Assembly (NCBI RefSeq): GCF_003075455.1
Contig: NZ_QDAE01000013.1
Coordinates: forward strand, 1-64,000
Source: Arthrobacter sp. Bz4
Lineage (GTDB): Bacteria; Actinomycetota; Actinomycetes; Actinomycetales; Micrococcaceae
Reading direction: 5' to 3'
DNA length: 64,000 bases
Made by a program: the position numbers and the translations under genes. This document shows positions 1 through 64,000 of this stretch, in pieces (position 1 is the first letter of the stretch; each line of letters opens with the position of its first letter). The notes under the pieces were generated by a model. It saw nothing but the letters and a program-made list of their open reading frames with translations, was not told where the DNA came from and made no database searches.

Positions 1-2189
1 GTGCAGGTGGCCCACGCCCCGCAGCGGGAGCAGCCCGTCCGGGCGGTCCCCGCCCAGCAGCCGGTGCAGCAGGTTCACGCCCCACACCGGGGATGATGCC
101 GAACCGCACCGAACGCCCAGCAGCACCCGGTCGCGGTGGCGCAGCCCGTCCAGGCGGCGGACCGGGCCGTGGCGCCCCAGGTGGCGCCCCCGGTGCAGGT
201 GGAGGTGCACCCGCAGGCGGTGGCTTCGGTAAGGGCGGTCGCGGACGCGGCGGCACTGCCGGCGCTTTCGGTAAGGGCGGTGCAGGACGCGGCAAGCAGC
301 GCAAGTCGAAGCGCGCGAAGCGTCAGGAACTGGAGCAGATGTCAGCTCCGTCCCTGGGCGGCGTCAGCGTACCCCGCGGCGACGGCAACACCATTGTCCG
401 GTTGCGTCGCGGCTCATCACTCTCCGAGTTCGCCGAGAAGATAGATGCGAACCCGGCGGCACTGGTCACGGTCCTGTTCCACCTCGGTGAAATGGCTACC
501 GCTACCCAGTCCCTCGACGAAGGTACCTTCGAGGTGCTCGGCACCGAACTGGGCTACAAGATCCAGGTCGTTTCGCCGGAGGACGAGGAGCGCGAGCTCC
601 TGGGCAACTTCGACATCGATATCGACGCCGAACTCGAAGCCGAGGGCGACACCCAGCTCGAGGCCCGTCCACCAGTGGTCACCGTCATGGGTCACGTTGA
701 CCACGGTAAGACCCGCCTGCTGGACGCGATCCGTAAGTCGAACGTCGTCGCAGGCGAACACGGCGGGATCACCCAGCACATCGGTGCCTACCAGATCGAC
801 CACGAGCATGAGGGCACCGAAAGGGCCATCACGTTCATTGACACCCCCGGTCACGAGGCGTTCACCGCTATGCGTGCCCGAGGTGCCAAGGTCACCGACA
901 TCGCGGTTCTCGTTGTCGCAGCCGACGACGGCGTCATGCCTCAGACGGTTGAGGCGCTGAACCACGCTCAGGCAGCCAATGTGCCGATCGTTGTCGCGGT
1001 GAACAAGATGGACCGCGAAGGAGCGAACCCTGACAAGGTCAAGGGCCAGCTCACCGAATACGGTCTGGTTCCCGAAGAATACGGTGGCGACACCATGTTC
1101 GTTCATGTGTCGGCGCTTCAGGGCGACGGCATCGACGAACTGCTCGAAGCGGTCCTGCTGACCGCCGATGCGGCACTGGACATGCGAGCCAATCCGAACA
1201 AGGACGCCCGCGGTATCGCTATCGAAGCGAACCTGGACAAGGGTCGCGGCGCTGTCGCAACGGTTCTGGTTCAGTCCGGAACGTTGCGTGTCGGCGACAC
1301 GATCGTTGCGGGTGTGGCTCACGGACGCGTCCGTGCCATGTTCAACGAGGACGGCGACAACGTTATGGTCGCTGGCCCGTCCCGCCCCGTGCAGGTGTTG
1401 GGTCTTTCCACGGTGCCTCGTGCCGGTGACACCTTCCTGGTGACGCCTGACGAGCGGACCGGTCGCCAGATCGCTGAGAAGCGTGAAGCAGCCGACCGCA
1501 ACGCAGCCCTGGCGAAGCGCCGCAAGCGCATCAGCCTCGAGGACTTCGATCAGGCCGTTGCAGACGGCAAGGTCGACACCCTCAACCTCATCCTCAAGGG
1601 CGACGTCTCGGGTGCTGTCGAAGCACTCGAAGACTCACTGCTCAAGATCGATGTGGGCGATGGAGTTGCTCTGCGGGTTATTCACCGCGGTGTCGGCGCC
1701 ATCACGCAGAACGACGTCAACCTGGCGACCGTTGACTCAGCGATCATCATTGGGTTCAACGTCCGGCCAGCCGAGCGGGTGGCAGATCTTGCCGACCGCG
1801 AAGGCGTCGACCTGCGCTTCTACTCGGTCATCTACGCAGCAATCGATGACATCGAAGCAGCGCTCAAGGGCATGCTCAAGCCAGAGTACGAAGAAGCACA
1901 GCTCGGAACCGCAGAGATCCGGGAAGTCTTCAGGTCATCGAAGTTCGGCAACATCGCCGGGTCGATCGTCCGCTCGGGCGTCATCCGCAGGAACTCCAAG
2001 GCACGCCTGGTCCGCGACGGGACGGTTGTCGGCGACAACCTCACCATCGAGTCCCTGCGTCGCTTCAAGGACGACGCCACCGAGGTCCGCACGGACTTCG
2101 AATGTGGTATCGGCCTCGGGTCCTTCAACGACGTCAAGGCAGGCGACATCGTTGAAACCTACGAGATGCGCGAGAAGCCGCGCGTCTAG
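1..2189 (+). CDS. infB: translation initiation factor IF-2 (5'-truncated by window edge)
   Basis: IF-2 is the GTPase that delivers initiator tRNA to the 30S subunit. The reading frame is open from base 3, so the true start lies before the window; the methionines at 93 and 96 are internal. The first ~100 visible residues are the Gly/Pro/Arg/Ala-rich linker seen in actinobacterial IF-2, followed by a basic stretch ([17 protein letters not shown]). The G1 motif GHVDHGKT lies near base 690, the switch II DTPGHE near 840 and NKMD near 1005. The C-terminal domains are complete and end at a TAG. Two identical GC-rich palindromes follow the stop. rbfA is next in the same direction, which is the usual nusA-infB-rbfA order. 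Identification is very secure. Confidence 0.98.
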
Positions 2190-2201
2190 GTTGTGAGCTT
2201 G

Positions 2202-2226
2202 GGCGCCCCGGAATCCGGGGCGCCTT
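2202..2226 (+). terminator. hairpin after infB
   Basis: Eleven-base arms (2202-2212 and 2214-2224) are perfectly complementary around a centre of AAT and are followed by TTT. It starts 12 bases after the infB stop, so it probably terminates or attenuates infB transcription before rbfA. An almost identical palindrome recurs at 2291-2311. Confidence 0.6.
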
Positions 2227-2290
2227 TGCCCACTTCGCGCCCGCACGCGGACTTCGTCCGGAGCGTTCGCTCAGACGCCCACCAACCATA

Positions 2291-2311
2291 GGCGCCCCGG
2301 AATCCGGGGCG
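2291..2311. repeat. second copy of the infB-3' palindrome
   Basis: The same GC-rich palindrome as at 2202-2224 recurs 89 bases downstream with only the outermost pairs lost and without a T-run. The rest of the 252-base infB-rbfA gap also contains a small CGGAC-TTC-GTCCG hairpin near 2250. The copy may be a duplicated terminator. Confidence 0.55.
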
Positions 2312-2441
2312 TCCGAGTGGGGCGGTCAGGCCTTCTCGGCTTGGCGGCGTGTGTTCGGGGGCTTGCGACGACGACAGTCCTCGCCGGCGTCCTTGAAGTT
2401 CCCGATTTATAGGTAAGTATTTTAGGCAAGAGGAGTTAGTT

Positions 2442-2900
2442 ATGGCAGATCCGGCCCGGGCCTCACGGCTTGCACAACGGATTAAGGTAATTGTTGCTGA
2501 GGCGTTGCGCCGCCGGGTCAAAGATCCACGGCTTGAGGCCGTCACCATCACCGATGCGCGCGTGACCAACGACCTCCAGCACGCGACCCTGTACTACACG
2601 GTGTTCGGCGACGCGGACGAACAGGCTGCTACCCGCACCGCCCTCGAGTCGGCGCGAGGAGTGCTGCGGTCAGAGGTGGGCAAGAACATTACCGCACGGT
2701 TGACTCCGACGCTGGAATTCGTCCCCGACGAGATTCCGGTCAACGCAAGCCATCTCGAAGAGCTGCTGCGCACTGCGCGGGAACGCGATGCAGAGGTGGC
2801 GGCCATTGCCCAGGGTGCGAAGTTCGCTGGCGACGCTGATCCGTATCGCAAACCGGACGAGGACGAGGACGACGACGCCGACGAGGTTTCGTCGAAGTAA
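2442..2900 (+). CDS. rbfA: 30S ribosome-binding factor A
   Basis: RbfA is a small KH-fold factor for late 16S rRNA maturation and 30S assembly. The 152-residue product has the typical N-terminus (ADPARASRLAQRIKVIVAEAL) and the conserved block around VTITDARVTNDLQHATLYYTVFGD. It ends in a very acidic tail (DEDEDDDADE). AGGAG at 2431-2435 is six bases from the ATG and fixes the start. A weak TTGAAG (2393) / TATTTT (2418) promoter-like pair with a 19-bp spacer precedes it, so rbfA may be transcribed apart from infB. Confidence 0.95.
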   Translation: MADPARASRLAQRIKVIVAEALRRRVKDPRLEAVTITDARVTNDLQHATLYYTVFGDADEQAATRTALESARGVLRSEVGKNITARLTPTLEFVPDEIPVNASHLEELLRTARERDAEVAAIAQGAKFAGDADPYRKPDEDEDDDADEVSSK

Positions 2901-2921
2901 CGGTTAATAGCCAGACACCAT

Positions 2922-2963
2922 GACAGCAGGGTGGGACCGCACACGCGGTCCCACCCTGCTGTC
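2922..2963. terminator. bidirectional terminator between rbfA and the aminotransferase
   Basis: A perfect 19-bp stem (2922-2940 with 2945-2963) closes on an ACAC tetraloop between two convergent genes. It has no real T-tract on the plus strand, as is common in high-GC actinobacteria. It probably serves both rbfA and the convergent aminotransferase gene. Confidence 0.75.
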
Positions 2964-2982
2964 CTTAAGTTCGCCGGGAACT

Positions 2983-4161
2983 CTAGTCCTGGTTGAGGTC
3001 AGCGTCATCGCCGCGAGGCCGTGCCGGAAGGCGGGAGAGACCGTCGATGAGTTCGGCTGAGTCGCCGCAGAGCGAAATGCGGATCCACCCTTCGCCAATC
3101 GAACCAAACGCGGTCCCGGGCGCCACCGCCACGCCCCGTTCGCGAAGCAGCACGTGCACCCACTTCCGGACGTCGCCGTCCGTGGCGTGCGACAAGTCAG
3201 CCCACAGGTAAAAGGCGCCCTCGGCGTCCAGGAAGTCGATGCCCAGCGATTGCAGCACAGCCGAAGCCGCGTCCCTGTTGCTCCGGTAGTGGCTCAGCGC
3301 CGTCGCCACATAATCCTGCGGGCCGGTCAGCGCTGCCAACGCCGAATACTGCGACGACGCCGCTACGCAGGACACGATCGATTCCATCACGTTGTCGAGC
3401 TGTTGCTGCATGCCCGGGGGCGTAATGAGCGCTCCGACCCGAATCCCGGTGAGCCCATAGGTCTTGGACAGGGTGATGGAGGTAAAAACCCTGTCTGCTC
3501 CCGGCCTATCGAAACGGGCGGGGCTGACATGCGGGACGTCATAGGTGAACGATTCGTAGCACTCATCGGAGATAACCCAGAGGTCGTGGACCCGGGCGAA
3601 TTCCATCAGCTCACGGGTCAGGCCTTCGCTGAAGACAGCACCGAGCGGGTTCGACGGGGAGTTCAGGACGATGACCCGGGTGCGGGAGCTCAGGAGTTCC
3701 TCGAGGTCCTTCACCCGGGGCTGGAACCCGTGCTCGGCGTGCAGCGGGTACTCCACGGGTACGGCGTGCAGCAGACCGGCAGTCATGCCAAACGTGGGAT
3801 AACCGGGATTGGGGATCAGCACCTCGTCGCCGACGTCGAGCAGCAGGCTCATGGCCAGGTGCAGTCCCTGCTGGGCCCCCGCTGTCACGTAGACCCGACC
3901 CGGGTCCACGTCGACCGCATTCTGTGCGCTGAACCGGGCGGCGAAGGCTTCCCTCAGGGGGGCGATGCCAGCATTGGGTGTGTAGTTGGTCTCGTCCCGG
4001 TCCAACGCCGCCATCCCGGCTTCCAGAACATGGCGAGCCACCGGAAACCCCGGTTCGCCGATGCTCAGCACAATTGCACCGGGCGTCGCCCAGGAAGCTT
4101 GAGTGATTTCACGGATCTGGTTGGCTGGGAGCGAATCGGCGTGGGACGAGATCTTCGGCAT
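2983..4161 (-). CDS. class I/II PLP-dependent aminotransferase
   Basis: A fold-type I aminotransferase of the aspartate/alanine aminotransferase family, probably cytosolic. Visible are the substrate-side SIGEPGFP motif near the N-terminus, NAGIAPLREA, NSPSNPLGAV and DECYESFTY, and the PLP-lysine motif SKTYGLTGIRVG. The frame is open to 4221, but I prefer the ATG at 4161 (MPKISSHADS): it gives the family's usual N-terminus and lies six bases from a TACGCT hexamer in the leaderless arrangement. It is divergent from truB across 39 bases. The amino-acid substrate cannot be told from sequence alone. Confidence 0.88.
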   Translation of the reverse strand: MPKISSHADSLPANQIREITQASWATPGAIVLSIGEPGFPVARHVLEAGMAALDRDETNYTPNAGIAPLREAFAARFSAQNAVDVDPGRVYVTAGAQQGLHLAMSLLLDVGDEVLIPNPGYPTFGMTAGLLHAVPVEYPLHAEHGFQPRVKDLEELLSSRTRVIVLNSPSNPLGAVFSEGLTRELMEFARVHDLWVISDECYESFTYDVPHVSPARFDRPGADRVFTSITLSKTYGLTGIRVGALITPPGMQQQLDNVMESIVSCVAASSQYSALAALTGPQDYVATALSHYRSNRDAASAVLQSLGIDFLDAEGAFYLWADLSHATDGDVRKWVHVLLRERGVAVAPGTAFGSIGEGWIRISLCGDSAELIDGLSRLPARPRGDDADLNQD

Positions 4162-4167
4162 TGGGCA

Positions 4168-4173
4168 AGCGTA
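4168..4173 (-). promoter_or_regulatory. -10 element for the aminotransferase (leaderless)
   Basis: TACGCT on the minus strand ends six bases before the ATG at 4161, so transcription would begin at or next to the start codon. No Shine-Dalgarno sequence is present. It lies where the -35 of the divergent truB promoter would fall. Confidence 0.55.
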
Positions 4174-4187
4174 TCCCCGCGTCGCCC

Positions 4188-4193
4188 TATACT
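4188..4193 (+). promoter_or_regulatory. -10 element for truB (leaderless)
   Basis: TATACT is followed by seven bases (GAGAGGC) and then the truB GTG at 4201, which places the predicted transcription start on the start codon. Confidence 0.65.
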
Positions 4194-4200
4194 GAGAGGC

Positions 4201-5118
4201 GTGAATTCCGGGCAAGTCCACTCAGGACTAATAATCGTGGACAAGCCTCAGGGCTGGACCAGTCATGACGTCGTCAGCAAAATGCGCGGTATCGCCGGGA
4301 CCCGTAAGGTGGGCCACGCTGGCACCCTCGATCCGATGGCAACAGGCGTGCTGGTGGTCGGCATCAACCGGGCCACCCGGCTGCTCACCTATGTGGTCGG
4401 TACGTCCAAAACCTATACGGCCACCATTCGGCTGGGGCAGTCGACGGTGACCGACGACGCCGAGGGCGACGTGGTTACAACCGCCGACGCCGCGGGCATC
4501 ACCGCCGAGGCCGTCCGTGCCGGGGCGGAAGCGCTTACCGGTGAAATACAGCAGATACCCAGCAGCGTGAGCGCCATCAAAGTCAACGGGCAGCGCGCCT
4601 ACACCCGGGTTCGCTCCGGGGAGGACGTGGTCCTCGCGGCACGCCCGGTCACGATCCACCGCTTTGATATCCACGACATCCGGCCCGTGACAAGCGCGGA
4701 GGGCGATGGAACGCTGCTGGACATCGATGTCACAGTCGAATGCAGTTCGGGGACCTATATTCGGGCGCTGGCCCGGGACCTGGGCGGTTCACTGGGCGTC
4801 GGCGGACATCTGACGGCACTCCGCCGGACCCAAGTGGGTCCGTACTCGCTGGAACAGTCGGCAACCCTGGAGGAACTGGCCACCGATCTCCGACTGTTGC
4901 CCATCAACGATGCGGCGCGGGTGCTCTTCACCCCCCGCGAACTTTCCGCAGCCGAAGCACTCGATCTATCGCACGGGCGTTTCATCCCGGCCGGGCCCGA
5001 CGACGGTCCGGTGGCCGCGTTCGCCCCCGACGGCACCCTGATCGCCCTCCTCAAGAACTCGTCAGACCGGGCCCGCCCCCTGCTGGTTTTCGCTCCCGGG
5101 AACGGCTCTGCCCAGTGA
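4201..5118 (+). CDS. truB: tRNA pseudouridine(55) synthase
   Basis: TruB makes pseudouridine 55 in the T-loop of tRNAs. The 305-residue product starts with SGLIIVDKPQGWTSHDVV, and the catalytic aspartate is D44 in GHAGTLDPMATG. The later SSGTYIRALARDLG block and the actinobacterial C-terminal domain are present. The frame runs on far upstream without a stop, but GTG 4201 is preferred because homologues begin there and a TATACT hexamer sits seven bases upstream. Its stop overlaps the next GTG by four bases (GTGA), which suggests translational coupling. Confidence 0.95.
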   Translation: MNSGQVHSGLIIVDKPQGWTSHDVVSKMRGIAGTRKVGHAGTLDPMATGVLVVGINRATRLLTYVVGTSKTYTATIRLGQSTVTDDAEGDVVTTADAAGITAEAVRAGAEALTGEIQQIPSSVSAIKVNGQRAYTRVRSGEDVVLAARPVTIHRFDIHDIRPVTSAEGDGTLLDIDVTVECSSGTYIRALARDLGGSLGVGGHLTALRRTQVGPYSLEQSATLEELATDLRLLPINDAARVLFTPRELSAAEALDLSHGRFIPAGPDDGPVAAFAPDGTLIALLKNSSDRARPLLVFAPGNGSAQ

Positions 5119-5486
5119 TCGTTGACGGGTTCTTTATCGCCGGCGTCATCGTGTGCCTGGCGTCGGCCGTGATCTGCTTCGGTGCTGCGGTGATCCGGCA
5201 GCCACCGAATGACATCACCATCCTCTCTGTCGCAGCTGTTGAGTTGTTTCTCCTGGTTTATGGGGTGGCAGCCATCATCAGGCAGGCCGGTGGTGAGGCA
5301 ATCGCGGGGGAGGCCTGGGAGTTCTGGGGCTACCTGTTGACCGCGCTGTGCATCCCCGTGGCCGGGTTCTGGTGGGCCATCCTGGAGCGCAGCAGATGGA
5401 GCAACCTGGTGCTGGGCGCCGTCGGAATCACGGTCTTCGTTATGCTGTTTCGGATGGAACAAATCTGGGATCGGGTGCCCCTGTGA
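5115..5486 (+). CDS. small four-helix membrane protein
   Basis: A 123-residue, very hydrophobic protein with about four transmembrane helices (FFIAGVIVCLASAVICFGA; ILSVAAVELFLLVYGVAAII; a segment near residues 78-95; LVLGAVGITVFVMLF at the C-terminus). The GTG start overlaps the truB stop, and its own stop overlaps the next GTG, so three genes are packed as a coupled operon. I recognise no functional family. Similar small integral membrane proteins are common beside truB in Arthrobacter-type genomes (recollection). Confidence 0.7.
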   Translation: MIVDGFFIAGVIVCLASAVICFGAAVIRQPPNDITILSVAAVELFLLVYGVAAIIRQAGGEAIAGEAWEFWGYLLTALCIPVAGFWWAILERSRWSNLVLGAVGITVFVMLFRMEQIWDRVPL

Positions 5487-5950
5487 CCGACAACAGCCCC
5501 GACAACAGCGCTGCTGTCTCCCGGCACCGCAACAGCGGGCCGGGACGCCTGCTGATTGCCGTGTATGGGGTCTTCGCCCTCGCGGCAACCGCACGCGCAG
5601 CCTTCCAGATCGGCACCAAATTCGGTGAGGCGCCACTCGCCTACCTCCTGACCGCGCTTGCCGCGGTCGTCTACGTCCTGGCGACCGTGGCCCTGGCGAT
5701 GCCGGGGAAACGCTGGTACTGGATTTCAGTCGGTGCGGTGGGTCTGGAACTCGTAGGTGTCCTCACGGTCGGGCTGTTCAGCCTCCTCGACCCGGAGGCA
5801 TTTCCCAGTGACACGGTGTGGTCCCTGTTCGGCAGGGGATACGGCTTCGTGCCGCTGGTTCTGCCGATCCTTGGCCTCTGGTGGCTTTTTCTGAATCGGC
5901 CGGGAACACCAACGGTGCAGACCACCGAGCGGATCAGCCCCGCTGCGTGA
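5483..5950 (+). CDS. integral membrane protein, unknown function
   Basis: 155 residues starting at GTG 5483, which overlaps the previous stop (GTGA). A polar N-terminus of ~20 residues precedes about four transmembrane segments: LLIAVYGVFALAATARAA, YLLTALAAVVYVLATVALAM, WISVGAVGLELVGVLTVGLF and FVPLVLPILGLWWLFL. The frame is open further upstream, but the coupled GTG is the likely start. No catalytic motif is visible and the function is unknown. Confidence 0.7.
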   Translation: MTDNSPDNSAAVSRHRNSGPGRLLIAVYGVFALAATARAAFQIGTKFGEAPLAYLLTALAAVVYVLATVALAMPGKRWYWISVGAVGLELVGVLTVGLFSLLDPEAFPSDTVWSLFGRGYGFVPLVLPILGLWWLFLNRPGTPTVQTTERISPAA

Positions 5951-6003
5951 GAGTATGACTGCAGGAGTACCAATTAATGCTGGAGCCAGTTAAAGGGAGC
6001 ATC

Positions 6004-6675
6004 ATGTCCAATTCAGAGAACCACCCCACCGGCAATCCGCAGGACAGCACCCGCCCGGCCTCGGGCAACGCGCCGGGAAGCCCCTCCGCCGGGCAGCCAC
6101 GGCCAACGGGCGCTCAGGCTCCGGGCCATGCCGCCGGGCGGACCGCCGGCCAGCCCGCCAGCCCGGCCGGAGCGCAGGCGAAGGCAGGGACGCCGTCGTC
6201 GGCACCCAAAACCGCAGCGAAGAGCGGAAAGAAGACCGCCAAGCCCAAGTCGCCCAAGGGGGAGTGGGGCGTCTTCAGGACTGTCGTCGTCCTGGTGGGT
6301 CTGATCCTCGCCGGTTTCGGCGCCTTCTACCTGATCACGGGAACCTCGGGCGTGCCTGACACCGATATTGGGAACCCCAGCCCCACGCTCGAAAGCCAGT
6401 TCCGCTTTTTCTCGGCGATGATGGTCGGTGTGGGAGCCGCGTTTATCACCATTGGCGTGAAGTTTGAGTGGGCCAACATGCTCTGGATGGTCTGCCTGAT
6501 GGTCTTCATCGGCGGTATCGGCCGGGTCCTGTCCTGGGCGTTCTCCGGAACCCCCCACTACATGATGATCATCCTGATGGTCATTGAACTCGCCTTCCCG
6601 GCAGCATTGCTGGTGTGGCACCGGTACATCGCCAAGACCACCGAGATCCGCAACGAGTACGCAGCACGCGGCTAA
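6004..6675 (+). CDS. DUF4345-like membrane protein with disordered N-terminus
   Basis: 223 residues. The first ~80 are low complexity, rich in Pro/Ala/Gly/Ser and ending in a basic KSGKKTAKPKSPKG stretch. Four hydrophobic helices follow, with a conserved-looking ESQFRFFSAMMVGVG segment that resembles the DUF4345 family. GGGAG at 5995-5999 supports ATG 6004; an in-frame ATG at 5977 has no ribosome binding site. Its role is unknown. It lies between the truB-linked membrane genes and ribF. Confidence 0.7.
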   Translation: MSNSENHPTGNPQDSTRPASGNAPGSPSAGQPRPTGAQAPGHAAGRTAGQPASPAGAQAKAGTPSSAPKTAAKSGKKTAKPKSPKGEWGVFRTVVVLVGLILAGFGAFYLITGTSGVPDTDIGNPSPTLESQFRFFSAMMVGVGAAFITIGVKFEWANMLWMVCLMVFIGGIGRVLSWAFSGTPHYMMIILMVIELAFPAALLVWHRYIAKTTEIRNEYAARG

Positions 6676-6735
6676 GACCGGCGGTCAGCGCTGCACCCCG
6701 GGCCCGGGGGCGGTTTACAACGAAAGAGGAGATGC

Positions 6736-7728
6736 GTGTACTACTGGAATGACCTGACCAGTGTTCCGAATGGTTTTGGTCCATCGGTGGTCACCATTGG
6801 TAATTTCGACGGTGTCCACCTCGGCCATCAGCGGGTGTTGCAACAGCTGGTCGCCGCGGCAAGCGACCGCGACGCCGCAGCGGTAGTCATCTCGTTTGAG
6901 CCCCACCCCGCCAAGGTGCATCGGCCGGATCAGGCGCCGGAACTCATCATGGGTCTTGAGGACCGCATCGAGACCCTCGCCACCACCGGGATCCAGGCGT
7001 TGCTGATGATGCATTACACGCTGAAACTGGCGGCAAACACGCCGGAAGAGTTCGTCCAAAAGGTCTTCGTCGACGCCCTCAACGCCCGCGCCGTGGTGAT
7101 CGGTCACGATGTCCGCTTCGGTCGGGACAATAGCGGCGACCTCGGCACGATGCGCGAACTGGGACAGAAACTCGGTTTCGAGGTGATCGTCATCGACGAC
7201 TTCGGCGCCAGCCCGACCGATCCCACCGAGGCCGACGGCGATCGGCGCTGTTCCTCCACCTGGGTCCGCGAGGCCCTGGAAGACGGGGACGTGGCAACTG
7301 CCGCGCGGATCCTCGGACGGCCACACCGGATGCGCGGCGAAGTGGTCCACGGCGCGGCTCGCGGCCGTGAACTGGGCTACCCGACCGCCAACCTGTCACC
7401 AGCCTCCGGCGGCTATATTCCCGCCGATGGGATCTACGCCGGATGGCTCGTCGACGAAGCCGGCACCCGCTGGCCCGCAGCCATTTCGGTCGGATCGAAC
7501 CCCACCTTCGAAGGCGTCAGTCGCCACGTCGAAGCACACGTCATTGATCGCCCCAAGGAAGACGTTTCCGACTTCGACCTGTACGGACAGATCATCATCG
7601 TGGAGTTCACCCGTCGGTTGAGGGGAATGGTGGCCTACACCGGGCCCGACACGCTGATCGCCCAGATGCGGCTCGACGTCGAAGAGACCCGCGAGGTCCT
7701 TTCGACAGAACAACGCCTCAGCAGGTAA
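6736..7728 (+). CDS. ribF: bifunctional riboflavin kinase / FAD synthetase
   Basis: RibF phosphorylates riboflavin to FMN and adenylylates it to FAD. The N-terminal nucleotidyltransferase half has [14 protein letters not shown] (from about residue 21) and RFGRDNSGD. The C-terminal kinase half has [16 protein letters not shown] and GSNPTFEG. At 330 residues the length is typical. The GTG start has AAAGAGGAG ten to twelve bases upstream. A promoter for rpsO overlaps its last codons. Confidence 0.96.
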
Positions 7729-7731
7729 ACT
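7702..7731 (+). promoter_or_regulatory. candidate rpsO promoter
   Basis: TCGACA (7702-7707) and TAAACT (7726-7731) are 18 bp apart, overlap the end of ribF and point at rpsO. The resulting leader would be about 105-110 nt. Confidence 0.45.
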
Positions 7732-7734
7732 GGA

Positions 7735-7846
7735 CCGTGGATCCGGCTGCAGTCCGTGGTGGCTGGATCTTTCTGTGTCTTTGGTTCGGCAGGCGACTGT
7801 CGGCAAGACCAGGGAACTTGTTCACGGTACAACTCTAGGAGTTATT
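7735..7846 (+). promoter_or_regulatory. rpsO 5' leader, candidate S15 autoregulatory region
   Basis: About 110 non-coding bases lie between ribF and rpsO. A GGATCC...GGATC inverted pair (around 7740-7771) is followed by a T-rich run, and AGGAG at 7837-7841 is five bases from the GTG. S15 represses its own mRNA through leader structures in several phyla. That this leader does so is inference from its position and length only. Confidence 0.35.
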
Positions 7847-8116
7847 GTGGCCCTTGACGCCGCTATCAAGCAGGAAATCATTAAGGAATATGCAACCGGG
7901 GAAGCCGACACCGGCTCACCTGAGGTGCAGATTGCGATGCTGTCCCGCCGTATTCTCGACCTCACCGAACACCTCAAGATGCACAAGCACGACCACCACA
8001 CGCGTCGTGGCCTGCTCTTGATGGTTGGACGCCGTCGTCGTCTGCTGGACTACCTGCGTAAGACTGACATCACGCGCTACCGTACGCTCATCGAGCGTCT
8101 CGGCCTGCGCCGCTAG
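7847..8116 (+). CDS. rpsO: 30S ribosomal protein S15
   Basis: S15 is a primary binding protein of the 16S central domain. The 89-residue product has the expected helical pattern and conserved blocks [37 protein letters not shown] and [15 protein letters not shown] 7847 with AGGAG five bases upstream fixes the start. pnp follows in the conserved rpsO-pnp order. Confidence 0.98.
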
Positions 8117-8128
8117 TAACACACGTGG

Positions 8129-8163
8129 GGCGGGTCCTTCCTTCAGGGAAGGAGCCGCCTTCC
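8129..8163 (+). terminator. rpsO terminator
   Basis: GGCGG and TCCTTCC on the left pair with GGAAGGA and CCGCC on the right around a TTCA loop, followed by TTCC. It starts 13 bases after the rpsO stop. It is likely a partial terminator or processing hairpin between rpsO and pnp. Confidence 0.65.
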
Positions 8164-8331
8164 ACATGTGGCCACCGGCCACACAAACAACTAAAAACAC
8201 ATGGAGCCAGGCAGGCACCGCGCATTCGCGGTCCTCGGTAGTGGTCTCCGGGAGCAGACGACCGTGCAGCGCAGAACAGTGCAGAGCACGCGTGAGTCCC
8301 CGTGGATCTCGATCGAAGACCGGGTGCGAGC

Positions 8332-8352
8332 ATCACCGCATTGAACGGTGAT
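8332..8352 (+). promoter_or_regulatory. hairpin in the pnp leader
   Basis: ATCACCG and CGGTGAT form a 7-bp stem with a 7-base loop about 50 bases before the pnp start. pnp mRNA is cleaved at leader hairpins by RNase III in several bacteria, including Streptomyces. The same role here is inferred. I see nothing else clear in the 284-base rpsO-pnp gap. Confidence 0.35.
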
Positions 8353-8400
8353 CAGGTTCCGGCAGGGCACCAGCCCAAACAGAAACGGAGGTGACTCTCT

Positions 8401-10662
8401 ATGGAGGGTCCCGAAATTCAATTCGCCGAAGCCGTTATTGACAACGGCCGGTTCGGCAAGCGCACCGTACGGTTCGAGACTGGCCGCCTTGCACAGCAGG
8501 CAGCCGGCGCCGCAATGGTTTACATCGACGAAGACACAGCGCTCCTGTCAGCAACGACCGCTGGCAAGCACCCCCGCGAAGGCTTCGACTTCTTCCCCCT
8601 GACCGTCGACGTTGAAGAGCGCATGTACGCCGCAGGGCGCATCCCAGGCTCCTTCTTCCGCCGCGAAGGCCGTCCCTCCACCGAGGCGATCCTCGCCTGC
8701 CGGCTCATGGACCGCCCGCTGCGCCCGGCCTTCGTGAAGGGCCTCCGCAACGAGGTCCAGATCGTGGTCACCGTCCTGGCGATCAACCCCGACGTGCGAT
8801 ACGACGTCGTTGCCATCAACGCCGCCTCGATGTCCACGCAGCTCTCCGGCCTCCCCTTCTCCGGTCCGATCGGTGGTGTCCGCGTGGCACTCGTCTCCGA
8901 TGGCAGCGGCCAGGATCAGTGGATCGCCTTCCCGAAGCACTCCGAACTGGAGAACTCGGTCTTCGACATGGTCGTTGCCGGCCGTGTGGTCAGTGGACCC
9001 GAGGGTGACGACGTCGCCATCATGATGGTGGAAGCTGAAGCCACCGACAACTCGTGGAAGCTCATCAAGGAAGACGGTGCCACCGCACCGACCGAAGAGA
9101 TCGTCGCCGACGGCCTGGAAGCGGCAAAGCCGTACATCCGTGCCCTCTGTGACGCCCAGGCTGACCTTGCCGGCCGCGCCGCCAAGCCAACCGTCGACTT
9201 CCCGGTCTTCCTTGACTACCAGGACGACGTCTTCGCAGCGGTCGAGTCGGCAGCAGCCGCCAAGCTGACCGAGGTCTTCCAGATCGGTGACAAGAAGGAG
9301 CGCGACACCGCCTCGGACGCCCTCAAGGACAGCGTCACCGCTGACCTCGCCGGGCAGTTCGAAGGACGCGAGAAGGAACTCTCTGCCGCCTTCCGGTCGG
9401 TCACCAAGAGCGTTGTCCGCCAGCGCATCCTCAAGGATCAGATCCGTATCGACGGCCGCGGCCTGAGCGACATCCGTCAGCTCACCGCCGAGGTCGAGGT
9501 CCTGCCTCGCGTTCACGGTTCTGCGATCTTCGAACGCGGCGAAACCCAGATCATGGGAATCACCACGCTGAACATGCTCAAGATGGAGCAGCAGATTGAT
9601 TCGTTGTCGCCGGTAACGCGCAAGCGCTACATGCACAACTACAACTTCCCTCCATACTCCACCGGTGAAACCGGTCGCGTCGGTTCGCCGAAGCGCCGCG
9701 AAATCGGTCACGGTGCCCTCGCCGAGCGCGCCCTGATGCCGGTCCTGCCGACCCGTGAGGAATTCCCTTACGCGATCCGTCAGGTCTCCGAGGCGCTGAG
9801 CTCCAACGGCTCGACGTCGATGGGCTCGGTCTGTGCTTCAACCCTGTCGCTGCTCAACGCCGGTGTGCCCCTGAAGGCACCCGTCGCTGGTATCGCCATG
9901 GGCCTGGTGTCCGACGTCGTCGACGGTCAGACCCGCTACGCGGCACTGACCGACATCCTTGGCGCTGAAGATGCTTTCGGCGACATGGACTTCAAGGTTG
10001 CCGGTACCGCCGAGTTCGTCACAGCCATCCAGCTGGACACCAAGCTCGACGGAATCCCCGCCTCAGTGCTCGCCGCAGCCCTGAAGCAGGCCCGTGAAGC
10101 CCGCCTGCACATCCTGGGTGTCCTTGAGGCAGCCATCGACGTGCCGGACGAGCTTTCCGAGTTCGCGCCACGCATCATCTCGGTGAAGATCCCGGTTGAC
10201 AAGATCGGCGAGGTCATTGGCCCCAAGGGCAAGATGATCAACCAGATCCAGGAAGACACCGGCGCTGACATCTCCATCGAAGATGACGGCACGGTTCTGA
10301 TCGGCGCCACCAACGGTGGTGCGGCCGAGGCTGCACGCGCCGCAGTGAACGCCATCGCCAACCCTCAGGTTCCTGAGATTGGCGAGCGGTACCTGGGTAC
10401 GGTCGTCAAGACCACCACCTTCGGTGCCTTCGTGTCGCTGACCCCGGGCAAGGATGGGCTGCTGCACATCTCCGAGCTGCGCAAGCTGGCCAACGGCAAG
10501 CGCGTCGACAACGTCGACGACATTGTTTCGGTGGGCCAGAAGGTTCAGGTCGAAATCACCAAGATCGATGACCGCGGAAAGCTTTCGCTCTCCCCAGTGG
10601 TTGCCGACGACGCTGCGGCTGAGAACGCTTCGGCGGACTCAGCAGAGGGTGACGACAACTAG
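8401..10662 (+). CDS. pnp: polynucleotide phosphorylase / guanosine pentaphosphate synthetase
   Basis: PNPase is a trimeric 3'-5' phosphorolytic exoribonuclease of RNA turnover. The 753-residue product has two RNase PH domains ([11 protein letters not shown]-like block [11 protein letters not shown] in the second; [23 protein letters not shown]), a KH domain ([15 protein letters not shown]) and a C-terminal S1 domain ([26 protein letters not shown]). GGAGGTGA at 8387-8394 is six bases before ATG 8401. The M16 peptidase gene starts three bases after its stop, so they are probably co-transcribed. Confidence 0.97.
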
Positions 10663-10665
10663 CGA

Positions 10666-12132
10666 ATGGTTGTATCAGCTAACAACGCCTCCGGTCCTGT
10701 TCCCGACACCACGTCGGGAGCAGGGCCGTTGGCCGTTTCACACGAGAACCGCACTGGGCCGACGTCGATCGTCCTGCCGCTGCTGCCCACCCCTGCGCCT
10801 TCCGCGGACAGTGCGGGTGCCGGCCACGATCCCACGCTCGTCGCGGGGACGCTGGGCGGCGCCGTGGTGCGCCGGTCAGTACTTCCCGGCGGGGTGCGTG
10901 TCCTGACCGAGGCAATGCCCGGCCAGCGGTCCGCGACCATCGGTTTCTGGGTGGGGGTCGGATCCCGGGATGAGGCCGAAGGCCAGCACGGGTCCACTCA
11001 CTTCCTTGAACACCTGCTCTTCAAGGGCACCACGCGGCGCACTGCGCTCGAGATTGCCGAAGCGTTTGACGAGGTGGGCGGTGAATCCAACGCTGCCACG
11101 GCGAAGGAGCACACGTGCTATTTCGCCCGGGTGCTTGACGCTGATCTGCCCATGGCAATCGACGTAATCGCCGACATGGTGACCAGCGCCGTGATTGACG
11201 CCGACGAACTTGAGCAGGAACGCGACGTCATCCTCGAGGAAATCGCGATGGACAGCGATGACCCCGCCGACGTCGCCCACGAAGAATTCGTCGAAGCGGT
11301 GCTCGGGTCCCACCCACTGGGTCGCCCCATCGGCGGCACCCCCGACGCCATCAAGGCAGTGCCCCGCGACTCGGTCCTGGCTCACTACCGCCAGTATTAC
11401 CGACCATCGGAACTGGTCGTCACCGCGGCCGGGGGACTGGACCACGAAGTGGTCTGCGGGCTCGTCCTCGACGCGCTGCGGACCGCCGGCTGGACGCTGG
11501 AGGCCGATGCGCTGCCCGTGGCCCGTCGTTCCGATACGCCGGTACCGATTGAAAGCACCGGAGGAATCCGGGTCATTCGGCGTGCGGTGGAGCAGGCAAA
11601 CATTCTGGTCGGCTGCCCGTCAATCACCGCCACCGACGACCGGCGGTTCGTGATGAGCGTGCTGAACGCCGTCCTGGGCGGCGGGATGTCATCACGGCTT
11701 TTCCAGGAAGTCCGCGAGAAGCGCGGGCTCGTCTATTCGACCTACTCCTTCTCCGCCTCCTACGCCGACGCCGGCTACTTCGCCATGTACGCGGGGTGCT
11801 CACCGGCGAAGACCGGTCAGGTCATTGAGCTGCTCGGTGCCGAGCTGGACCGGCTCGCCGCAGACGGGATTTCCGCCGATGAGCTGCGTCGAGCCGTCGG
11901 GCAACTCTCCGGCGGTATGGTGCTGGCACTGGAGGACAGCGGGTCTCGGATGTCACGCCTCGGCCGGGCAGAACTGGTGTCGGGGGAGTTCCTCGGCCTC
12001 GATGAGGTGCTGGCACGGGTCAACGCCGTCACCGAGGCGCAGGTCCGGGAACTGGCCGCCGAACTGGCTGCCGCCCCGCGCACGATTACCGTTGTCGGCC
12101 CGTTCGACACCCCAGCGGATTTCGGCCACTAG
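10666..12132 (+). CDS. M16 family zinc peptidase
   Basis: A 488-residue pitrilysin/processing-peptidase-like metalloprotease. The inverted zinc motif HFLEH is at residues 112-116, with the supporting Glu in the following helix (ELEQERDVILEEIAMDSDD region). The C-terminal M16 domain carries the EKRGLVYSTYSF motif. Residues 1-60 are a Ser/Pro/Ala-rich extension without similarity that I can name; an internal start is possible. It follows pnp by three bases, as in many actinobacteria. There is no signal peptide, so it is probably cytoplasmic. Confidence 0.92.
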   Translation: MVVSANNASGPVPDTTSGAGPLAVSHENRTGPTSIVLPLLPTPAPSADSAGAGHDPTLVAGTLGGAVVRRSVLPGGVRVLTEAMPGQRSATIGFWVGVGSRDEAEGQHGSTHFLEHLLFKGTTRRTALEIAEAFDEVGGESNAATAKEHTCYFARVLDADLPMAIDVIADMVTSAVIDADELEQERDVILEEIAMDSDDPADVAHEEFVEAVLGSHPLGRPIGGTPDAIKAVPRDSVLAHYRQYYRPSELVVTAAGGLDHEVVCGLVLDALRTAGWTLEADALPVARRSDTPVPIESTGGIRVIRRAVEQANILVGCPSITATDDRRFVMSVLNAVLGGGMSSRLFQEVREKRGLVYSTYSFSASYADAGYFAMYAGCSPAKTGQVIELLGAELDRLAADGISADELRRAVGQLSGGMVLALEDSGSRMSRLGRAELVSGEFLGLDEVLARVNAVTEAQVRELAAELAAAPRTITVVGPFDTPADFGH

Positions 12133-12153
12133 CGGTCCTGCACAGAATCTTCG

Positions 12154-12184
12154 AACGCGCCGCTGCTCAGCAGGGGCGCGTTTT
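12154..12184 (+). terminator. terminator after the M16 peptidase
   Basis: AACGCGCC and GGCGCGTT arms enclose an inner CTGCT/AGCAG stem and run into TTTT. This is the clearest intrinsic terminator in the left part of the window and marks the end of the core block before the catabolic island. Confidence 0.75.
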
Positions 12185-12228
12185 AGGATCATGACTTAAC
12201 GGACTAGCAGGGTGCGAGCGGAGTGCCT

Positions 12229-13116
12229 CTAGCTGCCCTCGGTGTACTCGTACCAGCCCTTCCCAGTCTTTCGCCCGTAGTGCCCGGCTTCGTAGAGCTC
12301 GGCAAGGGCCGGATGTGGCAGGTCGGCGGGATCCCCGGTCTCCTGATGATGGGCGTGCCTGATCAGGTAGGCGACATCGAGGCCCACCAGGTCCATCAAT
12401 TCGAAGGGGCCCATGGGGTGACCCAACGCAGTCTTGGCCGCCGTGTCGATGTCTTCAAAACTCGCTATGCCGCCGTCGTACAGTTTCAGCGCCTCGGTGC
12501 GCAAAGCGCCCAGCAGGCGGTTTGCGACGAACCCGGGGATCTCGCGATTGATCAGGATTGGCGCTTTGCCCAGCCGCGTGGCGAGACCCATTGTGGTGTC
12601 CACTGTTTGCTGGGAGGTGCTCTCGTGGCGCACCACCTCGACGCATTTCATGACCAGGGCTGGGTTGAAGAAGTGCATGTTGCAGACCCTGTCCGGACGC
12701 CCGGTGGCATCCGCCACTTTCGATGAGCCCAGCGTGGAGGAATTGGTGGCCAACACTGCATGGGCTGGTGCGTACTCATCGAGTTCCCGGAAGATCTCCC
12801 GCTTGATATCCAGTTTTTCCACTGCGGCCTCGATGACGAAGTCAGCAGTCGATGCGGCATCCCTGAGGCTGGTGGTGAAGCTCATCCGGTTCAATGCAGC
12901 GTCCGCTGCCCCGCGTTCGAGGCGGCCTTTAGCAACACTGCGGTCGAGCCGCAGTGAGAGCTCTTCACTCGCCGGCGCCAGCATCCTCTCCGAGATGTCC
13001 TGGACGGTGACCTGATACCCGGCCAGCGCGCCGACCAATCCGATTTGGGAGCCCATGGCGCCCGCACCTACGACGAGAATGCGGCGAATTTTCTGAAGAT
13101 CAGGTTTAGTTTCCAT
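12229..13116 (-). CDS. 3-hydroxybutyryl-CoA dehydrogenase
   Basis: An NAD(P)-dependent 3-hydroxyacyl-CoA dehydrogenase, 295 residues. The Rossmann motif GAGAMG is at residues 17-22, and the catalytic His lies in CNMHFFNPALVMKCVEVV. The C-terminal domain has NREIPGFVANRLLGALRTEAL and GHPMGPFELMDLVGLDV. It would oxidise 3-hydroxybutyryl-CoA to acetoacetyl-CoA. It starts two bases after the enoyl-CoA hydratase stop, as the last gene of a three-gene minus-strand operon led by glutaryl-CoA dehydrogenase. Confidence 0.92.
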   Translation of the reverse strand: METKPDLQKIRRILVVGAGAMGSQIGLVGALAGYQVTVQDISERMLAPASEELSLRLDRSVAKGRLERGAADAALNRMSFTTSLRDAASTADFVIEAAVEKLDIKREIFRELDEYAPAHAVLATNSSTLGSSKVADATGRPDRVCNMHFFNPALVMKCVEVVRHESTSQQTVDTTMGLATRLGKAPILINREIPGFVANRLLGALRTEALKLYDGGIASFEDIDTAAKTALGHPMGPFELMDLVGLDVAYLIRHAHHQETGDPADLPHPALAELYEAGHYGRKTGKGWYEYTEGS

Positions 13117-13118
13117 TG

Positions 13119-13895
13119 CTACTTTCCTACGTATCTGGCTGAGCGTTTTTCGAGGAATGCTGCGGTGCCTTCGGCTTTGTCCTGGGTGGTGTACAGGAGC
13201 GATTGAGCAAGCCGCTCCAGGAGAAGTCCGGTCTGCTGATCGGTGTCAAAGCCATGCTTCACCACCATTTTGGCCAGGCGGACTGCTAGCGGGCCCTTCG
13301 CCATGATGGTGTCGGCGGTTTTCCTCACCGTATCCATCAGGTCCGACGACGGGACGACGTCGGACACCAGCCCCATGCCCAGAGCCTCGGGTGCGTCGAC
13401 CAGCCGTCCGGTCAGGATGAGTTCCACGGCGCGCCCCCGGCCCACCAGCCTCGACAACCGCTGAGTTCCGCCCGCGCCGGGAATGATGCCGAGATTGGTT
13501 TCCGGCAGGGAAAACCGGCTACCTTCTGCCGCTACACGGATGTCACACGCCATCGCAAGTTCGAGCCCCCCACCGAGCGCATACCCGTTGATGGCGGCGA
13601 TGGTCGGCAGCTCGTAACCCTCGATGGTGTCGTAGAGCCGTTGCATCCTGCCGGAGAGGCCATCAACCAGGCTGTAGTTGGCTAACTGGTTGATGTCGGC
13701 GCCAGCAATAAACGCCTTCCCCCCGGCGCCGGTAAAGATCACCGCGCCCACACCTTCGTCGTCAAGAAAGAGGTCCAGGGCGTTGGCGATCTCGTCCAGT
13801 ACAACCCGGTTGAGGGCATTGCGGCTCTCAGGGCGGTTGATGGTGATGATGCCCAGCCCGTTGGTGGACTCGGCGTTGATCAGGGTGAATTCCAT
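13119..13895 (-). CDS. enoyl-CoA hydratase (crotonase type)
   Basis: 258 residues, crotonase fold. It has the oxyanion-hole segment AFIAGADINQL, the catalytic-loop glutamates in GGGLELAMACD and SLPETNLGIIPGAGGTQRL, and a typical trimerisation tail. It would hydrate crotonyl-CoA to 3-hydroxybutyryl-CoA. It sits between genes for the steps just before and after it (glutaryl-CoA dehydrogenase and 3-hydroxybutyryl-CoA dehydrogenase), which supports short-chain specificity. Confidence 0.92.
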   Translation of the reverse strand: MEFTLINAESTNGLGIITINRPESRNALNRVVLDEIANALDLFLDDEGVGAVIFTGAGGKAFIAGADINQLANYSLVDGLSGRMQRLYDTIEGYELPTIAAINGYALGGGLELAMACDIRVAAEGSRFSLPETNLGIIPGAGGTQRLSRLVGRGRAVELILTGRLVDAPEALGMGLVSDVVPSSDLMDTVRKTADTIMAKGPLAVRLAKMVVKHGFDTDQQTGLLLERLAQSLLYTTQDKAEGTAAFLEKRSARYVGK

Positions 13896-13905
13896 GAAAG
13901 CGCCC

Positions 13906-15123
13906 CTACCTGAACGCCGGGATGCCGGTGAGGTGACTGCCCAGAATCAGGGTGTGTACCTCATCAGTACCCTCATAAGTGCGCACACTCTCCAAGTTGT
14001 TGGCATGGCGCAGTGGCGAATAGTCGAGGGTCACGCCGTTGCCGCCCAGGACGGTCCGAGCCTCGCGTGCGATGGCGATGGCCTCCCGCACATTGTTCAG
14101 CTTGCCCACCGAGATTTGCTCCGGCTGCAGCGTGCCTGCGTCCTTCAGCCGGCCGATATGTATAGCCAACAGTGTGCCCTTCTGGATTTCGAGCATCATG
14201 TTGACCAGCTTCTCCTGGGTGAGTTGATAGGAGGCAAGTGGCTTGTCGAACTGCAGACGTCCCTGTGAGTAGTCCAGTGCGGCCTGGTAGCTGTCACGGG
14301 CCGCACCCATGGCACCCCAGATAATTCCGTACCGCGCCTCGTTCAGGCAGGAGAACGGGCCGCGCAAGCCTTTTGCCCCGGGGAGGAGTGCGGTGTCGGG
14401 GAGCCGGATATCCGTCATGATGATGTCGCACTGAACCGAGGCGCGCATGGAGAGCTTGGAGGTGATCGGCGTTGCTACGAAGCCGGGGGAGTCAGTGGGC
14501 ACCAGGAACCCGCGAACACCGTCGTCCGTCATCGCCCAGATCACCGCCACCTGGGCAATAGACGCCAGACCAATCCAGCGCTTCTCGCCAGTGAGAATCC
14601 AGGACGCTCCATCCTTGCGGGCGAACGTCTTCATGGCGGATGGGTCGCTGCCTGCGGTTGGCTCCGTGAGACCGAAGCAACCGATAGCGCGGCCGGTAGC
14701 CATAGACGGCAGCCAATGATTCTTCTGCTCTTCGGAGCCCCACTTGTGGATGGCGCTCATCGCCAGTGAGCCCTGCACGCTGACGAGCGTCCGGATACCT
14801 GAATCACCGGCTTCCAGTTCCATGGCGGCCACGCCGTATTCGACAGCGGTGCGCCCGGGGCAGCCGTACCCGTGAAGGTGCATGCCCAGCACGCCCAGAT
14901 CACCGAGCTCGTGCATTATTTCAGTGGGGAAGGAAGCGCTCTCGTACCACTGGGCGATGTTGGGCTTGATCCTGGTGTCCACAAATGCCCTGACCGACGT
15001 CTGAACGGCTAGCTCCTGGCTACTGAGTAGTCCGTTGAGCTGCAGGACGTCGGAGGTGTCAGGGACGTTTGCGACATCCGGTAGTGCCGAAGCGACAGGG
15101 GATTCGTTGAGTGCTGCCGTCAT
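13906..15123 (-). CDS. gcdH: glutaryl-CoA dehydrogenase (decarboxylating)
   Basis: A 405-residue FAD acyl-CoA dehydrogenase of the glutaryl-CoA dehydrogenase branch. It oxidises and decarboxylates glutaryl-CoA to crotonyl-CoA. The FAD/substrate block GCFGLTEPTAGSDPSAM is present, and the catalytic base Glu384 lies in TYEGTDEVHTLILG. Arg111 and Ser115 (GDSGIRTLVSVQ) align with the Arg and Ser that bind the glutaryl carboxylate in human GCDH (Arg94 and Ser98). These residues separate it from the second acyl-CoA dehydrogenase at 20.9 kb. It heads the minus-strand operon and is divergent from the TAXI/TRAP genes. Confidence 0.9.
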   Translation of the reverse strand: MTAALNESPVASALPDVANVPDTSDVLQLNGLLSSQELAVQTSVRAFVDTRIKPNIAQWYESASFPTEIMHELGDLGVLGMHLHGYGCPGRTAVEYGVAAMELEAGDSGIRTLVSVQGSLAMSAIHKWGSEEQKNHWLPSMATGRAIGCFGLTEPTAGSDPSAMKTFARKDGASWILTGEKRWIGLASIAQVAVIWAMTDDGVRGFLVPTDSPGFVATPITSKLSMRASVQCDIIMTDIRLPDTALLPGAKGLRGPFSCLNEARYGIIWGAMGAARDSYQAALDYSQGRLQFDKPLASYQLTQEKLVNMMLEIQKGTLLAIHIGRLKDAGTLQPEQISVGKLNNVREAIAIAREARTVLGGNGVTLDYSPLRHANNLESVRTYEGTDEVHTLILGSHLTGIPAFR

Positions 15124-15252
15124 GGGGTCTCCTTCAAAAATGTAGTGACTGCCCTCACTCTCTCAGGAGTATTACAGCTAATCCAATACCAAAGCCGAGC
15201 ATGATTGATACCTGATAGAAAACAATCTCTTCGAGAGAACGTCCTGTCTATC

Positions 15253-15273
15253 GATTCATTCAAGGTATGAATC
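15253..15273. promoter_or_regulatory. candidate operator between the gcdH operon and the TRAP genes
   Basis: GATTCAT and ATGAATC form perfect 7-base inverted arms around a 7-base spacer in the 276-bp divergent region. This gap is markedly AT-richer than its surroundings and also holds a TCTC-TTCGA-GAGA dyad near 15227. It is a plausible site for the nearby LysR protein or another regulator; the protein that binds it is unknown. Confidence 0.4.
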
Positions 15274-15399
15274 TTCGGCGAATTAGGTATTGGAAGTATG
15301 GGTAACCTTTCTGGGAGAGTGACGTAGATAACACTTTCAGGCAACTGATCCATGGCATCAAGGCATATCGCCGGCCGCCGGATCTCATAGGGGCTTTCA

Positions 15400-16515
15400 A
15401 TGAAGAAAATCTTGACCTGTACCGTGCTGGCCGGAGTCCTCATCACTGGCATCGTTACCAGCAGTTCGCCCGACAGCCGCGCTGACCCCAATTCCCAGCT
15501 GGTGATGACTACCTACGGTGTGGGAACCGGAACCTACAACGACCTTGCCGCTGTATCGGACAGTCTCACCCGTGTGCAGGGCACCCAGGTTCGTATCCTC
15601 ACCTCCGACACATCGATTGGGCGGGTTGCTCCACTGAAGGCTGGCAGCGCCCAGTTCAGCCGGATGGGAGACGAATACTACTTCGGATTCGAGGGCATCC
15701 AGGACTTCTCCAGCGAGAACTGGGGCCCCCAGGATCTCCGTGTGGTGTGGGCGCCCATGGGAAATTATGGGCTGATGACCCGCACCGACGCTGGCATCGA
15801 AACTTTCGAGGACCTCAAAGGAAAAAAATTCCCTCGTGTCACAGCCAACACCTCAATTAACCTCAAGCTGGAGGCCTACCTTGCCTACGGTGGCCTGACC
15901 TGGGATGACGTCGAACCCGTCGACGTAAGTTATAGCGACCAAACCGAAGCGCTGAAGACCGGTCGGCTGGATGTCCTGTTCAGTAGTGCCTATGGCTCCA
16001 ACCTGGAAGAGCTCGCCAGCACGGTGGACGTCGACTGGATGAGCATGAACGACGATTCCCCCGAAAAGATGGCAGCCGTCAACGCGATCGCCCCGATGGT
16101 GACCATCGGCGAGTTTTCGGGAGCCCCAGGAATGGAGGAGGGGGACTCAGCAAAAAACTTCGCCTACACGGTCCCGATCTCCACCTATGCGGACACCGAT
16201 GAGCAGCAGGTCTATGACCTGGTGAAAGCCATGGATGAAAACTTTGACCGCTATGAAAACACCACACCGTCCGCTGGTGAGTTTGCCCTCGACAAGGTGC
16301 TCACCGAGCCCCTGGTGGTCCCGTTTCATCCCGGGACCGTGAGGTATCTCGAGGAACAGGGCATGTGGACCGAAGAGGCTGAACAGCGCAATGCCGAGCT
16401 TGTCGAACGGCAGGCCGCGTTGCAGGAAGGCTGGGAAACATTCATCGGACCGGCTGACAAGGAAAACCTGGCCCAGGAATGGACCGCATGGAAGGAAGAA
16501 CACCTTGACGATTGA
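15400..16515 (+). CDS. TAXI family TRAP transporter solute-binding protein
   Basis: 371 residues with an N-terminal Sec signal peptide (MKKILTCTVLAGVLITGIVTSS, cleaved near SRADP) and no convincing lipobox. The mature part matches the TAXI-type binding fold: TTYGVGTGTYNDLAAV, the VVWAPMGNYGLMTR segment and DLKGKKFPRVTANTSINLK. TAXI proteins known so far bind small carboxylates and amino acids. Its place beside a glutaryl-CoA pathway suggests a C5 dicarboxylate, which is inference. The gene overlaps the permease gene by 11 bases. Confidence 0.87.
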   Translation: MKKILTCTVLAGVLITGIVTSSSPDSRADPNSQLVMTTYGVGTGTYNDLAAVSDSLTRVQGTQVRILTSDTSIGRVAPLKAGSAQFSRMGDEYYFGFEGIQDFSSENWGPQDLRVVWAPMGNYGLMTRTDAGIETFEDLKGKKFPRVTANTSINLKLEAYLAYGGLTWDDVEPVDVSYSDQTEALKTGRLDVLFSSAYGSNLEELASTVDVDWMSMNDDSPEKMAAVNAIAPMVTIGEFSGAPGMEEGDSAKNFAYTVPISTYADTDEQQVYDLVKAMDENFDRYENTTPSAGEFALDKVLTEPLVVPFHPGTVRYLEEQGMWTEEAEQRNAELVERQAALQEGWETFIGPADKENLAQEWTAWKEEHLDD

Positions 16516-18532
16516 GACTGCGCCTCCCGCTGGGACGACAACCGATGCGCCACCGCGGCTGAACGGCCCCTGGCGGGCAGTGGTGGTGGTGTTCACTGTT
16601 CTCGGCATCCTGCTCTCAATGAACCAGGTGTTCTTTTGGGATCTCTTCGGTGTCACACTGCTCACGCACGCCTATCTGTACTACATGCTGACCTGCTTCC
16701 TGGCCATCGCGTTCATCATCTTCCCGGCGTCAAAGTCCGTGACGTTGCCGGCCGCTGACGATGGTGTCGGGCCTCGACCAAGGCCTGCCGCGCTGGCCTG
16801 GTACGACGTCGTTCTGTTCGCCGCGACGCTGGTGGTCACCGTCTACTTCGGCGTCAACGCTGAGACCATCCTGAATCTGGGATGGGATTACGCGGCGCCG
16901 CCGCTGGCAGCCGTCTTCAGCGTGGTGCTGTGGGGGCTGGCGATCGAGGCGTTGCGGCGCACAGCCGGGTCAGCGGTTGCGGTCATCGCGTTCCTGTTCT
17001 CTGTGTATCCGATGTTCTCTTCCCGGATGCCCTTCGGATTTCTGCAGGGCATCTCCCATGATTTCCGGACCACTGCCCAGATCCATGCGGTGGGCGTCGA
17101 AGGGATCATGGGCCTGCCGCTGCAGACCGCAGCCAGCATCCTGATCGGATTCCTGCTCTTCGGGGTGATTCTCCGGCACACCGGCGGATCCACGTTCTTC
17201 CACAATCTGGCCCAATCCCTGTTTGGTGGTGCACGCGGCGGCGCCGCCAAGGTGTCGGTGGCCAGCAGCGCTTCCATGGGAATGATGAGCGGAAGCGCCG
17301 TCTCGAATGTGCTCACCACCGGGCCCATGACCATCCCGGCCATGATCAAGGCCGGGTTTTCTCCCCGGTACGCAGGGGCGGTTGAAGCCACCGCGTCATC
17401 CGGCGGATCCATTACCCCGCCGGTCATGGGCACCGCGGCGTTCCTGATGATTTCCTTTGTGGGTGTGCCCTACAAAGAAATTCTGATCGCCGCGACTATT
17501 CCCGCAATCCTGTACTACGTGGGCATCTACCTTCAGATTGATGCCTATTCCTCCAGGAAGGGCCTGGCGGGGCTGCCGAAGTCCAAACTGCCCAGGTTTG
17601 GTCCGGTGATGGCCTCGGGCTGGCCGTACCTTGCCTCACTTGTCATGTTGACCGCGCTTCTGGTGGTCACCACCGAAACGCAGGCACCGTTCTGGGTAGC
17701 GGGTGCCCTGGTGGTCTACGGGATGGTCAAGCGGGAGGGCAGGCTCACGCCACGCCGGTTCGTCGATATGCTTTTCGACTGCGGCAGGACCATTAGTGAG
17801 ATCCTGGGCATCATCGCCGGGGTGGGGCTCATTGTTGGCGGGCTCAACATGTCCGGGGTAACTCTCTCACTGGCCAGGGAACTGCTGGTCCTGGTCGGGG
17901 ACAACGTGGTGCTGATGCTCATTGCCGGTGCCGTGACCTGCTTCATCCTGGGCATGGGTATGACCGTTTCCGCGGCCTACGTGTTCCTGGCAATCGTCAT
18001 GGTCCCCGCCGTCGTCGAACTCGGTATCGATCCGATCGCAGCCCACCTCTTCGTCATCTATTGGGCCGCAGTCTCCTACATCACGCCGCCGGTGGCGCTC
18101 GCGTCTTTTGCCGCCGCCGGGATCGCCGGTTCCGACCCGATGAAAACCAGCGTCTCCGCAATGAAGTTGGGGGCAGTGAAGTACATCGTGCCGTTTGGGT
18201 TTGCGCTGAATCCGGCGCTGGTTGCCCAGGCCCCGTTGCCGGAGATTGTGATGGCCTTCAGTCTCAGCCTGATCGGTGTCTACGCTCTGGCCTGTGCCTT
18301 CGAAGGGTGGGTGCTTGGCATGGGCCGGCGGTTGCCGATGCTGCTGCGCGTCGTCTCCGCTGTCGCCGGTGTCAGCCTGATGATGCCCGGAGTGGCCGCC
18401 GCGGCCCTCGGTGGGGTGCTGCTGGGCGTGGTTCTCCTCCTGACCTTCATTGCCCTGCGCAAAGACGGGCAAACCCCGACGGCGGCGGCGCCCACCCACG
18501 CGGAGGGCCGGCTGCAGTCGCTCTCAGAGTAA
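16505..18532 (+). CDS. TRAP transporter fused permease (DctQM-type)
   Basis: A large integral membrane protein in which the small four-helix subunit is fused to the large DctM-type subunit; TAXI systems usually have this fusion. About 16 hydrophobic segments are visible, with the conserved ASSASMGMMSGSAVSNVLTTG and ATASSGGSITPPVMGTAAF motifs. The frame opens upstream at 16391, but TTG 16505 is the likely start: AAGGAAG lies about seven bases upstream and the preceding frame lies inside the binding-protein gene. This gives 675 residues. Energy would come from an ion gradient. Confidence 0.87.
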   Translation: MTIETAPPAGTTTDAPPRLNGPWRAVVVVFTVLGILLSMNQVFFWDLFGVTLLTHAYLYYMLTCFLAIAFIIFPASKSVTLPAADDGVGPRPRPAALAWYDVVLFAATLVVTVYFGVNAETILNLGWDYAAPPLAAVFSVVLWGLAIEALRRTAGSAVAVIAFLFSVYPMFSSRMPFGFLQGISHDFRTTAQIHAVGVEGIMGLPLQTAASILIGFLLFGVILRHTGGSTFFHNLAQSLFGGARGGAAKVSVASSASMGMMSGSAVSNVLTTGPMTIPAMIKAGFSPRYAGAVEATASSGGSITPPVMGTAAFLMISFVGVPYKEILIAATIPAILYYVGIYLQIDAYSSRKGLAGLPKSKLPRFGPVMASGWPYLASLVMLTALLVVTTETQAPFWVAGALVVYGMVKREGRLTPRRFVDMLFDCGRTISEILGIIAGVGLIVGGLNMSGVTLSLARELLVLVGDNVVLMLIAGAVTCFILGMGMTVSAAYVFLAIVMVPAVVELGIDPIAAHLFVIYWAAVSYITPPVALASFAAAGIAGSDPMKTSVSAMKLGAVKYIVPFGFALNPALVAQAPLPEIVMAFSLSLIGVYALACAFEGWVLGMGRRLPMLLRVVSAVAGVSLMMPGVAAAALGGVLLGVVLLLTFIALRKDGQTPTAAAPTHAEGRLQSLSE

Positions 18533-18568
18533 CCACTGGAGGTGCGGCCTGGGCGGGATTCAGCCCGC

Positions 18569-19477
18569 TTAGGCCGGGGACGGCTCCGGCGAGGGCATCA
18601 GGGCCTCAGAAAGGCGCAGGACCTCGCGCAGCGCTGGACTGCTGTCATCACTGCGCCAGATCAGACGCAGCAGGATGGGTTCGGCCGGATCCTCAAGGGG
18701 GACAAACACCACCCCCGGGTAGGACACGTTGTCCGGGACAGAGGACACAGTAAGGGCGCAGCCAATGTCTGCGGCGACCAACGAGAGCAGTGTGGACGTA
18801 TCGGGTGCAGCCTGCACGATCGAGGGCACAAAGCCAGCACCGTGGGAAAGCCGATCGAGGTGTTCCCTGAGGACTGCCCCCGGGTCCGGCGGCAAGGCAA
18901 CAAAATCCTCGGTGGCAAAATCTGCCATCCGGACCGACGTCCGGTGAGCCAGCCGATGGTTTGACGGCAGCGCAATCACCAGAGTCTCCCGGGCCACGGT
19001 CCGCGATTCGATCCCCGAGGGTAGGAAGCTCCACCGGCCCAGGCCGATGTCCATGGTGCCCGCAATGACCTCATTCAGGGCAGGGACGGCGTAGTAGGAG
19101 CTGTATAGCTCAATGTCGATTCCGGGGTGGGTCTGCCTGACCAGCTTTGCCAGCTTGCCCACCATGACGTGGGAGGACACACCCGCGAAAGCCACCCGGA
19201 CCCTCCCAGTCTCACCTTTGCCTGCCGAAGTCACTGCCGATCGTGCCCTGCGACAGGCTGACATGATCTCCTCTGCCGGGGCCAGCAGCGCCTGGCCCGC
19301 AGTCGTGAGTTTCACGCTTCGGGTGCTGCGCTCAAAAAGGGTTGCACCCAGCTCGCGTTCAAGATTCTTGATGGTGCGGCTCAGTGGTGGCTGGGCGATG
19401 TGCAGACGTTCCGCGGCACGGCCGAAGTGCAGTTCCTGGGCGACGGCGAGGAAGGCGCGGACTTGCTGTATCTCCAT
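18569..19477 (-). CDS. LysR family transcriptional regulator
   Basis: 302 residues. The N-terminal winged helix-turn-helix is clear (MEIQQVRAFLAVAQELHFGRAAERLHIAQPPLSRTIKNLE), and the C-terminal part is an effector-binding domain. It is convergent with the TRAP operon (36 bases apart) and divergent from the CoA-transferase operon, with 210 bases between. It is the only regulator in the catabolic block, so it is the likely inducer-responsive activator of one or both operons. The effector is unknown; the pathway suggests glutarate or its CoA ester. Confidence 0.9.
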   Translation of the reverse strand: MEIQQVRAFLAVAQELHFGRAAERLHIAQPPLSRTIKNLERELGATLFERSTRSVKLTTAGQALLAPAEEIMSACRRARSAVTSAGKGETGRVRVAFAGVSSHVMVGKLAKLVRQTHPGIDIELYSSYYAVPALNEVIAGTMDIGLGRWSFLPSGIESRTVARETLVIALPSNHRLAHRTSVRMADFATEDFVALPPDPGAVLREHLDRLSHGAGFVPSIVQAAPDTSTLLSLVAADIGCALTVSSVPDNVSYPGVVFVPLEDPAEPILLRLIWRSDDSSPALREVLRLSEALMPSPEPSPA

Positions 19478-19687
19478 AACCCTGAATTATTGTCGGGATT
19501 GTTACTAAGAGTCAATGATTGGAGCTAAGCAAGCTATCAATGAGGGACCTATCGGGGTGAAGTCTGGGAAAGAACGTCAAGAGATTATTCCTGAAATCGT
19601 AAAAATAGCCGACACAATTTGTATTGGACGCGAGCTTGGGCCTCTGCGAGGGTGGTGACACACGACACATGTGATGGAGGATCAACT

Positions 19688-20890
19688 ATGGCGGAAGCTG
19701 CAGCGGACACGCTGAACGAAATCTTTGGACGCACCGGGAGTGGTCCGCTGAGCGGAGTGGTCGTTGCGGATTTCAGCAGGGTGCTGGCGGGACCGTACTG
19801 CACGATGCTGCTCGCCGATATGGGCGCCACAGTGATCAAGGTCGAGTCTCCGGCCGGAGACGATGCCCGGACGTGGAAGCCGCCGGTACGCGACGACGAG
19901 AGCACGTTCTTCCTCTCCGTCAACCGGAACAAACACTCGATCACCCTGGACTTCAACGAGCCCTCAGACCTTGCCCTTGCACAGCAGCTGGCCGCCCGGG
20001 CCGACATAGTCGTTGAGAACTTCAAGCCCCATGGACTGGAGCGCTACGGTCTTGACTACGCCGCGATTGCCGATCTCAATCCCACGGTCATCTACGCATC
20101 GATCACGGGCTTCGGAACCGGTGCAGGCGCCGCGCTCCCCGGCTATGACCTCTTGGTCCAGGCGGCCTCGGGGATGATGAGCCTCACCGGTGGCCAGGAG
20201 ACGGAACCGTACCGTGCCGGGTTGGCAATGTTCGACGTCATCACTGGCTTGCACGCCAGCACGGGAATTCTTGGAGCACTCCATCACCGCACCACCACCG
20301 GGGAAGGGCAGCATGTGGAGCTGAATCTGCTGTCCTCAGCCCTGTCGGGGATGGTCAACCAATCCGCGGCCTATGTCACTGGCGGTGTCATTCCCACCCG
20401 GATGGGCAATGAACACCCCAGCCTCTACCCTTACGAGCCTATGCTGACCGGTGACGGCCGGCTGGTCATCGCCGCAGCCAACAACGGCCAGTTTGCGCGG
20501 CTCTGCACGGTGCTTGAGGTACCCGAACTGGCGCAGGATCAACGGTTCTCCTCCGCGGAGCAACGCAACGCGCACCGGTCGGAGCTGCGCATCCTCCTCG
20601 AAGTGCAGCTGGCAGCCCGCTCGGCCGAGGAATGGTTCCCCCTTCTTTCCGGTGCGGGGTTGCCTTGTGCGCCCATCCAGGACGTGAAGGGCGGGGTGGA
20701 CCTTGCCGACAGGTTGGGCCTGGATCCAGTGGTACTCCCGGGCGAAAACGAACGACAAATTCCGACGGTTCGACACCCGGTGAGTTTCTCCCGGACACCC
20801 GCCACCTACGATTTGGCTCCGCCGATGCTGGGCTCCAGCTCGGACCTGGTGCGCGGCTGGCTTGCGCAGCAGCTCGCCGCAGCCCGCTGA
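19688..20890 (+). CDS. class III (CaiB/BaiF family) CoA-transferase
   Basis: 400 residues. GVVVADFSRVLAGPYCTMLLADMGATVIKVE at the N-terminus is the family signature, and D154 in PGYDLLVQAASG is the expected catalytic Asp that forms the acyl anhydride. GGAGG at 19676-19680 is seven bases before ATG 19688. Members include succinyl-CoA:glutarate CoA-transferase (SUGCT), which fits the glutaryl-CoA dehydrogenase nearby; I infer activation of glutarate or a similar acid. It leads a three-gene operon with an acyl-CoA dehydrogenase and a thiolase. Confidence 0.88.
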   Translation: MAEAAADTLNEIFGRTGSGPLSGVVVADFSRVLAGPYCTMLLADMGATVIKVESPAGDDARTWKPPVRDDESTFFLSVNRNKHSITLDFNEPSDLALAQQLAARADIVVENFKPHGLERYGLDYAAIADLNPTVIYASITGFGTGAGAALPGYDLLVQAASGMMSLTGGQETEPYRAGLAMFDVITGLHASTGILGALHHRTTTGEGQHVELNLLSSALSGMVNQSAAYVTGGVIPTRMGNEHPSLYPYEPMLTGDGRLVIAAANNGQFARLCTVLEVPELAQDQRFSSAEQRNAHRSELRILLEVQLAARSAEEWFPLLSGAGLPCAPIQDVKGGVDLADRLGLDPVVLPGENERQIPTVRHPVSFSRTPATYDLAPPMLGSSSDLVRGWLAQQLAAAR

Positions 20891-20926
20891 ACTTTCCTAG
20901 ATCCGACGACGACAGATGAGGACCCC

Positions 20927-22132
20927 ATGAGCACTACCGCCCAGAGCGCTGATCCGGTGAACGTTGACTACTACCTTCTTGATGAGCTCCTGTCCGAGGA
21001 GGAGGTGCTGATCCGGAAGAAAGTCCGCGGCTTCGTCGATACGTCGGTGCTTCCGGTGATCAACGACTACTGGGAAGCTGCGCAGTTTCCCTTTGAGCTG
21101 GTCCCCGGCATTGCCCAGCTCGGAATCGTTGGTTCTACCATCGAGGGCTACGGCTGCCCCGGGCTGAGCAGGCTGGCCGCGGGAATGGTTTCCGTTGAGA
21201 TGTCGCGCGGTGACGGCAGCCTCAATACGTTCATCGGAGTGCAGTCGGGGCTGTCGATGGGCACCATCAACATGCTCGGCAACGAGGAACAGAAGCAGCG
21301 GTGGCTGCCCGGCATGGCAAGGCTGGACAAGATTGGCGCGTTTGGCCTGACTGAGCCGGACCATGGGTCGGATTCGGTGGCGCTTGAAACCACAGCCCGA
21401 CGGGAAGGTGAGCATTACGTCCTGAACGGCCGCAAGCGGTGGATCGGGAACGCGAACATTGCCGACGTCGTCATCATCTGGGCGCGCGATGAAGCGGACA
21501 ACAAGGTCAAGGGCTTCATTCTGGAAAAGAATGACGACGGCACCTACCCGGATGGATACACCACCGAGCTCATCACGGGGAAAATCGGCAAGCGGGCCAT
21601 CTGGCAGCCCGATGTGATGATCGACAACGTCCGCATCCCGGCCGAGAACAAGCTCGCCGAGGCTCACTCCTTCAGGGACGTGACCCGGGTACTGACGGCA
21701 ACCCGCAGCGGGGCATCCTGGGAAGCCGTGGGCCACGGCATTGCTGCCTACGAAGCTGCAGTTTCCTATGCCACACAGCGGGTGCAGTTCGGCAAGCCCA
21801 TCGCGGGCTTCCAGTTGGTGCAGAACAAGCTCGCCAACATGCTCTCCGAGCTGACAGCGATGCAGTTGATCTGTTTCCGCCTTGCCACCCTCGCGGATCA
21901 GGGAAAAATGACCAGCCCCATGGCCTCACTCGCGAAGATGCATACCGCCCAGAAGGCTCGCTGGATCTGCCTGCAGGCGCGGGACATTCTGGGCGGGAAT
22001 GGGTTGCTGCTGGAAAACCATGTGGCCCGCCACATGACCGACATGGAGGTGGTGCACACCTACGAGGGGACCGACTCCATCCAGTCGCTGCTGATCGGGC
22101 GCGACATCACCGGCATCTCCGCGTTCGCCTGA
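20927..22132 (+). CDS. acyl-CoA dehydrogenase (GCDH-like, substrate residues differ)
   Basis: 401 residues, FAD acyl-CoA dehydrogenase. It has the GAFGLTEPDHGSDSVALET block, the base Glu380 in TYEGTDSIQSLLIG and the overall length of the glutaryl-CoA dehydrogenase group. However, the positions of the carboxylate-binding Arg and Ser are Asn100 and Gly104 (GDGSLNTFIGVQ). It therefore probably oxidises an uncharged or differently substituted acyl-CoA and is not a second glutaryl-CoA dehydrogenase. It lies between the CoA-transferase and the thiolase. Confidence 0.87.
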   Translation: MSTTAQSADPVNVDYYLLDELLSEEEVLIRKKVRGFVDTSVLPVINDYWEAAQFPFELVPGIAQLGIVGSTIEGYGCPGLSRLAAGMVSVEMSRGDGSLNTFIGVQSGLSMGTINMLGNEEQKQRWLPGMARLDKIGAFGLTEPDHGSDSVALETTARREGEHYVLNGRKRWIGNANIADVVIIWARDEADNKVKGFILEKNDDGTYPDGYTTELITGKIGKRAIWQPDVMIDNVRIPAENKLAEAHSFRDVTRVLTATRSGASWEAVGHGIAAYEAAVSYATQRVQFGKPIAGFQLVQNKLANMLSELTAMQLICFRLATLADQGKMTSPMASLAKMHTAQKARWICLQARDILGGNGLLLENHVARHMTDMEVVHTYEGTDSIQSLLIGRDITGISAFA

Positions 22133-22172
22133 CCCCGCCCATCCAGCCAACACCTCAATTAAGGAACACCCA

Positions 22173-23351
22173 ATGAATGAAGCTTTTCTTGTCGGAGGAG
22201 TGAGAACTCCTGTCGGCCGTTATGGTGGTGCCCTGTCATCGGTGCGACCGGATGACCTTGCGGCTTTGGTGGTTCGGGAGTCCCTGCAACGTGCGGGCAT
22301 GGACCCGAAGGCCGTCGACGAAGTGGTTCTGGGCTGCGTCAACCAGTCCGGCGAAGACAACCGGAACGTGGCGCGGATGGCAACGCTGCTTGCCGGGTTG
22401 CCGGACACTGTTCCCGGCCTGACCGTCAACCGGCTGTGCGCTTCAGGGCTGAGCGCCATTTTGATCGCCTCGCAGATGATCAAGGCCGGTGCCGCTGACG
22501 TGGTCATTGCAGGTGGGGTGGAGTCCATGACCCGCGCACCGTGGGTGATGGAAAAGCCAGTGAAGGCCTTCGCCCGACCCGGCGAAATTGCTGACACCTC
22601 TCTGGGGTGGCGATTCACCAACCCGCGCTTCAGCGACCAGCAAAAGCTGTCGATGCCGGAAACCGCTGAAGAAGTGGCGTCGCTGGATGGCATCACCCGG
22701 GAAGATGCTGATGCGTTCGCGGTGAAGTCCCATGGGAGTGCCCTGGCGGCTATTGCTGCGGGGCGGTTCACCAAGGAGATTCTGTCCGTTGAAACGAAGA
22801 CCGGCGTTGTAGACCAGGACGAGGGTCCCCGGCCAGGTACATCGCTGGAAACTTTGGCCTCGCTTCGTTCGGTCGTGCGGCCGGGCGGGATCGTCACGGC
22901 AGGAAACGCGAGTTCACTCAACGACGGTGCGTCCGCCATCGTCGTTGCCAGCGAGAGCGCGGTGAAGCGGTTCGGTCTGGTTCCCCGGGCACGTGTCGTG
23001 GACGGCGCATCAGCGGGAGTGCCGCCGGAAATCATGGGCATCGGTCCGGTTCCCGCGACGGAGAAGGTGCTTTCCCGAGCCGGCTGGCGGCTCGACGATA
23101 TCGGTGCGGTGGAGCTCAATGAGGCGTTCGCCACCCAGTCGTTGGCCTGCATCCGCAGGCTAGGTCTCGACCCGGGGATTGTGAATAGCGACGGCGGTGC
23201 CATCGCCCTCGGGCATGCGCTGGGTTCATCGGGTGCACGGATCGCCATCACCCTGCTCGGACGGATGGAACGCGAGCAGGCGGACCGGGGGCTCGCGACC
23301 ATGTGCGTGGGGGTCGGCCAGGGCACGGCAATGCTATTGGAACGCGTCTAG
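22173..23351 (+). CDS. acetyl-CoA acetyltransferase / 3-ketoacyl-CoA thiolase
   Basis: 392 residues. The nucleophile Cys89 lies in NRLCASGLSAI, and the C-terminal catalytic residues lie in GGAIALGHALGSSGARI and CVGVGQGTAMLLE. It would cleave acetoacetyl-CoA or a 3-oxoacyl-CoA to acetyl-CoA, the end of the pathway encoded around it. A beta-ketoadipyl-CoA thiolase role cannot be excluded from sequence alone. It is the last gene of the plus-strand operon and is convergent with moaD. Confidence 0.9.
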   Translation: MNEAFLVGGVRTPVGRYGGALSSVRPDDLAALVVRESLQRAGMDPKAVDEVVLGCVNQSGEDNRNVARMATLLAGLPDTVPGLTVNRLCASGLSAILIASQMIKAGAADVVIAGGVESMTRAPWVMEKPVKAFARPGEIADTSLGWRFTNPRFSDQQKLSMPETAEEVASLDGITREDADAFAVKSHGSALAAIAAGRFTKEILSVETKTGVVDQDEGPRPGTSLETLASLRSVVRPGGIVTAGNASSLNDGASAIVVASESAVKRFGLVPRARVVDGASAGVPPEIMGIGPVPATEKVLSRAGWRLDDIGAVELNEAFATQSLACIRRLGLDPGIVNSDGGAIALGHALGSSGARIAITLLGRMEREQADRGLATMCVGVGQGTAMLLERV

Positions 23352-23382
23352 CACCTGACCAGGGGGCGGAGGCAGGCTGGGG

Positions 23383-23646
23383 CTAGCCCCCGGCGAAGGG
23401 CGGCAGAATATCCAGGACGTCGTCGGCGGCCAGCACCCGGCCGCGGTCACGGGCAGCCACCTCGTTCAGCAGGAAGCTGCTCCGGGCGATGACCTCGGGC
23501 ATCGCCGGCCCGCCCACCCGAACCGGCAGCGGGTACCGGGCGGTGAGGTGCGCCAGGACTGTCTCGAGCGTCACTGCGTCGAGGTCGAGGCGTTCTTCCG
23601 CCATACCGGCTGCGGCCTGCGCGGCGCCGAAATATCGAATCAGCAT
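23383..23646 (-). CDS. moaD: MoaD/ThiS family sulfur carrier (molybdopterin synthase small subunit)
   Basis: 87 residues with a ubiquitin-like fold ending in the diagnostic Gly-Gly (ILPPFAGG), which carries the thiocarboxylate. The start codon is directly next to the moaA stop on the same strand, so it is translationally linked. With moaE at 28.8 kb it would form molybdopterin synthase. A ThiS role is less likely in this Moco context. Confidence 0.85.
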   Translation of the reverse strand: MLIRYFGAAQAAAGMAEERLDLDAVTLETVLAHLTARYPLPVRVGGPAMPEVIARSSFLLNEVAARDRGRVLAADDVLDILPPFAGG

Positions 23647-24725
23647 CTAGCCGCCGATCGCGCTCATGCTGCGGTCCGGCTGGACAAAATCGTCCGAACC
23701 CAGACCCACGTGGCCCATCCCATGCGCTTTCGGCTTGGCCCACATGGCGTCCTGCCAGCGGGCGGCGATCGCGTCGTCGTCGGCGTCCGACCGCAGCAGA
23801 TCCCGTAGATCGGTCTCCTCGCGGGAAAATAGGCAGCTCATGATCTTGCCCTCGGCGGTGACGCGGGTTCGCCGGCAGTCGGCGCAGAACGGCTCAGTCA
23901 CCGAGGCGATAATGCCCACGGTGCCGACGACGATGTCAGGGGCCGCGATTCGGCGTACCTCCCAGCGCTCGGCGGGGGCGCGTCCCGGTTGCGCGGATCC
24001 GGGGTCAGCACAAACTGCTGCTCCAGCAGGGTCCGCATCTCGAGGGCAGTGATCATGCCGTCGCGGGTCCAGCCGTGGTCCGCGTCGAGGGGCATCTGCT
24101 CGATAAAACGCAGCTCAAATCCCTTGGACACCGCCCATTCGAGGAGTTCGGGCGCCTCATGGTCGTTGATCCCGCGCATCAGGACGGCGTTGATCTTGAC
24201 CAGGCCAAGCCCCACCTCCGCCGCAGCTTCGATACCCCGCAGCACCCGGTCGAGGAACGGCCGGCGGGTCAGTTGGGCAAACGTATCGGGGTGGAGCGAA
24301 TCCATCGACACATTGATCCGGCTCAGGCCCGCGTCCTTGAGGGCTTGAGCCTTTTTGTCCAGGCCCAGGCCGTTGGTCGTCATGGAGATGGGCAGGTCCG
24401 CGTGGTTGGCGCGGATGTCGCCGATGATCTGCAGCAGGTCGGCCCGCACCAGCGGTTCGCCACCCGTCAGGCGCAATTCACGCACCCCGAGGGAATCAAC
24501 GCCGATCCGCACCAGCCGGACGATCTCCTCACGGGAGAGCACGGCTGACTTTTGCAGCCAGTCAAGACCCTCGGCGGGCATGCAATAGGTGCAGCGCAGA
24601 TTACATTTGTCGGTCAGCGACAGGCGCATGTCAGTGGCCTTGCGGCCGAAACTGTCAATCAGCCCCGGCCCGGCATCAGAGGGACGCTGGACCCCGATAT
24701 GCGGCATACCCAGTTCAATTCCCAT
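23647..24725 (-). CDS. moaA: GTP 3',8-cyclase MoaA (interrupted by a -1 frameshift)
   Basis: A radical-SAM enzyme, the first step of Moco synthesis. The N-terminal part (24725 down to ~23975) has the SAM cluster motif DKCNLRCTYCM and GGEPLVR. After a C-run (rc of the G-run around 23973-23977) the frame is lost: the next conserved residues (AERWEVRRIAAPDIVVGTVG) are read in another frame, then EPFCADCRRTRV and IMSCLF (second 4Fe-4S cluster) and a C-terminal GG. One extra C would restore 359 residues. Both halves are fully conserved, so a sequence error is likely. The ATG at 24725 has a leaderless-type TAATCT upstream. Confidence 0.85.
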
Positions 24726-24731
24726 CCCTCG

Positions 24732-24737
24732 AGATTA
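24732..24737 (-). promoter_or_regulatory. -10 element for moaA (leaderless)
   Basis: TAATCT on the minus strand is six bases from the moaA ATG at 24725. Confidence 0.55.
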
Positions 24738-24851
24738 CGCCCTTTCAGCTAGGGCCACTATTCGGTGGAGGCTTATGCACGCCTGGCGAACCGATGATGG
24801 GGCGCAGACGTTGGGCTAAATGACTGACACATCACAGAAAGGGTGACCGGC

Positions 24852-26407
24852 GTGGGACGGACCAACGGATGGGCAGCACTTTCCGGGCTGGTTGCTGTCC
24901 TGCTCGCTGTGATCGCCGCCGAGCTGACCGCCGCGCTGGTCAGCCCCTCCCTTTCCCCGGTGACCGCCGTCGGGTCGATCGTCATTGATGTGCTGCCACC
25001 CGGCGTCAAGGACTGGGCCATTGAGACGTTCGGCACCGCCGACAAGCTGGTGTTCCTCGGCACGATGTTCCTCTTCATCGCTTCAATGGCCGCCGCCGCC
25101 GGAATCCTTGAATACAGGTGGCGTCGGGCCGGAGCCGCAGTCGTGCTGGCGTTCGGCCTGGCGGGGATCGCCGCCGTCGCCGCACGGCCGCAGTCCTCAC
25201 GCCCGCCTTCGCGGCGCCGGTGGTCGCCCTGGTACTAGGCGTCATGCTGATCAGCGTCATGATCGACCGGCTGGCGGCCTGGCACCCCCGCACGGCGGCC
25301 GACGGCGGCGTTCCAGGGCCGGTGGCCCGCCGCCGGTTCCTCGTGGGGGTGGGAGTGGGTGGCGTCGTCGCGGCAGTATCGGGGGCCGCAGCGGCGGGGG
25401 TGCGCAACAGCCAATCCCTGGTGACCGTCGCCAGGGAACAGATCTCCCTGCCAAGGCCGTCGGCGAGCGCGAACCGGGCTTCAGCGGCAGCAGTGCTTCC
25501 CGCAGCGGCGGATCTCGGCGTCGACGGCGTTTCACCGCTGGTGACCCCCAACGACAACTACTACCGGATCGATACCGCCCTCGTGGTGCCGGTAGTGGAT
25601 CCGGTCACCTGGCGGCTACGGGTGACCGGCATGGTGGATCGGGAGGTCGAGCTGACCTTCGACGAGCTCCTGACCAAGCCCCTGATCGAAAGCTATATCA
25701 CCCTCGCCTGCGTTTCGAACGTGGTGGGCGGTGACCTGATCGGCAACGCAAAATGGCTCGGCTGGCCGGTCCGCGACCTGCTAGCCATGGCGGGCGTCCA
25801 GGACGGGGCCGATATGGTGCTGTCGCGCAGCATCGACGGATTCACCGCCAGCACCCCGCTGGAAGCCATGACCGACGATCGGGACTCGCTGATCGCCGTC
25901 GGAATGAACGGCGAAACGCTCCCTGTTGAACATGGTTTCCCCGTCCGCCTGGTGGTTCCCGGGCTGTACGGTTTCGTCTCGGCGACCAAGTGGGTGACCG
26001 AGCTGAAAGTGACACGGTACGACGACGACGTCGCCTACTGGTCTACCCGGGGCTGGTCAGAACGTGGGCCGGTCAAAACCTCCTCACGCATTGACGTCCC
26101 CCAAAACAATTCGACGGTGCCCGCCGGGACGGTCGCGATCGCCGGCTACGCCTGGGCGCAACACCGGGGGATTGAGCGGGTCGAGGTGAGGGTGGACGGG
26201 GGCAGATGGCAGAGCGCCAGGCTGGGAACCGAGATCTCCCGGGACACGTGGCGGCAGTTCTCGGCCGACATCCAGCTGGACCCGGGATCACACACGGTGC
26301 AGGTACGGGCCGTCGATGCGACGGGGGCGGTGCAGGTGGACCGGGTGGCACCGGTGACCCCCGACGGCGCTACGGGACTCCACACCGTGTCGTTCACGGT
26401 TTCCTGA
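24852..26407 (+). CDS. membrane-bound molybdopterin-dependent oxidoreductase, sulfite-oxidase-like (interrupted by a -1 frameshift)
   Basis: The first ~110 residues carry about four transmembrane helices. After a frame change near 25189 (one G missing makes RP-AVLTPAFAAPVVAL read through), a helix, a Tat-like ARRRFLVGVG segment, a catalytic domain with the Mo-ligand Cys in ITLACVSNVVGG, and a C-terminal dimerisation domain (HRGIERVEVRVDGGRWQSA) follow. Restored length is 518 residues. GTG 24852 has AAAGGG about nine bases upstream; GTG 24843 is an alternative. It lies inside the Moco gene cluster, as expected for the enzyme that uses the cofactor. The substrate is unknown. Confidence 0.82.
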
Positions 26408-26449
26408 GCACGGTTTCCTGAACACGGTTTCCTGAACACGGTTTCATGG
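26396..26449 (+). repeat. 14-bp tandem repeat, about 3.8 units
   Basis: The unit ACGGTTTCCTGAAC is present three times in a row (first copy with GC for AC at the end) plus 12 bases of a fourth copy with two mismatches. The first copy contains the final codons and the TGA of the molybdoenzyme gene. The array ends about 50 bases before moeA. Confidence 0.9.
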
Positions 26450-26499
26450 GAGCCTAAGGTGGAGCATCAGAGCTAACCGTGAGGGCAGGTAGGGATCCC

Positions 26500-27867
26500 A
26501 TGATCAGAAGCGTCGAGGAACATCAGCAAGCCGTGCTGGGGCTGCTGCGCTACAGCAGCGGCTACCCCGCCGACAGTCTGGCCGATAGCCGGGCAGAGTC
26601 GAACAACGACCACCTTCCGCTGGCGGCGGCGCGCGGCCGGGTGCTGGCCACCGATCTGCCCGCCCCGGTGAGTCTGCCTCCGTTCGATAACTCGCAGATG
26701 GACGGTTATGCCATCCATGAGGCCGATGTGGATGTAATCAGCGACCATCGGGGGCTAACCCTCAGCGTCGGAGCTCCCATTCCGGCTGGCATCGAACCGC
26801 CGGACCTGGTTCAGGGGACCGCCGCGCCCATCATGACCGGCGCCATGATTCCCCGCCACACCGGTGCCGTCGTCCCAATCGAACGGGTCACACCCGCCCA
26901 GTTCTATTCGGCTGCGGACTACGCGTCAGGCGTCGCCCTGACCGTTGACCTCCCCGGGACGGTCGAGCCCGGTGCCTTCATCCGCCGGATCGGCAGCGAC
27001 ATCGCGGCCGGTACAGCGGCCGTCACCGCCGGGACACTCCTCGGCCCGGCCCAACTGGGCCTCCTCGCGGCCTGCGGCGTGGCAACCGTCCCGGTGCGCC
27101 GTCCCTTCACCGTCCTGCTGCTGACCACCGGGGACGAAGTACAGGAGCCCGGCAGCACCCCGAAACCCGGCAAAATCTTCGATGCCAACACCACACTGCT
27201 CGAAAGCGCACTCCTGGACGCGGGCGCCGCCGTCGTCCGCCACCGACTGATGGATGACAATCCTGCCCTGCTGCGGGAGGCGTTCGCGGCGGTGGCCGAC
27301 AGTGGCATCCACCTGATCCTCACCACCGGTGGCATCAGTCAGGGTGCGTATGAGGTGGTGAAGCAGGCGCTGGCGAATAGCAGCGTCGAGTTCCTCTCGG
27401 TCGCCATGCAACCGGGCGGACCGCAGGCGTTGGGGACCATCGGCGGTGTCCCGTTCCTGGGGTTCCCGGGCAACCCGGTCAGCGCGCTCGTCTCCTTCGA
27501 AATGTTCCTCCGCCCAGCGCTGACCGCCGTCGCGGGGACCCCTCATCCTCGGGTCGCGCTGACCGCCGCGCTCGAAGAGGAGGTCACCTCGCCCGAGGCC
27601 AAACACCAGGTCCGGCGGGGCTGGTACACGCCCCGGGCGGCAGCGGGGGAAGCGCTCGGAACGGTTAGGCTGGTAGGCGGCCCGGGATCGCACCTGATCC
27701 ATGCGCTGGCCGAATCAAACGTGCTGGTCCACCTACCGGTTGGCACCGGTTGCCTGGCCGCGGGGGATCTGGTTACCGTCTGGTTGGTGGATGGGGTGCA
27801 CGGCGCACCATCCTTTGGGATTCCCGCAGCGAGCCTCCTCGCCGTGGCCGGGCCAGAGCACAGCTAA
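26500..27867 (+). CDS. moeA: molybdopterin molybdenumtransferase
   Basis: MoeA inserts molybdate into adenylylated molybdopterin. The 455-residue product has PLPPFDNSQMDGYA-like (SLPPFDNSQMDGYAIHE) near residue 60, GAMIPRHTGAVVPIE, the MoCF-binding segment TTGGISQGAYEVV and GFPGNPVSALVSFEMFLRP. ATG 26500 has AGGG five bases upstream; a GTG at 26479 is possible. moaC starts 24 bases after its stop. Confidence 0.94.
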   Translation: MIRSVEEHQQAVLGLLRYSSGYPADSLADSRAESNNDHLPLAAARGRVLATDLPAPVSLPPFDNSQMDGYAIHEADVDVISDHRGLTLSVGAPIPAGIEPPDLVQGTAAPIMTGAMIPRHTGAVVPIERVTPAQFYSAADYASGVALTVDLPGTVEPGAFIRRIGSDIAAGTAAVTAGTLLGPAQLGLLAACGVATVPVRRPFTVLLLTTGDEVQEPGSTPKPGKIFDANTTLLESALLDAGAAVVRHRLMDDNPALLREAFAAVADSGIHLILTTGGISQGAYEVVKQALANSSVEFLSVAMQPGGPQALGTIGGVPFLGFPGNPVSALVSFEMFLRPALTAVAGTPHPRVALTAALEEEVTSPEAKHQVRRGWYTPRAAAGEALGTVRLVGGPGSHLIHALAESNVLVHLPVGTGCLAAGDLVTVWLVDGVHGAPSFGIPAASLLAVAGPEHS

Positions 27868-27891
27868 GTATCGAGAACCAGTAAGGACAGC

Positions 27892-28377
27892 ATGACCGAG
27901 AACCCCAGCCCGTCGTCATTGAGCCACGTCCGCGCAGACGGCAGCGCCCACATGGTCGATGTGTCGGCGAAGGCTGAAACCACCCGCGAAGCCACCGCAC
28001 AGGCCATCCTGCACACCACCGCGGAGGTGGTCGGACTGATCACCGCCGGTGGCCTGCCCAAAGGCGACGCACTCGCCGTCGCGCGGGTGGCCGGCATCCT
28101 GGCTGCCAAGCAGACGTCCGTACTGATCCCGCTCTGCCACCCCCTGCCCTTGAGCAAGATCACCGTGGATTTCGAGGCCGCCGAGAACGCGGTGACAATT
28201 ACCTGCGCGGTCAAGACAACGGCAGTCACCGGCGTCGAGATGGAAGCCCTGACCGGTGCCTCCCTGGCAGCCCTCGCGCTCTACGACATGATCAAGGCAG
28301 TGGACAAGCGGGCCATCATCACTGACACGAAAGTGCTGGCGAAGTCCGGCGGCAAGAGCGGGGACTGGACGGCATGA
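27892..28377 (+). CDS. moaC: cyclic pyranopterin monophosphate synthase
   Basis: MoaC works with MoaA to make cyclic pyranopterin monophosphate. The 161 residues contain the signature blocks [32 protein letters not shown] and [30 protein letters not shown] is six bases upstream of the ATG. The stop overlaps the next ATG by four bases (ATGA). Confidence 0.96.
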
Positions 28378-28856
28378 GCGCCCCGCGCACCGCAGCGGTG
28401 ATCATCGCCTCGACCCGCGCAGCCGCCGGGGTTTACCAGGACGAGTGCGGTCCACTCATCCACACCTGGCTGCTGGAGAACGGCTTCGCGCCGCAGGAAA
28501 TCCTGGTGGTGCCCGACGGCGACGCCGTGGGCCAAACGATCGGTGACGTGCTCAAGGGCTCACCGTCGGTGGTTATCACCAGCGGCGGCACCGGGTTGAG
28601 CCCCGACGATGTCACCCCCGAACAAACCGCGCCCTACCTTCAGCGCCACCTGCCCGGCGTGATGGAAGCGCTCCGGCGCCTCGGTACCGAGAAGGTCCCA
28701 ACAGCAGCACTGAGCCGTGGTCATGCTGGCACCGCCGGAAGCACCTTCGTGATCAACCTGCCCGGCTCACCCGGCGGGGTCCGGGACGGGTTGGCAGTGC
28801 TCAGACCACTGCTGGGGCACATCTGCTCCCAGCTGGAAGGAAAAAATGAACACTAG
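28374..28856 (+). CDS. MogA/MoaB family molybdopterin adenylyltransferase
   Basis: 160 residues with the MoCF-binding motif [20 protein letters not shown] and the C-terminal [16 protein letters not shown]. It would adenylylate molybdopterin before metal insertion by MoeA. It is translationally coupled to moaC upstream (ATGA) and overlaps moaE by 11 bases. I cannot separate MogA from MoaB subtypes by eye. Confidence 0.9.
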
Positions 28857-29298
28857 CCACGTGGTGCATGTGTCCCTCGCGCAGCAAAGCATCAGCCTCG
28901 ATGAGGCCCTCGCCCAGGTCGACGCACCGGACTGTGGAGCGGTAGTGGGTTTCGGCGGGGTGGTGAGAAACCACGACGGCGGCCGCGACGTCACGTCGCT
29001 GAGCTACTCGGCGCACCCCAGCGCTGAGCGGATTATCGGCGAGATCGCCGACGGGATCGCCGCCCGGTACCAGGGCGTTCGGATCTGGGTGGCGCACCGC
29101 GTCGGTCCGCTAACCATTGGTGACCCTGCCCTGGTGGCAGCTGTCGCCTCCGCCCACCGGGGCGAAGCCTTCGCCGCCTGCTCCGAGCTGGTGGACACCG
29201 TCAAGGAAAAGGTCCCCATCTGGAAGGAACAGTTCTTCACCGACGGGACCGTCGAGTGGGTGGGTGCCGGATCCGCAGCCACCGCGGGGGACTCCTGA
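28846..29298 (+). CDS. moaE: molybdopterin synthase catalytic subunit
   Basis: 150 residues. It has the MoaE core CGAVVGFGGVVRNHDGG, the ALVAAVASAHRGEAF segment and the catalytic lysines in VKEKVPIWKEQFF. Together with MoaD (23.4 kb) it transfers two sulfurs to make molybdopterin. GGAAGG lies six to eight bases upstream of the ATG, inside the end of the previous gene. It is the last Moco gene of the plus-strand run. Confidence 0.95.
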   Translation: MNTSHVVHVSLAQQSISLDEALAQVDAPDCGAVVGFGGVVRNHDGGRDVTSLSYSAHPSAERIIGEIADGIAARYQGVRIWVAHRVGPLTIGDPALVAAVASAHRGEAFAACSELVDTVKEKVPIWKEQFFTDGTVEWVGAGSAATAGDS

Positions 29299-29327
29299 CC
29301 CAAATGGGCAGGGGAGTGCCTGATCAG

Positions 29328-29333
29328 TAGGGT
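29328..29333 (+). promoter_or_regulatory. -10 element for dapB
   Basis: TAGGGT ends eight bases before the dapB ATG at 29342, giving a leaderless or near-leaderless transcript. No ribosome binding site is visible. Confidence 0.45.
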
Positions 29334-29341
29334 TGGGTGTT

Positions 29342-30100
29342 ATGACTGAACAACTTGCCGTGGCCGTACTCGGCGCCGCCGGCCGCATGGGGTCGGAGGC
29401 CGTCAAGGCCATCGACGCCGCAGCGGACCTGAAACTGGTGGCAGCCCTCGGGCGCGAAGACACCCTGGAGACCATTGTCGCGGCCGGCGCGCAATGCATC
29501 GTCGACCTCTCCGTCCCCGACGCGACCTTCGACAACGTGGTGTTCGCCGTGGAGCGCGGCATCCATGCCGTCGTCGGGACTACCGGGTGGGACGAATCAC
29601 GGCTGCAGCAGCTCGGCAGTCTGCTCGCTGATCACCCGACCACCGGGGTGCTGATCGCCCCGAACTTCGCGGTCGGCTCGGTGCTGGCCTCAGCGTTCGC
29701 CGCGCGGGCAGCCAAATACTTCGAGTCGGTTGAGATCGTCGAACTGCATCATCCGGACAAGGTGGACGCTCCCTCGGGCACCGCCGTGCGGACCGCGAAC
29801 CTGATCGCGCAAACACGCCGGGAAGCAGGCCTTCCCGCCAGCCCCGACGCAACCACCGCCGAGCTCGACGGCGCCCGCGGCGCCGACGTCGACGGCGTCC
29901 GGGTGCACTCGGTACGGCTGCGCGGTCTGGTCGCGCACCAGGAGGTGCTCCTCGGTGGCGTTGGCGAGCAGCTCACCATTCGCCATGACTCCTACCACCG
30001 CGAATCATTCATGCCCGGCGTGCTGCTGGGCGTGCGCGGTGTCGCGTCCCACCCCGGCCTGACGGTCGGGCTGGACGGCTACCTCGAACTGGAAGCGTGA
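29342..30100 (+). CDS. dapB: 4-hydroxy-tetrahydrodipicolinate reductase
   Basis: The second step of the DAP/lysine branch, cytosolic. The 252-residue product has the NAD(P) motif LGAAGRMGSEAV at the N-terminus, TTGWDESRL and the substrate signature ELHHPDKVDAPSGTAVRTA. ATG 29342 (MTEQLAVAV) is preferred over the in-frame TTG at 29333. The stop overlaps a GTG (GTGA) of the following membrane-protein gene. dapA lies 1.7 kb downstream. Confidence 0.95.
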   Translation: MTEQLAVAVLGAAGRMGSEAVKAIDAAADLKLVAALGREDTLETIVAAGAQCIVDLSVPDATFDNVVFAVERGIHAVVGTTGWDESRLQQLGSLLADHPTTGVLIAPNFAVGSVLASAFAARAAKYFESVEIVELHHPDKVDAPSGTAVRTANLIAQTRREAGLPASPDATTAELDGARGADVDGVRVHSVRLRGLVAHQEVLLGGVGEQLTIRHDSYHRESFMPGVLLGVRGVASHPGLTVGLDGYLELEA

Positions 30101-30590
30101 GCTCCCCCATGGCCGAAACAGCTGGATTCCTTGACGCAGTAAAACGCCACCGGGCCAAAATCGGCGTCGCACTGGTGAGCCTGCTGCTCGTCTTCTGGCT
30201 GATCATCGCCCTGCAACGCAGCGTCATCCTCCTCACCGACCCGGACCTGGTCGCCAAGCACTCGGGCTCGCCTACCTCCTCTTGCCGCTGATCGGCGGGT
30301 GGGCCATGATCCGCGAACTGCTGTTCGGGATACAGACCTCAAAGATGGCGTCCGACCTTGATGCCGAGGGAGGGCTCCCCATCGACGACCTGCCCCGTAC
30401 CCCCGCCGGTCGGATTGTCCGGTCGGCAGCGGACGCACGGTTCCCCGAATACCAGGCGGAGGTTGAGGCGGCGCCGGACGACTGGCGCGGCTGGTTCAGG
30501 CTCTCCTGCGCCTACGACGCAGCAGGGGACAGGACCAGGGCGAGGCGCTCCATGCGCACCGCCGGGAAACTGTACAACGCAGCCCGCTAA
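30097..30590 (+). CDS. small membrane-anchored protein of unknown function (interrupted by a -1 frameshift)
   Basis: GTG 30097 overlaps the dapB stop. The N-terminal frame gives a basic start and a transmembrane helix (IGVALVSLLLVFWLIIALQ). Near 30259-30261 the frame shifts; the next frame continues with a second helix (LGLAYLLLPLIGGWAMI) and a soluble domain with DDWRGWFRLSCAYDAAGDRTRARRSMR, a tetratricopeptide-like helix pair. One missing base restores 164 residues. I do not know its function, but the dapB-linked position is seen in related genomes (recollection). Confidence 0.7.
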
Positions 30591-30595
30591 CAGCG

Positions 30596-31768
30596 TTAGC
30601 TGTTCACACCCGCCCGCGCCGCCCGCGACGCTCCGGAGGTCAGTAACTCCAGGGGCCCGCGGGCGTTGATGCGCTGGAAGAGGATGCCGAGGACAACAAA
30701 CACGACCGCCTGGCCCCAATACACCAGCGCCGGGTCGGGCGCCGGGGTCTGGGCATCGACAACGCTCATGGTCCAGATATGAACCGCGTAAAGGGTCAGG
30801 GTCATCGCCCCGGCTGCCGACAGGGGGAGCAGCGCGGATTCAAACCGCCGGGTGGCCAGCAGGCACAGCCCAATCACCAGGGCAGCCGTCCCGCCGGTGT
30901 GCAGCAGGTCCAGGGGGGAGCCCGAGTGGGGTGCGCTCACGGCCAGCCACCACCACGAATCGGATTGGTCGACCCCCGTCAGGCTGACGCTCATCATTGC
31001 CGCCAGCGGGTATCTGCTGCCGTCGGGGGTCTGCAGCAGTGCCGCCAGACCGCCCAACGGGCCGAGGAGGTAGCCGCTGACGAGTTTCGCCGCCACGGCC
31101 AGGGTCGCACCGGACACCACCAGGCCCAGTTGTACCCGTTTGTCCCGGAGTGGTAGACGGCCGATCGCCATGCCGATCAGGATGTAGCTCAGCCACTGCA
31201 ACGCCGGGTAGTAGCCGGTCACGGTGATGTCGGCGAGCAGCGTGGCTGGTTCCAGCAGCGTTTCCCAGAGCGGATTCCCACCAATCGACGGCGGATTGAC
31301 CGTCTCGGCGATCCAGGGCCGCAGCAAATAGGCGGCGACCGGCGAAAGGAGCAGCCAGCCTGCTGCCCACCAGAGAAGCCGCCTGAACGGCATGGAGACG
31401 AACGGCAGCGCCAGCAGGAACAGCACCCCGTAGTGGAAGAGGATGATGGCGATGTTGGTTTCCAGTCCGCCCAGCATCAGCCCGATCACCATGATGACGG
31501 CCGCACGTGCCGCGATGCCCCGGCGGTCCATCCCGATGGCGTTGCGGTGGTGGATCCGGTTCCCTCCGGTCAACAGGGCAAGGCCGAGCCCGGCGACGAC
31601 GGCGAACAGGGCTGATGCCCGGCCGGAGAAAACCAGGGCCACCCATGACGCCTCGGCCGTGCCCGGAACGTACAGGGCAAAAATGTGGGTGCTCATCATC
31701 CCAAACAGCGCCACACCGCGGGCGGCGTCGACCCCGCTCAGCCGGCGGGTTACCTTGCCAGATACCAT
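30596..31768 (-). CDS. DUF418 / heparan-alpha-glucosaminide acetyltransferase-like membrane protein
   Basis: 390 residues with about ten transmembrane helices. The N-terminal RLSGVDAARGVALFGMMSTHIF resembles the start of DUF1624/DUF418 acyltransferase-like proteins, and the C-terminal LYAVHIWTM-YWGQAVVFVVLGILFQR segment fits DUF418. Catalytic activity and substrate are unknown. It is convergent with the 30.1-kb membrane gene (5-base gap) and divergent from dapA. Confidence 0.78.
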   Translation of the reverse strand: MVSGKVTRRLSGVDAARGVALFGMMSTHIFALYVPGTAEASWVALVFSGRASALFAVVAGLGLALLTGGNRIHHRNAIGMDRRGIAARAAVIMVIGLMLGGLETNIAIILFHYGVLFLLALPFVSMPFRRLLWWAAGWLLLSPVAAYLLRPWIAETVNPPSIGGNPLWETLLEPATLLADITVTGYYPALQWLSYILIGMAIGRLPLRDKRVQLGLVVSGATLAVAAKLVSGYLLGPLGGLAALLQTPDGSRYPLAAMMSVSLTGVDQSDSWWWLAVSAPHSGSPLDLLHTGGTAALVIGLCLLATRRFESALLPLSAAGAMTLTLYAVHIWTMSVVDAQTPAPDPALVYWGQAVVFVVLGILFQRINARGPLELLTSGASRAARAGVNS

Positions 31769-31844
31769 GACCTGATCGTCTCACAGCGGGGAGTCAGCCC
31801 CGCGGCGGCGATGTGCAGCGGAAGCTAAACGGTGTCGAACCGGG

Positions 31845-31850
31845 TAACGT
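31845..31850 (+). promoter_or_regulatory. -10 element for dapA (leaderless)
   Basis: TAACGT is followed by seven bases (TTTACCC) and the dapA ATG at 31858. Confidence 0.6.
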
Positions 31851-31857
31851 TTTACCC

Positions 31858-32805
31858 ATGGCTCAAACCGACACCCGCACCCTTCCCTTCGGCACCCTGG
31901 TCACAGCGATGGTGACCCCGTTCCACGCTGACGGCAGCGTGGACTTCGAGGCCACCGCCCAGCTCGCGACTCACCTGGTCGACGACGGCTGCGACGGCCT
32001 GGTGATCTCCGGGACCACCGGTGAGACCTCCACGCTGGAGGACCAGGAAAAGGAAGACCTGTTCCGGGTGGTCGTGGAAGCCGTGGGCGGGCGGGCGAAG
32101 GTCATCGCCGGCACCGGAACCAACCACACCTCGCACTCCATCGAGATGGCGCAGCGTGCCGTGCGCGCTGGCGTCGACGGACAACTGGTGGTCACCCCGT
32201 ACTACAACAAGCCCACCCAGGCCGGTGTGCTGGCCCACTTCGAAGCGATTGCCGCTGCCACCGAGCTGCCCATCATGATCTACGACATCCCAGGCCGGTC
32301 CAGCATCCCGATCCAGACCGAGACCATGATCCGGCTGGCAGACAATCCCAGGATTGTCGCGCTCAAGGATGCCAAAGCGGATTTCGCGGAGATCACCAGG
32401 GTGCTCGCCAACACCACGCTCGACGTGTACTCGGGCGACGACGGCCTCACCCTCCCCTGGATGATGGCTGGCGGCGTCGGTGTGGTCAGTGTCAGCGCAC
32501 ACGTGGCCACCGCCCAGTTCAGGGCGCTGGTCGACGCCGCGGGCGCCGGGGACGTGGCCACCGCCCGCCGGATCCACTTTGAGCTCGACCCGGTGGTGCG
32601 CGCGGTGATGACCCACATCCCCGGAGCCGTCTCGGCGAAGCAGATCCTCAAACGGCAGGGGCTGATCCCCAACGCTGCGGTGCGGCTGCCCCTGGTCGGA
32701 CCCACCGCCGTCGAGATGGAAACCGTGCTCGCCGACCTGGCCGAAGCGGGGATGAACTTCGACCGCCCGCGCTCCACCCGGACCGCTGACGGAACACCCG
32801 CATGA
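31858..32805 (+). CDS. dapA: 4-hydroxy-tetrahydrodipicolinate synthase
   Basis: The first committed enzyme of DAP/lysine synthesis; it condenses pyruvate with aspartate semialdehyde. The 315-residue TIM barrel has GTTGETSTLE, VVTPYYNKPTQAG (catalytic Tyr) and the Schiff-base Lys170 in VALKDAKADF. The start is ATG 31858, directly downstream of a leaderless-type hexamer; the frame is open to 31813. The stop overlaps the RNase J ATG by four bases. Confidence 0.96.
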   Translation: MAQTDTRTLPFGTLVTAMVTPFHADGSVDFEATAQLATHLVDDGCDGLVISGTTGETSTLEDQEKEDLFRVVVEAVGGRAKVIAGTGTNHTSHSIEMAQRAVRAGVDGQLVVTPYYNKPTQAGVLAHFEAIAAATELPIMIYDIPGRSSIPIQTETMIRLADNPRIVALKDAKADFAEITRVLANTTLDVYSGDDGLTLPWMMAGGVGVVSVSAHVATAQFRALVDAAGAGDVATARRIHFELDPVVRAVMTHIPGAVSAKQILKRQGLIPNAAVRLPLVGPTAVEMETVLADLAEAGMNFDRPRSTRTADGTPA

Positions 32806-34493
32806 CGGTATCGGCCGCCACCGCACTCATCGCCCCACCAGAACTCGCACCGGGCGTTCTGCGCATCGTCCCCCTGGGCGGCCTCGGCGAAATCGGTCGG
32901 AACATGGCGGTGTTCGAACTGGACGGAAAACTCCTGATCGTCGACTGTGGGGTGCTGTTTCCCGAGGAAAACCAGCCCGGCGTCGACCTGATCCTCCCCG
33001 ACTTTTCGTACCTCGAGGACCGGCTCGACGACGTCGTCGGACTGGTCCTGACGCACGGTCATGAGGACCACATTGGCGCTGTTCCGTATCTGCTGCGGCA
33101 CAAAAAAGACATCCCGCTGATCGGCTCCCAGCTCACGTTGGCCCTGATCGAAGCGAAACTGCAGGAACACCGGATCACCCCCTACACCCTCACCGTCACC
33201 GAGGGGCAGATTGAACAGTTCGGACCGTTCGAGTGCGAGTTCGTGGCGGTCAACCACTCCATCCCGGATGCCCTCGCGGTCTTCATCCGCACCAGCGCAG
33301 GAAACGTTTTGCACACCGGCGACTTCAAGATGGACCAGTTGCCCCTGGACGGGCGCATCACCGACCTGAGGGCGTTCGCGCGGCTCGGCGAAGAGGGAGT
33401 TGACCTCCTCATGGTCGACTCGACCAACGCCGACGTGCCCGGTTTCACCACCGCCGAACGCGAGATCGGACCGGTCCTGAACCGGCTGTTTGGGCAGGTC
33501 ACCAAACGGATCATCGTCGCGTCGTTCTCGTCCCACATCCACCGGGTACAGCAAGTGCTCGACGCCGCCGAAGCGCACGGGCGTTTCGTCTGCTTCGCCG
33601 GCCGCTCGATGGTGCGGAACATGGCCATCGCCGCGAAGCTCGGCTACCTCAGGGTTCCCGACGGCATTCTCGTGGACATCAAGAACGTGGACACCCTGCC
33701 GGACGACAAGGTGGTTCTCATGTCCACCGGCTCCCAGGGTGAGCCGATGGCCGCCCTGTCCCGGATGGCCAACGGCGACCACCGGATCATCGTCGGCAAG
33801 GGCGACACCGTGATCCTCGCGTCCTCACTGATCCCGGGCAACGAGAACGCCGTGTTCAGGGTCATCAACGGGCTGCTCAAGCTCGGCGCCGACGTCATCC
33901 ACAAGGGCAACGAAAAGGTCCACGTGTCCGGGCACGCTGCAGCCGGTGAGTTGCTGTACTGCTACAACATCCTCAGGCCCCGGAACGTCATGCCCGTCCA
34001 CGGCGAAACCCGCCACCTGATTGCCAACGCCCGGCTCGCCGAGCAGATCGGGATCCCGAGCGAAAACGTGCTGCTCACCGACGACGGTTCGGTCATTGAC
34101 CTGGTGGGCGGGGTAGCCCGCGTGGTCGGGGCGGTGGAATGCGGTTTCGTCTATGTGGACGGGTCGAGCATCGGCGAGATCACCGACGCCGACCTGAAGG
34201 ACCGCCGGGTCCTCGGCGAGGAGGGGTTCATCTCCATCGTCACGGTGGTCAACAGGAGCACCGGCAAGATCGTGTCCGGTCCCGACATCCACGCCCGGGG
34301 TTTCGCCGAAGACGACTCGGTGTTCGATGAGATCAAGCCCAAACTCAACGCCGCACTCGAAGAAGCAGTAATGAGCAACAAGGACCACACCGTCTACCAG
34401 CTGCAACAGGTGGTCCGCCGGGTGATTGGTACCTGGGTGAATAGGCGCTACCGCCGCCGGCCGATGATCATTCCGGTGGTCATGGAGGCGTAG
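32802..34493 (+). CDS. rnj: ribonuclease J
   Basis: A metallo-beta-lactamase/beta-CASP RNase with endo- and 5'-exonuclease activity in mRNA decay and rRNA maturation. The 563 residues include the zinc motif HGHEDH (85-90), the later NHSIPDA and HTGDFK histidines, beta-CASP motifs (FSSHIHRVQQ, STGSQGEPM) and HVSGHAAAGEL / MPVHGETRHL. It starts by ATGA overlap with dapA, so the two are coupled. The dapA-rnj pair is conserved in actinobacteria. Confidence 0.95.
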   Translation: MTVSAATALIAPPELAPGVLRIVPLGGLGEIGRNMAVFELDGKLLIVDCGVLFPEENQPGVDLILPDFSYLEDRLDDVVGLVLTHGHEDHIGAVPYLLRHKKDIPLIGSQLTLALIEAKLQEHRITPYTLTVTEGQIEQFGPFECEFVAVNHSIPDALAVFIRTSAGNVLHTGDFKMDQLPLDGRITDLRAFARLGEEGVDLLMVDSTNADVPGFTTAEREIGPVLNRLFGQVTKRIIVASFSSHIHRVQQVLDAAEAHGRFVCFAGRSMVRNMAIAAKLGYLRVPDGILVDIKNVDTLPDDKVVLMSTGSQGEPMAALSRMANGDHRIIVGKGDTVILASSLIPGNENAVFRVINGLLKLGADVIHKGNEKVHVSGHAAAGELLYCYNILRPRNVMPVHGETRHLIANARLAEQIGIPSENVLLTDDGSVIDLVGGVARVVGAVECGFVYVDGSSIGEITDADLKDRRVLGEEGFISIVTVVNRSTGKIVSGPDIHARGFAEDDSVFDEIKPKLNAALEEAVMSNKDHTVYQLQQVVRRVIGTWVNRRYRRRPMIIPVVMEA

Positions 34494-34647
34494 CAGCCGA
34501 AACCGGCAGCAGGCCTGCTCGCCGGGACTCCCGGCTCACCGGGCAGAGCTGTCGATGCTCGGCGGACGCCCCCACCTGCCGAGCAGCACTGCATGCGGCA
34601 ACGCAGATCCGGCCGCGTATGTCCGGGGAATCCGGGGCTATGTCCGG

Positions 34648-34653
34648 TACCGT
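34648..34653 (+). promoter_or_regulatory. -10 element for ftsK (leaderless)
   Basis: TACCGT is followed by seven bases and ATG 34661. This ATG is internal to the longest frame but is the one set in leaderless position. Confidence 0.5.
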
Positions 34654-34660
34654 TGGCACT

Positions 34661-37579
34661 ATGGCGACTCGTACTTCCCCGGACCCCAGAGGTTCACAGC
34701 AGTCGCGCGGTAAGAACACCTCGGCTGCTGCGCGTTCAACTTCGGGCCGTAGCGGCGCAAACAAAAGCGGTGGCAACACCCGGCAACCCACCAAACAGCA
34801 GCCCGCGCTGCCCGGGGACACGCTTCCTCTGCCTCTGCGCGCACTCCGGGGGCTGTGGATGGGGGCCGCCCACATGGTCGCCTCGGGTATCCGCAAGTTC
34901 GGGCACGACGTCCACCCGGACAAGGAGCTCCGCCGGGACGGTACCGGCCTGTTCCTGATGATCCTCAGCGTGGCAGTCGCCGCAGTCGAGTGGTGGGCGC
35001 TCACGGGGCCCGGCGCCGATGTGGTGCACGCTGTCGCCGCTGGAACCTTCGGTTGGATGGCGCTGCTTGTGCCGTTCATGCTGCTGATCGGCGCGGTGCG
35101 CCTCTTCAGGTATCCGGAGAACCACCGGGCCAACAACCGGGTGGGCATTGGGATGACCATTGCCCTGTTCGCGGGTTCAGGTATCGCCCACCTCTCGGGG
35201 GGAGCGCCAGCCCTCGCCGACGGTTTCGAACGCCTCTGGCAGGCCGGGGGAGTGGTCGGCTTCCTCGTGGCCGGCCCGCTCAGCGGAATCCTGACCGAAT
35301 GGCCGGTGATCGTGCTGCTCTCGGCACTCATTTTCCTGAGCCTGCTGATCATTACCGCCACCCCGTTCCGCCACATCCCCTCCCGGCTGCGCGCCCTGTA
35401 TGAGCACCTGATGGGCCAGGACCTCATCGAGCGGGACCAGCAGGGCACCAAGGAACGGGGAACCGACCCGGCCACCGAAAAACATGATCAAAGCTACCTC
35501 GACGAGCGCCACTCGGCACCCGGCAGGAAACCCAAACGCAAGATGCGTCTCTTCGGACGCGATCGTGCGGCCGACCGCGCCCAGGCCGAGCTTGACGGGT
35601 ACGTCGGTGATGAAGCATTCGAGCGGGCAGTCCTGGCCGACGACGACGACGACACCCAGCACCAGACTCAGGCGCACCAGGCGGCGCCGGTCCCCACCGA
35701 ACCGCGGGTACCACCGGGCGTCCGGCGTCCCACCCAGCAGGAACGCGCCACCGAGAAGATCAAACAGGATCATGGCATCCCCACAGATCCCAACGACCGC
35801 GCCCACGACCCCGGTGGCAACCCTGAACCGGCCACCGAGGCGATGGCGGTCCTCCCTGCCCCCGCACCACAGGTACCGTCCAATCCGGTGCAGCCGCAGA
35901 TCCCGCCGACCCCCATGCCGCAGCGCACCGAGCAGCTGCAGCTGGCCGGCGACGTCACGTACACCCTGCCGCCGTCGGACTACCTGCCCGCCGGTACCCC
36001 GCCCAAGGAACGGTCCGAAGCCAACGACTCTGTGGTCGCAGCCCTGACCCACACCCTCGACCAGTTCCACGTTGACGCGAAGGTCACGGGGTTCTCCCGC
36101 GGCCCCACTGTCACCCGCTACGAAATCGAGCTGGCGCCGGGCACCAAGGTGGAACGGGTGACCGCGCTGTCCAAGAACATCTCCTACGCCGTCGCGAGTT
36201 CCGACGTCCGCATCCTGTCCCCGATTCCGGGCAAGTCGGCCATCGGCATCGAGATCCCCAACACCGACCGTGAAACGGTGTCACTGGGCGACGTGCTGCG
36301 GTCCGGCAACGCCCGCAAGAGCGAACACCCGATGGTGATGGGTGTCGGCAAGGACGTTGAGGGCGGGTTCGTCGTCGCCAACCTGGCCAAGATGCCCCAC
36401 CTGCTGGTTGCCGGTGCCACCGGTGCCGGTAAATCATCGTTCGTGAACTCCATGATCACCTCGATCCTGATGCGCTCCACCCCCGACGAGGTGCGCATGG
36501 TGATGGTCGACCCCAAGCGGGTGGAGCTCACCGCCTACGAAGGCGTGCCGCACCTGATCACGCCCATCATCACCAGCCCCAAGAAGGCCGCTGAGGCGCT
36601 GCAGTGGGTAGTCCGTGAAATGGACACCCGCTACGACGATCTCGCCAACTACGGCTACAAGCACATCGATGACTTCAACAAGGCGGTCCGGAACGGGAAG
36701 GTCATGCCGCCCGAGGGTTCCAAGCGCGTGGTGCGCCCGTACCCGTATCTGCTGGTCATCGTCGACGAGCTCGCCGACCTGATGATGGTCGCCCCGCGCG
36801 ACGTCGAGGACTCGATCGTGCGCATCACCCAGCTGGCGCGCGCCGCCGGCATCCACCTGGTGCTCGCCACCCAGCGGCCATCGGTCGACGTCGTCACCGG
36901 CCTGATCAAAGCCAACGTTCCGTCCCGGATGGCGTTCGCGACGTCGTCGGTCACCGACTCCCGCGTGGTCCTGGACCAGCCGGGCGCCGAGAAGCTCATC
37001 GGTCAGGGCGACGCACTGTTCCTGCCCATGGGGGCATCCAAGCCCATGCGCGTGCAGGGCGCCTGGGTCACCGAGTCCGAAATCCACCGGGTGGTGGAAC
37101 ACGTCAAGGGCCAGCTGAAGGCCAACTATCGTGAGGATGTGGCGGTCGAGGCGCCGAAGAAGCAGATCGACGACGACATCGGCGACGACCTCGACGTTCT
37201 CCTGCAGGCCACGGAACTGGTGGTCACCACCCAGTTCGGTTCCACGTCCATGCTGCAGCGTAAACTGCGGGTCGGCTTCGCCAAGGCGGGCCGGCTCATG
37301 GACCTGTTGGAGTCCCGCGGTGTGGTGGGTCCCTCGGAAGGCTCAAAGGCCCGCGACGTCCTGGTCAAGCCTGATGACCTGGCAGCGGTACTCGGCGCCA
37401 TGCGCGGTGACGGACCCGTGTCCGTCCCCGATGAGCCGGCGCCCAGTGCCCCGCAGGCACCACCGATCGACCTGGTGGCCGACGATCTCGAGGCTCGCCG
37501 CCAGGCGGGCCAGTACCATGACGGCTCGGACGACGACGATGACGGCTCAACTGACGCCTGGAGCCTCACGGGAAGGTAG
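34661..37579 (+). CDS. ftsK: DNA translocase FtsK
   Basis: A septal DNA pump for chromosome segregation. From ATG 34661 the product is 972 residues: a basic Ser/Gly-rich N-terminus, four transmembrane helices (about residues 90-235), a Pro/Gln-rich linker, the RecA-like motor with GATGAGKSS (Lys591) and LLVIVDELADLMM, and the DNA-reading gamma domain (ELVVTTQFGSTSMLQRKLRVGFAKAGRLMDLLE). An in-frame ATG at 34619 would add 14 residues. The end overlaps the predicted pgsA -10 element. Confidence 0.95.
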   Translation: MATRTSPDPRGSQQSRGKNTSAAARSTSGRSGANKSGGNTRQPTKQQPALPGDTLPLPLRALRGLWMGAAHMVASGIRKFGHDVHPDKELRRDGTGLFLMILSVAVAAVEWWALTGPGADVVHAVAAGTFGWMALLVPFMLLIGAVRLFRYPENHRANNRVGIGMTIALFAGSGIAHLSGGAPALADGFERLWQAGGVVGFLVAGPLSGILTEWPVIVLLSALIFLSLLIITATPFRHIPSRLRALYEHLMGQDLIERDQQGTKERGTDPATEKHDQSYLDERHSAPGRKPKRKMRLFGRDRAADRAQAELDGYVGDEAFERAVLADDDDDTQHQTQAHQAAPVPTEPRVPPGVRRPTQQERATEKIKQDHGIPTDPNDRAHDPGGNPEPATEAMAVLPAPAPQVPSNPVQPQIPPTPMPQRTEQLQLAGDVTYTLPPSDYLPAGTPPKERSEANDSVVAALTHTLDQFHVDAKVTGFSRGPTVTRYEIELAPGTKVERVTALSKNISYAVASSDVRILSPIPGKSAIGIEIPNTDRETVSLGDVLRSGNARKSEHPMVMGVGKDVEGGFVVANLAKMPHLLVAGATGAGKSSFVNSMITSILMRSTPDEVRMVMVDPKRVELTAYEGVPHLITPIITSPKKAAEALQWVVREMDTRYDDLANYGYKHIDDFNKAVRNGKVMPPEGSKRVVRPYPYLLVIVDELADLMMVAPRDVEDSIVRITQLARAAGIHLVLATQRPSVDVVTGLIKANVPSRMAFATSSVTDSRVVLDQPGAEKLIGQGDALFLPMGASKPMRVQGAWVTESEIHRVVEHVKGQLKANYREDVAVEAPKKQIDDDIGDDLDVLLQATELVVTTQFGSTSMLQRKLRVGFAKAGRLMDLLESRGVVGPSEGSKARDVLVKPDDLAAVLGAMRGDGPVSVPDEPAPSAPQAPPIDLVADDLEARRQAGQYHDGSDDDDDGSTDAWSLTGR

Positions 37580-37582
37580 CCT
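37577..37582 (+). promoter_or_regulatory. -10 element for pgsA (leaderless)
   Basis: TAGCCT, which contains the ftsK stop codon, is followed by six bases and the pgsA GTG at 37589. Confidence 0.5.
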
Positions 37583-37588
37583 TATGCC

Positions 37589-38215
37589 GTGAGTATTCCT
37601 CCGGCCAAACAGGTCCCTACGCTGAACATTGCCAACGTCCTTACGGTGGTGCGGATCCTTCTGGTCCCGTTCTTCATCTGGTTTCTGCTCCTGGACGACT
37701 CGGCCGCCGATGACTCGGGCGGGCTTTTCCGCTGGCTGGCGGTGGCGGTGTTCGCCGTCGCGATCTACACCGATAAACTCGACGGCGACCTGGCTCGGAG
37801 CCGCGGGCTAATCACCGACTTTGGGAAAATTGCCGACCCTATCGCCGACAAACTGCTCATAGGTGCCGCACTGATCCTGCTCTCTGTCATGGGAGAACTC
37901 TGGTGGTGGGTCACCATCGTGATCCTGGTCCGCGAACTGGGCATCACCGTGCTGCGGTTCGCCGTCATCCGCTACGGAGTGATGCCAGCCTCACGGGGCG
38001 GGAAACTCAAAACAGTCATCCAGACCTTCGCCATCTTCCTCTACCTGCTGCCACTGGCCGGGGTGCTCGGTGACTGGTATTCCTGGGTGGCCATCACGGT
38101 GATGCTGGCAGCCGTCGCCGTCACCGTCGTCACCGGGATTGACTACATTATCCAGGCGATCCGGCTCCGGCGTGATGCGCTTTCAACCGGGCACCCCGGC
38201 AGCCCGACGTCGTAG
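37589..38215 (+). CDS. pgsA: CDP-diacylglycerol-glycerol-3-phosphate 3-phosphatidyltransferase
   Basis: A membrane enzyme of phosphatidylglycerol synthesis. The 208 residues carry the complete CDP-alcohol phosphotransferase motif, DKLDGDLARSRG then DFGKIADPIADK, and about six helices. GTG 37589 gives the usual IANVLTVVRILLVPFF N-terminus. cinA starts 11 bases after its stop. Confidence 0.95.
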   Translation: MSIPPAKQVPTLNIANVLTVVRILLVPFFIWFLLLDDSAADDSGGLFRWLAVAVFAVAIYTDKLDGDLARSRGLITDFGKIADPIADKLLIGAALILLSVMGELWWWVTIVILVRELGITVLRFAVIRYGVMPASRGGKLKTVIQTFAIFLYLLPLAGVLGDWYSWVAITVMLAAVAVTVVTGIDYIIQAIRLRRDALSTGHPGSPTS

Positions 38216-38226
38216 GCGCGGCACCG

Positions 38227-38739
38227 ATGGAACCGTTAGTTCCCGCTGGGCCTGCCGCAGAGGTGATCCGCCAGGCAACAGCCTGTCACCTCACCATCGC
38301 CACTGCCGAGTCGCTGACCGCCGGGATGGTCAGCGCCGCGCTGGGCTCGGTGCCGGGCGCATCCGCGGTGTTGCAGGGTGGGGCGGTGACCTACCAGAAC
38401 CAGATCAAGGTGGACATTCTCGGCGTCGACCCCGCAGGGATCGCCGCGACCGGGGCGGTGGACGCCGTCGTCGCACGCCAGATGGCGGAAGGCGCACGGC
38501 GCGTCTTCGACGCCGATCTGGGCGTTTCCACCACCGGAGCAGCGGGACCCGAGCCACACGCCGGTAAGGCGGTGGGCACCGTCTTCGTGGCCGTAGCATC
38601 AGCGGCCGGGACGACGGTGAACGAATACCTGTTCGACGGCGACCGGGAGTCGGTCCGGAGGCACGCCTGTGCCGCCGCACTGAATCTGCTGGGCGCCGTG
38701 TTACGCGACCAGGCCGCAGGGAACAAATCCCAGGACTGA
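38227..38739 (+). CDS. cinA: CinA C-terminal domain protein (nicotinamide-nucleotide amidase type)
   Basis: 170 residues, equal to the stand-alone C-terminal CinA/PncC domain that deamidates nicotinamide mononucleotide. Motifs ATAESLTAGMVSAAL, GGAVTYQNQIK and STTGAAGPEPHAGK are intact. The N-terminal molybdopterin-binding-like half of long CinA proteins is absent, as in most actinobacteria. The pgsA-cinA-clgR order is conserved and cinA is often co-expressed with clgR. Confidence 0.92.
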   Translation: MEPLVPAGPAAEVIRQATACHLTIATAESLTAGMVSAALGSVPGASAVLQGGAVTYQNQIKVDILGVDPAGIAATGAVDAVVARQMAEGARRVFDADLGVSTTGAAGPEPHAGKAVGTVFVAVASAAGTTVNEYLFDGDRESVRRHACAAALNLLGAVLRDQAAGNKSQD

Positions 38740-38847
38740 ACAGTTATCATTACTGTCAGCCATTGAACAGGTTGACAGCTTAGGCTTGAAACTACCAAGC
38801 CGGTACACCTTCCTAAGGAGACACCGGATCAATTGCAACGAGGGAGC

Positions 38848-39300
38848 ATGGCGATTCAGATGGTAAAGCAACCCGTATCCATTAACGGAGTAGTCCGTTG
38901 GCGGGATGTGGGGTTGGCGGAAGATGCACAGCGCAAGCCGAAGGAGCGCAAAATGGTAGTGCTACGCCATGAGATCGGCGATGTCCTGCGGGACGTCCGC
39001 CAGCGGCAGGGCCGCACACTACGCGAGGTTTCGCATAGTGCTCGAGTCTCCCTCGGTTACCTCAGCGAGGTAGAGCGGGGCCAGAAGGAAGCATCGTCTG
39101 AGCTCCTGTCCTCGATCTGCACCGCGCTCGATGTTCCGTTGTCCCTCATGCTCCGCGAAGTCAGCGATCGTCTCGCCGAGGCAGAGGGCGTATCAGTCCC
39201 TGACACGGTGCCCCAGGAATTCGCCCGGGCGTTTGTCGACGACATCCCGGCCGACCTATCCGAGGATTTCAGCCGCGGACTGGCCGCAACGAACCGCTAA
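38848..39300 (+). CDS. clgR: XRE-family regulator, ClgR type
   Basis: A 150-residue helix-turn-helix protein. The HTH ([57 protein letters not shown]) matches ClgR, the actinobacterial activator of Clp protease and stress genes. GAGGGAG before ATG 38848 supports the long form. ATG 38953 also has a strong AAGGAG and would give a 115-residue protein starting MVVLRHEIG, so both forms may be made. An inverted-repeat terminator follows. Confidence 0.9.
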
Positions 39301-39321
39301 CTCAGCGTCCACAGCGATTTG

Positions 39322-39357
39322 ACTGAAGCCCGCCGGAACACTCCGGCGGGCTTCAGT
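39322..39357 (+). terminator. terminator after clgR
   Basis: A 16-bp perfect stem (39322-39337 with 39342-39357) closes on an ACAC loop. It has no U-tract; the 14-bp tandem repeat starts one base later. It lies between convergent genes and may act in both directions. Confidence 0.7.
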
Positions 39358-39410
39358 GTGTTGTCAACAGCGTGTTATCAACAGCGTGTTATCAACAGTG
39401 TGTTGTCAAT
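39358..39410. repeat. 14-bp tandem repeat, about 3.8 units
   Basis: Units GTGTTGTCAACAGC, GTGTTATCAACAGC, GTGTTATCAACAGT and GTGTTGTCAAT follow each other without spacers. Each unit has a near-palindromic TGTTRTCAACA core. The array runs from the clgR terminator into the stop codon of the convergent MarR gene. Confidence 0.9.
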
Positions 39411-39883
39411 CACCAGTTGTCTTTGGTGTACGTCTCATTGAGTTGGGCAATCAGGGTCCCCAGGGTGGTGAGGTCCTTGACATCCCAGTCGTCCATCAGG
39501 TTGTGGAACGCTTCCTTACGGGCGGTCTGGGCGGCGACCAGCTGCTTCGAGCCGGCGGGGGTCAGGGTAATCGACTGGGCCCGGCCATCGAGCGGGTCGG
39601 CTTCCTTCTGGACCAGGCCGAGTTGTTCGAGCATCGCTATCTGCCGGCTGACCGATGGTTTGCCGACGCCGATACTCGCCGCGATGTCGGTCAGCCGCAT
39701 GGCGCCCTCCCGCTGAAGGATCACCAGCAGGCCGTAGGCGGCCGGTTCCATGTCCGGGTGGACGCGCCGGGCCACCTTGTAGGAGTTCGATCGTGCCCTC
39801 CGCCACAGCATGCTCAGTTGTTGTTCCAATGCCTGGATGGCAGTGTCTACGGCGGGATCGGCTTCACGGTGCTCGGCTGTCAT
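39410..39883 (-). CDS. MarR family transcriptional regulator
   Basis: 157 residues from ATG 39883. The winged helix is clear: YGLLVILQREGAMRLTDIAASIGVGKPSVSRQIAMLEQLGLVQKEADPLDGRAQSITLTPAG. The start is chosen because TAGAAT lies seven bases upstream; the frame is open to 39955. It is divergent from DUF3046 and convergent with clgR. Its ligand is unknown; MarR proteins often repress neighbouring genes and themselves. Confidence 0.88.
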   Translation of the reverse strand: MTAEHREADPAVDTAIQALEQQLSMLWRRARSNSYKVARRVHPDMEPAAYGLLVILQREGAMRLTDIAASIGVGKPSVSRQIAMLEQLGLVQKEADPLDGRAQSITLTPAGSKQLVAAQTARKEAFHNLMDDWDVKDLTTLGTLIAQLNETYTKDNW

Positions 39884-39890
39884 GTGCTTC

Positions 39891-39896
39891 ATTCTA
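39891..39896 (-). promoter_or_regulatory. -10 element for the MarR gene (leaderless)
   Basis: TAGAAT on the minus strand is seven bases from the ATG at 39883. Confidence 0.5.
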
Positions 39897-39981
39897 TGGT
39901 TACGCACACAATCGCTCATCAACCGGCCCCGAAAGCGGGCCAGCAAGTCAGCCAACTCAGAGACAGTGAGAGGATTACATC

Positions 39982-40200
39982 ATGCGCACCAGTGCCTTTT
40001 GGCGGCTTATGGATGACGAGTTCGGCGCGGGGTACTCCCGTACTCTGGCCCGAACGATCGTCCTCGCCGAACTCGGCGGCCGCACCCCTGAAGAGGCCCT
40101 GGGTGCCGGAATCAGCCCGCGCGATATCTGGGTCGCGGTGTGTGACCTCCAGGATGTCCCGTCGGAACGCCGTTTAGGCAAGGACATCACTCCCAAATAG
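39982..40200 (+). CDS. DUF3046 family protein
   Basis: 72 residues (MRTSAFWRLMDDEFGAGYSRTLARTIVLAELGGRTPEEALGAG...VWVAVCDLQDVPSERR-type). This small acidic protein is found next to recA across actinobacteria. It has no known function; conservation beside recA suggests a link to DNA repair, which is untested. The stop is about 36 bases before the recA SOS box. Confidence 0.88.
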   Translation: MRTSAFWRLMDDEFGAGYSRTLARTIVLAELGGRTPEEALGAGISPRDIWVAVCDLQDVPSERRLGKDITPK

Positions 40201-40235
40201 TCCGGATGCGGCACCTGACACGCCGCCCAAGTTAT

Positions 40236-40251
40236 TCGAATACTTGTTCGG
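40236..40251. promoter_or_regulatory. LexA (SOS) box upstream of recA
   Basis: TCGAATACTTGTTCGG differs from the actinobacterial/Bacillus-type consensus TCGAAC-N4-GTTCGA at two positions (sixth and last). It lies 140 bases before recA, in the only non-coding gap there, and matches the LexA gene in this window. Confidence 0.75.
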
Positions 40252-40390
40252 ATAGGACTATCATTTCTAACAGACGGCTGTCGTGGTTATCCACATACGC
40301 CGTGAAGCTTCTCAATTTGTCAGTGCCCCGGGCTACGGTCGAATTGAACACGAAAACGGCCGCAACGGCCATAACCAACCGAGGTGAAGA

Positions 40391-41464
40391 ATGGCCGCAC
40401 CAGCAGACCGCGAGAAAGCTCTCGAAGCAGCACTTGCGCAGATCGACAAGCAGTATGGCAAAGGCTCGGTGATGCGCCTGGGTGATGAGGTGCGCGCCCC
40501 CATCGAAACGATTTCGACCAGCTCCATCGCACTTGACGCTGCACTGGGCATAGGCGGGCTGCCCCGCGGCAGGGTCGTCGAAATCTACGGACCGGAGTCC
40601 TCGGGTAAGACCACGCTGGCACTGCACGCGGTCGCCAACGCGCAGCGCAACGGTGGCATCGCGGCATTCATTGATGCTGAACACGCACTCGACCCCGAAT
40701 ACGCGAAGCGGCTCGGCGTCGACACCGACGCGCTCCTGGTCTCCCAGCCGGACACCGGTGAGCAGGCGCTGGAAATCATGGACATGCTGATCGGGTCAGG
40801 ATCGATCGACGTGATCGTCATTGACTCGGTTGCTGCGCTGGTGCCCCGCGCGGAAATCGAGGGTGACATGGGAGATAGCCATGTGGGCCTGCAGGCACGG
40901 CTGATGAGCCAGGCGCTCCGGAAGATCACCGGCCGTCTCGCCCAAAGCAAAACCACAGCTATTTTCATCAACCAGTTGCGCGAGAAGATCGGCGTGTTCT
41001 TCGGTAGCCCCGAGACCACCACGGGTGGCAAGGCGCTGAAGTTCTACGCCTCCATCCGCATCGATGTACGCCGGATTGAAACCCTCAAGGAGGGCGCTGT
41101 CCCGGTAGGAAACCGGACCCGCGCCAAGGTAGTCAAGAACAAGATGGCACCGCCCTTCAAACAAGCCGAATTCGACATCCTGTACGGCTATGGAATTTCC
41201 CGTGAGGGCGGGCTGATCGATGTTGGAGTCGAGAACGGTCTCGTGAAGAAGTCGGGTGCCTGGTTCACCTACGACGGCGACCAGCTGGGCCAGGGTAAGG
41301 AAAACGCACGGAAGTTCCTGCTCGACAACCCCGACCTGACCGACGAACTGGAACGGCGCATCCGCGAGAAACTCGGTGTTGGATTGGCTGCTGAAGAGGC
41401 GGCGGTCGAGCCCAAGGCGAAGGCTGAGCCGAAACTGAAAGCGGTCAGCGGAGAGAACCGCTAG
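40391..41464 (+). CDS. recA: recombinase RecA
   Basis: The DNA strand-exchange ATPase and LexA co-protease. The 357 residues include the Walker [10 protein letters not shown] (67-75), [75 protein letters not shown]-type L2 loop region and a typical C-terminus. No intein is present. GAGGTGA upstream of the ATG is a strong ribosome binding site. An SOS box precedes it, and recX follows six bases after the stop. Confidence 0.98.
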
Positions 41465-41470
41465 CCAGCC

Positions 41471-42250
41471 ATGCCTTTCGGACAGAACAACGGTTCCCGC
41501 AGTGGATTGAATTCCAGGCGGAAATCCGGGGCCGGCTCCGACGGGACAACCGCTCACCGGACATCAGACGGCTGGAACGCCGGTGAGCGGAAATCCGGGA
41601 GCGGGCGAAAGCCTCGTGGCCGGCAACCTGCTGGCGCCGGATCGGGTGCCATTGGCTCCTCCGGTTCGGCCTCGGAGATGTCCGCTGGCAAGGATGCAGC
41701 GGGATCTGGCGGGGGAGCCCTCGCACCCGATGCAGACCCTTACGCGACGGCACGGTCCATCGTGTTGCGGCAGCTCACCCTCGCGCCCAAAAGCCGGCAT
41801 CAGCTTGCCTCCAAACTAGCGGAGCGGGACGTGCCCGCAGAGGTGGCGGTGGCCGTCCTGGACCGCTTTGAAGAAGTCCAGCTGATCGACGATGCCGAGT
41901 TCGCGATGATGTGGGTGCGTAGCCGGGCAGCGACCCGATCCCTGGCCAGGAGCGCACTGAAACGCGAACTGGCTGAGAAAGGCATCCACGGCGAGATCGC
42001 CGAGGAGGCACTGTCCCAGGTGAGTGACGATGAGGAACGGGACGCTGCAGAACAGCTAGTGCGCCGAAAGCACCGCCCCGCCGCCACGGGTACAGATCGT
42101 GCCACCCTCGACAAGGAAACGCGGCGGCTGGTGAGCATGCTCGGGCGCAAGGGATACAGCCCGTCGCTGGCGTTCGGTGTGGTGAAATCGGTGCTCGACG
42201 ACGTCGCCGCCGGTGCAGCTGACGACGACGCCGAACCTGATTTCCTCTGA
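41471..42250 (+). CDS. recX: regulatory protein RecX
   Basis: RecX limits RecA filament growth. The conserved RecX repeats start near residue 95 (YATARSIVLRQLTLAPKSRHQLASKLAERDVPAEVAVAVLDRFEEVQLIDDAEFA) and continue with RSLARSALKRELAEKGI and GYSPSLAFGVVKSVLDD. The first ~90 residues are a low-complexity Gly/Ser/Arg-rich extension, so the protein (259 residues) is longer than most RecX. It lies directly downstream of recA. Confidence 0.92.
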   Translation: MPFGQNNGSRSGLNSRRKSGAGSDGTTAHRTSDGWNAGERKSGSGRKPRGRQPAGAGSGAIGSSGSASEMSAGKDAAGSGGGALAPDADPYATARSIVLRQLTLAPKSRHQLASKLAERDVPAEVAVAVLDRFEEVQLIDDAEFAMMWVRSRAATRSLARSALKRELAEKGIHGEIAEEALSQVSDDEERDAAEQLVRRKHRPAATGTDRATLDKETRRLVSMLGRKGYSPSLAFGVVKSVLDDVAAGAADDDAEPDFL

Positions 42251-42363
42251 CGAGGTCCGCCGGGCGCAGGTCAGTCACGCTCAGCCGTTATCCATTCGTT
42301 CCCTAAAACGGCCGGTTGAGGTCTGGCGGACCCAGAACACCGAACTGTAGGCTGAGCATCCTT

Positions 42364-43749
42364 ATGATCGGGCTGGCGCGGGGAATGACTGCTGCACGGA
42401 CGGGCGCTGGTGCAGCGTTGGCCGTGGTGCTCCTTGGCGCTTCCCTCCTCACCTCGATCGCTCCGGCTGCAGCCCAGGACTACCCAACCTGGGACGAGAT
42501 CAAGGCAGCCAAAGCCGATGCTTCAGCCAAACAAGCCCAGGTCGGCGAGATTGAAAGCCTGTTGGAAGGGCTCCGCACCGCCGCCGCCGAACTTGGCGAC
42601 ACCGCCGTCAGCTCAGCGGCTGATCACGCGCAGGCCGCAGAGGAACTGCGGGTGAGCGAACGGCTCTCCGACACGCTCGCCGAACAATTAGCCAATGCCG
42701 AGGCCGAGTCCGCGGACCTGCACCGGGCAGCTGGCGCAGCCGCTGCCCTCTCCTACAAGACCGGGAGCACCAACACCTCAATGCTGGCGCTGCTGGATCC
42801 GGAGGGCGCCATGGACCTGCTGGACCGCCTGATGATACTTGAAACCGTCACCGACCGGGCTGCCGGATCCTACAACGATGCGGTCGCCGCCGAGCGTGAG
42901 GCCGAGTCACTGCGGGACCGCTATGACGCCGCCACCGAGCGGCACCGGGAACTGACGGACGAGGCAGCCGAACGGTTACGCACTGCCCAGGGCGACGACG
43001 CCGCCGCCCGCATCTCGGTGCAGGAGCAGGAAACCCGGGCCGCAGAGCTCCTCGAGCAGCTTGCCGAACTGAACGACACCACGGCCGACCTTGAAGCCGA
43101 CCGCATCCAGGGCTTGCAGGAAGAAGCGGCTTTCCTCGAACAACAGGTAGCAGCAGAGGCTGCTGCGGCGGCCCGGGCGGCAGCCGAAGCCGCGGTGGCA
43201 ACGACGACGCCACCGCGGGCTCCTGCGCCGCCGGTCGTAGCGGGTCCCGCGCCACAACCGCCGGCGCCCCAGTCTCCGGCGCCCCAGTCTCCAGCGCCTC
43301 TACCCATACCCATCCCTGGCCCGGCCCCTGCCCCGCCCCACGCCGAGCCGGACCCCGGCACCGCGCCAACACCGCCAACACCGCCGGCACCGGCCCCCGC
43401 ACCAGCCCCCGCTCCGGCACCGGGCCCCGCACCGATCGTTGACGACCCCGCCGGAGCCCAGGCCTATGCTTCATCCCGACTACCGTCGTTCGGGTGGAAC
43501 GGCGACGAGTTCCAGTGTCTGGTCAATCTATGGAACAAGGAATCCCGGTGGCTGACCAGCGCGAACAACCCGTACAGCGGGGCCTACGGTATTCCCCAAT
43601 CCCTGCCCGGCAGCAAGATGGGCAGCGCCGGCGCTGACTGGCGGACGAACTACCGCACCCAGATTGAATGGGGCCTCGGCTACATCTCCGGTAGATACGG
43701 TTCGCCGTGTGCAGCCTGGCAGCATTCCCAGCGGATGAACTGGTACTGA
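42364..43749 (+). CDS. secreted coiled-coil protein with C-terminal lysozyme-like domain
   Basis: 461 residues from ATG 42364 (ATG 42385 is also possible; neither has a clear RBS). A signal peptide (ALAVVLLGASLLTSIAPAAAQD) is followed by ~230 residues of Ala/Glu/Leu-rich coiled coil, a ~90-residue Pro/Ala linker with PAPQS repeats, and a C-terminal domain: SFGWNGDEFQCLVNLWNKESRWLTSANNPYSGAYGIPQSLPG...WGLGYISGRYGSPCAAWQHSQRMNWY. The Glu in WNKESRW fits the catalytic Glu of lytic-transglycosylase/APF-like domains. It probably remodels peptidoglycan, like NlpC- and RPF-type cell-separation proteins. Confidence 0.82.
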   Translation: MIGLARGMTAARTGAGAALAVVLLGASLLTSIAPAAAQDYPTWDEIKAAKADASAKQAQVGEIESLLEGLRTAAAELGDTAVSSAADHAQAAEELRVSERLSDTLAEQLANAEAESADLHRAAGAAAALSYKTGSTNTSMLALLDPEGAMDLLDRLMILETVTDRAAGSYNDAVAAEREAESLRDRYDAATERHRELTDEAAERLRTAQGDDAAARISVQEQETRAAELLEQLAELNDTTADLEADRIQGLQEEAAFLEQQVAAEAAAAARAAAEAAVATTTPPRAPAPPVVAGPAPQPPAPQSPAPQSPAPLPIPIPGPAPAPPHAEPDPGTAPTPPTPPAPAPAPAPAPAPGPAPIVDDPAGAQAYASSRLPSFGWNGDEFQCLVNLWNKESRWLTSANNPYSGAYGIPQSLPGSKMGSAGADWRTNYRTQIEWGLGYISGRYGSPCAAWQHSQRMNWY

Positions 43750-43815
43750 CCGGTTCGCAGCGGTTGCCGCGGGAACTCCAGGTCCCGTCGATTGTGGGGG
43801 TCAGCGCAGCACACG

Positions 43816-43821
43816 TACCCT
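43816..43821 (+). promoter_or_regulatory. -10 element for miaB (leaderless)
   Basis: TACCCT is followed by six bases and the miaB GTG at 43828. Confidence 0.55.
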
Positions 43822-43827
43822 TAACGG

Positions 43828-45391
43828 GTGAGTCTCATTACCCCAACCCTTCCCACAGGTCCCGCCGCTGAACGGGCCGGTGTTCCTGGCGCAGCGGTGT
43901 CGGGGGCGCAGCGCACCTACGAGGTTCGGACCTACGGCTGCCAGATGAACGTCCACGACTCGGAGCGCATCTCCGGGCTGCTGGAGGCCGCCGGCTATGC
44001 CGCAGCAACGGACACCCAGGCCGACGTCGTCGTGTTCAATACCTGCGCGGTCAGGGAGAACGCCGACAACAAGCTCTACGGCAACCTCGGCATGCTCGCC
44101 TCGGTCAAGGAAACGCACCCCGGCATGCAGATCGCCGTCGGTGGCTGCCTCGCCCAGAAAGACCGCGACACCATCCTGAAGAAAGCGCCGTGGGTCGACG
44201 CGGTATTCGGCACCCACAACGTCGGCGCTCTCCCCGCGCTCCTGGAGCGGGCCCGCCACAACAACGAGGCGCAGCTGGAGATCCTCGAGTCCCTCGATGT
44301 CTTCCCGTCCACGCTCCCGACCAAGCGCGACGCCGTCTACTCCGGCTGGGTGTCCATCTCGGTCGGCTGCAACAACACCTGTACCTTCTGCATCGTCCCT
44401 GCCCTGCGCGGCAAGGAACGCGATCGGCGACCGGGGGAGATCCTCGCCGAAATCGAGGCGCTGGTGGCCGATGGTGCGATCGAAGTGACCTTGCTGGGCC
44501 AGAACGTCAATTCCTACGGGGTGGAGTTCGGCGACCGGGGTGCCTTCGCCAAGCTCCTCCGCGCCTGCGGGAGCATCGAGGGTCTCGAACGGGTCAGGTT
44601 CACCAGCCCCCACCCGGCAGCCTTCACCGACGACGTCATCGACGCCATGGCCGAGACCCCCAACGTGATGCCCCAACTTCACATGCCCCTGCAATCGGGC
44701 TCCGACCAGATCCTCAAATCGATGCGCCGCTCGTACCGGTCGTCGAAATTCCTCGGCATCCTCGACCGGGTGCGGGCCAAAATGCCCCACGCATCAATCT
44801 CCACCGACATCATCGTCGGTTCCCCGGGGAAACCGAGGAAGACTTCCAGGCCACCCTCGACGTCGTCGAGAAGTCCCGCTTCGCCACCGCCTTCACGTTC
44901 CAGTACTCGAAGCGGCCCGGCACCCCTGCCGCTGACCTGCCCAATCAAATCCCGAGGCGGTGGTGCAGGAACGGTTCGAACGGCTGACCGCCTTGCAGGA
45001 CCGCATCGCAGCAGAAGAGAATGCCCTCCAGCTCGGGCGGACGGTCGAGCTGATGGTCACCGCCCAGCAGGGCCGTAAAGCCAGCGAAACCCACCGGCTC
45101 TCGGGCCGGGCCCGTGACCAGCGCCTGGTTCATTTCTCGGTGCCCGACGGCGTCGAACCGCCCCGCCCCGGTGACCTGGTCACCGTCACGGTCACGGAGG
45201 CTGCCGCCTTCCACCTGGTGGCGGACCCCGCGACGCCGGCAGAACTTCACATCCGCCGGTCCCGGGCCGGTGACGCGTGGGATCGGGCACAGGCCGATTC
45301 GTGCGGCGTGCCAGCGCCTGGCGGGTCAGCCGCTGGCCCAGCAGGCGCCGTGTCGCTGGGGATGCCCTCGCTGCCGGTCCGCGACGCCTGA
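43828..45391 (+). CDS. miaB: tRNA-2-methylthio-N6-dimethylallyladenosine synthase (interrupted by two -1 frameshifts)
   Basis: A radical-SAM methylthiotransferase acting on A37 of tRNAs after MiaA. The N-terminal part is intact: [37 protein letters not shown] and the SAM cluster [22 protein letters not shown]. After SISTDIIVG (44819) one T is missing from an expected TTT, and [25 protein letters not shown] is read in another frame. After LPNQIP (44953) one C is missing and [17 protein letters not shown] plus the TRAM domain are in a third frame. With two bases restored the protein is 521 residues. miaA follows in three bases. Confidence 0.88.
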
Positions 45392-45393
45392 CG

Positions 45394-46323
45394 GTGCTTC
45401 CCGCTGCGCCCGCATCCCCGCCCCTGATCGCCGTCGTCGGACCCACCGGGTCGGGCAAGTCATCGCTTGGCATCGAACTCGCGCGCAGGTTCAACGGCGA
45501 AATCATCAACGCCGACTCGATGCAGTTCTATCGCGGCATGGACATTGGCACCGCCAAGGTCAGTCTTGACGAGCGGCAGGGGATACCGCATCACCTGCTC
45601 GACACGCTCGACGTCCGGGAGGAAGCCAGCGTCGCCGCCTACCAGCAGCAGGCGCGGACCGCGATCGACGCTATCCGGGACCGCGGCAGGATGCCGATCC
45701 TGGTGGGCGGGTCGGGGCTGTACATTCGGGCGGCCCTTGACGTCCTGGAGTTCCCTGGTACCGAGCCGGGCATCCGGGCCCAGCTGGAAGCCGACCTGGC
45801 CCGCGACGGCGCGGACCTCCTCCGCGAGCGCCTCGCGGCAGTGGACCCGATCTCCGCCGGCCGGGATCTCGATGACCGCCGGCTGATCAGGGCCCTCGAA
45901 GTGTACGAGGTGACCGGCCGCCCGTTCAGCTCCTTCATGCCGCAACGCCTGTACCACCAGCCGGCACTGCAGCTGGGCCTGCGAGTGGACCGGCCGGTGT
46001 TACGTGAGCGCCTGGCTACCAGGGTCCACACCATGGTCGACGACGGGCTGCTCGACGAAGTAGCACGCCTGGACCGCCAGGGTCTGCGGAGCGGTCGGAC
46101 GGCATCCCGGGCACTGGGATACGCCCAGTTCCTTCAGGTCCTCGACGGTGAGCTGACCACGGAACAGGCAGCGAGCGACACCATCGACGCGACCCGGCGG
46201 TTTGCCCGCCGCCAGCTCACCTGGTTCCGCGCCGACCCGCGAATCACGTGGCTCGACTGGGAGGATCCGCTCCTGGGCTCCCGGGCCGCAGACCACCTCC
46301 AGCAGACCTTCGGCCTATCCTAG
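45394..46323 (+). CDS. miaA: tRNA dimethylallyltransferase
   Basis: MiaA adds the dimethylallyl group to A37 of tRNAs, the substrate for MiaB. From GTG 45394 the product is 309 residues, with [20 protein letters not shown] (P-loop), [38 protein letters not shown] and [10 protein letters not shown]. The GTG is two bases after the miaB stop. The dapF -10 element overlaps its last codons. Confidence 0.95.
46316..46321 (+). promoter_or_regulatory. -10 element for dapF (leaderless)
   Basis: TATCCT, inside the end of miaA, is followed by six bases and the dapF GTG at 46328. Confidence 0.55.
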
Positions 46324-46327
46324 ACAC

Positions 46328-47272
46328 GTGACTATTCAATCCGACGCACTGGTTTCACCAGCACCGACCGCCCTGAGTGGTGTCGCCTTCACCAAGGGCC
46401 ACGGCACCGGAAACGATTTTGTCCTGGTCACCGACCCGGACGGCGAGCTGGAGATCGGGCCCGACGACGTCCGCACCATCTGTGACCGGCACCGTGGTAT
46501 CGGCGCAGACGGGTTGATTCGAGCGATCAGATCCCGCCACCTGCCGGAGGGGCGGGTGCTGCTCCAGAGTGATCCGTCGGCCGAGTGGTTCATGGATTAC
46601 CGCAACTCGGATGGCTCGCTGTCGGAAATGTGCGGCAACGGCGTCCGGGTCTTCGTCCACCTGCTGGTCTCCGCGGGGCTGCTCAGCCTTGCCGAGGGAG
46701 CCACGGCGTCGATTGCCACCCGCGGCGGGATCAAACTGGTGGAACGGTCCGTCGATGGTTACTCGGTGGATATGGGTCCCTGGGAGTTCATCTTCCCCGA
46801 CGCTGCAGCATCGCGAGCCACCGATTCCCTGGTGGAGGCCGATGGGCTGGAGGTTCCGCGGCCCGCCCTGTCAATCAGCATGGGCAACCCCCACACGGTC
46901 GTGGCACTGGCTGAGCCTGCCGAACTGGATGCCGCACGGCTGTTCACCGCGCCGGTCGTCGACCCAACGCCCGTCGACGGGACCAACGTCGAATTCGTGG
47001 TGCCGCACGATCCGCTGGTGCACGACGGCGTCGGCCGCGTCAGGATGCGGGTGCATGAGCGCGGTGTGGGGGAGACCCTGTCCTGCGGGACGGGGGCGTG
47101 CGCAGTTGCGGCGGCCACGAGATTCTGGGCCGGGGCCGAAGCGCCCCTCACCTGGCGGGTCGAGGTGCCCGGCGGCGTCGTCGGCGTCCGCTTCCACGCC
47201 GGACCTGACGGGCGCGAACATGTCAGCCTGAGCGGGCCAGCCGTCCTGGTGGCGACCGGCACCTTCCTCTAA
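46328..47272 (+). CDS. dapF: diaminopimelate epimerase
   Basis: DapF converts LL-DAP to meso-DAP for lysine and peptidoglycan. From GTG 46328 the product is 314 residues, with FTKGHGTGNDFVLV near the N-terminus and both catalytic cysteines: the first in SEMCGNGVRVF, the second in LSCGTGACAVAAA. The frame is open upstream, but the start at 46328 gives the family N-terminus. It is the third DAP gene in the window. Confidence 0.95.
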   Translation: MTIQSDALVSPAPTALSGVAFTKGHGTGNDFVLVTDPDGELEIGPDDVRTICDRHRGIGADGLIRAIRSRHLPEGRVLLQSDPSAEWFMDYRNSDGSLSEMCGNGVRVFVHLLVSAGLLSLAEGATASIATRGGIKLVERSVDGYSVDMGPWEFIFPDAAASRATDSLVEADGLEVPRPALSISMGNPHTVVALAEPAELDAARLFTAPVVDPTPVDGTNVEFVVPHDPLVHDGVGRVRMRVHERGVGETLSCGTGACAVAAATRFWAGAEAPLTWRVEVPGGVVGVRFHAGPDGREHVSLSGPAVLVATGTFL

Positions 47273-47310
47273 GGGCTCCCAGACAGCCGAGCGGTGCTAG
47301 GCGGCGTGCG

Positions 47311-47919
47311 CTAGGGAGTGAGGCGTTCCACCCGGATGATCCTGAACGACTTCGAGGTAGCAGTACGGGACACCTCGAACCCGTCGGCCAGCTGATCGGC
47401 AATCCACTTCTGCAGCGAGTCAGCGCCGAGATTCTTCTGCACCACCAGCCACGCGGACCCGCCAGGCGACAGCCGGGGCAGCCACTTCAGCAGCAGCGCG
47501 TGCAGCTCGTCCTTGCCCACCCTGATCGGTGGATTGGACCAGATGGTGTCGAAGGTGGCATCGGCGTCGACCTCTTCAGGGCGGGTCGCCACCACATTGC
47601 CCAGGCCCAACAGTTTCGCGTTTTCCGCGGTGAGCGCCAGCGCCCGTTCGTTGACGTCGACGGCGACCACCTGGGCGTCGGGGGCCAGCAGCGCCATCGT
47701 CAGTGCCAGTGGACCCCAGCCGCAGCCAATATCGAGCATCCGGGAGCCCACCGGATTGGGGGCCTCAGCGAGCAGGATGCGGGTGCCCTTGTCGATCCCG
47801 TCGGAGCTGAAGATGCCCGAGGACGTTACCAGGGTGCGCTCTACCCCGGCCAGCACCGTGCGGAGCGGTTTGCGGGTCTCCGGGCCGGCCGGCTGGGCGC
47901 TGAAGTAGTGGGAATCCAT
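47311..47919 (-). CDS. class I SAM-dependent methyltransferase, RsmC-like
   Basis: 202 residues from ATG 47919 (MDSHYFSAQPAGPE). The SAM motif MLDIGCGWGPLAL and the amino-methyltransferase motif WSNPPIRVGKDE (NPPI) point to the RsmC/RlmG group that methylates guanine N2 in rRNA. It corresponds to the single-domain form. TACGCT lies eight bases upstream of the start. It is convergent with dapF and divergent from hflX. The exact rRNA target is not determined. Confidence 0.85.
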   Translation of the reverse strand: MDSHYFSAQPAGPETRKPLRTVLAGVERTLVTSSGIFSSDGIDKGTRILLAEAPNPVGSRMLDIGCGWGPLALTMALLAPDAQVVAVDVNERALALTAENAKLLGLGNVVATRPEEVDADATFDTIWSNPPIRVGKDELHALLLKWLPRLSPGGSAWLVVQKNLGADSLQKWIADQLADGFEVSRTATSKSFRIIRVERLTP

Positions 47920-47927
47920 AACAAACC

Positions 47928-47933
47928 AGCGTA
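47928..47933 (-). promoter_or_regulatory. -10 element for the methyltransferase gene
   Basis: TACGCT on the minus strand is eight bases from the ATG at 47919; near-leaderless. Confidence 0.4.
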
Positions 47934-48160
47934 GTCGAGCCGCCGACGGTTTCTGGAACCCGGTCACCGCCGAATCCGCCAGCAACCTGGGCGCCCGTGA
48001 GGGGAATTTCGGTCACCGCCGTCCCGGATGGCCCGTCCGGTCCACCTTGCTCACGATAGGGCCCTGCCGCGCCGGAGGGATCAATTGCGCGCTCAGTGAA
48101 GTGCCTCACCCGATCGGGACCGGGACGACTACCATTGAAGGACACCACTTTAGGGAGCGT

Positions 48161-49705
48161 ATGACCACGAATAACGGGGGACCGGCGACGCCGGAACCAG
48201 AGATCGGCCCAGCCGAAATTCAGGCAGTGATTGACCGGATCCTGGCTAAAGACGAGGCCGCGTCCGCGAAGGGCGCAGGCAACCGTTTCGTCGGTGTCTC
48301 ATCCGGGCACGACGACGAACGGTCGTCCTACGACGGCGACCAGCAGGACCTGGACGAACGGCGTGCACTGCGACGCGTCGCAGGGCTTTCCACCGAACTC
48401 GAAGACGTCACTGAGGTCGAATACCGGCAGCTCCGCCTCGAACGCGTCGTCCTGGCAGGGCTCTGGAGTGAAGGCACCGCCGAAGATGCTGAAAACTCGC
48501 TGCGGGAACTGTCGGCGCTGGCAGCCACCGCCGGTTCAGAGGTGCTCGACGGCATCGTCCAGCGCCGGCTCAAGCCAGACCCCGGCACCTTCCTCGGCTC
48601 GGGCAAGGCCCAGGAGCTCAAGGACATCGTGGTATCCACCGGAGCCGACACCGTCATCGTGGATAGCGAACTCTCTCCCTCCCAACGCCGCGGACTGGAA
48701 GACATCGTCAAGGTCAAGGTCATTGACCGGACGGCCCTGATCCTCGACATTTTTGCCCAGCACGCGAAATCGCGGGAGGGCAAAGCCCAGGTCGAGCTGG
48801 CACAGCTCGAATACCTACTCCCCAGGCTGCGCGGTTGGGGTGACTCCATGTCCCGCCAGGCAGGCGGCCAGGTCGGCGGCGCCGGCGCCGGGATGGGTTC
48901 CCGTGGGCCCGGCGAAACGAAGATCGAGCTTGACCGGCGGAAGATTCGCACCCGGATGGCGAAGCTGCGCCGGGAGATCAGCGGGATGAAACCAGCCCGC
49001 GAAACAAAACGCGCCAACCGCCGTCGTAATGAGATCCCCTCGGTCGCAATCGCCGGCTACACCAACGCTGGCAAATCCTCCTTGCTGAACCGCCTCACCG
49101 ACGCTGGCGTCCTGGTGGAGAACGCGCTGTTCGCCACCCTGGATCCCACGGTGCGTAAGGCCGAAACCGCCGATGGGTTGGGCTACACGCTCGCCGATAC
49201 GGTCGGGTTCGTCAGGTCGCTGCCCACCCAGCTGGTTGAGGCATTCCGGTCGACGCTCGAAGAGATTGCCGACTCGGACCTGATTCTCCATGTGGTGGAT
49301 GTGTCCCACCCCGATCCGGAGGGGCAGATCGCCGCGGTCCGGGAAGTGCTCTCTGAGGTCGATGCCCGCAAGGTCCCCGAAATCATTGTTCTGAACAAGG
49401 CCGATGCCGCGGATCCCTTCGTGATCGAACGCCTGCGTCAACGCGAGCCCCGGCACGTGGTGGTCTCAGCCCGCACGGGCGAGGGTATCGCCGAGCTCCT
49501 CGAAGCCGTCAGCGCTGCCATCCCGCGACCCAGCGTCAAGCTGACGCTGCTGGTGCCATACGAACGCGGCGACGTCGTCAGCAGGTTGCACCAGTCCGAC
49601 GCCGAGATCCTGAACCTTGAGCACGTTGAATCGGGCACCCGGCTCGATGTCATGGTCCGTGCGGGTCTTGCCGCCGATCTGGAGGAATTCCGCCAGCATG
49701 CCTGA
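48161..49705 (+). CDS. hflX: GTPase HflX
   Basis: A ribosome-associated GTPase that splits stalled 70S ribosomes under stress. From ATG 48161 (AGGGAG four bases upstream) the product is 514 residues. The N-terminal HflX domain includes PDPGTFLGSGKAQELKD and a Gly-rich GGQVGGAGAGMGSRGPGE segment. The G-domain follows, with GYTNAGKSSLLNRL, DTVGFVRSLP and NKAD. The stop overlaps the following helicase start by eight bases. Confidence 0.95.
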   Translation: MTTNNGGPATPEPEIGPAEIQAVIDRILAKDEAASAKGAGNRFVGVSSGHDDERSSYDGDQQDLDERRALRRVAGLSTELEDVTEVEYRQLRLERVVLAGLWSEGTAEDAENSLRELSALAATAGSEVLDGIVQRRLKPDPGTFLGSGKAQELKDIVVSTGADTVIVDSELSPSQRRGLEDIVKVKVIDRTALILDIFAQHAKSREGKAQVELAQLEYLLPRLRGWGDSMSRQAGGQVGGAGAGMGSRGPGETKIELDRRKIRTRMAKLRREISGMKPARETKRANRRRNEIPSVAIAGYTNAGKSSLLNRLTDAGVLVENALFATLDPTVRKAETADGLGYTLADTVGFVRSLPTQLVEAFRSTLEEIADSDLILHVVDVSHPDPEGQIAAVREVLSEVDARKVPEIIVLNKADAADPFVIERLRQREPRHVVVSARTGEGIAELLEAVSAAIPRPSVKLTLLVPYERGDVVSRLHQSDAEILNLEHVESGTRLDVMVRAGLAADLEEFRQHA

Positions 49706-51725
49706 CAGCGGTACCGCGGGGCCGCTGGAACTTCTTGACGCCGCAGTTGAAGCCATGGGCGGCGAGAACCGGGTGGGCCAGCATGAGATGACGCAACGGG
49801 TCGCCGAGGCGCTGACCACCGGGGACCACCTGCTGGTGCAGGCTGGCACGGGCACCGGTAAATCGCTGGCCTACCTCATCCCCTTGATCTCCCACGCCCT
49901 GACCCACGACAAACCGGCCATCGTATCCACCGCAACGTTGGCGTTGCAGGCCCAGATTGTCGGTCGCGACGTGCCCCGGCTGCTGAAGGCCCTCAAAGGC
50001 AAGCTACCCCGCCCCGTCGACGTGGTGCTGCTCAAAGGCCGCGGCAATTACGTCTGCAAGCACAAAACGGGCGGAGGCTTCCCCGAAGAGGGGGCACCCG
50101 ACGCGCTCTTCAGCCTCGGCGAGGACACCGCCGCACCGCATCCCTCCGCCGGCCCGGCCACCCCGCTGGGCCGCGAGGTTGTCAGGCTCCGGGAGTGGGC
50201 CGAAACCACCGACACGGGTGACCGGGACGAGCTGACCCCCGGGGTGAGCGAGCAGGCGTGGCGGCAGGTGTCCGTGACCAGCATGGAATGTCTTGGCGCC
50301 CAAAAGTGCCCGGTCGCGGCGGAATGCTTCAGCGAACGGGCCAGGGCCAGGGCGGGCGACGCGGATATCGTCATCACCAACCATGCAATGCTCGCGATCA
50401 GTGCCTTCGAGGGGCTGGCGGTACTCCCCGAGTACGACGTCGTCGTCATCGACGAAGCCCACGAACTGCATGACCGGGTCACCGGAGCGGTGTCCGGACA
50501 ATTATCGGCGGGGATGATTTCCGCTGCGGCCTCGGCGGCCCGCCGTCATCTGTCAATCGCCACCGAGGGCCTCGACTCCGCAAACCGCTTTTTCGAGTCA
50601 ACAGTCACCGGGATCCCCACGGGATTAATGGCTGCCGGACTCACCGAGGAGCAGGAAACGGCGATCACCCAGGTCCGCGAAGCCTGCCGGGCCGTCCTGT
50701 CGGACGCCAAAGGAGACGGACCGACCCCGGCAGACGGTGGCCGGCAGATGGCGAAGTCCCACGTCCTCGCCGTCTTCGAACTCTGCGAGCGGCTTCTGAC
50801 GGCGACACCGGCCGGTGAGGTGCTCTGGGCCTCACGGCCAAGCACCTTCTCACCGGGCACCGGGTATTCACAGCCCGACGACGACGCACCCGCGACCATC
50901 AACATCGCGCCACTGTCCGTGGCCGGGAAGCTGCGGGAAGGCCTGTTCGCCGATCACACAGTGGTCCTGACCTCGGCAACGCTCGCCATCGGGGCCGAAT
51001 TCGGTCCAGTCGCCGGTTCGCTCGGTCTCGCGGGCGCCTCGGCGCCGTCATGGACCGGCGTCGACGTCGGCAGCCCCTTCGACTACCCGAAGCAGGGCGT
51101 CCTGTATGTCGCGAAGGACCTTCCAAAGCCGGAGCGGGGCACCTCGCCTGAGCAGCTCGACGAACTGGAGGTCTTGCTGAAAGCATCGCGGGGTGGGGCG
51201 CTGGGACTTTTTTCCTCCCGCCGCGCGGCCGAAGACGCAGCCGAAGCACTGCGCCCTCGGGTCGACTTCGAAATCCTGTGCCAGGGCGAATCGTCAATGT
51301 CGGCGCTGGTCAAACAATTCTCGGATGAGCCGGACACGTGCCTCTTCGGCACCATGTCACTCTGGCAGGGCGTCGATGTGCCAGGCCGGTCGTGCCGGCT
51401 GGTCACCATCGACCGCATTCCCTTCCCGCGCCCTGACGACCCACTCATGACAGCGCGGACGAGAGCCGTTGCGAAAGCCGGTGGAAACGGTTTCATGAGT
51501 GTTTCGGCAACCCACGCGGCCGTCCGCCTCGCTCAGGGCGCCGGACGCCTCATCCGCGCAGCCGAAGACAAGGGGGTGGTGGCGATCCTCGATTCCAGGC
51601 TCGCCAACGCACGCTACGGATCATTCCTGCGTGCCGCGCTGCCTCCTTTTTGGTCCACCACCGATCGCACGACGGCGGTCGGCGTCCTGGAGCGGCTGGC
51701 AGGAAAACCCACGCCCGGGGGTTAG
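49698..51725 (+). CDS. ATP-dependent DNA helicase, DinG/XPD family
   Basis: 675 residues. Walker [17 protein letters not shown] is near the N-terminus. Four cysteines ([24 protein letters not shown]) form the iron-sulfur cluster site of XPD/DinG helicases. The DEAH box is [13 protein letters not shown], and the C-terminal motifs include [22 protein letters not shown] and [17 protein letters not shown] 49698 has GGAGG ten to twelve bases upstream. Its stop codon overlaps the lexA stop codon on the other strand. Confidence 0.92.
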
Positions 51726-52495
51726 AGGGCGCGCATCACCGAGACGACCTTGCCCATAATCGTGGCGAGGTCTCCCAGGATCGGCTCGTACTGGGTGTTC
51801 TGGGGGAGCAGCCAGGTGTGACCGTCGCGCTGACGGAAAGTCTTCACAGTCGCCTCGTCGTCGAGGAGCGCGGCCACGATGTCACCGTTCTGTGCTTCCT
51901 GCTGGCGCCGGACCACTACCCAGTCACCGTCGCAAATGGCGGCGTCGATCATCGAATCGCCATAGACCCGCAACATGAAGAGATCGCCGTGTCCCACCAA
52001 CTGGCGGGGTAGCGGCATGACATCTTCCACTACCTGGTCGGCCAGCACCGGGCCGCCGGCAGCGATCCGCCCCACCATCGGAACCATGGCTGCGTCGACC
52101 GCGCCGCCGACGTCCGGTGTCGTGCCCTGGCCCGATCCTTCTTCGCCGCTGTGCTGATCATGGTCGAGGGTCAGCGGAAGCAGGATCTCCATGGCGCGGG
52201 GGCGCTTCGGATCGCGCCTGAGATAGCCCATCCGCTCCAGCTGCGACAACTGATGGGTGACGCTCGAGAGACTGGCGAGCCCAACCGTGTCTCCGATCTC
52301 GCGCATGGAGGGCGGATACCCGTTGGTGCCGATGGCCCGCTGAATGGTCTCGAGGATTTTCTTCTGGCGGGGCGTCATGCCCTTGGGCACCTGGCGGCCA
52401 CGCGGGCGGCCACGGGCTGGCAGGGCGGCCGGGGCAAGGTCAGCCGGGGCGAGGTCGGAGGCCGGTTCATCCAGTGGTGCGTCGGACTCTTTCAC
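51722..52495 (-). CDS. lexA: SOS repressor LexA
   Basis: 257 residues from GTG 52495 (AAGGGA about nine bases upstream). After an Asp/Ala/Pro-rich extension of ~38 residues come the winged HTH ([38 protein letters not shown]), the cleavage site A146-G147, and the catalytic Ser181 ([13 protein letters not shown]) and Lys218 (EATVKTF). All self-cleavage residues are intact. Two SOS boxes lie in the divergent gap upstream, so it is autoregulated. Confidence 0.97.
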
Positions 52496-52649
52496 GGTCG
52501 CTGTCCCTTCGATAAGAATCCATGTACCCCGGCAGATCCCTGGATTCCACGGGCCGAGCTTATTTTGTCAGTGGCGGATGATGTGCTGGTTTCTGCTGGA
52601 TCCCGAACCTTCATCCTTGCCCTAACGGTAAGGGAGTCAGGACACGTTT

Positions 52650-52665
52650 TCAAACATTTGTTCGA
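52650..52665. promoter_or_regulatory. LexA (SOS) box 1 in the lexA / LysM gap
   Basis: TCAAACATTTGTTCGA differs from TCGAAC-N4-GTTCGA at one position. It is the box nearer lexA (155 bases from its start). Confidence 0.8.
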
Positions 52666-52717
52666 TCGTGTCTCGACAAAGTTCGTCAATCAGTGCTAAA
52701 AATAAACAAGCAGTAAT

Positions 52718-52733
52718 TCGAAGATAAGTTCGA
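52718..52733. promoter_or_regulatory. LexA (SOS) box 2 in the lexA / LysM gap
   Basis: TCGAAGATAAGTTCGA differs from the consensus at one position (sixth base). It is 116 bases before the LysM gene. With box 1 it covers the 353-bp divergent region, which holds no other clear feature. Confidence 0.8.
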
Positions 52734-52848
52734 ACAAAACAGGAATCGCCGGTTTTAGCTCGAACACCGCCTTCAACCTTCAGGGTTGGTCCCGGGTTAA
52801 TACCCCAGGACCGAATGGACTGATTCGAGAGTACAGAGAGGTGTATCC

Positions 52849-53223
52849 ATGTCTGTCATCACCACACACCAGAATTTCCCTACCACCGAAAGCGACGCGA
52901 CCACGAGCGGCGCCACCAAGCTGCGGCTGACCCGCAGGGGCCGGCTCCTGTTGGTCGGATTGCCGATCGTGCTACTCGCGTCGGCCGTTCTGATGTTGTC
53001 AGGATTTTTCAACTCGCCTGCCAAGGCATCAGCTGAAGGCGGAGAGGTGACCGAGACCGTGAGTGTCAGCGTCGCAGCCGGCGAAACCATCTGGCAGCTG
53101 GCAACCGAGTTCGCTCCGGACCGCGATCCGCGCATCGTCGTCTCCGAGATCGTTGAACTGAACAGCTTGGGCACCTCAGTGCTGCAGGCAGGGCAGCAAC
53201 TGGATGTCCCCACCAACCGGTAA
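52849..53223 (+). CDS. LysM protein divergent from lexA, candidate SOS cell-division inhibitor
   Basis: 124 residues: a cytoplasmic N-terminus of ~45 residues, one transmembrane helix (LLLVGLPIVLLASAVLMLSGFF) and an extracytoplasmic LysM domain (SVSVAAGETIWQLATEF...IVVSEIVELNSLGTSVLQAGQQLDVP). GAGAG lies upstream of the ATG. The same architecture and position next to lexA are known for YneA (Bacillus), DivS (Corynebacterium) and ChiZ (Mycobacterium), which block septation during SOS. The two SOS boxes support this role here; it is otherwise inferred. Confidence 0.85.
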   Translation: MSVITTHQNFPTTESDATTSGATKLRLTRRGRLLLVGLPIVLLASAVLMLSGFFNSPAKASAEGGEVTETVSVSVAAGETIWQLATEFAPDRDPRIVVSEIVELNSLGTSVLQAGQQLDVPTNR

Positions 53224-53261
53224 CGCCTCGACAGCCACTACTGCACCCCCAGAACCCTCCA

Positions 53262-53290
53262 ACCCGGTCGGCCAGTATCGGCCACCGGGT
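53262..53290 (+). terminator. hairpin after the LysM gene
   Basis: ACCCGGT/ACCGGGT outer arms and GGCC/GGCC inner arms form a bulged hairpin between the LysM gene and hisC. It has no T-run. Confidence 0.45.
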
Positions 53291-53369
53291 GCGGAGCTTC
53301 TGCGAACGCGGTGAAGATCCTGATGAAGGGTGAAGGCCCGCCGATTCTGCACCTGCAGCACTCCATGCT

Positions 53370-53375
53370 TAACCT
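53370..53375 (+). promoter_or_regulatory. -10 element for hisC (leaderless)
   Basis: TAACCT is followed by six bases and the hisC GTG at 53382. Confidence 0.55.
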
Positions 53376-53381
53376 TGACAG

Positions 53382-54491
53382 GTGAGCGAACAGTTTGAGC
53401 GGTTGAGCCGGTTGCCCCTGCGCGAGGATCTGCGGGGCAAGCACCCCTACGGTGCGCCCCAGTTGGATGTCCCCATCCTCCTGAACGTCAATGAGAATAC
53501 CCATGGAGTGCCGGACGATGTCCGGCAGGCAATCGTTGATGCGGTGAGCCGGGAGGTCGGGGGGCTGAACCGTTACCCCGACCGTGAGTTCACCGAGCTC
53601 CGGACCAATCTTGCACGCTACCTCGGCCACGGACTGACGCCCGAAAACCTGTGGGCCGCCAACGGATCCAACGAGGTACTGCAGCACCTGCTGCAGGCCT
53701 TCGGCGGCCCGGGTCGATCAGCCATCGGCTTCCCCCCGACCTACTCCATGTATCCGTTGCTGGCCAGCAGCACCGGCACCCGCTATATCGCAGGGCAGGG
53801 TAACGACAGGTTCGAGCTCAGCGCCGCCGACGCGGCCCGCGAAGTGCGCGAATCCGGCGCGAACCTCGTCTTTCTGTGCTCGCCGAACAACCCGACCGGC
53901 TCAGCGCTGGGCCTGGATGTGGTGGAAGCGGTTTATGAGGCGGGCAGCGACGCGCAGGCAATCGTGATCGTCGATGAGGCCTATGCCGAGTTCGCCCACG
54001 CAGGCACCGTCAGCGCCCTCAGCCTGCTGGCGGGCCGGGAACGTCTTGTGGTGTCCCGCACCATGAGCAAGGCTTTCGCGATGGCCGGGACGAGGCTCGG
54101 TTACCTGGCGGCGGCCCCCGAGGTTGCTGACGCGCTGCGCCTGGTCCGGTTGCCGTACCACCTTTCGGCCATCACCCAGGCGGCAGCGAACGCGGCCCTG
54201 ACCCACTCTGACCGATTGCTTGCCAACGTGGAAAACATCAAGGTGCAACGCGATCGGATAGTGACCAGTCTCCAGCACCTCGGGTTGACCCCGGTGCCCT
54301 CGGACGCCAACTTCGTTCTCTTCGGCGGACTGGACGACCCGCACCGCATCTGGCAGGGCCTGCTCGACGGGGGAGTGCTGATTCGCGACGTCGGTATTCC
54401 CGGTCACCTCCGGGTCACCGCAGGCACCGAGACGGAAACCACAGTGTTCCTCGACACCCTCGGTGCCCTGCTGGAGGGGACCGTCTCCTAG
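53382..54491 (+). CDS. hisC: histidinol-phosphate aminotransferase
   Basis: A PLP enzyme of histidine synthesis, 369 residues. It has the N-terminal [20 protein letters not shown] and [11 protein letters not shown] typical of His[22 protein letters not shown] and the PLP-binding Lys230 in [20 protein letters not shown]. hisD is not present upstream in this window; the preceding gene is the LysM protein. It leads the his gene run. Confidence 0.94.
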
Positions 54492-54573
54492 ACTGGTGAT
54501 AGACCCTTTCCAAGCGGCGCCCGGTGCTGTCCCTACCGTCACCCATCCGCTACGTACCAATCGAAGGATAGCC

Positions 54574-55191
54574 ATGAGCGTGGAAACCACTGTCGGACGC
54601 ACTGCGAGCCGGGAACGGACCACCAGCGAGTCGTCGGTGTTTGTCGAGCTCGATCTTGACGGCACCGGACGCGCGGAGATCAGCACCTCGGTGCCGTTCT
54701 ACGACCACATGCTGACTGCGCTGGCCAAGCACTCACTGATCGACCTCACGGTCCGAGCCACCGGTGACACGCACATCGATGCCCACCACACCGTCGAGGA
54801 TGTCGCCATCACCATCGGCGAGGTGCTCCGGGAGGCCCTGGGGACGAAGGCCGGGATCCGCAGGTTCGGCGAAGCGACGGTGCCCCTGGATGAGGCGCTG
54901 GCCAACGCCGTCGTCGACATCTCCGGCCGGCCATACCTGGTGCACACGGGTGAGCCCGCAGGCCAGGAATACCACCTGATCGGAGGGCACTTCACCGGCT
55001 CGCTGACCCGGCACGTCTTCGAGGCGATCACCCTGCATGCCCAGATCTGTCTGCACATGACGGTGTTGGGTGGACGGGATCCACACCACATTGTCGAAGC
55101 CCAGTTCAAGGCGTTCGCCCGGGCGCTGCGCGCTGCAGTGGAACCGGACCCACGCGTGGAGGGCATCCCGTCCACCAAGGGGGCACTATGA
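54574..55191 (+). CDS. hisB: imidazoleglycerol-phosphate dehydratase
   Basis: A monofunctional dehydratase, 205 residues. The metal-binding histidine motifs are intact: [33 protein letters not shown] and [15 protein letters not shown]. There is no fused phosphatase domain. GAAGGA lies seven bases upstream of ATG 54574. The stop overlaps the hisH start by four bases (ATGA). Confidence 0.96.
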
Positions 55192-55826
55192 GTGCGCCAC
55201 GCGTAACGGTTCTGGACTACGGTTCGGGGAACATCCGTTCAGCGGTCCGTGCCCTGGAACACGTCGGCGCTGAAGTGACGTTGAGCGCCAAACCCGACGA
55301 CGTCCTGAACGCCGACGGGTTGGTGGTGCCCGGCGTCGGAGCCTTCGCGACCGTGATGAAGGGTCTGAAGGATGTCGATGCACTGCGCATGATCGGCCGG
55401 CGGGTGGCGGGCGGCAGGCCAGTGCTTGGCATCTGCGTGGGCCTGCAGATCCTCTTCGAGGAGGGCGTCGAGCACGGCGTCCGGACCGCGGGCATGGGCG
55501 AGTGGCCAGGCACCGTTGAACGGTTGCAGGCTGACGTCGTCCCGCACATGGGCTGGAACACGGTGAAGGCAGCCGAGGGGTCGCAGCTGTTCGAAGGCAT
55601 CGAGGACGAGCGGTTCTACTTTGTGCACTCCTACGGAGTGCAGCAGTGGAAGTTCGAGGTCACCCAGCCAGCAATGAAGCCCCCAATGGTGACCTGGGCG
55701 GACCACGGCGGTCAGTTCATTGCCGCCGTGGAAAACGGTCCCCTCAGCGCCACCCAGTTCCACCCCGAAAAGTCCGGTGACGCCGGGGCCCGTCTGCTCT
55801 CCAACTGGACAGCCGGGCTGCGGTAG
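55188..55826 (+). CDS. hisH: imidazole glycerol phosphate synthase, glutaminase subunit
   Basis: 212 residues, class I glutamine amidotransferase. The nucleophile Cys83 is in [12 protein letters not shown], and the His/Glu pair is in [12 protein letters not shown]. It pairs with HisF, which is not in this window. It is translationally coupled to hisB and followed two bases later by a 52-residue membrane-protein gene. Confidence 0.96.
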
Positions 55827-55828
55827 TC

Positions 55829-55987
55829 ATGTGGAGCATAGTGTTGATGGGGCTCGCGGGCCTGTTGATCGGTGGGGCTATCTCCTTCCGGCGGCAGGAA
55901 CTACCCAAGGCCCTGATCATCAGCTTCTGGGTCCTGGCGGGAATGGCGCTCCTCGCTGCCTACCTCCTGACCCTGACCGACATCTGA
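55829..55987 (+). CDS. 52-residue two-helix membrane protein in the his operon
   Basis: ATG 55829 starts two bases after the hisH stop and the frame ends at TGA 55987. The product has two hydrophobic segments ([19 protein letters not shown] and a segment ending in [13 protein letters not shown]) joined by a charged FRRQELPKA turn. Codon use is that of a real gene (GC-rich third positions). I know no function; the tight spacing suggests co-expression with hisH and priA. Confidence 0.7.
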
Positions 55988-56027
55988 TTCCAGACCTCCG
56001 ACAGCTACGAAAGAGTCACAACACCCG

Positions 56028-56786
56028 ATGAGCCCCTTTACTGAATCCCCCATTCTCGAACTGCTTCCTGCTGTCGACGTCGTCGACGGGCAGGCTGTCC
56101 GCCTGGTCCAGGGCGAGGCCGGCAGCGAAACAGGTTACGGTGACGCCCTCGAGGCGGCCCTCGCCTGGCAGCAGGACGGCGCCGAATGGGTGCACCTGGT
56201 GGACCTTGACGCAGCCTTCGGCCGGGGCTCAAACCGCGAACTGCTCGGACGCGTGATTAACGAACTCGACATCAAGGTGGAGCTGTCCGGGGGAATCCGC
56301 GATGACGCCTCCCTCGACGCAGCCCTGGAACTCGGCGCGCACCGGGTGAACCTCGGCACCGCAGCCCTGGAAAACCCGGAGTGGACGGCTGCGGTCATCG
56401 CCCGCTACGGCGACAAGATCGCCGTCGGCCTGGACGTCCGGGGCACCACCCTGGCAGCCCGCGGCTGGACCGAAGAAGGCGGCGACCTGTGGGAAGTCCT
56501 GCAGCGCCTCGAAGACGCGGGCTGCTCCCGGTACGTGGTCACAGACGTCACCAAGGACGGCACGCTCCGCGGCCCCAACCTCGAACTACTCCAGCAGGTG
56601 CTTGAGCGGACCTCGCAGCCCGTGGTCGCATCGGGTGGAATCTCAAGCCTCGAGGACCTCGCGGCGCTGCGCCAGCTGGTGCCACACGGACTGGAAGGTG
56701 CAATCGTGGGCAAGGCGCTGTACGCCGGCGCCTTCACGCTGCCCCAGGCGCTCGACATCGCCGGGCACCCGGCATCCCGGATGTGA
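56028..56786 (+). CDS. priA: phosphoribosyl isomerase A (HisA/TrpF bifunctional type)
   Basis: A 252-residue TIM barrel. [32 protein letters not shown] at the N-terminus matches the actinobacterial PriA form, which isomerises both ProFAR (histidine) and phosphoribosylanthranilate (tryptophan). [13 protein letters not shown] and [12 protein letters not shown] are present. Dual function is inferred from the lineage. Its TGA overlaps the GTG of the next gene. Confidence 0.92.
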
Positions 56787-57661
56787 GCGAGCGGCAACTC
56801 CCCGCACATATCGCCGCTGCCCTGGCGGCCAACACCGCCGATTCCGCGGGGCAGGCCTGGGAAGGCCGTGACCTGAGCGGCGAGGGTAACCCGCTGCACA
56901 ACTTCGACGACGACGACGGCGCCGCACCGCCCGCCTACACCGAGGCAATCGACCGGCTGCTGGCCGGGACCAGCGACGAAACGGGAGTGCTCGCCGCCCT
57001 CGCCGGGGTGAGACTTTTCGTACCCGTGGTAGCCCAGCTCGCCGGGGAAACCGCGCCCGACGACCCTCACTCGCACGCCGACCACGGCCACGGCGGGGGA
57101 GCACCGGAGGGCGACAAGGAGGCCGACATGGCCCTGGTCACGCTCAAAGCACCCGATGGCCGCACGGCGCTGCCGGTCTTCAGCTCTGTTGCTGCACTGG
57201 CCGCGTGGCATCCGGAAGCCAGGCCCGTGGCCGTTTACGCGCCGCGTGCGGCGCTGTCGGCGGTCGCCGACGGAGCGCAGCTACTGGTCATCGATCCGGG
57301 CGCACACTTCACCTTCGTTGTGCGTCGCCCCGCCATGTGGGCGCTGGCCCAGCAGCACCAGTGGCGGCCGGCCTACAGCGACCCAAGCATCGCCGACCTG
57401 GTCGCCCAGCTCACCGGTAAGGAGCCAGCGATCCTGCGGGTAGCGCTGGGTCCCGGAAGCGGGGTTCCGGCCCGCGCGGCAGACGGTACACTGGCATCCG
57501 GCGGCGGACCGGGCCCCGAAGTGCGGCTCCAGATCACGCTGCGAGACGGGCTGGCTGGGGAAGCGGTCCAGACGGTGGTCCAGGAACTGCAGGACCGGCT
57601 GCGGGCCAATACAGAATTTGTGGAACGGGTCGACTCCCTTGAGGTGGTACTGACCCGCTGA
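56783..57661 (+). CDS. SseB family protein
   Basis: 292 residues. It has a central SseB-like N-terminal domain ([57 protein letters not shown]...[13 protein letters not shown]) and a C-terminal [24 protein letters not shown] segment. A His/Asp-rich stretch ([14 protein letters not shown]) near residue 95 could bind metal. GTG 56783 overlaps the priA stop. The function is unknown; the place after hisA is conserved in Micrococcaceae (recollection). Confidence 0.8.
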
Positions 57662-57665
57662 GGAC

Positions 57666-59020
57666 GTGCGGGCGGACCCGCAGAAGAGTGAACCAGTGAA
57701 TTTTGCCCTCTACCGGGAGCTGCTCCGTATTGTCCCGGTGCGGCGTCTGCTCATCGTCGGAATGATCGCCAGATTCCCGCACTCCGCGGCCGGGGTCCTG
57801 CTGACCCTTCATGTGGTGCAGACCCTCGACCGTGGGTACGCGGAAGCCGGCGCTGTCGCGGCTCTTCTGACGATTGGCATCGCCGTCGGCGCACCCTGGC
57901 GGGGCCGTCGGGTCGACAGCGCGAGGCTGCGCAAGGCACTGATTCCGTCCGTGATCGCCGAAGCGGTGATCTGGTCTGTGGCACCCCAGCTGTCCTACGA
58001 GTGGCTGCTCGTCGCCGCTCTGATCGGTGGGTTGTTCACCCTGCCCGCCTTCTCGGTGGTTCGCCAGTCCCTGGGCGTGATGGTGTCCGGGGAGAAGCGA
58101 CGGACCGCGTTCACCCTTGACGCGATCAGCACCGAGATGATCTTTATGGTGGGACCGGCGCTGGGCGTTGTCCTGGCCACCCAGGTCTCGACGGTCTTTG
58201 GCCTCACCCTGGTGGGGCTGGCCACCGCCGGTGCCGGTCTCTTCCTGATGTGGTTCAACCCACCGACCCGGAGCGAGCAGCTGGGAGCTGTTTCCCGGCC
58301 CCCGACCGAAGCCGAGGACGAGCCGCCGCCGTCGGTGCACTGGTCGCATCGGCGCCAGCGCACGTCACCGAAGCGTCGGCCGAACTGTACCCGGGAGGAC
58401 GCGCAGCACACGGTCGTCAAGGGGCGAAGGGACGTCAGCGGGTCAAAGAGCGGCTGGCGGGCAGCTTCGTCTGGCTGACGGTGGCGGTGGCGGTGGTCCT
58501 GGTGGTGGCTGCCGGGGCAGGACTGGTGCTGGCCGGTACCGAGGTGGGGATCGTCGCCGCGCTCGAGGAGTCGGGCCGGGAGGGTGAACTCGGGCTGGTC
58601 TTCGCCGCCTGGTGTGCCGCATCGGTGGTGGGCGGCCTGATCTATGGTGCACTGCACCGGCCGGTGTCCCCGCTCGTGCTCCTCCTGCTCATGGGGCTGT
58701 TCACCATCCCCATGGGTTTCGCCGAAAACACCCTGGCACTGTGCCTGCTCTCGATCCTGCCGGGACTATTGTGCGCACCGGTCCTGTCGGCGGCGTCCGA
58801 ACGGGTGGCCGACCTAGTGGTCGAGGAACGGCGTGGCGAGGCGATGGGATGGTATGGCTCGGCACTCACCTCGGGGGTGGCGCTGGGTGCACCACTGGCC
58901 GGCATCACCATCGACACGGTGGGCCCGTCCGCGGCCTTCACCGCCGTGGGGTCGGTCGCGGTACTGATCTGCCTGCTGGGCCTAGGCGCCCAGCAGGCAC
59001 GACGACGGCGGGCTAGTTGA
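57666..59020 (+). CDS. MFS transporter (interrupted by a -1 frameshift)
   Basis: The first frame gives six transmembrane helices (from LLIVGMIARFPHSAAGVLLTLH to GLATAGAGLFLMWF). In the charged central loop, somewhere between about 58290 and 58460, the coding frame moves by one. The second frame gives six more helices (from WLTVAVAVVLVVAAGAGLVL to VAVLICLLGLGAQQ). One missing base would restore a 12-helix protein of about 451 residues. GTG 57666 or GTG 57696 could be the start. The substrate is unknown. Its 3' end overlaps the convergent DUF1844 gene by eight bases. Confidence 0.78.
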
Positions 59021-59471
59021 CCGCGCCGGTGAATTTTTCGCCGGGGCCCTGACCTGGCGCGTCCTGAATGACCGACGCTTCGCGGAAGGCCAGCTGCAGT
59101 GAGCGGAGCCCGTCGCGCAGCGGCCCGGCGTGCTGGCCCCCGATCTCGGGGGCAGCGGCAGTGACAAACCCGGCCAGTGCCGTGATGATCTTGCGGGCCT
59201 CGTCAAGATCCTTGAGTTCCTCGGCGTCGTCGCCTTCTGCCAGGCCGCATTTCACGGCTGCGGCGCTCATCAGGTGCAGCGCGGAGGTCATGATCAGCTC
59301 CACGGCACTGACCTCGGCGATGTCGCGGCGAACCTGGCGACCGTCGTCGGCGGTTTGGTCCAGGGGGTCCTGGAGTGATGGCTGGTCCGGGGGGCCAGCG
59401 GAACCGCCGTCGTCGCCGGGTGCCTGGAAGATGTTGCGTTCGCTGTCTGGATTACTGGCCGGAGTACTCAT
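59013..59471 (-). CDS. DUF1844 family protein
   Basis: 152 residues. The ~50-residue N-terminus is polar and disordered; the conserved core runs RDIAEVSAVELIMTSALHLMSAAAVKCGLAEGD...DLDEARKIITALAGFV. It is a soluble helical protein of unknown function that commonly lies beside infC in actinobacteria. It is divergent from infC across 303 bases. Confidence 0.85.
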   Translation of the reverse strand: MSTPASNPDSERNIFQAPGDDGGSAGPPDQPSLQDPLDQTADDGRQVRRDIAEVSAVELIMTSALHLMSAAAVKCGLAEGDDAEELKDLDEARKIITALAGFVTAAAPEIGGQHAGPLRDGLRSLQLAFREASVIQDAPGQGPGEKFTGAVN

Positions 59472-59640
59472 GCTGGTAAGCTTGTCACAGACCGACTGGA
59501 GGTCACTATTTCATGCACCCACACGAGGCATGAAAAAGATCACTTCCAGTTTGCAAGCGGAGTTTCCTCCCACCCGCGATTGCCAGGTGTTTCGTTGCGA
59601 AACATGGTGGCAGCCGGGTAACAGGTCGGTACGTACGATC

Positions 59641-59683
59641 GTCAAGACATTTCTTGACAGTACGCTTCCACTCGCAGTGGAAG
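59641..59683 (+). promoter_or_regulatory. two leader hairpins upstream of infC
   Basis: GTCAAGA/TCTTGAC (59641-59658, CATT loop) and CTTCCACT/AGTGGAAG (59665-59683, CGC loop) are perfect stems in tandem. They lie just upstream of the terminator-like hairpin and may be part of the same leader RNA. Confidence 0.45.
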
Positions 59684-59697
59684 TAACCGATCATCGA

Positions 59698-59737
59698 GGC
59701 CTCTGATTGCACGTGCAGTCGGGGGCCTTCTTCTATT
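59698..59737 (+). terminator. attenuator-like terminator in the infC leader
   Basis: The arms 59698-59710 and 59715-59727 pair over 13 positions (three G-U pairs) around an ACGT loop, followed directly by TTCTTCTATT. It is an intrinsic terminator 37 bases in front of the infC ribosome binding site. This position implies premature termination control of infC-rpmI-rplT. Confidence 0.6.
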
Positions 59738-59774
59738 GCAGGTGGTATTACTTCAAAGATTTCAGGAGCAACAC

Positions 59775-60830
59775 ATTAGCGAGCCAAGAATCAATGATCG
59801 TATCCGCGTCCCAGAGGTGCGGTTGGTAGGACCTGCGGGCGAACAGGTAGGCATCGTCCGTATTGAGGATGCTCTCCGTCTTGCCTCCGAGTCAGACCTG
59901 GATCTTGTTGAGGTTGCACCGCAGGCCAAGCCTCCGGTTGCCAAGCTCATGGATTTTGGCAAGTACAAGTATGAGGCCGCGGTCAAGGCTCGTGAGGCGC
60001 GCAAGAACCAGACGAACACCGTTCTCAAGGAGATCCGGTTCCGCCTGAAGATTGACACTCATGATTACGAGACCAAGCGCGGACATGCAATGCGCTTCCT
60101 GGGCGCAGGCGACAAGGTCAAGGCCATGATTCAGTTCCGTGGACGCGAGCAGCAGCGACCCGAAATGGGTATTCGCCTGCTGCAGAAGTTCGCTGAGGAC
60201 GTTGCCGAGGTGGGAATCGTTGAATCGACCCCCCGCATCGACGGTCGCAACATGGTCATGGTCATTGGTCCGGTCAAGAACAAGGCTGAGGCAAAGGCTG
60301 AAGCGCGACGCGCTACCCAGCGCGCCGATGCCAAGGCTGCGAATGAGGCGGTGAAGGCTGGTACCGAGAAGGTGGATACCACCCCGGACAAGGCGCCCAT
60401 GACGCAGAGCCTCGCGGACCTGCTGCCCGACGGCTACTCAACCACCGCTTCCCAGGAGGCGGCCGAAGAAGCCGCAGCACAGGAAGTGATTGCGGCCGAA
60501 GTTGCAGCCAAGGAGGCCGCGGCGCAGGAAATCGTCGACCGCGAGAAGGCTATCCAGGACAAGGCGGATCAGGAAGTCGCAGCAGCCGAGGCAGCCAAGG
60601 CAGCGAAAGCTGCCGAGAAAGCCGCTGCTGAAGCACCGAAGGCTCCAGCCAAGGCGGCCGGTGCGAAGGCAGCTGAGAAACCAGCAGCTGCTCCCAAGCC
60701 CGCTGCAGCGCCGAAGCCAACCGCGGCTCCCAAGCCGATGGCCATGCCCAAGCCAGCAACACCCAAACCTGCCAGCAAGGCAGCTCCCCGGAGCACGCCG
60801 AGCCGGCCTAAGCCCGGAACCTCCGACTAG
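59775..60830 (+). CDS. infC: translation initiation factor IF-3, ATT start, long C-terminal tail
   Basis: IF-3 binds 30S and checks the start codon. I place the start at ATT 59775 ([19 protein letters not shown]): AGGAG at 59764-59768 is six bases upstream, IF-3 homologues begin here, and AUU starts on infC allow IF-3 to repress itself. The TTG at 59736 lacks a ribosome binding site. Both IF-3 domains end near residue 175; about 170 further residues are Ala/Lys/Glu/Pro-rich ([35 protein letters not shown]), a tail found in some actinobacterial IF-3. Total is 351 residues. Confidence 0.93.
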
Positions 60831-60874
60831 GGATTACGTCCCCCGGAGCCGCCAGGCGCCCGAATAAACCCGCA

Positions 60875-60892
60875 GGCACCCCCGCGGGTGCC
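60875..60892 (+). promoter_or_regulatory. hairpin between infC and rpmI
   Basis: GGCACCC and GGGTGCC form a 7-bp stem with a CCGC loop 50 bases before rpmI and with no T-run. It may be a processing or partial termination site. Confidence 0.35.
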
Positions 60893-60941
60893 GTACGACC
60901 CGCCTGCAACAGCTGGTGGAAACCAAAGGAGATCGGTTCTC

Positions 60942-61135
60942 ATGCCGAAGATGAAGACCCACAGTGGTGTCAAGAAGCGTTTCAAGCTGACCGGAAGCGG
61001 CAAGCTCAAGCGCCAGCAGCTAACCGCCGCCACTACCTGGAGCACAAGCCCTCCACGCTGACTCGCCGTCTCGGTAGCGACAAGATCGTCTCGAAGGCCG
61101 ACACCAAGGTCATCAAAAAGATGCTCGGCATCTAA
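60942..61135 (+). CDS. rpmI: 50S ribosomal protein L35 (interrupted by a -1 frameshift)
   Basis: AAAGGAG lies upstream of ATG 60942. The frame gives MPKMKTHSGVKKRFKLTGSG then KLKRQQ, after which one G is missing (between 61019 and 61020). The next frame continues ANRRHYLEHKPSTLTRRLGS and DKIVSKADTKVIKKMLGI to TAA 61135. With the base restored it is a perfect 64-residue L35. As read, it would stop early (TGA at 61062). Loss of L35 in an otherwise intact operon is unlikely, so I suspect a sequence error. Confidence 0.93.
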
Positions 61136-61170
61136 CTCACCCAAACCACTTAACCGGGCTTGCGCCAGTC

Positions 61171-61187
61171 TCCTGCACACTGCAGGA
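61171..61187 (+). promoter_or_regulatory. hairpin between rpmI and rplT
   Basis: TCCTGCA and TGCAGGA form a 7-bp stem with a CAC loop in the 99-base gap before rplT. Possible L20-binding or processing site; position-based inference only. Confidence 0.3.
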
Positions 61188-61234
61188 CAGCGCTGAACAT
61201 CATCACCCGGTAGATCTACTGAAGGAGTACGCAC

Positions 61235-61657
61235 GTGGCACGTGTGAAGCGGGCGGTAAACGCCCACAAGAAGCGTCGGGTAATTCTCGAGCGGGCGAAG
61301 GGCTACCGTGGGCAGCGTTCACGCCTGTACCGCAAGGCCAAAGAGCAGCTGCTGCACTCATTTGTGTACAGCTACGGTGACCGTCGCAAGCGCAAGGGTG
61401 ACTTCCGTCGCCTCTGGATCCAGCGCATTAACGCTGCGTCCCGCGCCAACGGCCTGACCTACAACCGTCTGATCCAGGGCCTGAAGGCCGCCGAGATCCA
61501 GGTTGACCGCCGTATGCTGGCCGAGCTTGCAGTATCTGACGCCAACGCGTTCTCCGCACTGGTACAGATTGCCAAGGATTCGCTGCCTGCGGACACCTCA
61601 GCACCAGCCGGCGCCCAGGCGTCAGCCACCAAGGCACCAGCCAAGGCAAACGCCTAA
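61235..61657 (+). CDS. rplT: 50S ribosomal protein L20
   Basis: L20 starts 50S assembly on 23S rRNA. The 140-residue product has [38 protein letters not shown]-type N-terminus, [23 protein letters not shown] and [30 protein letters not shown] precedes GTG 61235. A short Ala/Lys tail extends past the usual end. Confidence 0.98.
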
Positions 61658-61732
61658 GCTTTCGTCTTACCCTTCTCGGTTCGGTCTCACCCGGATTACG
61701 GGGAAGACCCAAAATACTGAGAACATCAGTAC

Positions 61733-62644
61733 ATGACTAACACCGGACGCCCAGCGGCACCGCCCATGACCAACCCCCGAGCTGATCGGGTCAAGGAAGT
61801 GGCTCGGCTCGCTGGGCGTCCGGCCCGTTTAAGGCAGGGCCGGTTTCTCGCCGAGGGGCCTCAATCCGTTCGGGAAGCATTGGCATTGCATTCGGCGCGC
61901 CACGCTGCGGGCGAGCCGGAGGTCATCGAGGAACTGTTCATCACCGAGGAATGCCTGGACCGGCACGCCGAGCTTGGACTGTTCGAAGGACAGCCAGCCC
62001 CACGGCTGGTGACTGAGGAAGTGCTGGCCGCAATGTCTTCGACGGTGACGCCGCAGGGTGTCATCGCGGTGTGTTCGTTTGTCGATGTCCCGCTCGAAGC
62101 GATGCTCGCCAGGGAGCCCCGGCTAGTTGCCGTGATGGTGGAAGTGCGCGATCCCGGCAACGCGGGAACCATCCTGCGGGCAGCCGATTCCGCTGGCGCC
62201 GACGCGGTGGTGTTGACGTCGTCGAGCGTTGACCTCTACAACCCGAAGGCTGTCCGGTCAACTGTCGGGTCACTGTTTCACTTGCCGGTGGTCCTGGGCG
62301 CCGACCTTGACCTGGTGCTCACCTCGCTGCGGGAGCGCGGGATCACCGTGCTGGCAGCCGACGGATACGGCGACGTCGACCTCGACACCCTGCAGGAAGG
62401 CAGTGCACGACGGCGGCTGGCACCCTCAGCCGAGAACGCTGGGGACGGGAGCAGTGCAGCTCGACTGGAAGCCCCGACGGCCTGGCTCTTCGGTAACGAA
62501 GCGCAGGGGCTGCCCGACGTCGTTTTGAAGGGCGCGGACCACCGGGTGGCAGTGCCCATCTATGGTCGGGCGGAAAGCCTCAACGTGGGGACCGCCGCAA
62601 CCGTCTGCCTTTACGCCTCCGCGAGGGCGCAGCGCCTCAGCTGA
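61733..62644 (+). CDS. TrmH/SpoU family RNA 2'-O-methyltransferase
   Basis: 303 residues. An N-terminal substrate-binding domain (RLRQGRFLAEGPQSVREAL) is followed by the three SpoU motifs: MVEVRDPGNAGTILRAADSAG, WLFGNEAQGLPD and VPIYGRAESLNVGTAATVCLY. It methylates ribose in tRNA or rRNA; its target is not resolved, and TsnR-like annotation is common for this position after rplT. A second in-frame ATG at 61766 is possible. It overlaps the convergent MFS gene by eight bases. Confidence 0.9.
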   Translation: MTNTGRPAAPPMTNPRADRVKEVARLAGRPARLRQGRFLAEGPQSVREALALHSARHAAGEPEVIEELFITEECLDRHAELGLFEGQPAPRLVTEEVLAAMSSTVTPQGVIAVCSFVDVPLEAMLAREPRLVAVMVEVRDPGNAGTILRAADSAGADAVVLTSSSVDLYNPKAVRSTVGSLFHLPVVLGADLDLVLTSLRERGITVLAADGYGDVDLDTLQEGSARRRLAPSAENAGDGSSAARLEAPTAWLFGNEAQGLPDVVLKGADHRVAVPIYGRAESLNVGTAATVCLYASARAQRLS

Positions 62645-63866
62645 GGCCCTGGCCGACCGCCGAATGTTCAGTCGGCCGGGGCGTCCTGGTTCCCCGGTCC
62701 ATCCGCCCGCTGACCAAGGCCACAGCAAGCCCGATGACGGCCAACACCGCACCGACCAGTGCCGGAGCCGTGTACCCCCAGCCAGCGGCGATCACCGCGC
62801 CGCCCAGGAACGCGCCCAGGGCGTTGGCAATATTGAGTGCTGCATGGTTCAGGGACGAGGCGAGGGACGGCGCGTCAGGGGAGACGTCGAGCAGGCGGAC
62901 CTGAAGCGACGGAATCAGCATGGCGCCAATCGCACCGACCAGGAAGACGAACAGCAGGGCGGTTGGCGCCCACTGAACGGCGAAGGAGAACGCCACCAGC
63001 GCGGCGGCGATCACGCCCATCACCCAGTAGATGGTGCCCATCACGGAAATGTCGGCCAGGCGGCCGCCAATAATGTTCCCGGTCACCATGCCCAGACCAT
63101 AGAGGGCAACGACGAACGGCAAGGTCGCTTCGGGGAGGCCCGTGACCTCGGTCATGGTCGGGGAGATGTAGGAGTAGACAGCGAAGAAACCACCGAAGCC
63201 AACTGTGCCGATCAGCAGCGTCATCCACACCTGGCCACGTTGCAAGGCGCCCAGCTCCCGGCGGATACTCGCATTCTGCAGGACCTGCTGGTGAGGGACG
63301 CTGCGGGAAATCATCCAGATAGTGACCACCCCAATGACACCCACCAGAAGGAACATGGTCCGCCACCCGAACATCTGACCCAACCAGGTGGCGAACGGTA
63401 CTCCGATGACGTTGGCGATACTGAGCCCCAGCATCACCATGGCCACGGCGTGCGCCCGGCGCGTGGGCGCCGAGAGGGACGCGGCAATGACAGCCGCGAT
63501 GCCGAAGTACGCGCCGTGGGGGAGACCCGACATGAAACGGGAAAACAACAGCCAGCCGTAGTCGGCGGCGAAATAGGACGACAGGTTCCCGACGGTGAAG
63601 AGAACCATCAGCCCCAGCGCCATCCCTTTGCGGGGCAACCGGGCGCCGAGGGCAGCGAGCAGGGGAGCGCCGATGACGACGCCGATCGCGTAGGCCGAGA
63701 TGACATGCCCACCCTCGGGAATGGAGATATCAAGGTCGCCCACCATCTCCTGCAGGAGACCCATGATGGCGAACTCGGTGGTGCCGATACCGAAGCCGCC
63801 CATGGCGAGGGCGATGATGGCGAAGTTCAGCTGCCGTGGGGTGAGGGTGCGTCGGGCGTCAGACAT
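62637..63866 (-). CDS. MFS transporter, DHA1 (AraJ/Cmx-like) family
   Basis: 409 residues and 12 helices. The first helix region (FAIIALAMGGFGIGTTEFAIMGLLQEMVGDL) and the motif-A loop (GARLPRKGMALGLMVLFTVGN) match the AraJ/Cmx/NepI-like drug and sugar efflux group. FSRFMSGLPHGAYFGIAAVIA is also typical. It is probably a drug or metabolite exporter of the plasma membrane; the substrate is unknown. Confidence 0.88.
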   Translation of the reverse strand: MSDARRTLTPRQLNFAIIALAMGGFGIGTTEFAIMGLLQEMVGDLDISIPEGGHVISAYAIGVVIGAPLLAALGARLPRKGMALGLMVLFTVGNLSSYFAADYGWLLFSRFMSGLPHGAYFGIAAVIAASLSAPTRRAHAVAMVMLGLSIANVIGVPFATWLGQMFGWRTMFLLVGVIGVVTIWMISRSVPHQQVLQNASIRRELGALQRGQVWMTLLIGTVGFGGFFAVYSYISPTMTEVTGLPEATLPFVVALYGLGMVTGNIIGGRLADISVMGTIYWVMGVIAAALVAFSFAVQWAPTALLFVFLVGAIGAMLIPSLQVRLLDVSPDAPSLASSLNHAALNIANALGAFLGGAVIAAGWGYTAPALVGAVLAVIGLAVALVSGRMDRGTRTPRPTEHSAVGQGLS

Positions 63867-63970
63867 GGAACTCGTTTCGGCATCAGATGGTGTTGGTGGC
63901 GTTGCTCTGTAGAGCGCAACGCATCGACGCCGTTGTCTATTTCAACTGTAGCCGGGCCGGTACCGCCAGC

Positions 63971-63976
63971 TACACT
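63971..63976 (+). promoter_or_regulatory. -10 element for the last, partial gene (leaderless)
   Basis: TACACT is followed by six bases and GTG 63983, the same geometry as at truB, miaB and hisC. Confidence 0.4.
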
Positions 63977-63982
63977 CGGTTC

Positions 63983-64000
63983 GTGCCAGTTGACCAGTTA
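63983..64000 (+). CDS. start of a gene cut by the window edge
   Basis: Six codons (MPVDQL, GTG start) after a leaderless-type -10 element. Nothing more can be said about the product. Confidence 0.35.

Follow-up and report, generated by a model that had tools for sequence, protein, structure and literature searches.

Thirteen genes in the window, the 64,000-nucleotide stretch of DNA from a soil-dwelling Arthrobacter analysed here, carry a TANNNT hexamer at a short and tightly kept distance from an ATG or GTG start codon—a signature that is real and conserved, and for which leaderless transcription is, with high probability on the evidence of sequence, the best reading. All 13 hexamers and start codons were located where the sequence-only reading had placed them, 6-8 nt apart. 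Writing Nx for a filler of x bases between hexamer and start codon, seven of the genes fall into the N6 class, four into N7 and two into N8. The N6 modules precede an aminotransferase gene (4159..4173, minus strand; TACGCT at 4168-4173, first base of ATG at 4161; Pfam Aminotran_1_2), moaA (24723..24737, minus strand; TAATCT at 24732-24737, ATG at 24725; Radical_SAM), pgsA (37577..37591, plus strand; TAGCCT at 37577-37582, GTG at 37589; CDP-OH_P_transf), miaB (43816..43830, plus strand; TACCCT at 43816-43821, GTG at 43828; UPF0004 and Radical_SAM), dapF (46316..46330, plus strand; TATCCT at 46316-46321, GTG at 46328; DAP_epimerase), hisC (53370..53384, plus strand; TAACCT at 53370-53375, GTG at 53382; Aminotran_1_2) and the last gene (63971..63985, plus strand; TACACT at 63971-63976, GTG at 63983; NUDIX), whose product, a NUDIX-domain protein of 151 aa, extends past the window end. 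N7 spacing is seen at truB (4188..4203, plus strand; TATACT at 4188-4193, filler ending in C, GTG at 4201; TruB_N and TruB_C), dapA (31845..31860, plus strand; TAACGT at 31845-31850, filler ending in C, ATG at 31858; DHDPS), ftsK (34648..34663, plus strand; TACCGT at 34648-34653, filler ending in T, ATG at 34661; FtsK_SpoIIIE) and a MarR-family regulator gene (39881..39896, minus strand; TAGAAT at 39891-39896, filler ending in C, ATG at 39883; MarR). The N8 modules, both with fillers ending in TT, belong to dapB (29328..29344, plus strand; TAGGGT at 29328-29333, ATG at 29342; DapB_N and DapB_C) and an RsmC-like methyltransferase gene (47917..47933, minus strand; TACGCT at 47928-47933, ATG at 47919; MTS).

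Given the background frequency of TANNNT at N9-N49 (145 of 31,611 upstream positions, 0.46%), about 0.9 of 66 genes would be expected to show the hexamer at N6-8 by chance, against 13 seen (binomial P 6e-12). This value is optimistic, because the sequence-only reader could choose among starts, and tests blind to the motif therefore carry more weight. Among 721 genes with motif-blind starts, taken from 800 kb that lie elsewhere in this genome, the hexamer stands at N6 in 50, at N7 in 19 and at N8 in 6 (75 in total), each of the other spacings up to N20 giving 0-5 matches. A gene-free scan of 400 kb found TANNNT-N6-ATG 58 times, as compared with about 20 at most other spacings and 31 at N5, and gave no clear peak for GTG. 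Over the whole genome, TANNNT-N6-ATG is counted 386 times and its reversal, which is not a perfectly matched control, 234 times. At internal in-frame RTG codons, used as controls, TANNNT lies at N6 in 14 of 6173, and no peak is present. Moreover, a gene caller blind to the motif found 65 genes in the window, and re-scanning all their plausible starts recovered 11 of the 13 modules and no extra gene; the two absent ones are those of truB, which the caller missed, and of the last gene, which the window end cuts.

The same genes had been described as mostly devoid of a Shine-Dalgarno sequence, and a search with a list of such motifs finds none at 4-11 nt in any of the 13. Equally, genes with strong ribosome binding sites were said to lack the module: from N0 to N49 the hexamer is missing before pnp, recA and rplT and, apart from one at N18, before rbfA, and infC has none at N5-N9 for any of its ten candidate starts. 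Across five genomes, TANNNT occurs at N6-N8 in 0 of 332 strong-Shine-Dalgarno genes, those of the window's genome displaying instead a broad excess of the hexamer from about 34 nt upstream. The module is, furthermore, restricted to RTG starts. With Y or R for a pyrimidine or purine as the last filler base, GTG gives weak gene-free peaks (z 2.2 for N6-Y and 1.2 for N6-R, the highest being 2.9 at N7-Y), and neither TTG nor CTG gives any (z -1.1 to 1.5 at N6-N8); in gene-anchored counts outside the window, 11 of 256 GTG starts have the hexamer at N6 and 6 at N7, and TTG starts have it at N6 in 1 of 25. As to genomic context, outside the window the module is found in 0 of 101 genes overlapping an upstream gene on the same strand (800 kb), in 6 of 83 lying 0-29 nt behind such a gene—the arrangement of pgsA—and, with 35 N6-N8 matches, among 216 genes with a divergent neighbour.

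Conservation was examined for 12 of the 13 genes, all but the last, and is strong for ten and partial for pgsA and miaB. The module is present at truB in 28/28 genus relatives and at the aminotransferase gene in 27/27; these two genes are divergent, with 39 nt separating their start codons, and both modules are kept in all 27 relatives having the pair, the gap ranging from 36 to 169 nt. It also precedes moaA in 29/29 genus relatives (0/29 for every one of four sets of control spacings), dapB in 27/29 family relatives (15 at N7, 11 at N6, one at N8) and dapA in 18/18 rows (17 distinct loci), as well as the orthologues of ftsK (37/39), the MarR-family gene (18/18), dapF (59/73), the RsmC-like gene (52/57, with N8 in 20 of the 52) and hisC (32/32). 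For pgsA the count is 19/50 (15/20 in the Micrococcaceae, 4/30 at loci outside them), and for miaB 38/78 (22/22 and 16/56, respectively); orthologues of recA have the module in 0/60. Orthologues hold the spacing although N-terminus length and flanks differ. The module had been credited, too, with settling start choices: the motif-blind caller placed the starts of dapA, ftsK, the MarR-family gene and miaB elsewhere, and for the first three of these the orthologues back the module starts over the caller's picks. A practical rule for annotating start codons follows the same lines, namely N6-RTG, or N6-Y-RTG after the hexamer.

Where transcription begins, which sigma factor acts and how the message is translated can be inferred from this signature. 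The hexamers would be -10 boxes, with the housekeeping sigma factor as their likeliest reader; RNA polymerase would initiate on the first base of ATG or GTG, yielding an mRNA without a 5' untranslated region, and the ribosome would need no Shine-Dalgarno sequence to begin at the 5'-terminal RTG. The resemblance to leaderless-mRNA geometry, pointed out in the sequence-only reading, is supported by the spacing, the RTG limit, the absence from strong-Shine-Dalgarno genes and from genes that overlap an upstream same-strand neighbour, the conservation and the promoter make-up. For the last of these, 160 promoters of the N6 and N7-Y types were assembled; a -35 box was sought in them and not found, divergence from background being at most 0.03 at -32 to -4, and the hexamer is preceded by an S-R-N context (S 0.82 at -3, R 0.66 at -2). 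Separately, an inverted repeat, GGGTAA-4-TTACCC, lies in the window's dapA promoter and occurs once in 864 kb of the genome. Among 18 rows of dapA orthologues, the full repeat is found in one and the inner GGTAA-4-TTACC in five, including that one; TAACGT is more general than the repeat in these rows, and no operator is claimed.

The last filler base separates the spacings further. In a gene-free test on ATG over 2.06 Mb from five genomes, with the mean count at N10-N39 as background, N6-Y (124 vs 33.6, z 17), N6-R (100 vs 53.1, z 7) and N7-Y (92 vs 33.6, z 11) are enriched, and N7-R is not (46 vs 53.1, z -1.1); N5 and N9 show no enrichment in this set, and the N8 excess is not significant (z 1.8-1.9). 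The proposed range of 6-8 nt thus stands for N6, the main spacing, and N7, the second, N8 being weak, and is better put as N6 or N7-Y, with N8 rare. The spacing pattern repeats in four replicate genomes (G009, G023, G049 and G053). At gene starts, a pyrimidine precedes the start codon in 49/53 N7 modules vs 67/110 N6 modules (Fisher P 1.5e-5). The fillers of the window's own N7 and N8 genes end in a pyrimidine in 6/6 cases; no window gene was called at an N7 module, so the stretch that suggested the rule adds nothing to the N7 count. Taken by themselves, the four replicate genomes show a weaker contrast (31/34 vs 40/56, P 0.033), because N6 there also favours C. At N8, a preference for a pyrimidine at -2 is not supported: one is found in 3/6 replicate cases vs 29/56 at N6, and in 10/14 vs 57/110 when pooled (P 0.25). 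A module obeying the rule stands at a plausible start in 113 of 771 called genes of the sampled genome, about one in seven, control spacing pairs giving 11-20.

Orthologues both follow the rule and depart from it. At dapA, a pyrimidine precedes ATG in 16/16 N7 rows (15 distinct), and exceptions are provided by miaB, whose N7 orthologues have a purine there in 6/8, and by a control gene at 48161, which has the module in 12/44 relatives and a purine in the filler of 11 of these 12. At miaB-region loci, excesses by group were N8-Y in the Micrococcaceae (z 3.4), N9-Y in the Nocardioidaceae (z 4.0), and N8-R (z 2.1) and N9-Y (z 2.2) in the Microbacteriaceae. In G098 the ATG N6-R excess is absent (z -0.8), and hence there is no N6/N7 contrast. 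Whole-genome controls with the reversed pattern are poorly matched, so that enrichment derived from them is only rough: against them, N8 counts fall below the control in most of 38 genomes, and with two pyrimidines the control likewise exceeds the observed count in most (60 observed vs 86 in the window's own genome). The filler rule rests, for this reason, on the background of other spacings and on gene starts. A phylum-wide scan, relying on the same poorly matched control, hints that a purine at N7 is tolerated in some genomes outside the class.

These counts suggest a positioning step in which the polymerase would normally pass over the six bases that follow the hexamer and use the next purine it meets. 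With N6 spacing the start codon itself would supply that purine, and at N7, probably also at N8, initiation would still fall on the start codon because the extra bases are pyrimidines. We put forward as a serious possibility, a shade short of probable, that this amounts to a leaderless filler code of the Actinomycetes, requiring that, counting from the seventh base past the -10 box, the first purine be that of the start codon, with purines before the start free at N6 and purged at N7 (perhaps N8). Seen as selection, one extra 5' base would be harmful enough for genome-wide removal, and promoter position and translation start would evolve as one unit; the truB/aminotransferase pair, whose intervening sequence is otherwise free to change, may exemplify such a unit.

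It is unlikely that the N7 pyrimidine merely reflects a general preference of the polymerase for a pyrimidine at -1. C is the commonest -1 base in the part of PMC3898074 covered, and the excess N6 modules also lean towards pyrimidine (66%); however, N6-R is enriched and N7-R is not in the same genomes, and the N6 proportions predict 67 Y and 71 R at N7, where 92 and 46 were observed (likelihood ratio 17.9). We find it rather improbable, too, that the -10 boxes place the 5' end a few bases before or after the start codon, with leaders of 1-5 nt and the same Shine-Dalgarno-independent translation. The existence of N7 and N8 modules fits such starts, as do the purine fillers of miaB and of the 48161-gene relatives, which would give leaders of 1-2 nt; yet if short leaders served equally well, both base classes should be enriched at N7, and only pyrimidine is. 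That the hexamer works at the level of the message or its translation, and not as part of a promoter, is very improbable: it does sit at the distance where leadered genes have their Shine-Dalgarno sequence, but it agrees with the -10 box of Actinobacteria, S-R-N context included, and the upstream TANNNT excess of strong-Shine-Dalgarno genes is what promoters of leadered mRNAs would show. Hardly any weight attaches to TANNNT as a by-product of base composition or of starts picked to fit, since, although the sequence-only reading set some starts by the module where the blind caller differed, motif-blind starts, gene-free spacing spectra, internal RTG controls and conservation speak otherwise.

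The preferred reading, leaderless transcription, describes a phenomenon already known from related bacteria (PMC3160421, PMC3898074, PMC4633059). In the passages covered, Zheng et al. 2011 (PMC3160421) predicted TA-led leaderless genes across bacterial genomes downloaded in 2010 and estimated them at >20% of Actinobacteria genes; as here, TANNNT about 12 bp before the start was taken as a -10 box and orthologues of related species were compared, whereas those passages do not sort spacings according to which base precedes the start codon. The word Arthrobacter is absent from the searched text of that paper, whose genome list is a separate web page outside the search. Mycobacterium tuberculosis and M. 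smegmatis likewise have a TANNNT -10 box, no -35 consensus and S-R-N before the hexamer, and an RTG at +1 is necessary and sufficient there, according to the parts of PMC3898074 and PMC4633059 covered; in those species the proof came from mapping of transcription starts, ribosome profiling and reporters, and here, in the Micrococcaceae, the evidence is that of sequence. In Deinococcus-Thermus, a -10 region adjoining the start codon also drives leaderless expression and requires a certain distance (PMC12340547); that study concerns another phylum and is experimental, and its text as covered uses neither the word pyrimidine nor the word purine. No statement of the filler rule was found in the searched literature, including parts of PMC3160421, PMC3898074, PMC12340547, PMC4633059 and PMC9031893, and the rule—N6 taking either base class and N7 enriched for pyrimidines only—may be new. 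The nearest precedent found is in the covered part of PMC4633059, with 1098 RTG at +1 vs 558 at +2 to +5 together, counts derived from transcripts and not from promoter spacing. No transcript-start study of Arthrobacter or its family was among the literature matches listed. The present analysis adds gene-by-gene sequence evidence that leaderless expression would be widespread in the Micrococcaceae, Arthrobacter among them, and the filler rule bears on how far a leaderless message can tolerate any base ahead of its start codon.

Thirteen genes of the window had been said, in the sequence-only reading, to carry a TANNNT hexamer set shortly before an ATG or GTG start codon, mostly without a Shine-Dalgarno (SD) motif. 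Direct reading confirmed hexamer, spacer and start codon for 13 of 13 genes, the spacer measuring six nucleotides (N6) in seven, seven (N7) in four and eight (N8) in two; a listed SD-like motif at 4-11 nt was present in none of them. A Pfam search of all 13 products returned families that agree with the gene names, the RsmC-like product matching the MTS methyltransferase family and that of the last gene (63983) NUDIX. The source is a draft genome (3.41 Mb, 80 contigs); when MiaB is compared, its nearest named relatives prove to be Arthrobacter and further Micrococcaceae.

To place these modules in the wider genome, a gene caller using codon statistics, start-codon type and SD motifs, with TANNNT excluded from scoring, was run over 40 stretches of 20 kb. 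Among 721 called genes outside the window, TANNNT stood at N6 in 50, at N7 in 19 and at N8 in 6, with 0-4 per spacing at N0-N5 and N9-N16. The module occurred in 35/216 genes with a divergent upstream neighbour (N6 26, N7 6, N8 3), in 6/83 genes lying 0-29 nt downstream of a same-strand gene and, outside the window, in none of 101 genes overlapping an upstream same-strand gene; TANNNT at N5-N8 was likewise found in 0/117 strong-SD genes outside the window. In-frame RTG codons within genes gave no spacing peak (14/6173 at N6). A gene-free scan of 400 kb for TANNNT-Nk-ATG peaked at k=6 (58 against about 20), with 31 at k=5, a spacing not enriched in a larger five-genome set. TTG and CTG showed no peaks in either set. 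GTG gave no clear gene-free peak in the 400 kb and weak peaks in the five genomes. In strong-SD genes of the window's genome TANNNT is also in excess, but less strongly and over a broad zone that begins ~34 nt before the start codon, which is what promoters of leadered mRNAs would produce.

The same spacing peaks recur in four replicate genomes, sampled with the same caller over 400 kb each in two of the same genus (G009, G023) and 200 kb each in two of the same family (G049, G053): in that order, counts were 11, 25, 8 and 12 at N6, 9, 10, 10 and 5 at N7, and 2, 1, 1 and 2 at N8. Across these and the window's genome, 0/332 strong-SD genes carried a module at N6-N8.

Conservation was assessed by tblastn, a module being counted when it stood at N6-N8 and no farther than 120 nt from the homologous start; rows were dropped when the match began beyond residue 45, had <35% identity, lay too close to the locus end or spanned less than half of the protein (for dapA, less than 0.3). 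The module was present in all orthologues of the aminotransferase (27/27), truB (28/28), moaA (29/29), MarR (18/18), hisC (32/32) and dapA (18/18 rows, 17 distinct loci), and in 27/29 for dapB, 37/39 for ftsK, 52/57 for the RsmC-like gene, 59/73 for dapF, 38/78 for miaB and 19/50 for pgsA. Control spacing sets, run for the eleven of these genes other than dapA, gave 0-5 per gene. Among control genes, modules were found in 0/60 rows for recA, 0/42 at 45277 (the miaA position), 0/52 at 38263, 0/21 at 5977, 0/28 at 52849, 1/37 at 41678, 1/18 at 28846, 1/41 at 51722 and 3/23 at 49698; six further controls had only 0 or 1 usable rows each. hisB, also among the controls, lacks a module in the window, and 13/20 relatives have one (L024, L028, L032, L033, L035, L037, L038, L039, L043, L044, L053, L063 and L065), all Microbacteriaceae by record title, which suggests that a leaderless start may have been gained or lost by lineage. 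Where the N-terminus changes length, the hexamer shifts together with the start codon, and in some genes a characteristic spacing tends to persist (N8 in 20/52 RsmC-like and N7 in 26/28 truB orthologues).

In the window, 39 nt separate the start codons of the aminotransferase and truB, with both -10 boxes inside the gap; in 27 relatives the gap spans 36-169 nt and is otherwise variable by eye, with both modules kept. Two probable leaderless promoters thus take up the region between the genes, and the complexes formed on them in the window are predicted to be mutually exclusive.

Several further features of the window were recorded. The miaB frame (43828-45382, + strand) is broken: when MiaB of a relative is aligned to the window, the match passes through frames 1, 3 and 2 in succession at ~44820-44957, so the listed 416-aa ORF carries an out-of-frame tail. 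Seven relatives keep the frame open for 508-648 codons, stop to stop; a sequencing error, an assembly error or a damaged gene could be responsible. The moaA frame (23647-24725, - strand) is open for 278 codons vs at least 359 in 29 genus relatives, its C-terminal part resuming in a different frame. Two broken housekeeping frames within one window suggest small errors in the draft. For infC, for which ATT starts are classical, the probable start is the ATT at 59775 (+), with an AGGAG motif upstream, and the mechanical TTG/GTG starts are disfavoured. At the dapA promoter (31842-31857, +), an inverted repeat, GGGTAA-4-TTACCC, covers the -10 box and extends as far as the start codon; it occurs once in 864 kb of this genome, and its inner part is seen again in 5/18 orthologue rows.

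All six N7/N8 spacers of the window end in a pyrimidine. From this we drew, and then tested outside the window, a filler rule whereby the start-codon purine would be the first purine at or beyond the seventh base after the hexamer, allowing N6 with either base class before the start (Y, pyrimidine; R, purine) and N7 with Y only. Gene-anchored counts pooled over five genomes gave a pyrimidine before the start in 49/53 cases at N7 vs 67/110 at N6 (P 1.5e-5), and the four replicates alone 31/34 vs 40/56 (P 0.033). Gene-free, against spacings 10-39 of the same pattern in five genomes, N6 was enriched with both classes (Y z 17, R z 7), and N7 with pyrimidine alone (Y z 11, R z -1.1); any enrichment at N8 was weak and confined to spacers ending in two pyrimidines (z 1.9). 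Across 38 complete sequence sets from the genus, measured against an imperfect reversed-pattern control, N7-Y was in excess in 38/38 (5116 vs 3297), N7-R in 15/38 (2700 vs 2740) and N6-R in 38/38. Loci grouped by record title, all surrounding miaB and hence not independent, divided in the same way, with z for N7-Y and N7-R of 10.2 and 1.3 in Micrococcaceae, 5.0 and 0.9 in Microbacteriaceae, 14.3 and -0.2 in Nocardioidaceae, and 6.6 and 0.8 in other Actinomycetes; individual groups were also somewhat enriched at N8 or N9. Rule-obeying modules at any plausible start were found in 113/771 genes (14.7%) of the window's genome, vs 11-20 for each of four control spacing pairs. One genome of the same class, G098, yielded too few module genes for a comparison (N6 8, N7 2, all with C before the start), and N6-R is not in excess among its ATG counts.

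When the orthologues of ten module genes were taken together, spacers ended in a pyrimidine in 118/128 cases at N7 and 94/176 at N6, and 26/33 N8 spacers had two terminal pyrimidines. Six of the ten N7 exceptions belong to miaB (two Nesterenkonia records and one each of Micrococcus, Myceligenerans, Promicromonospora and Isoptericola). At 48161 lies a gene picked to serve as a control; it carries a module in 12/44 relatives, with a purine in the filler in 11/12; these may be near-leaderless, with leaders of one or two bases. The rule is thus best described as a strong tendency from which particular genes depart.

Ordinary actinobacterial leaderless expression, a kind described since at least PMC3160421, is most likely what these modules represent. 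TANNNT would act as a -10 box without a -35 element, transcription would initiate on the start-codon purine, and translation would proceed from the 5'-terminal RTG (cf. PMC4633059). The S-R-N preceding TANNNT in M. tuberculosis (PMC3898074) is common to the modules here. The promoter anatomy, observed directly, supports the leaderless reading proposed earlier, and from it we infer the transcript start, the sigma factor and the mode of translation. What is new may be the purge of purines before the start codon, dependent on spacing.
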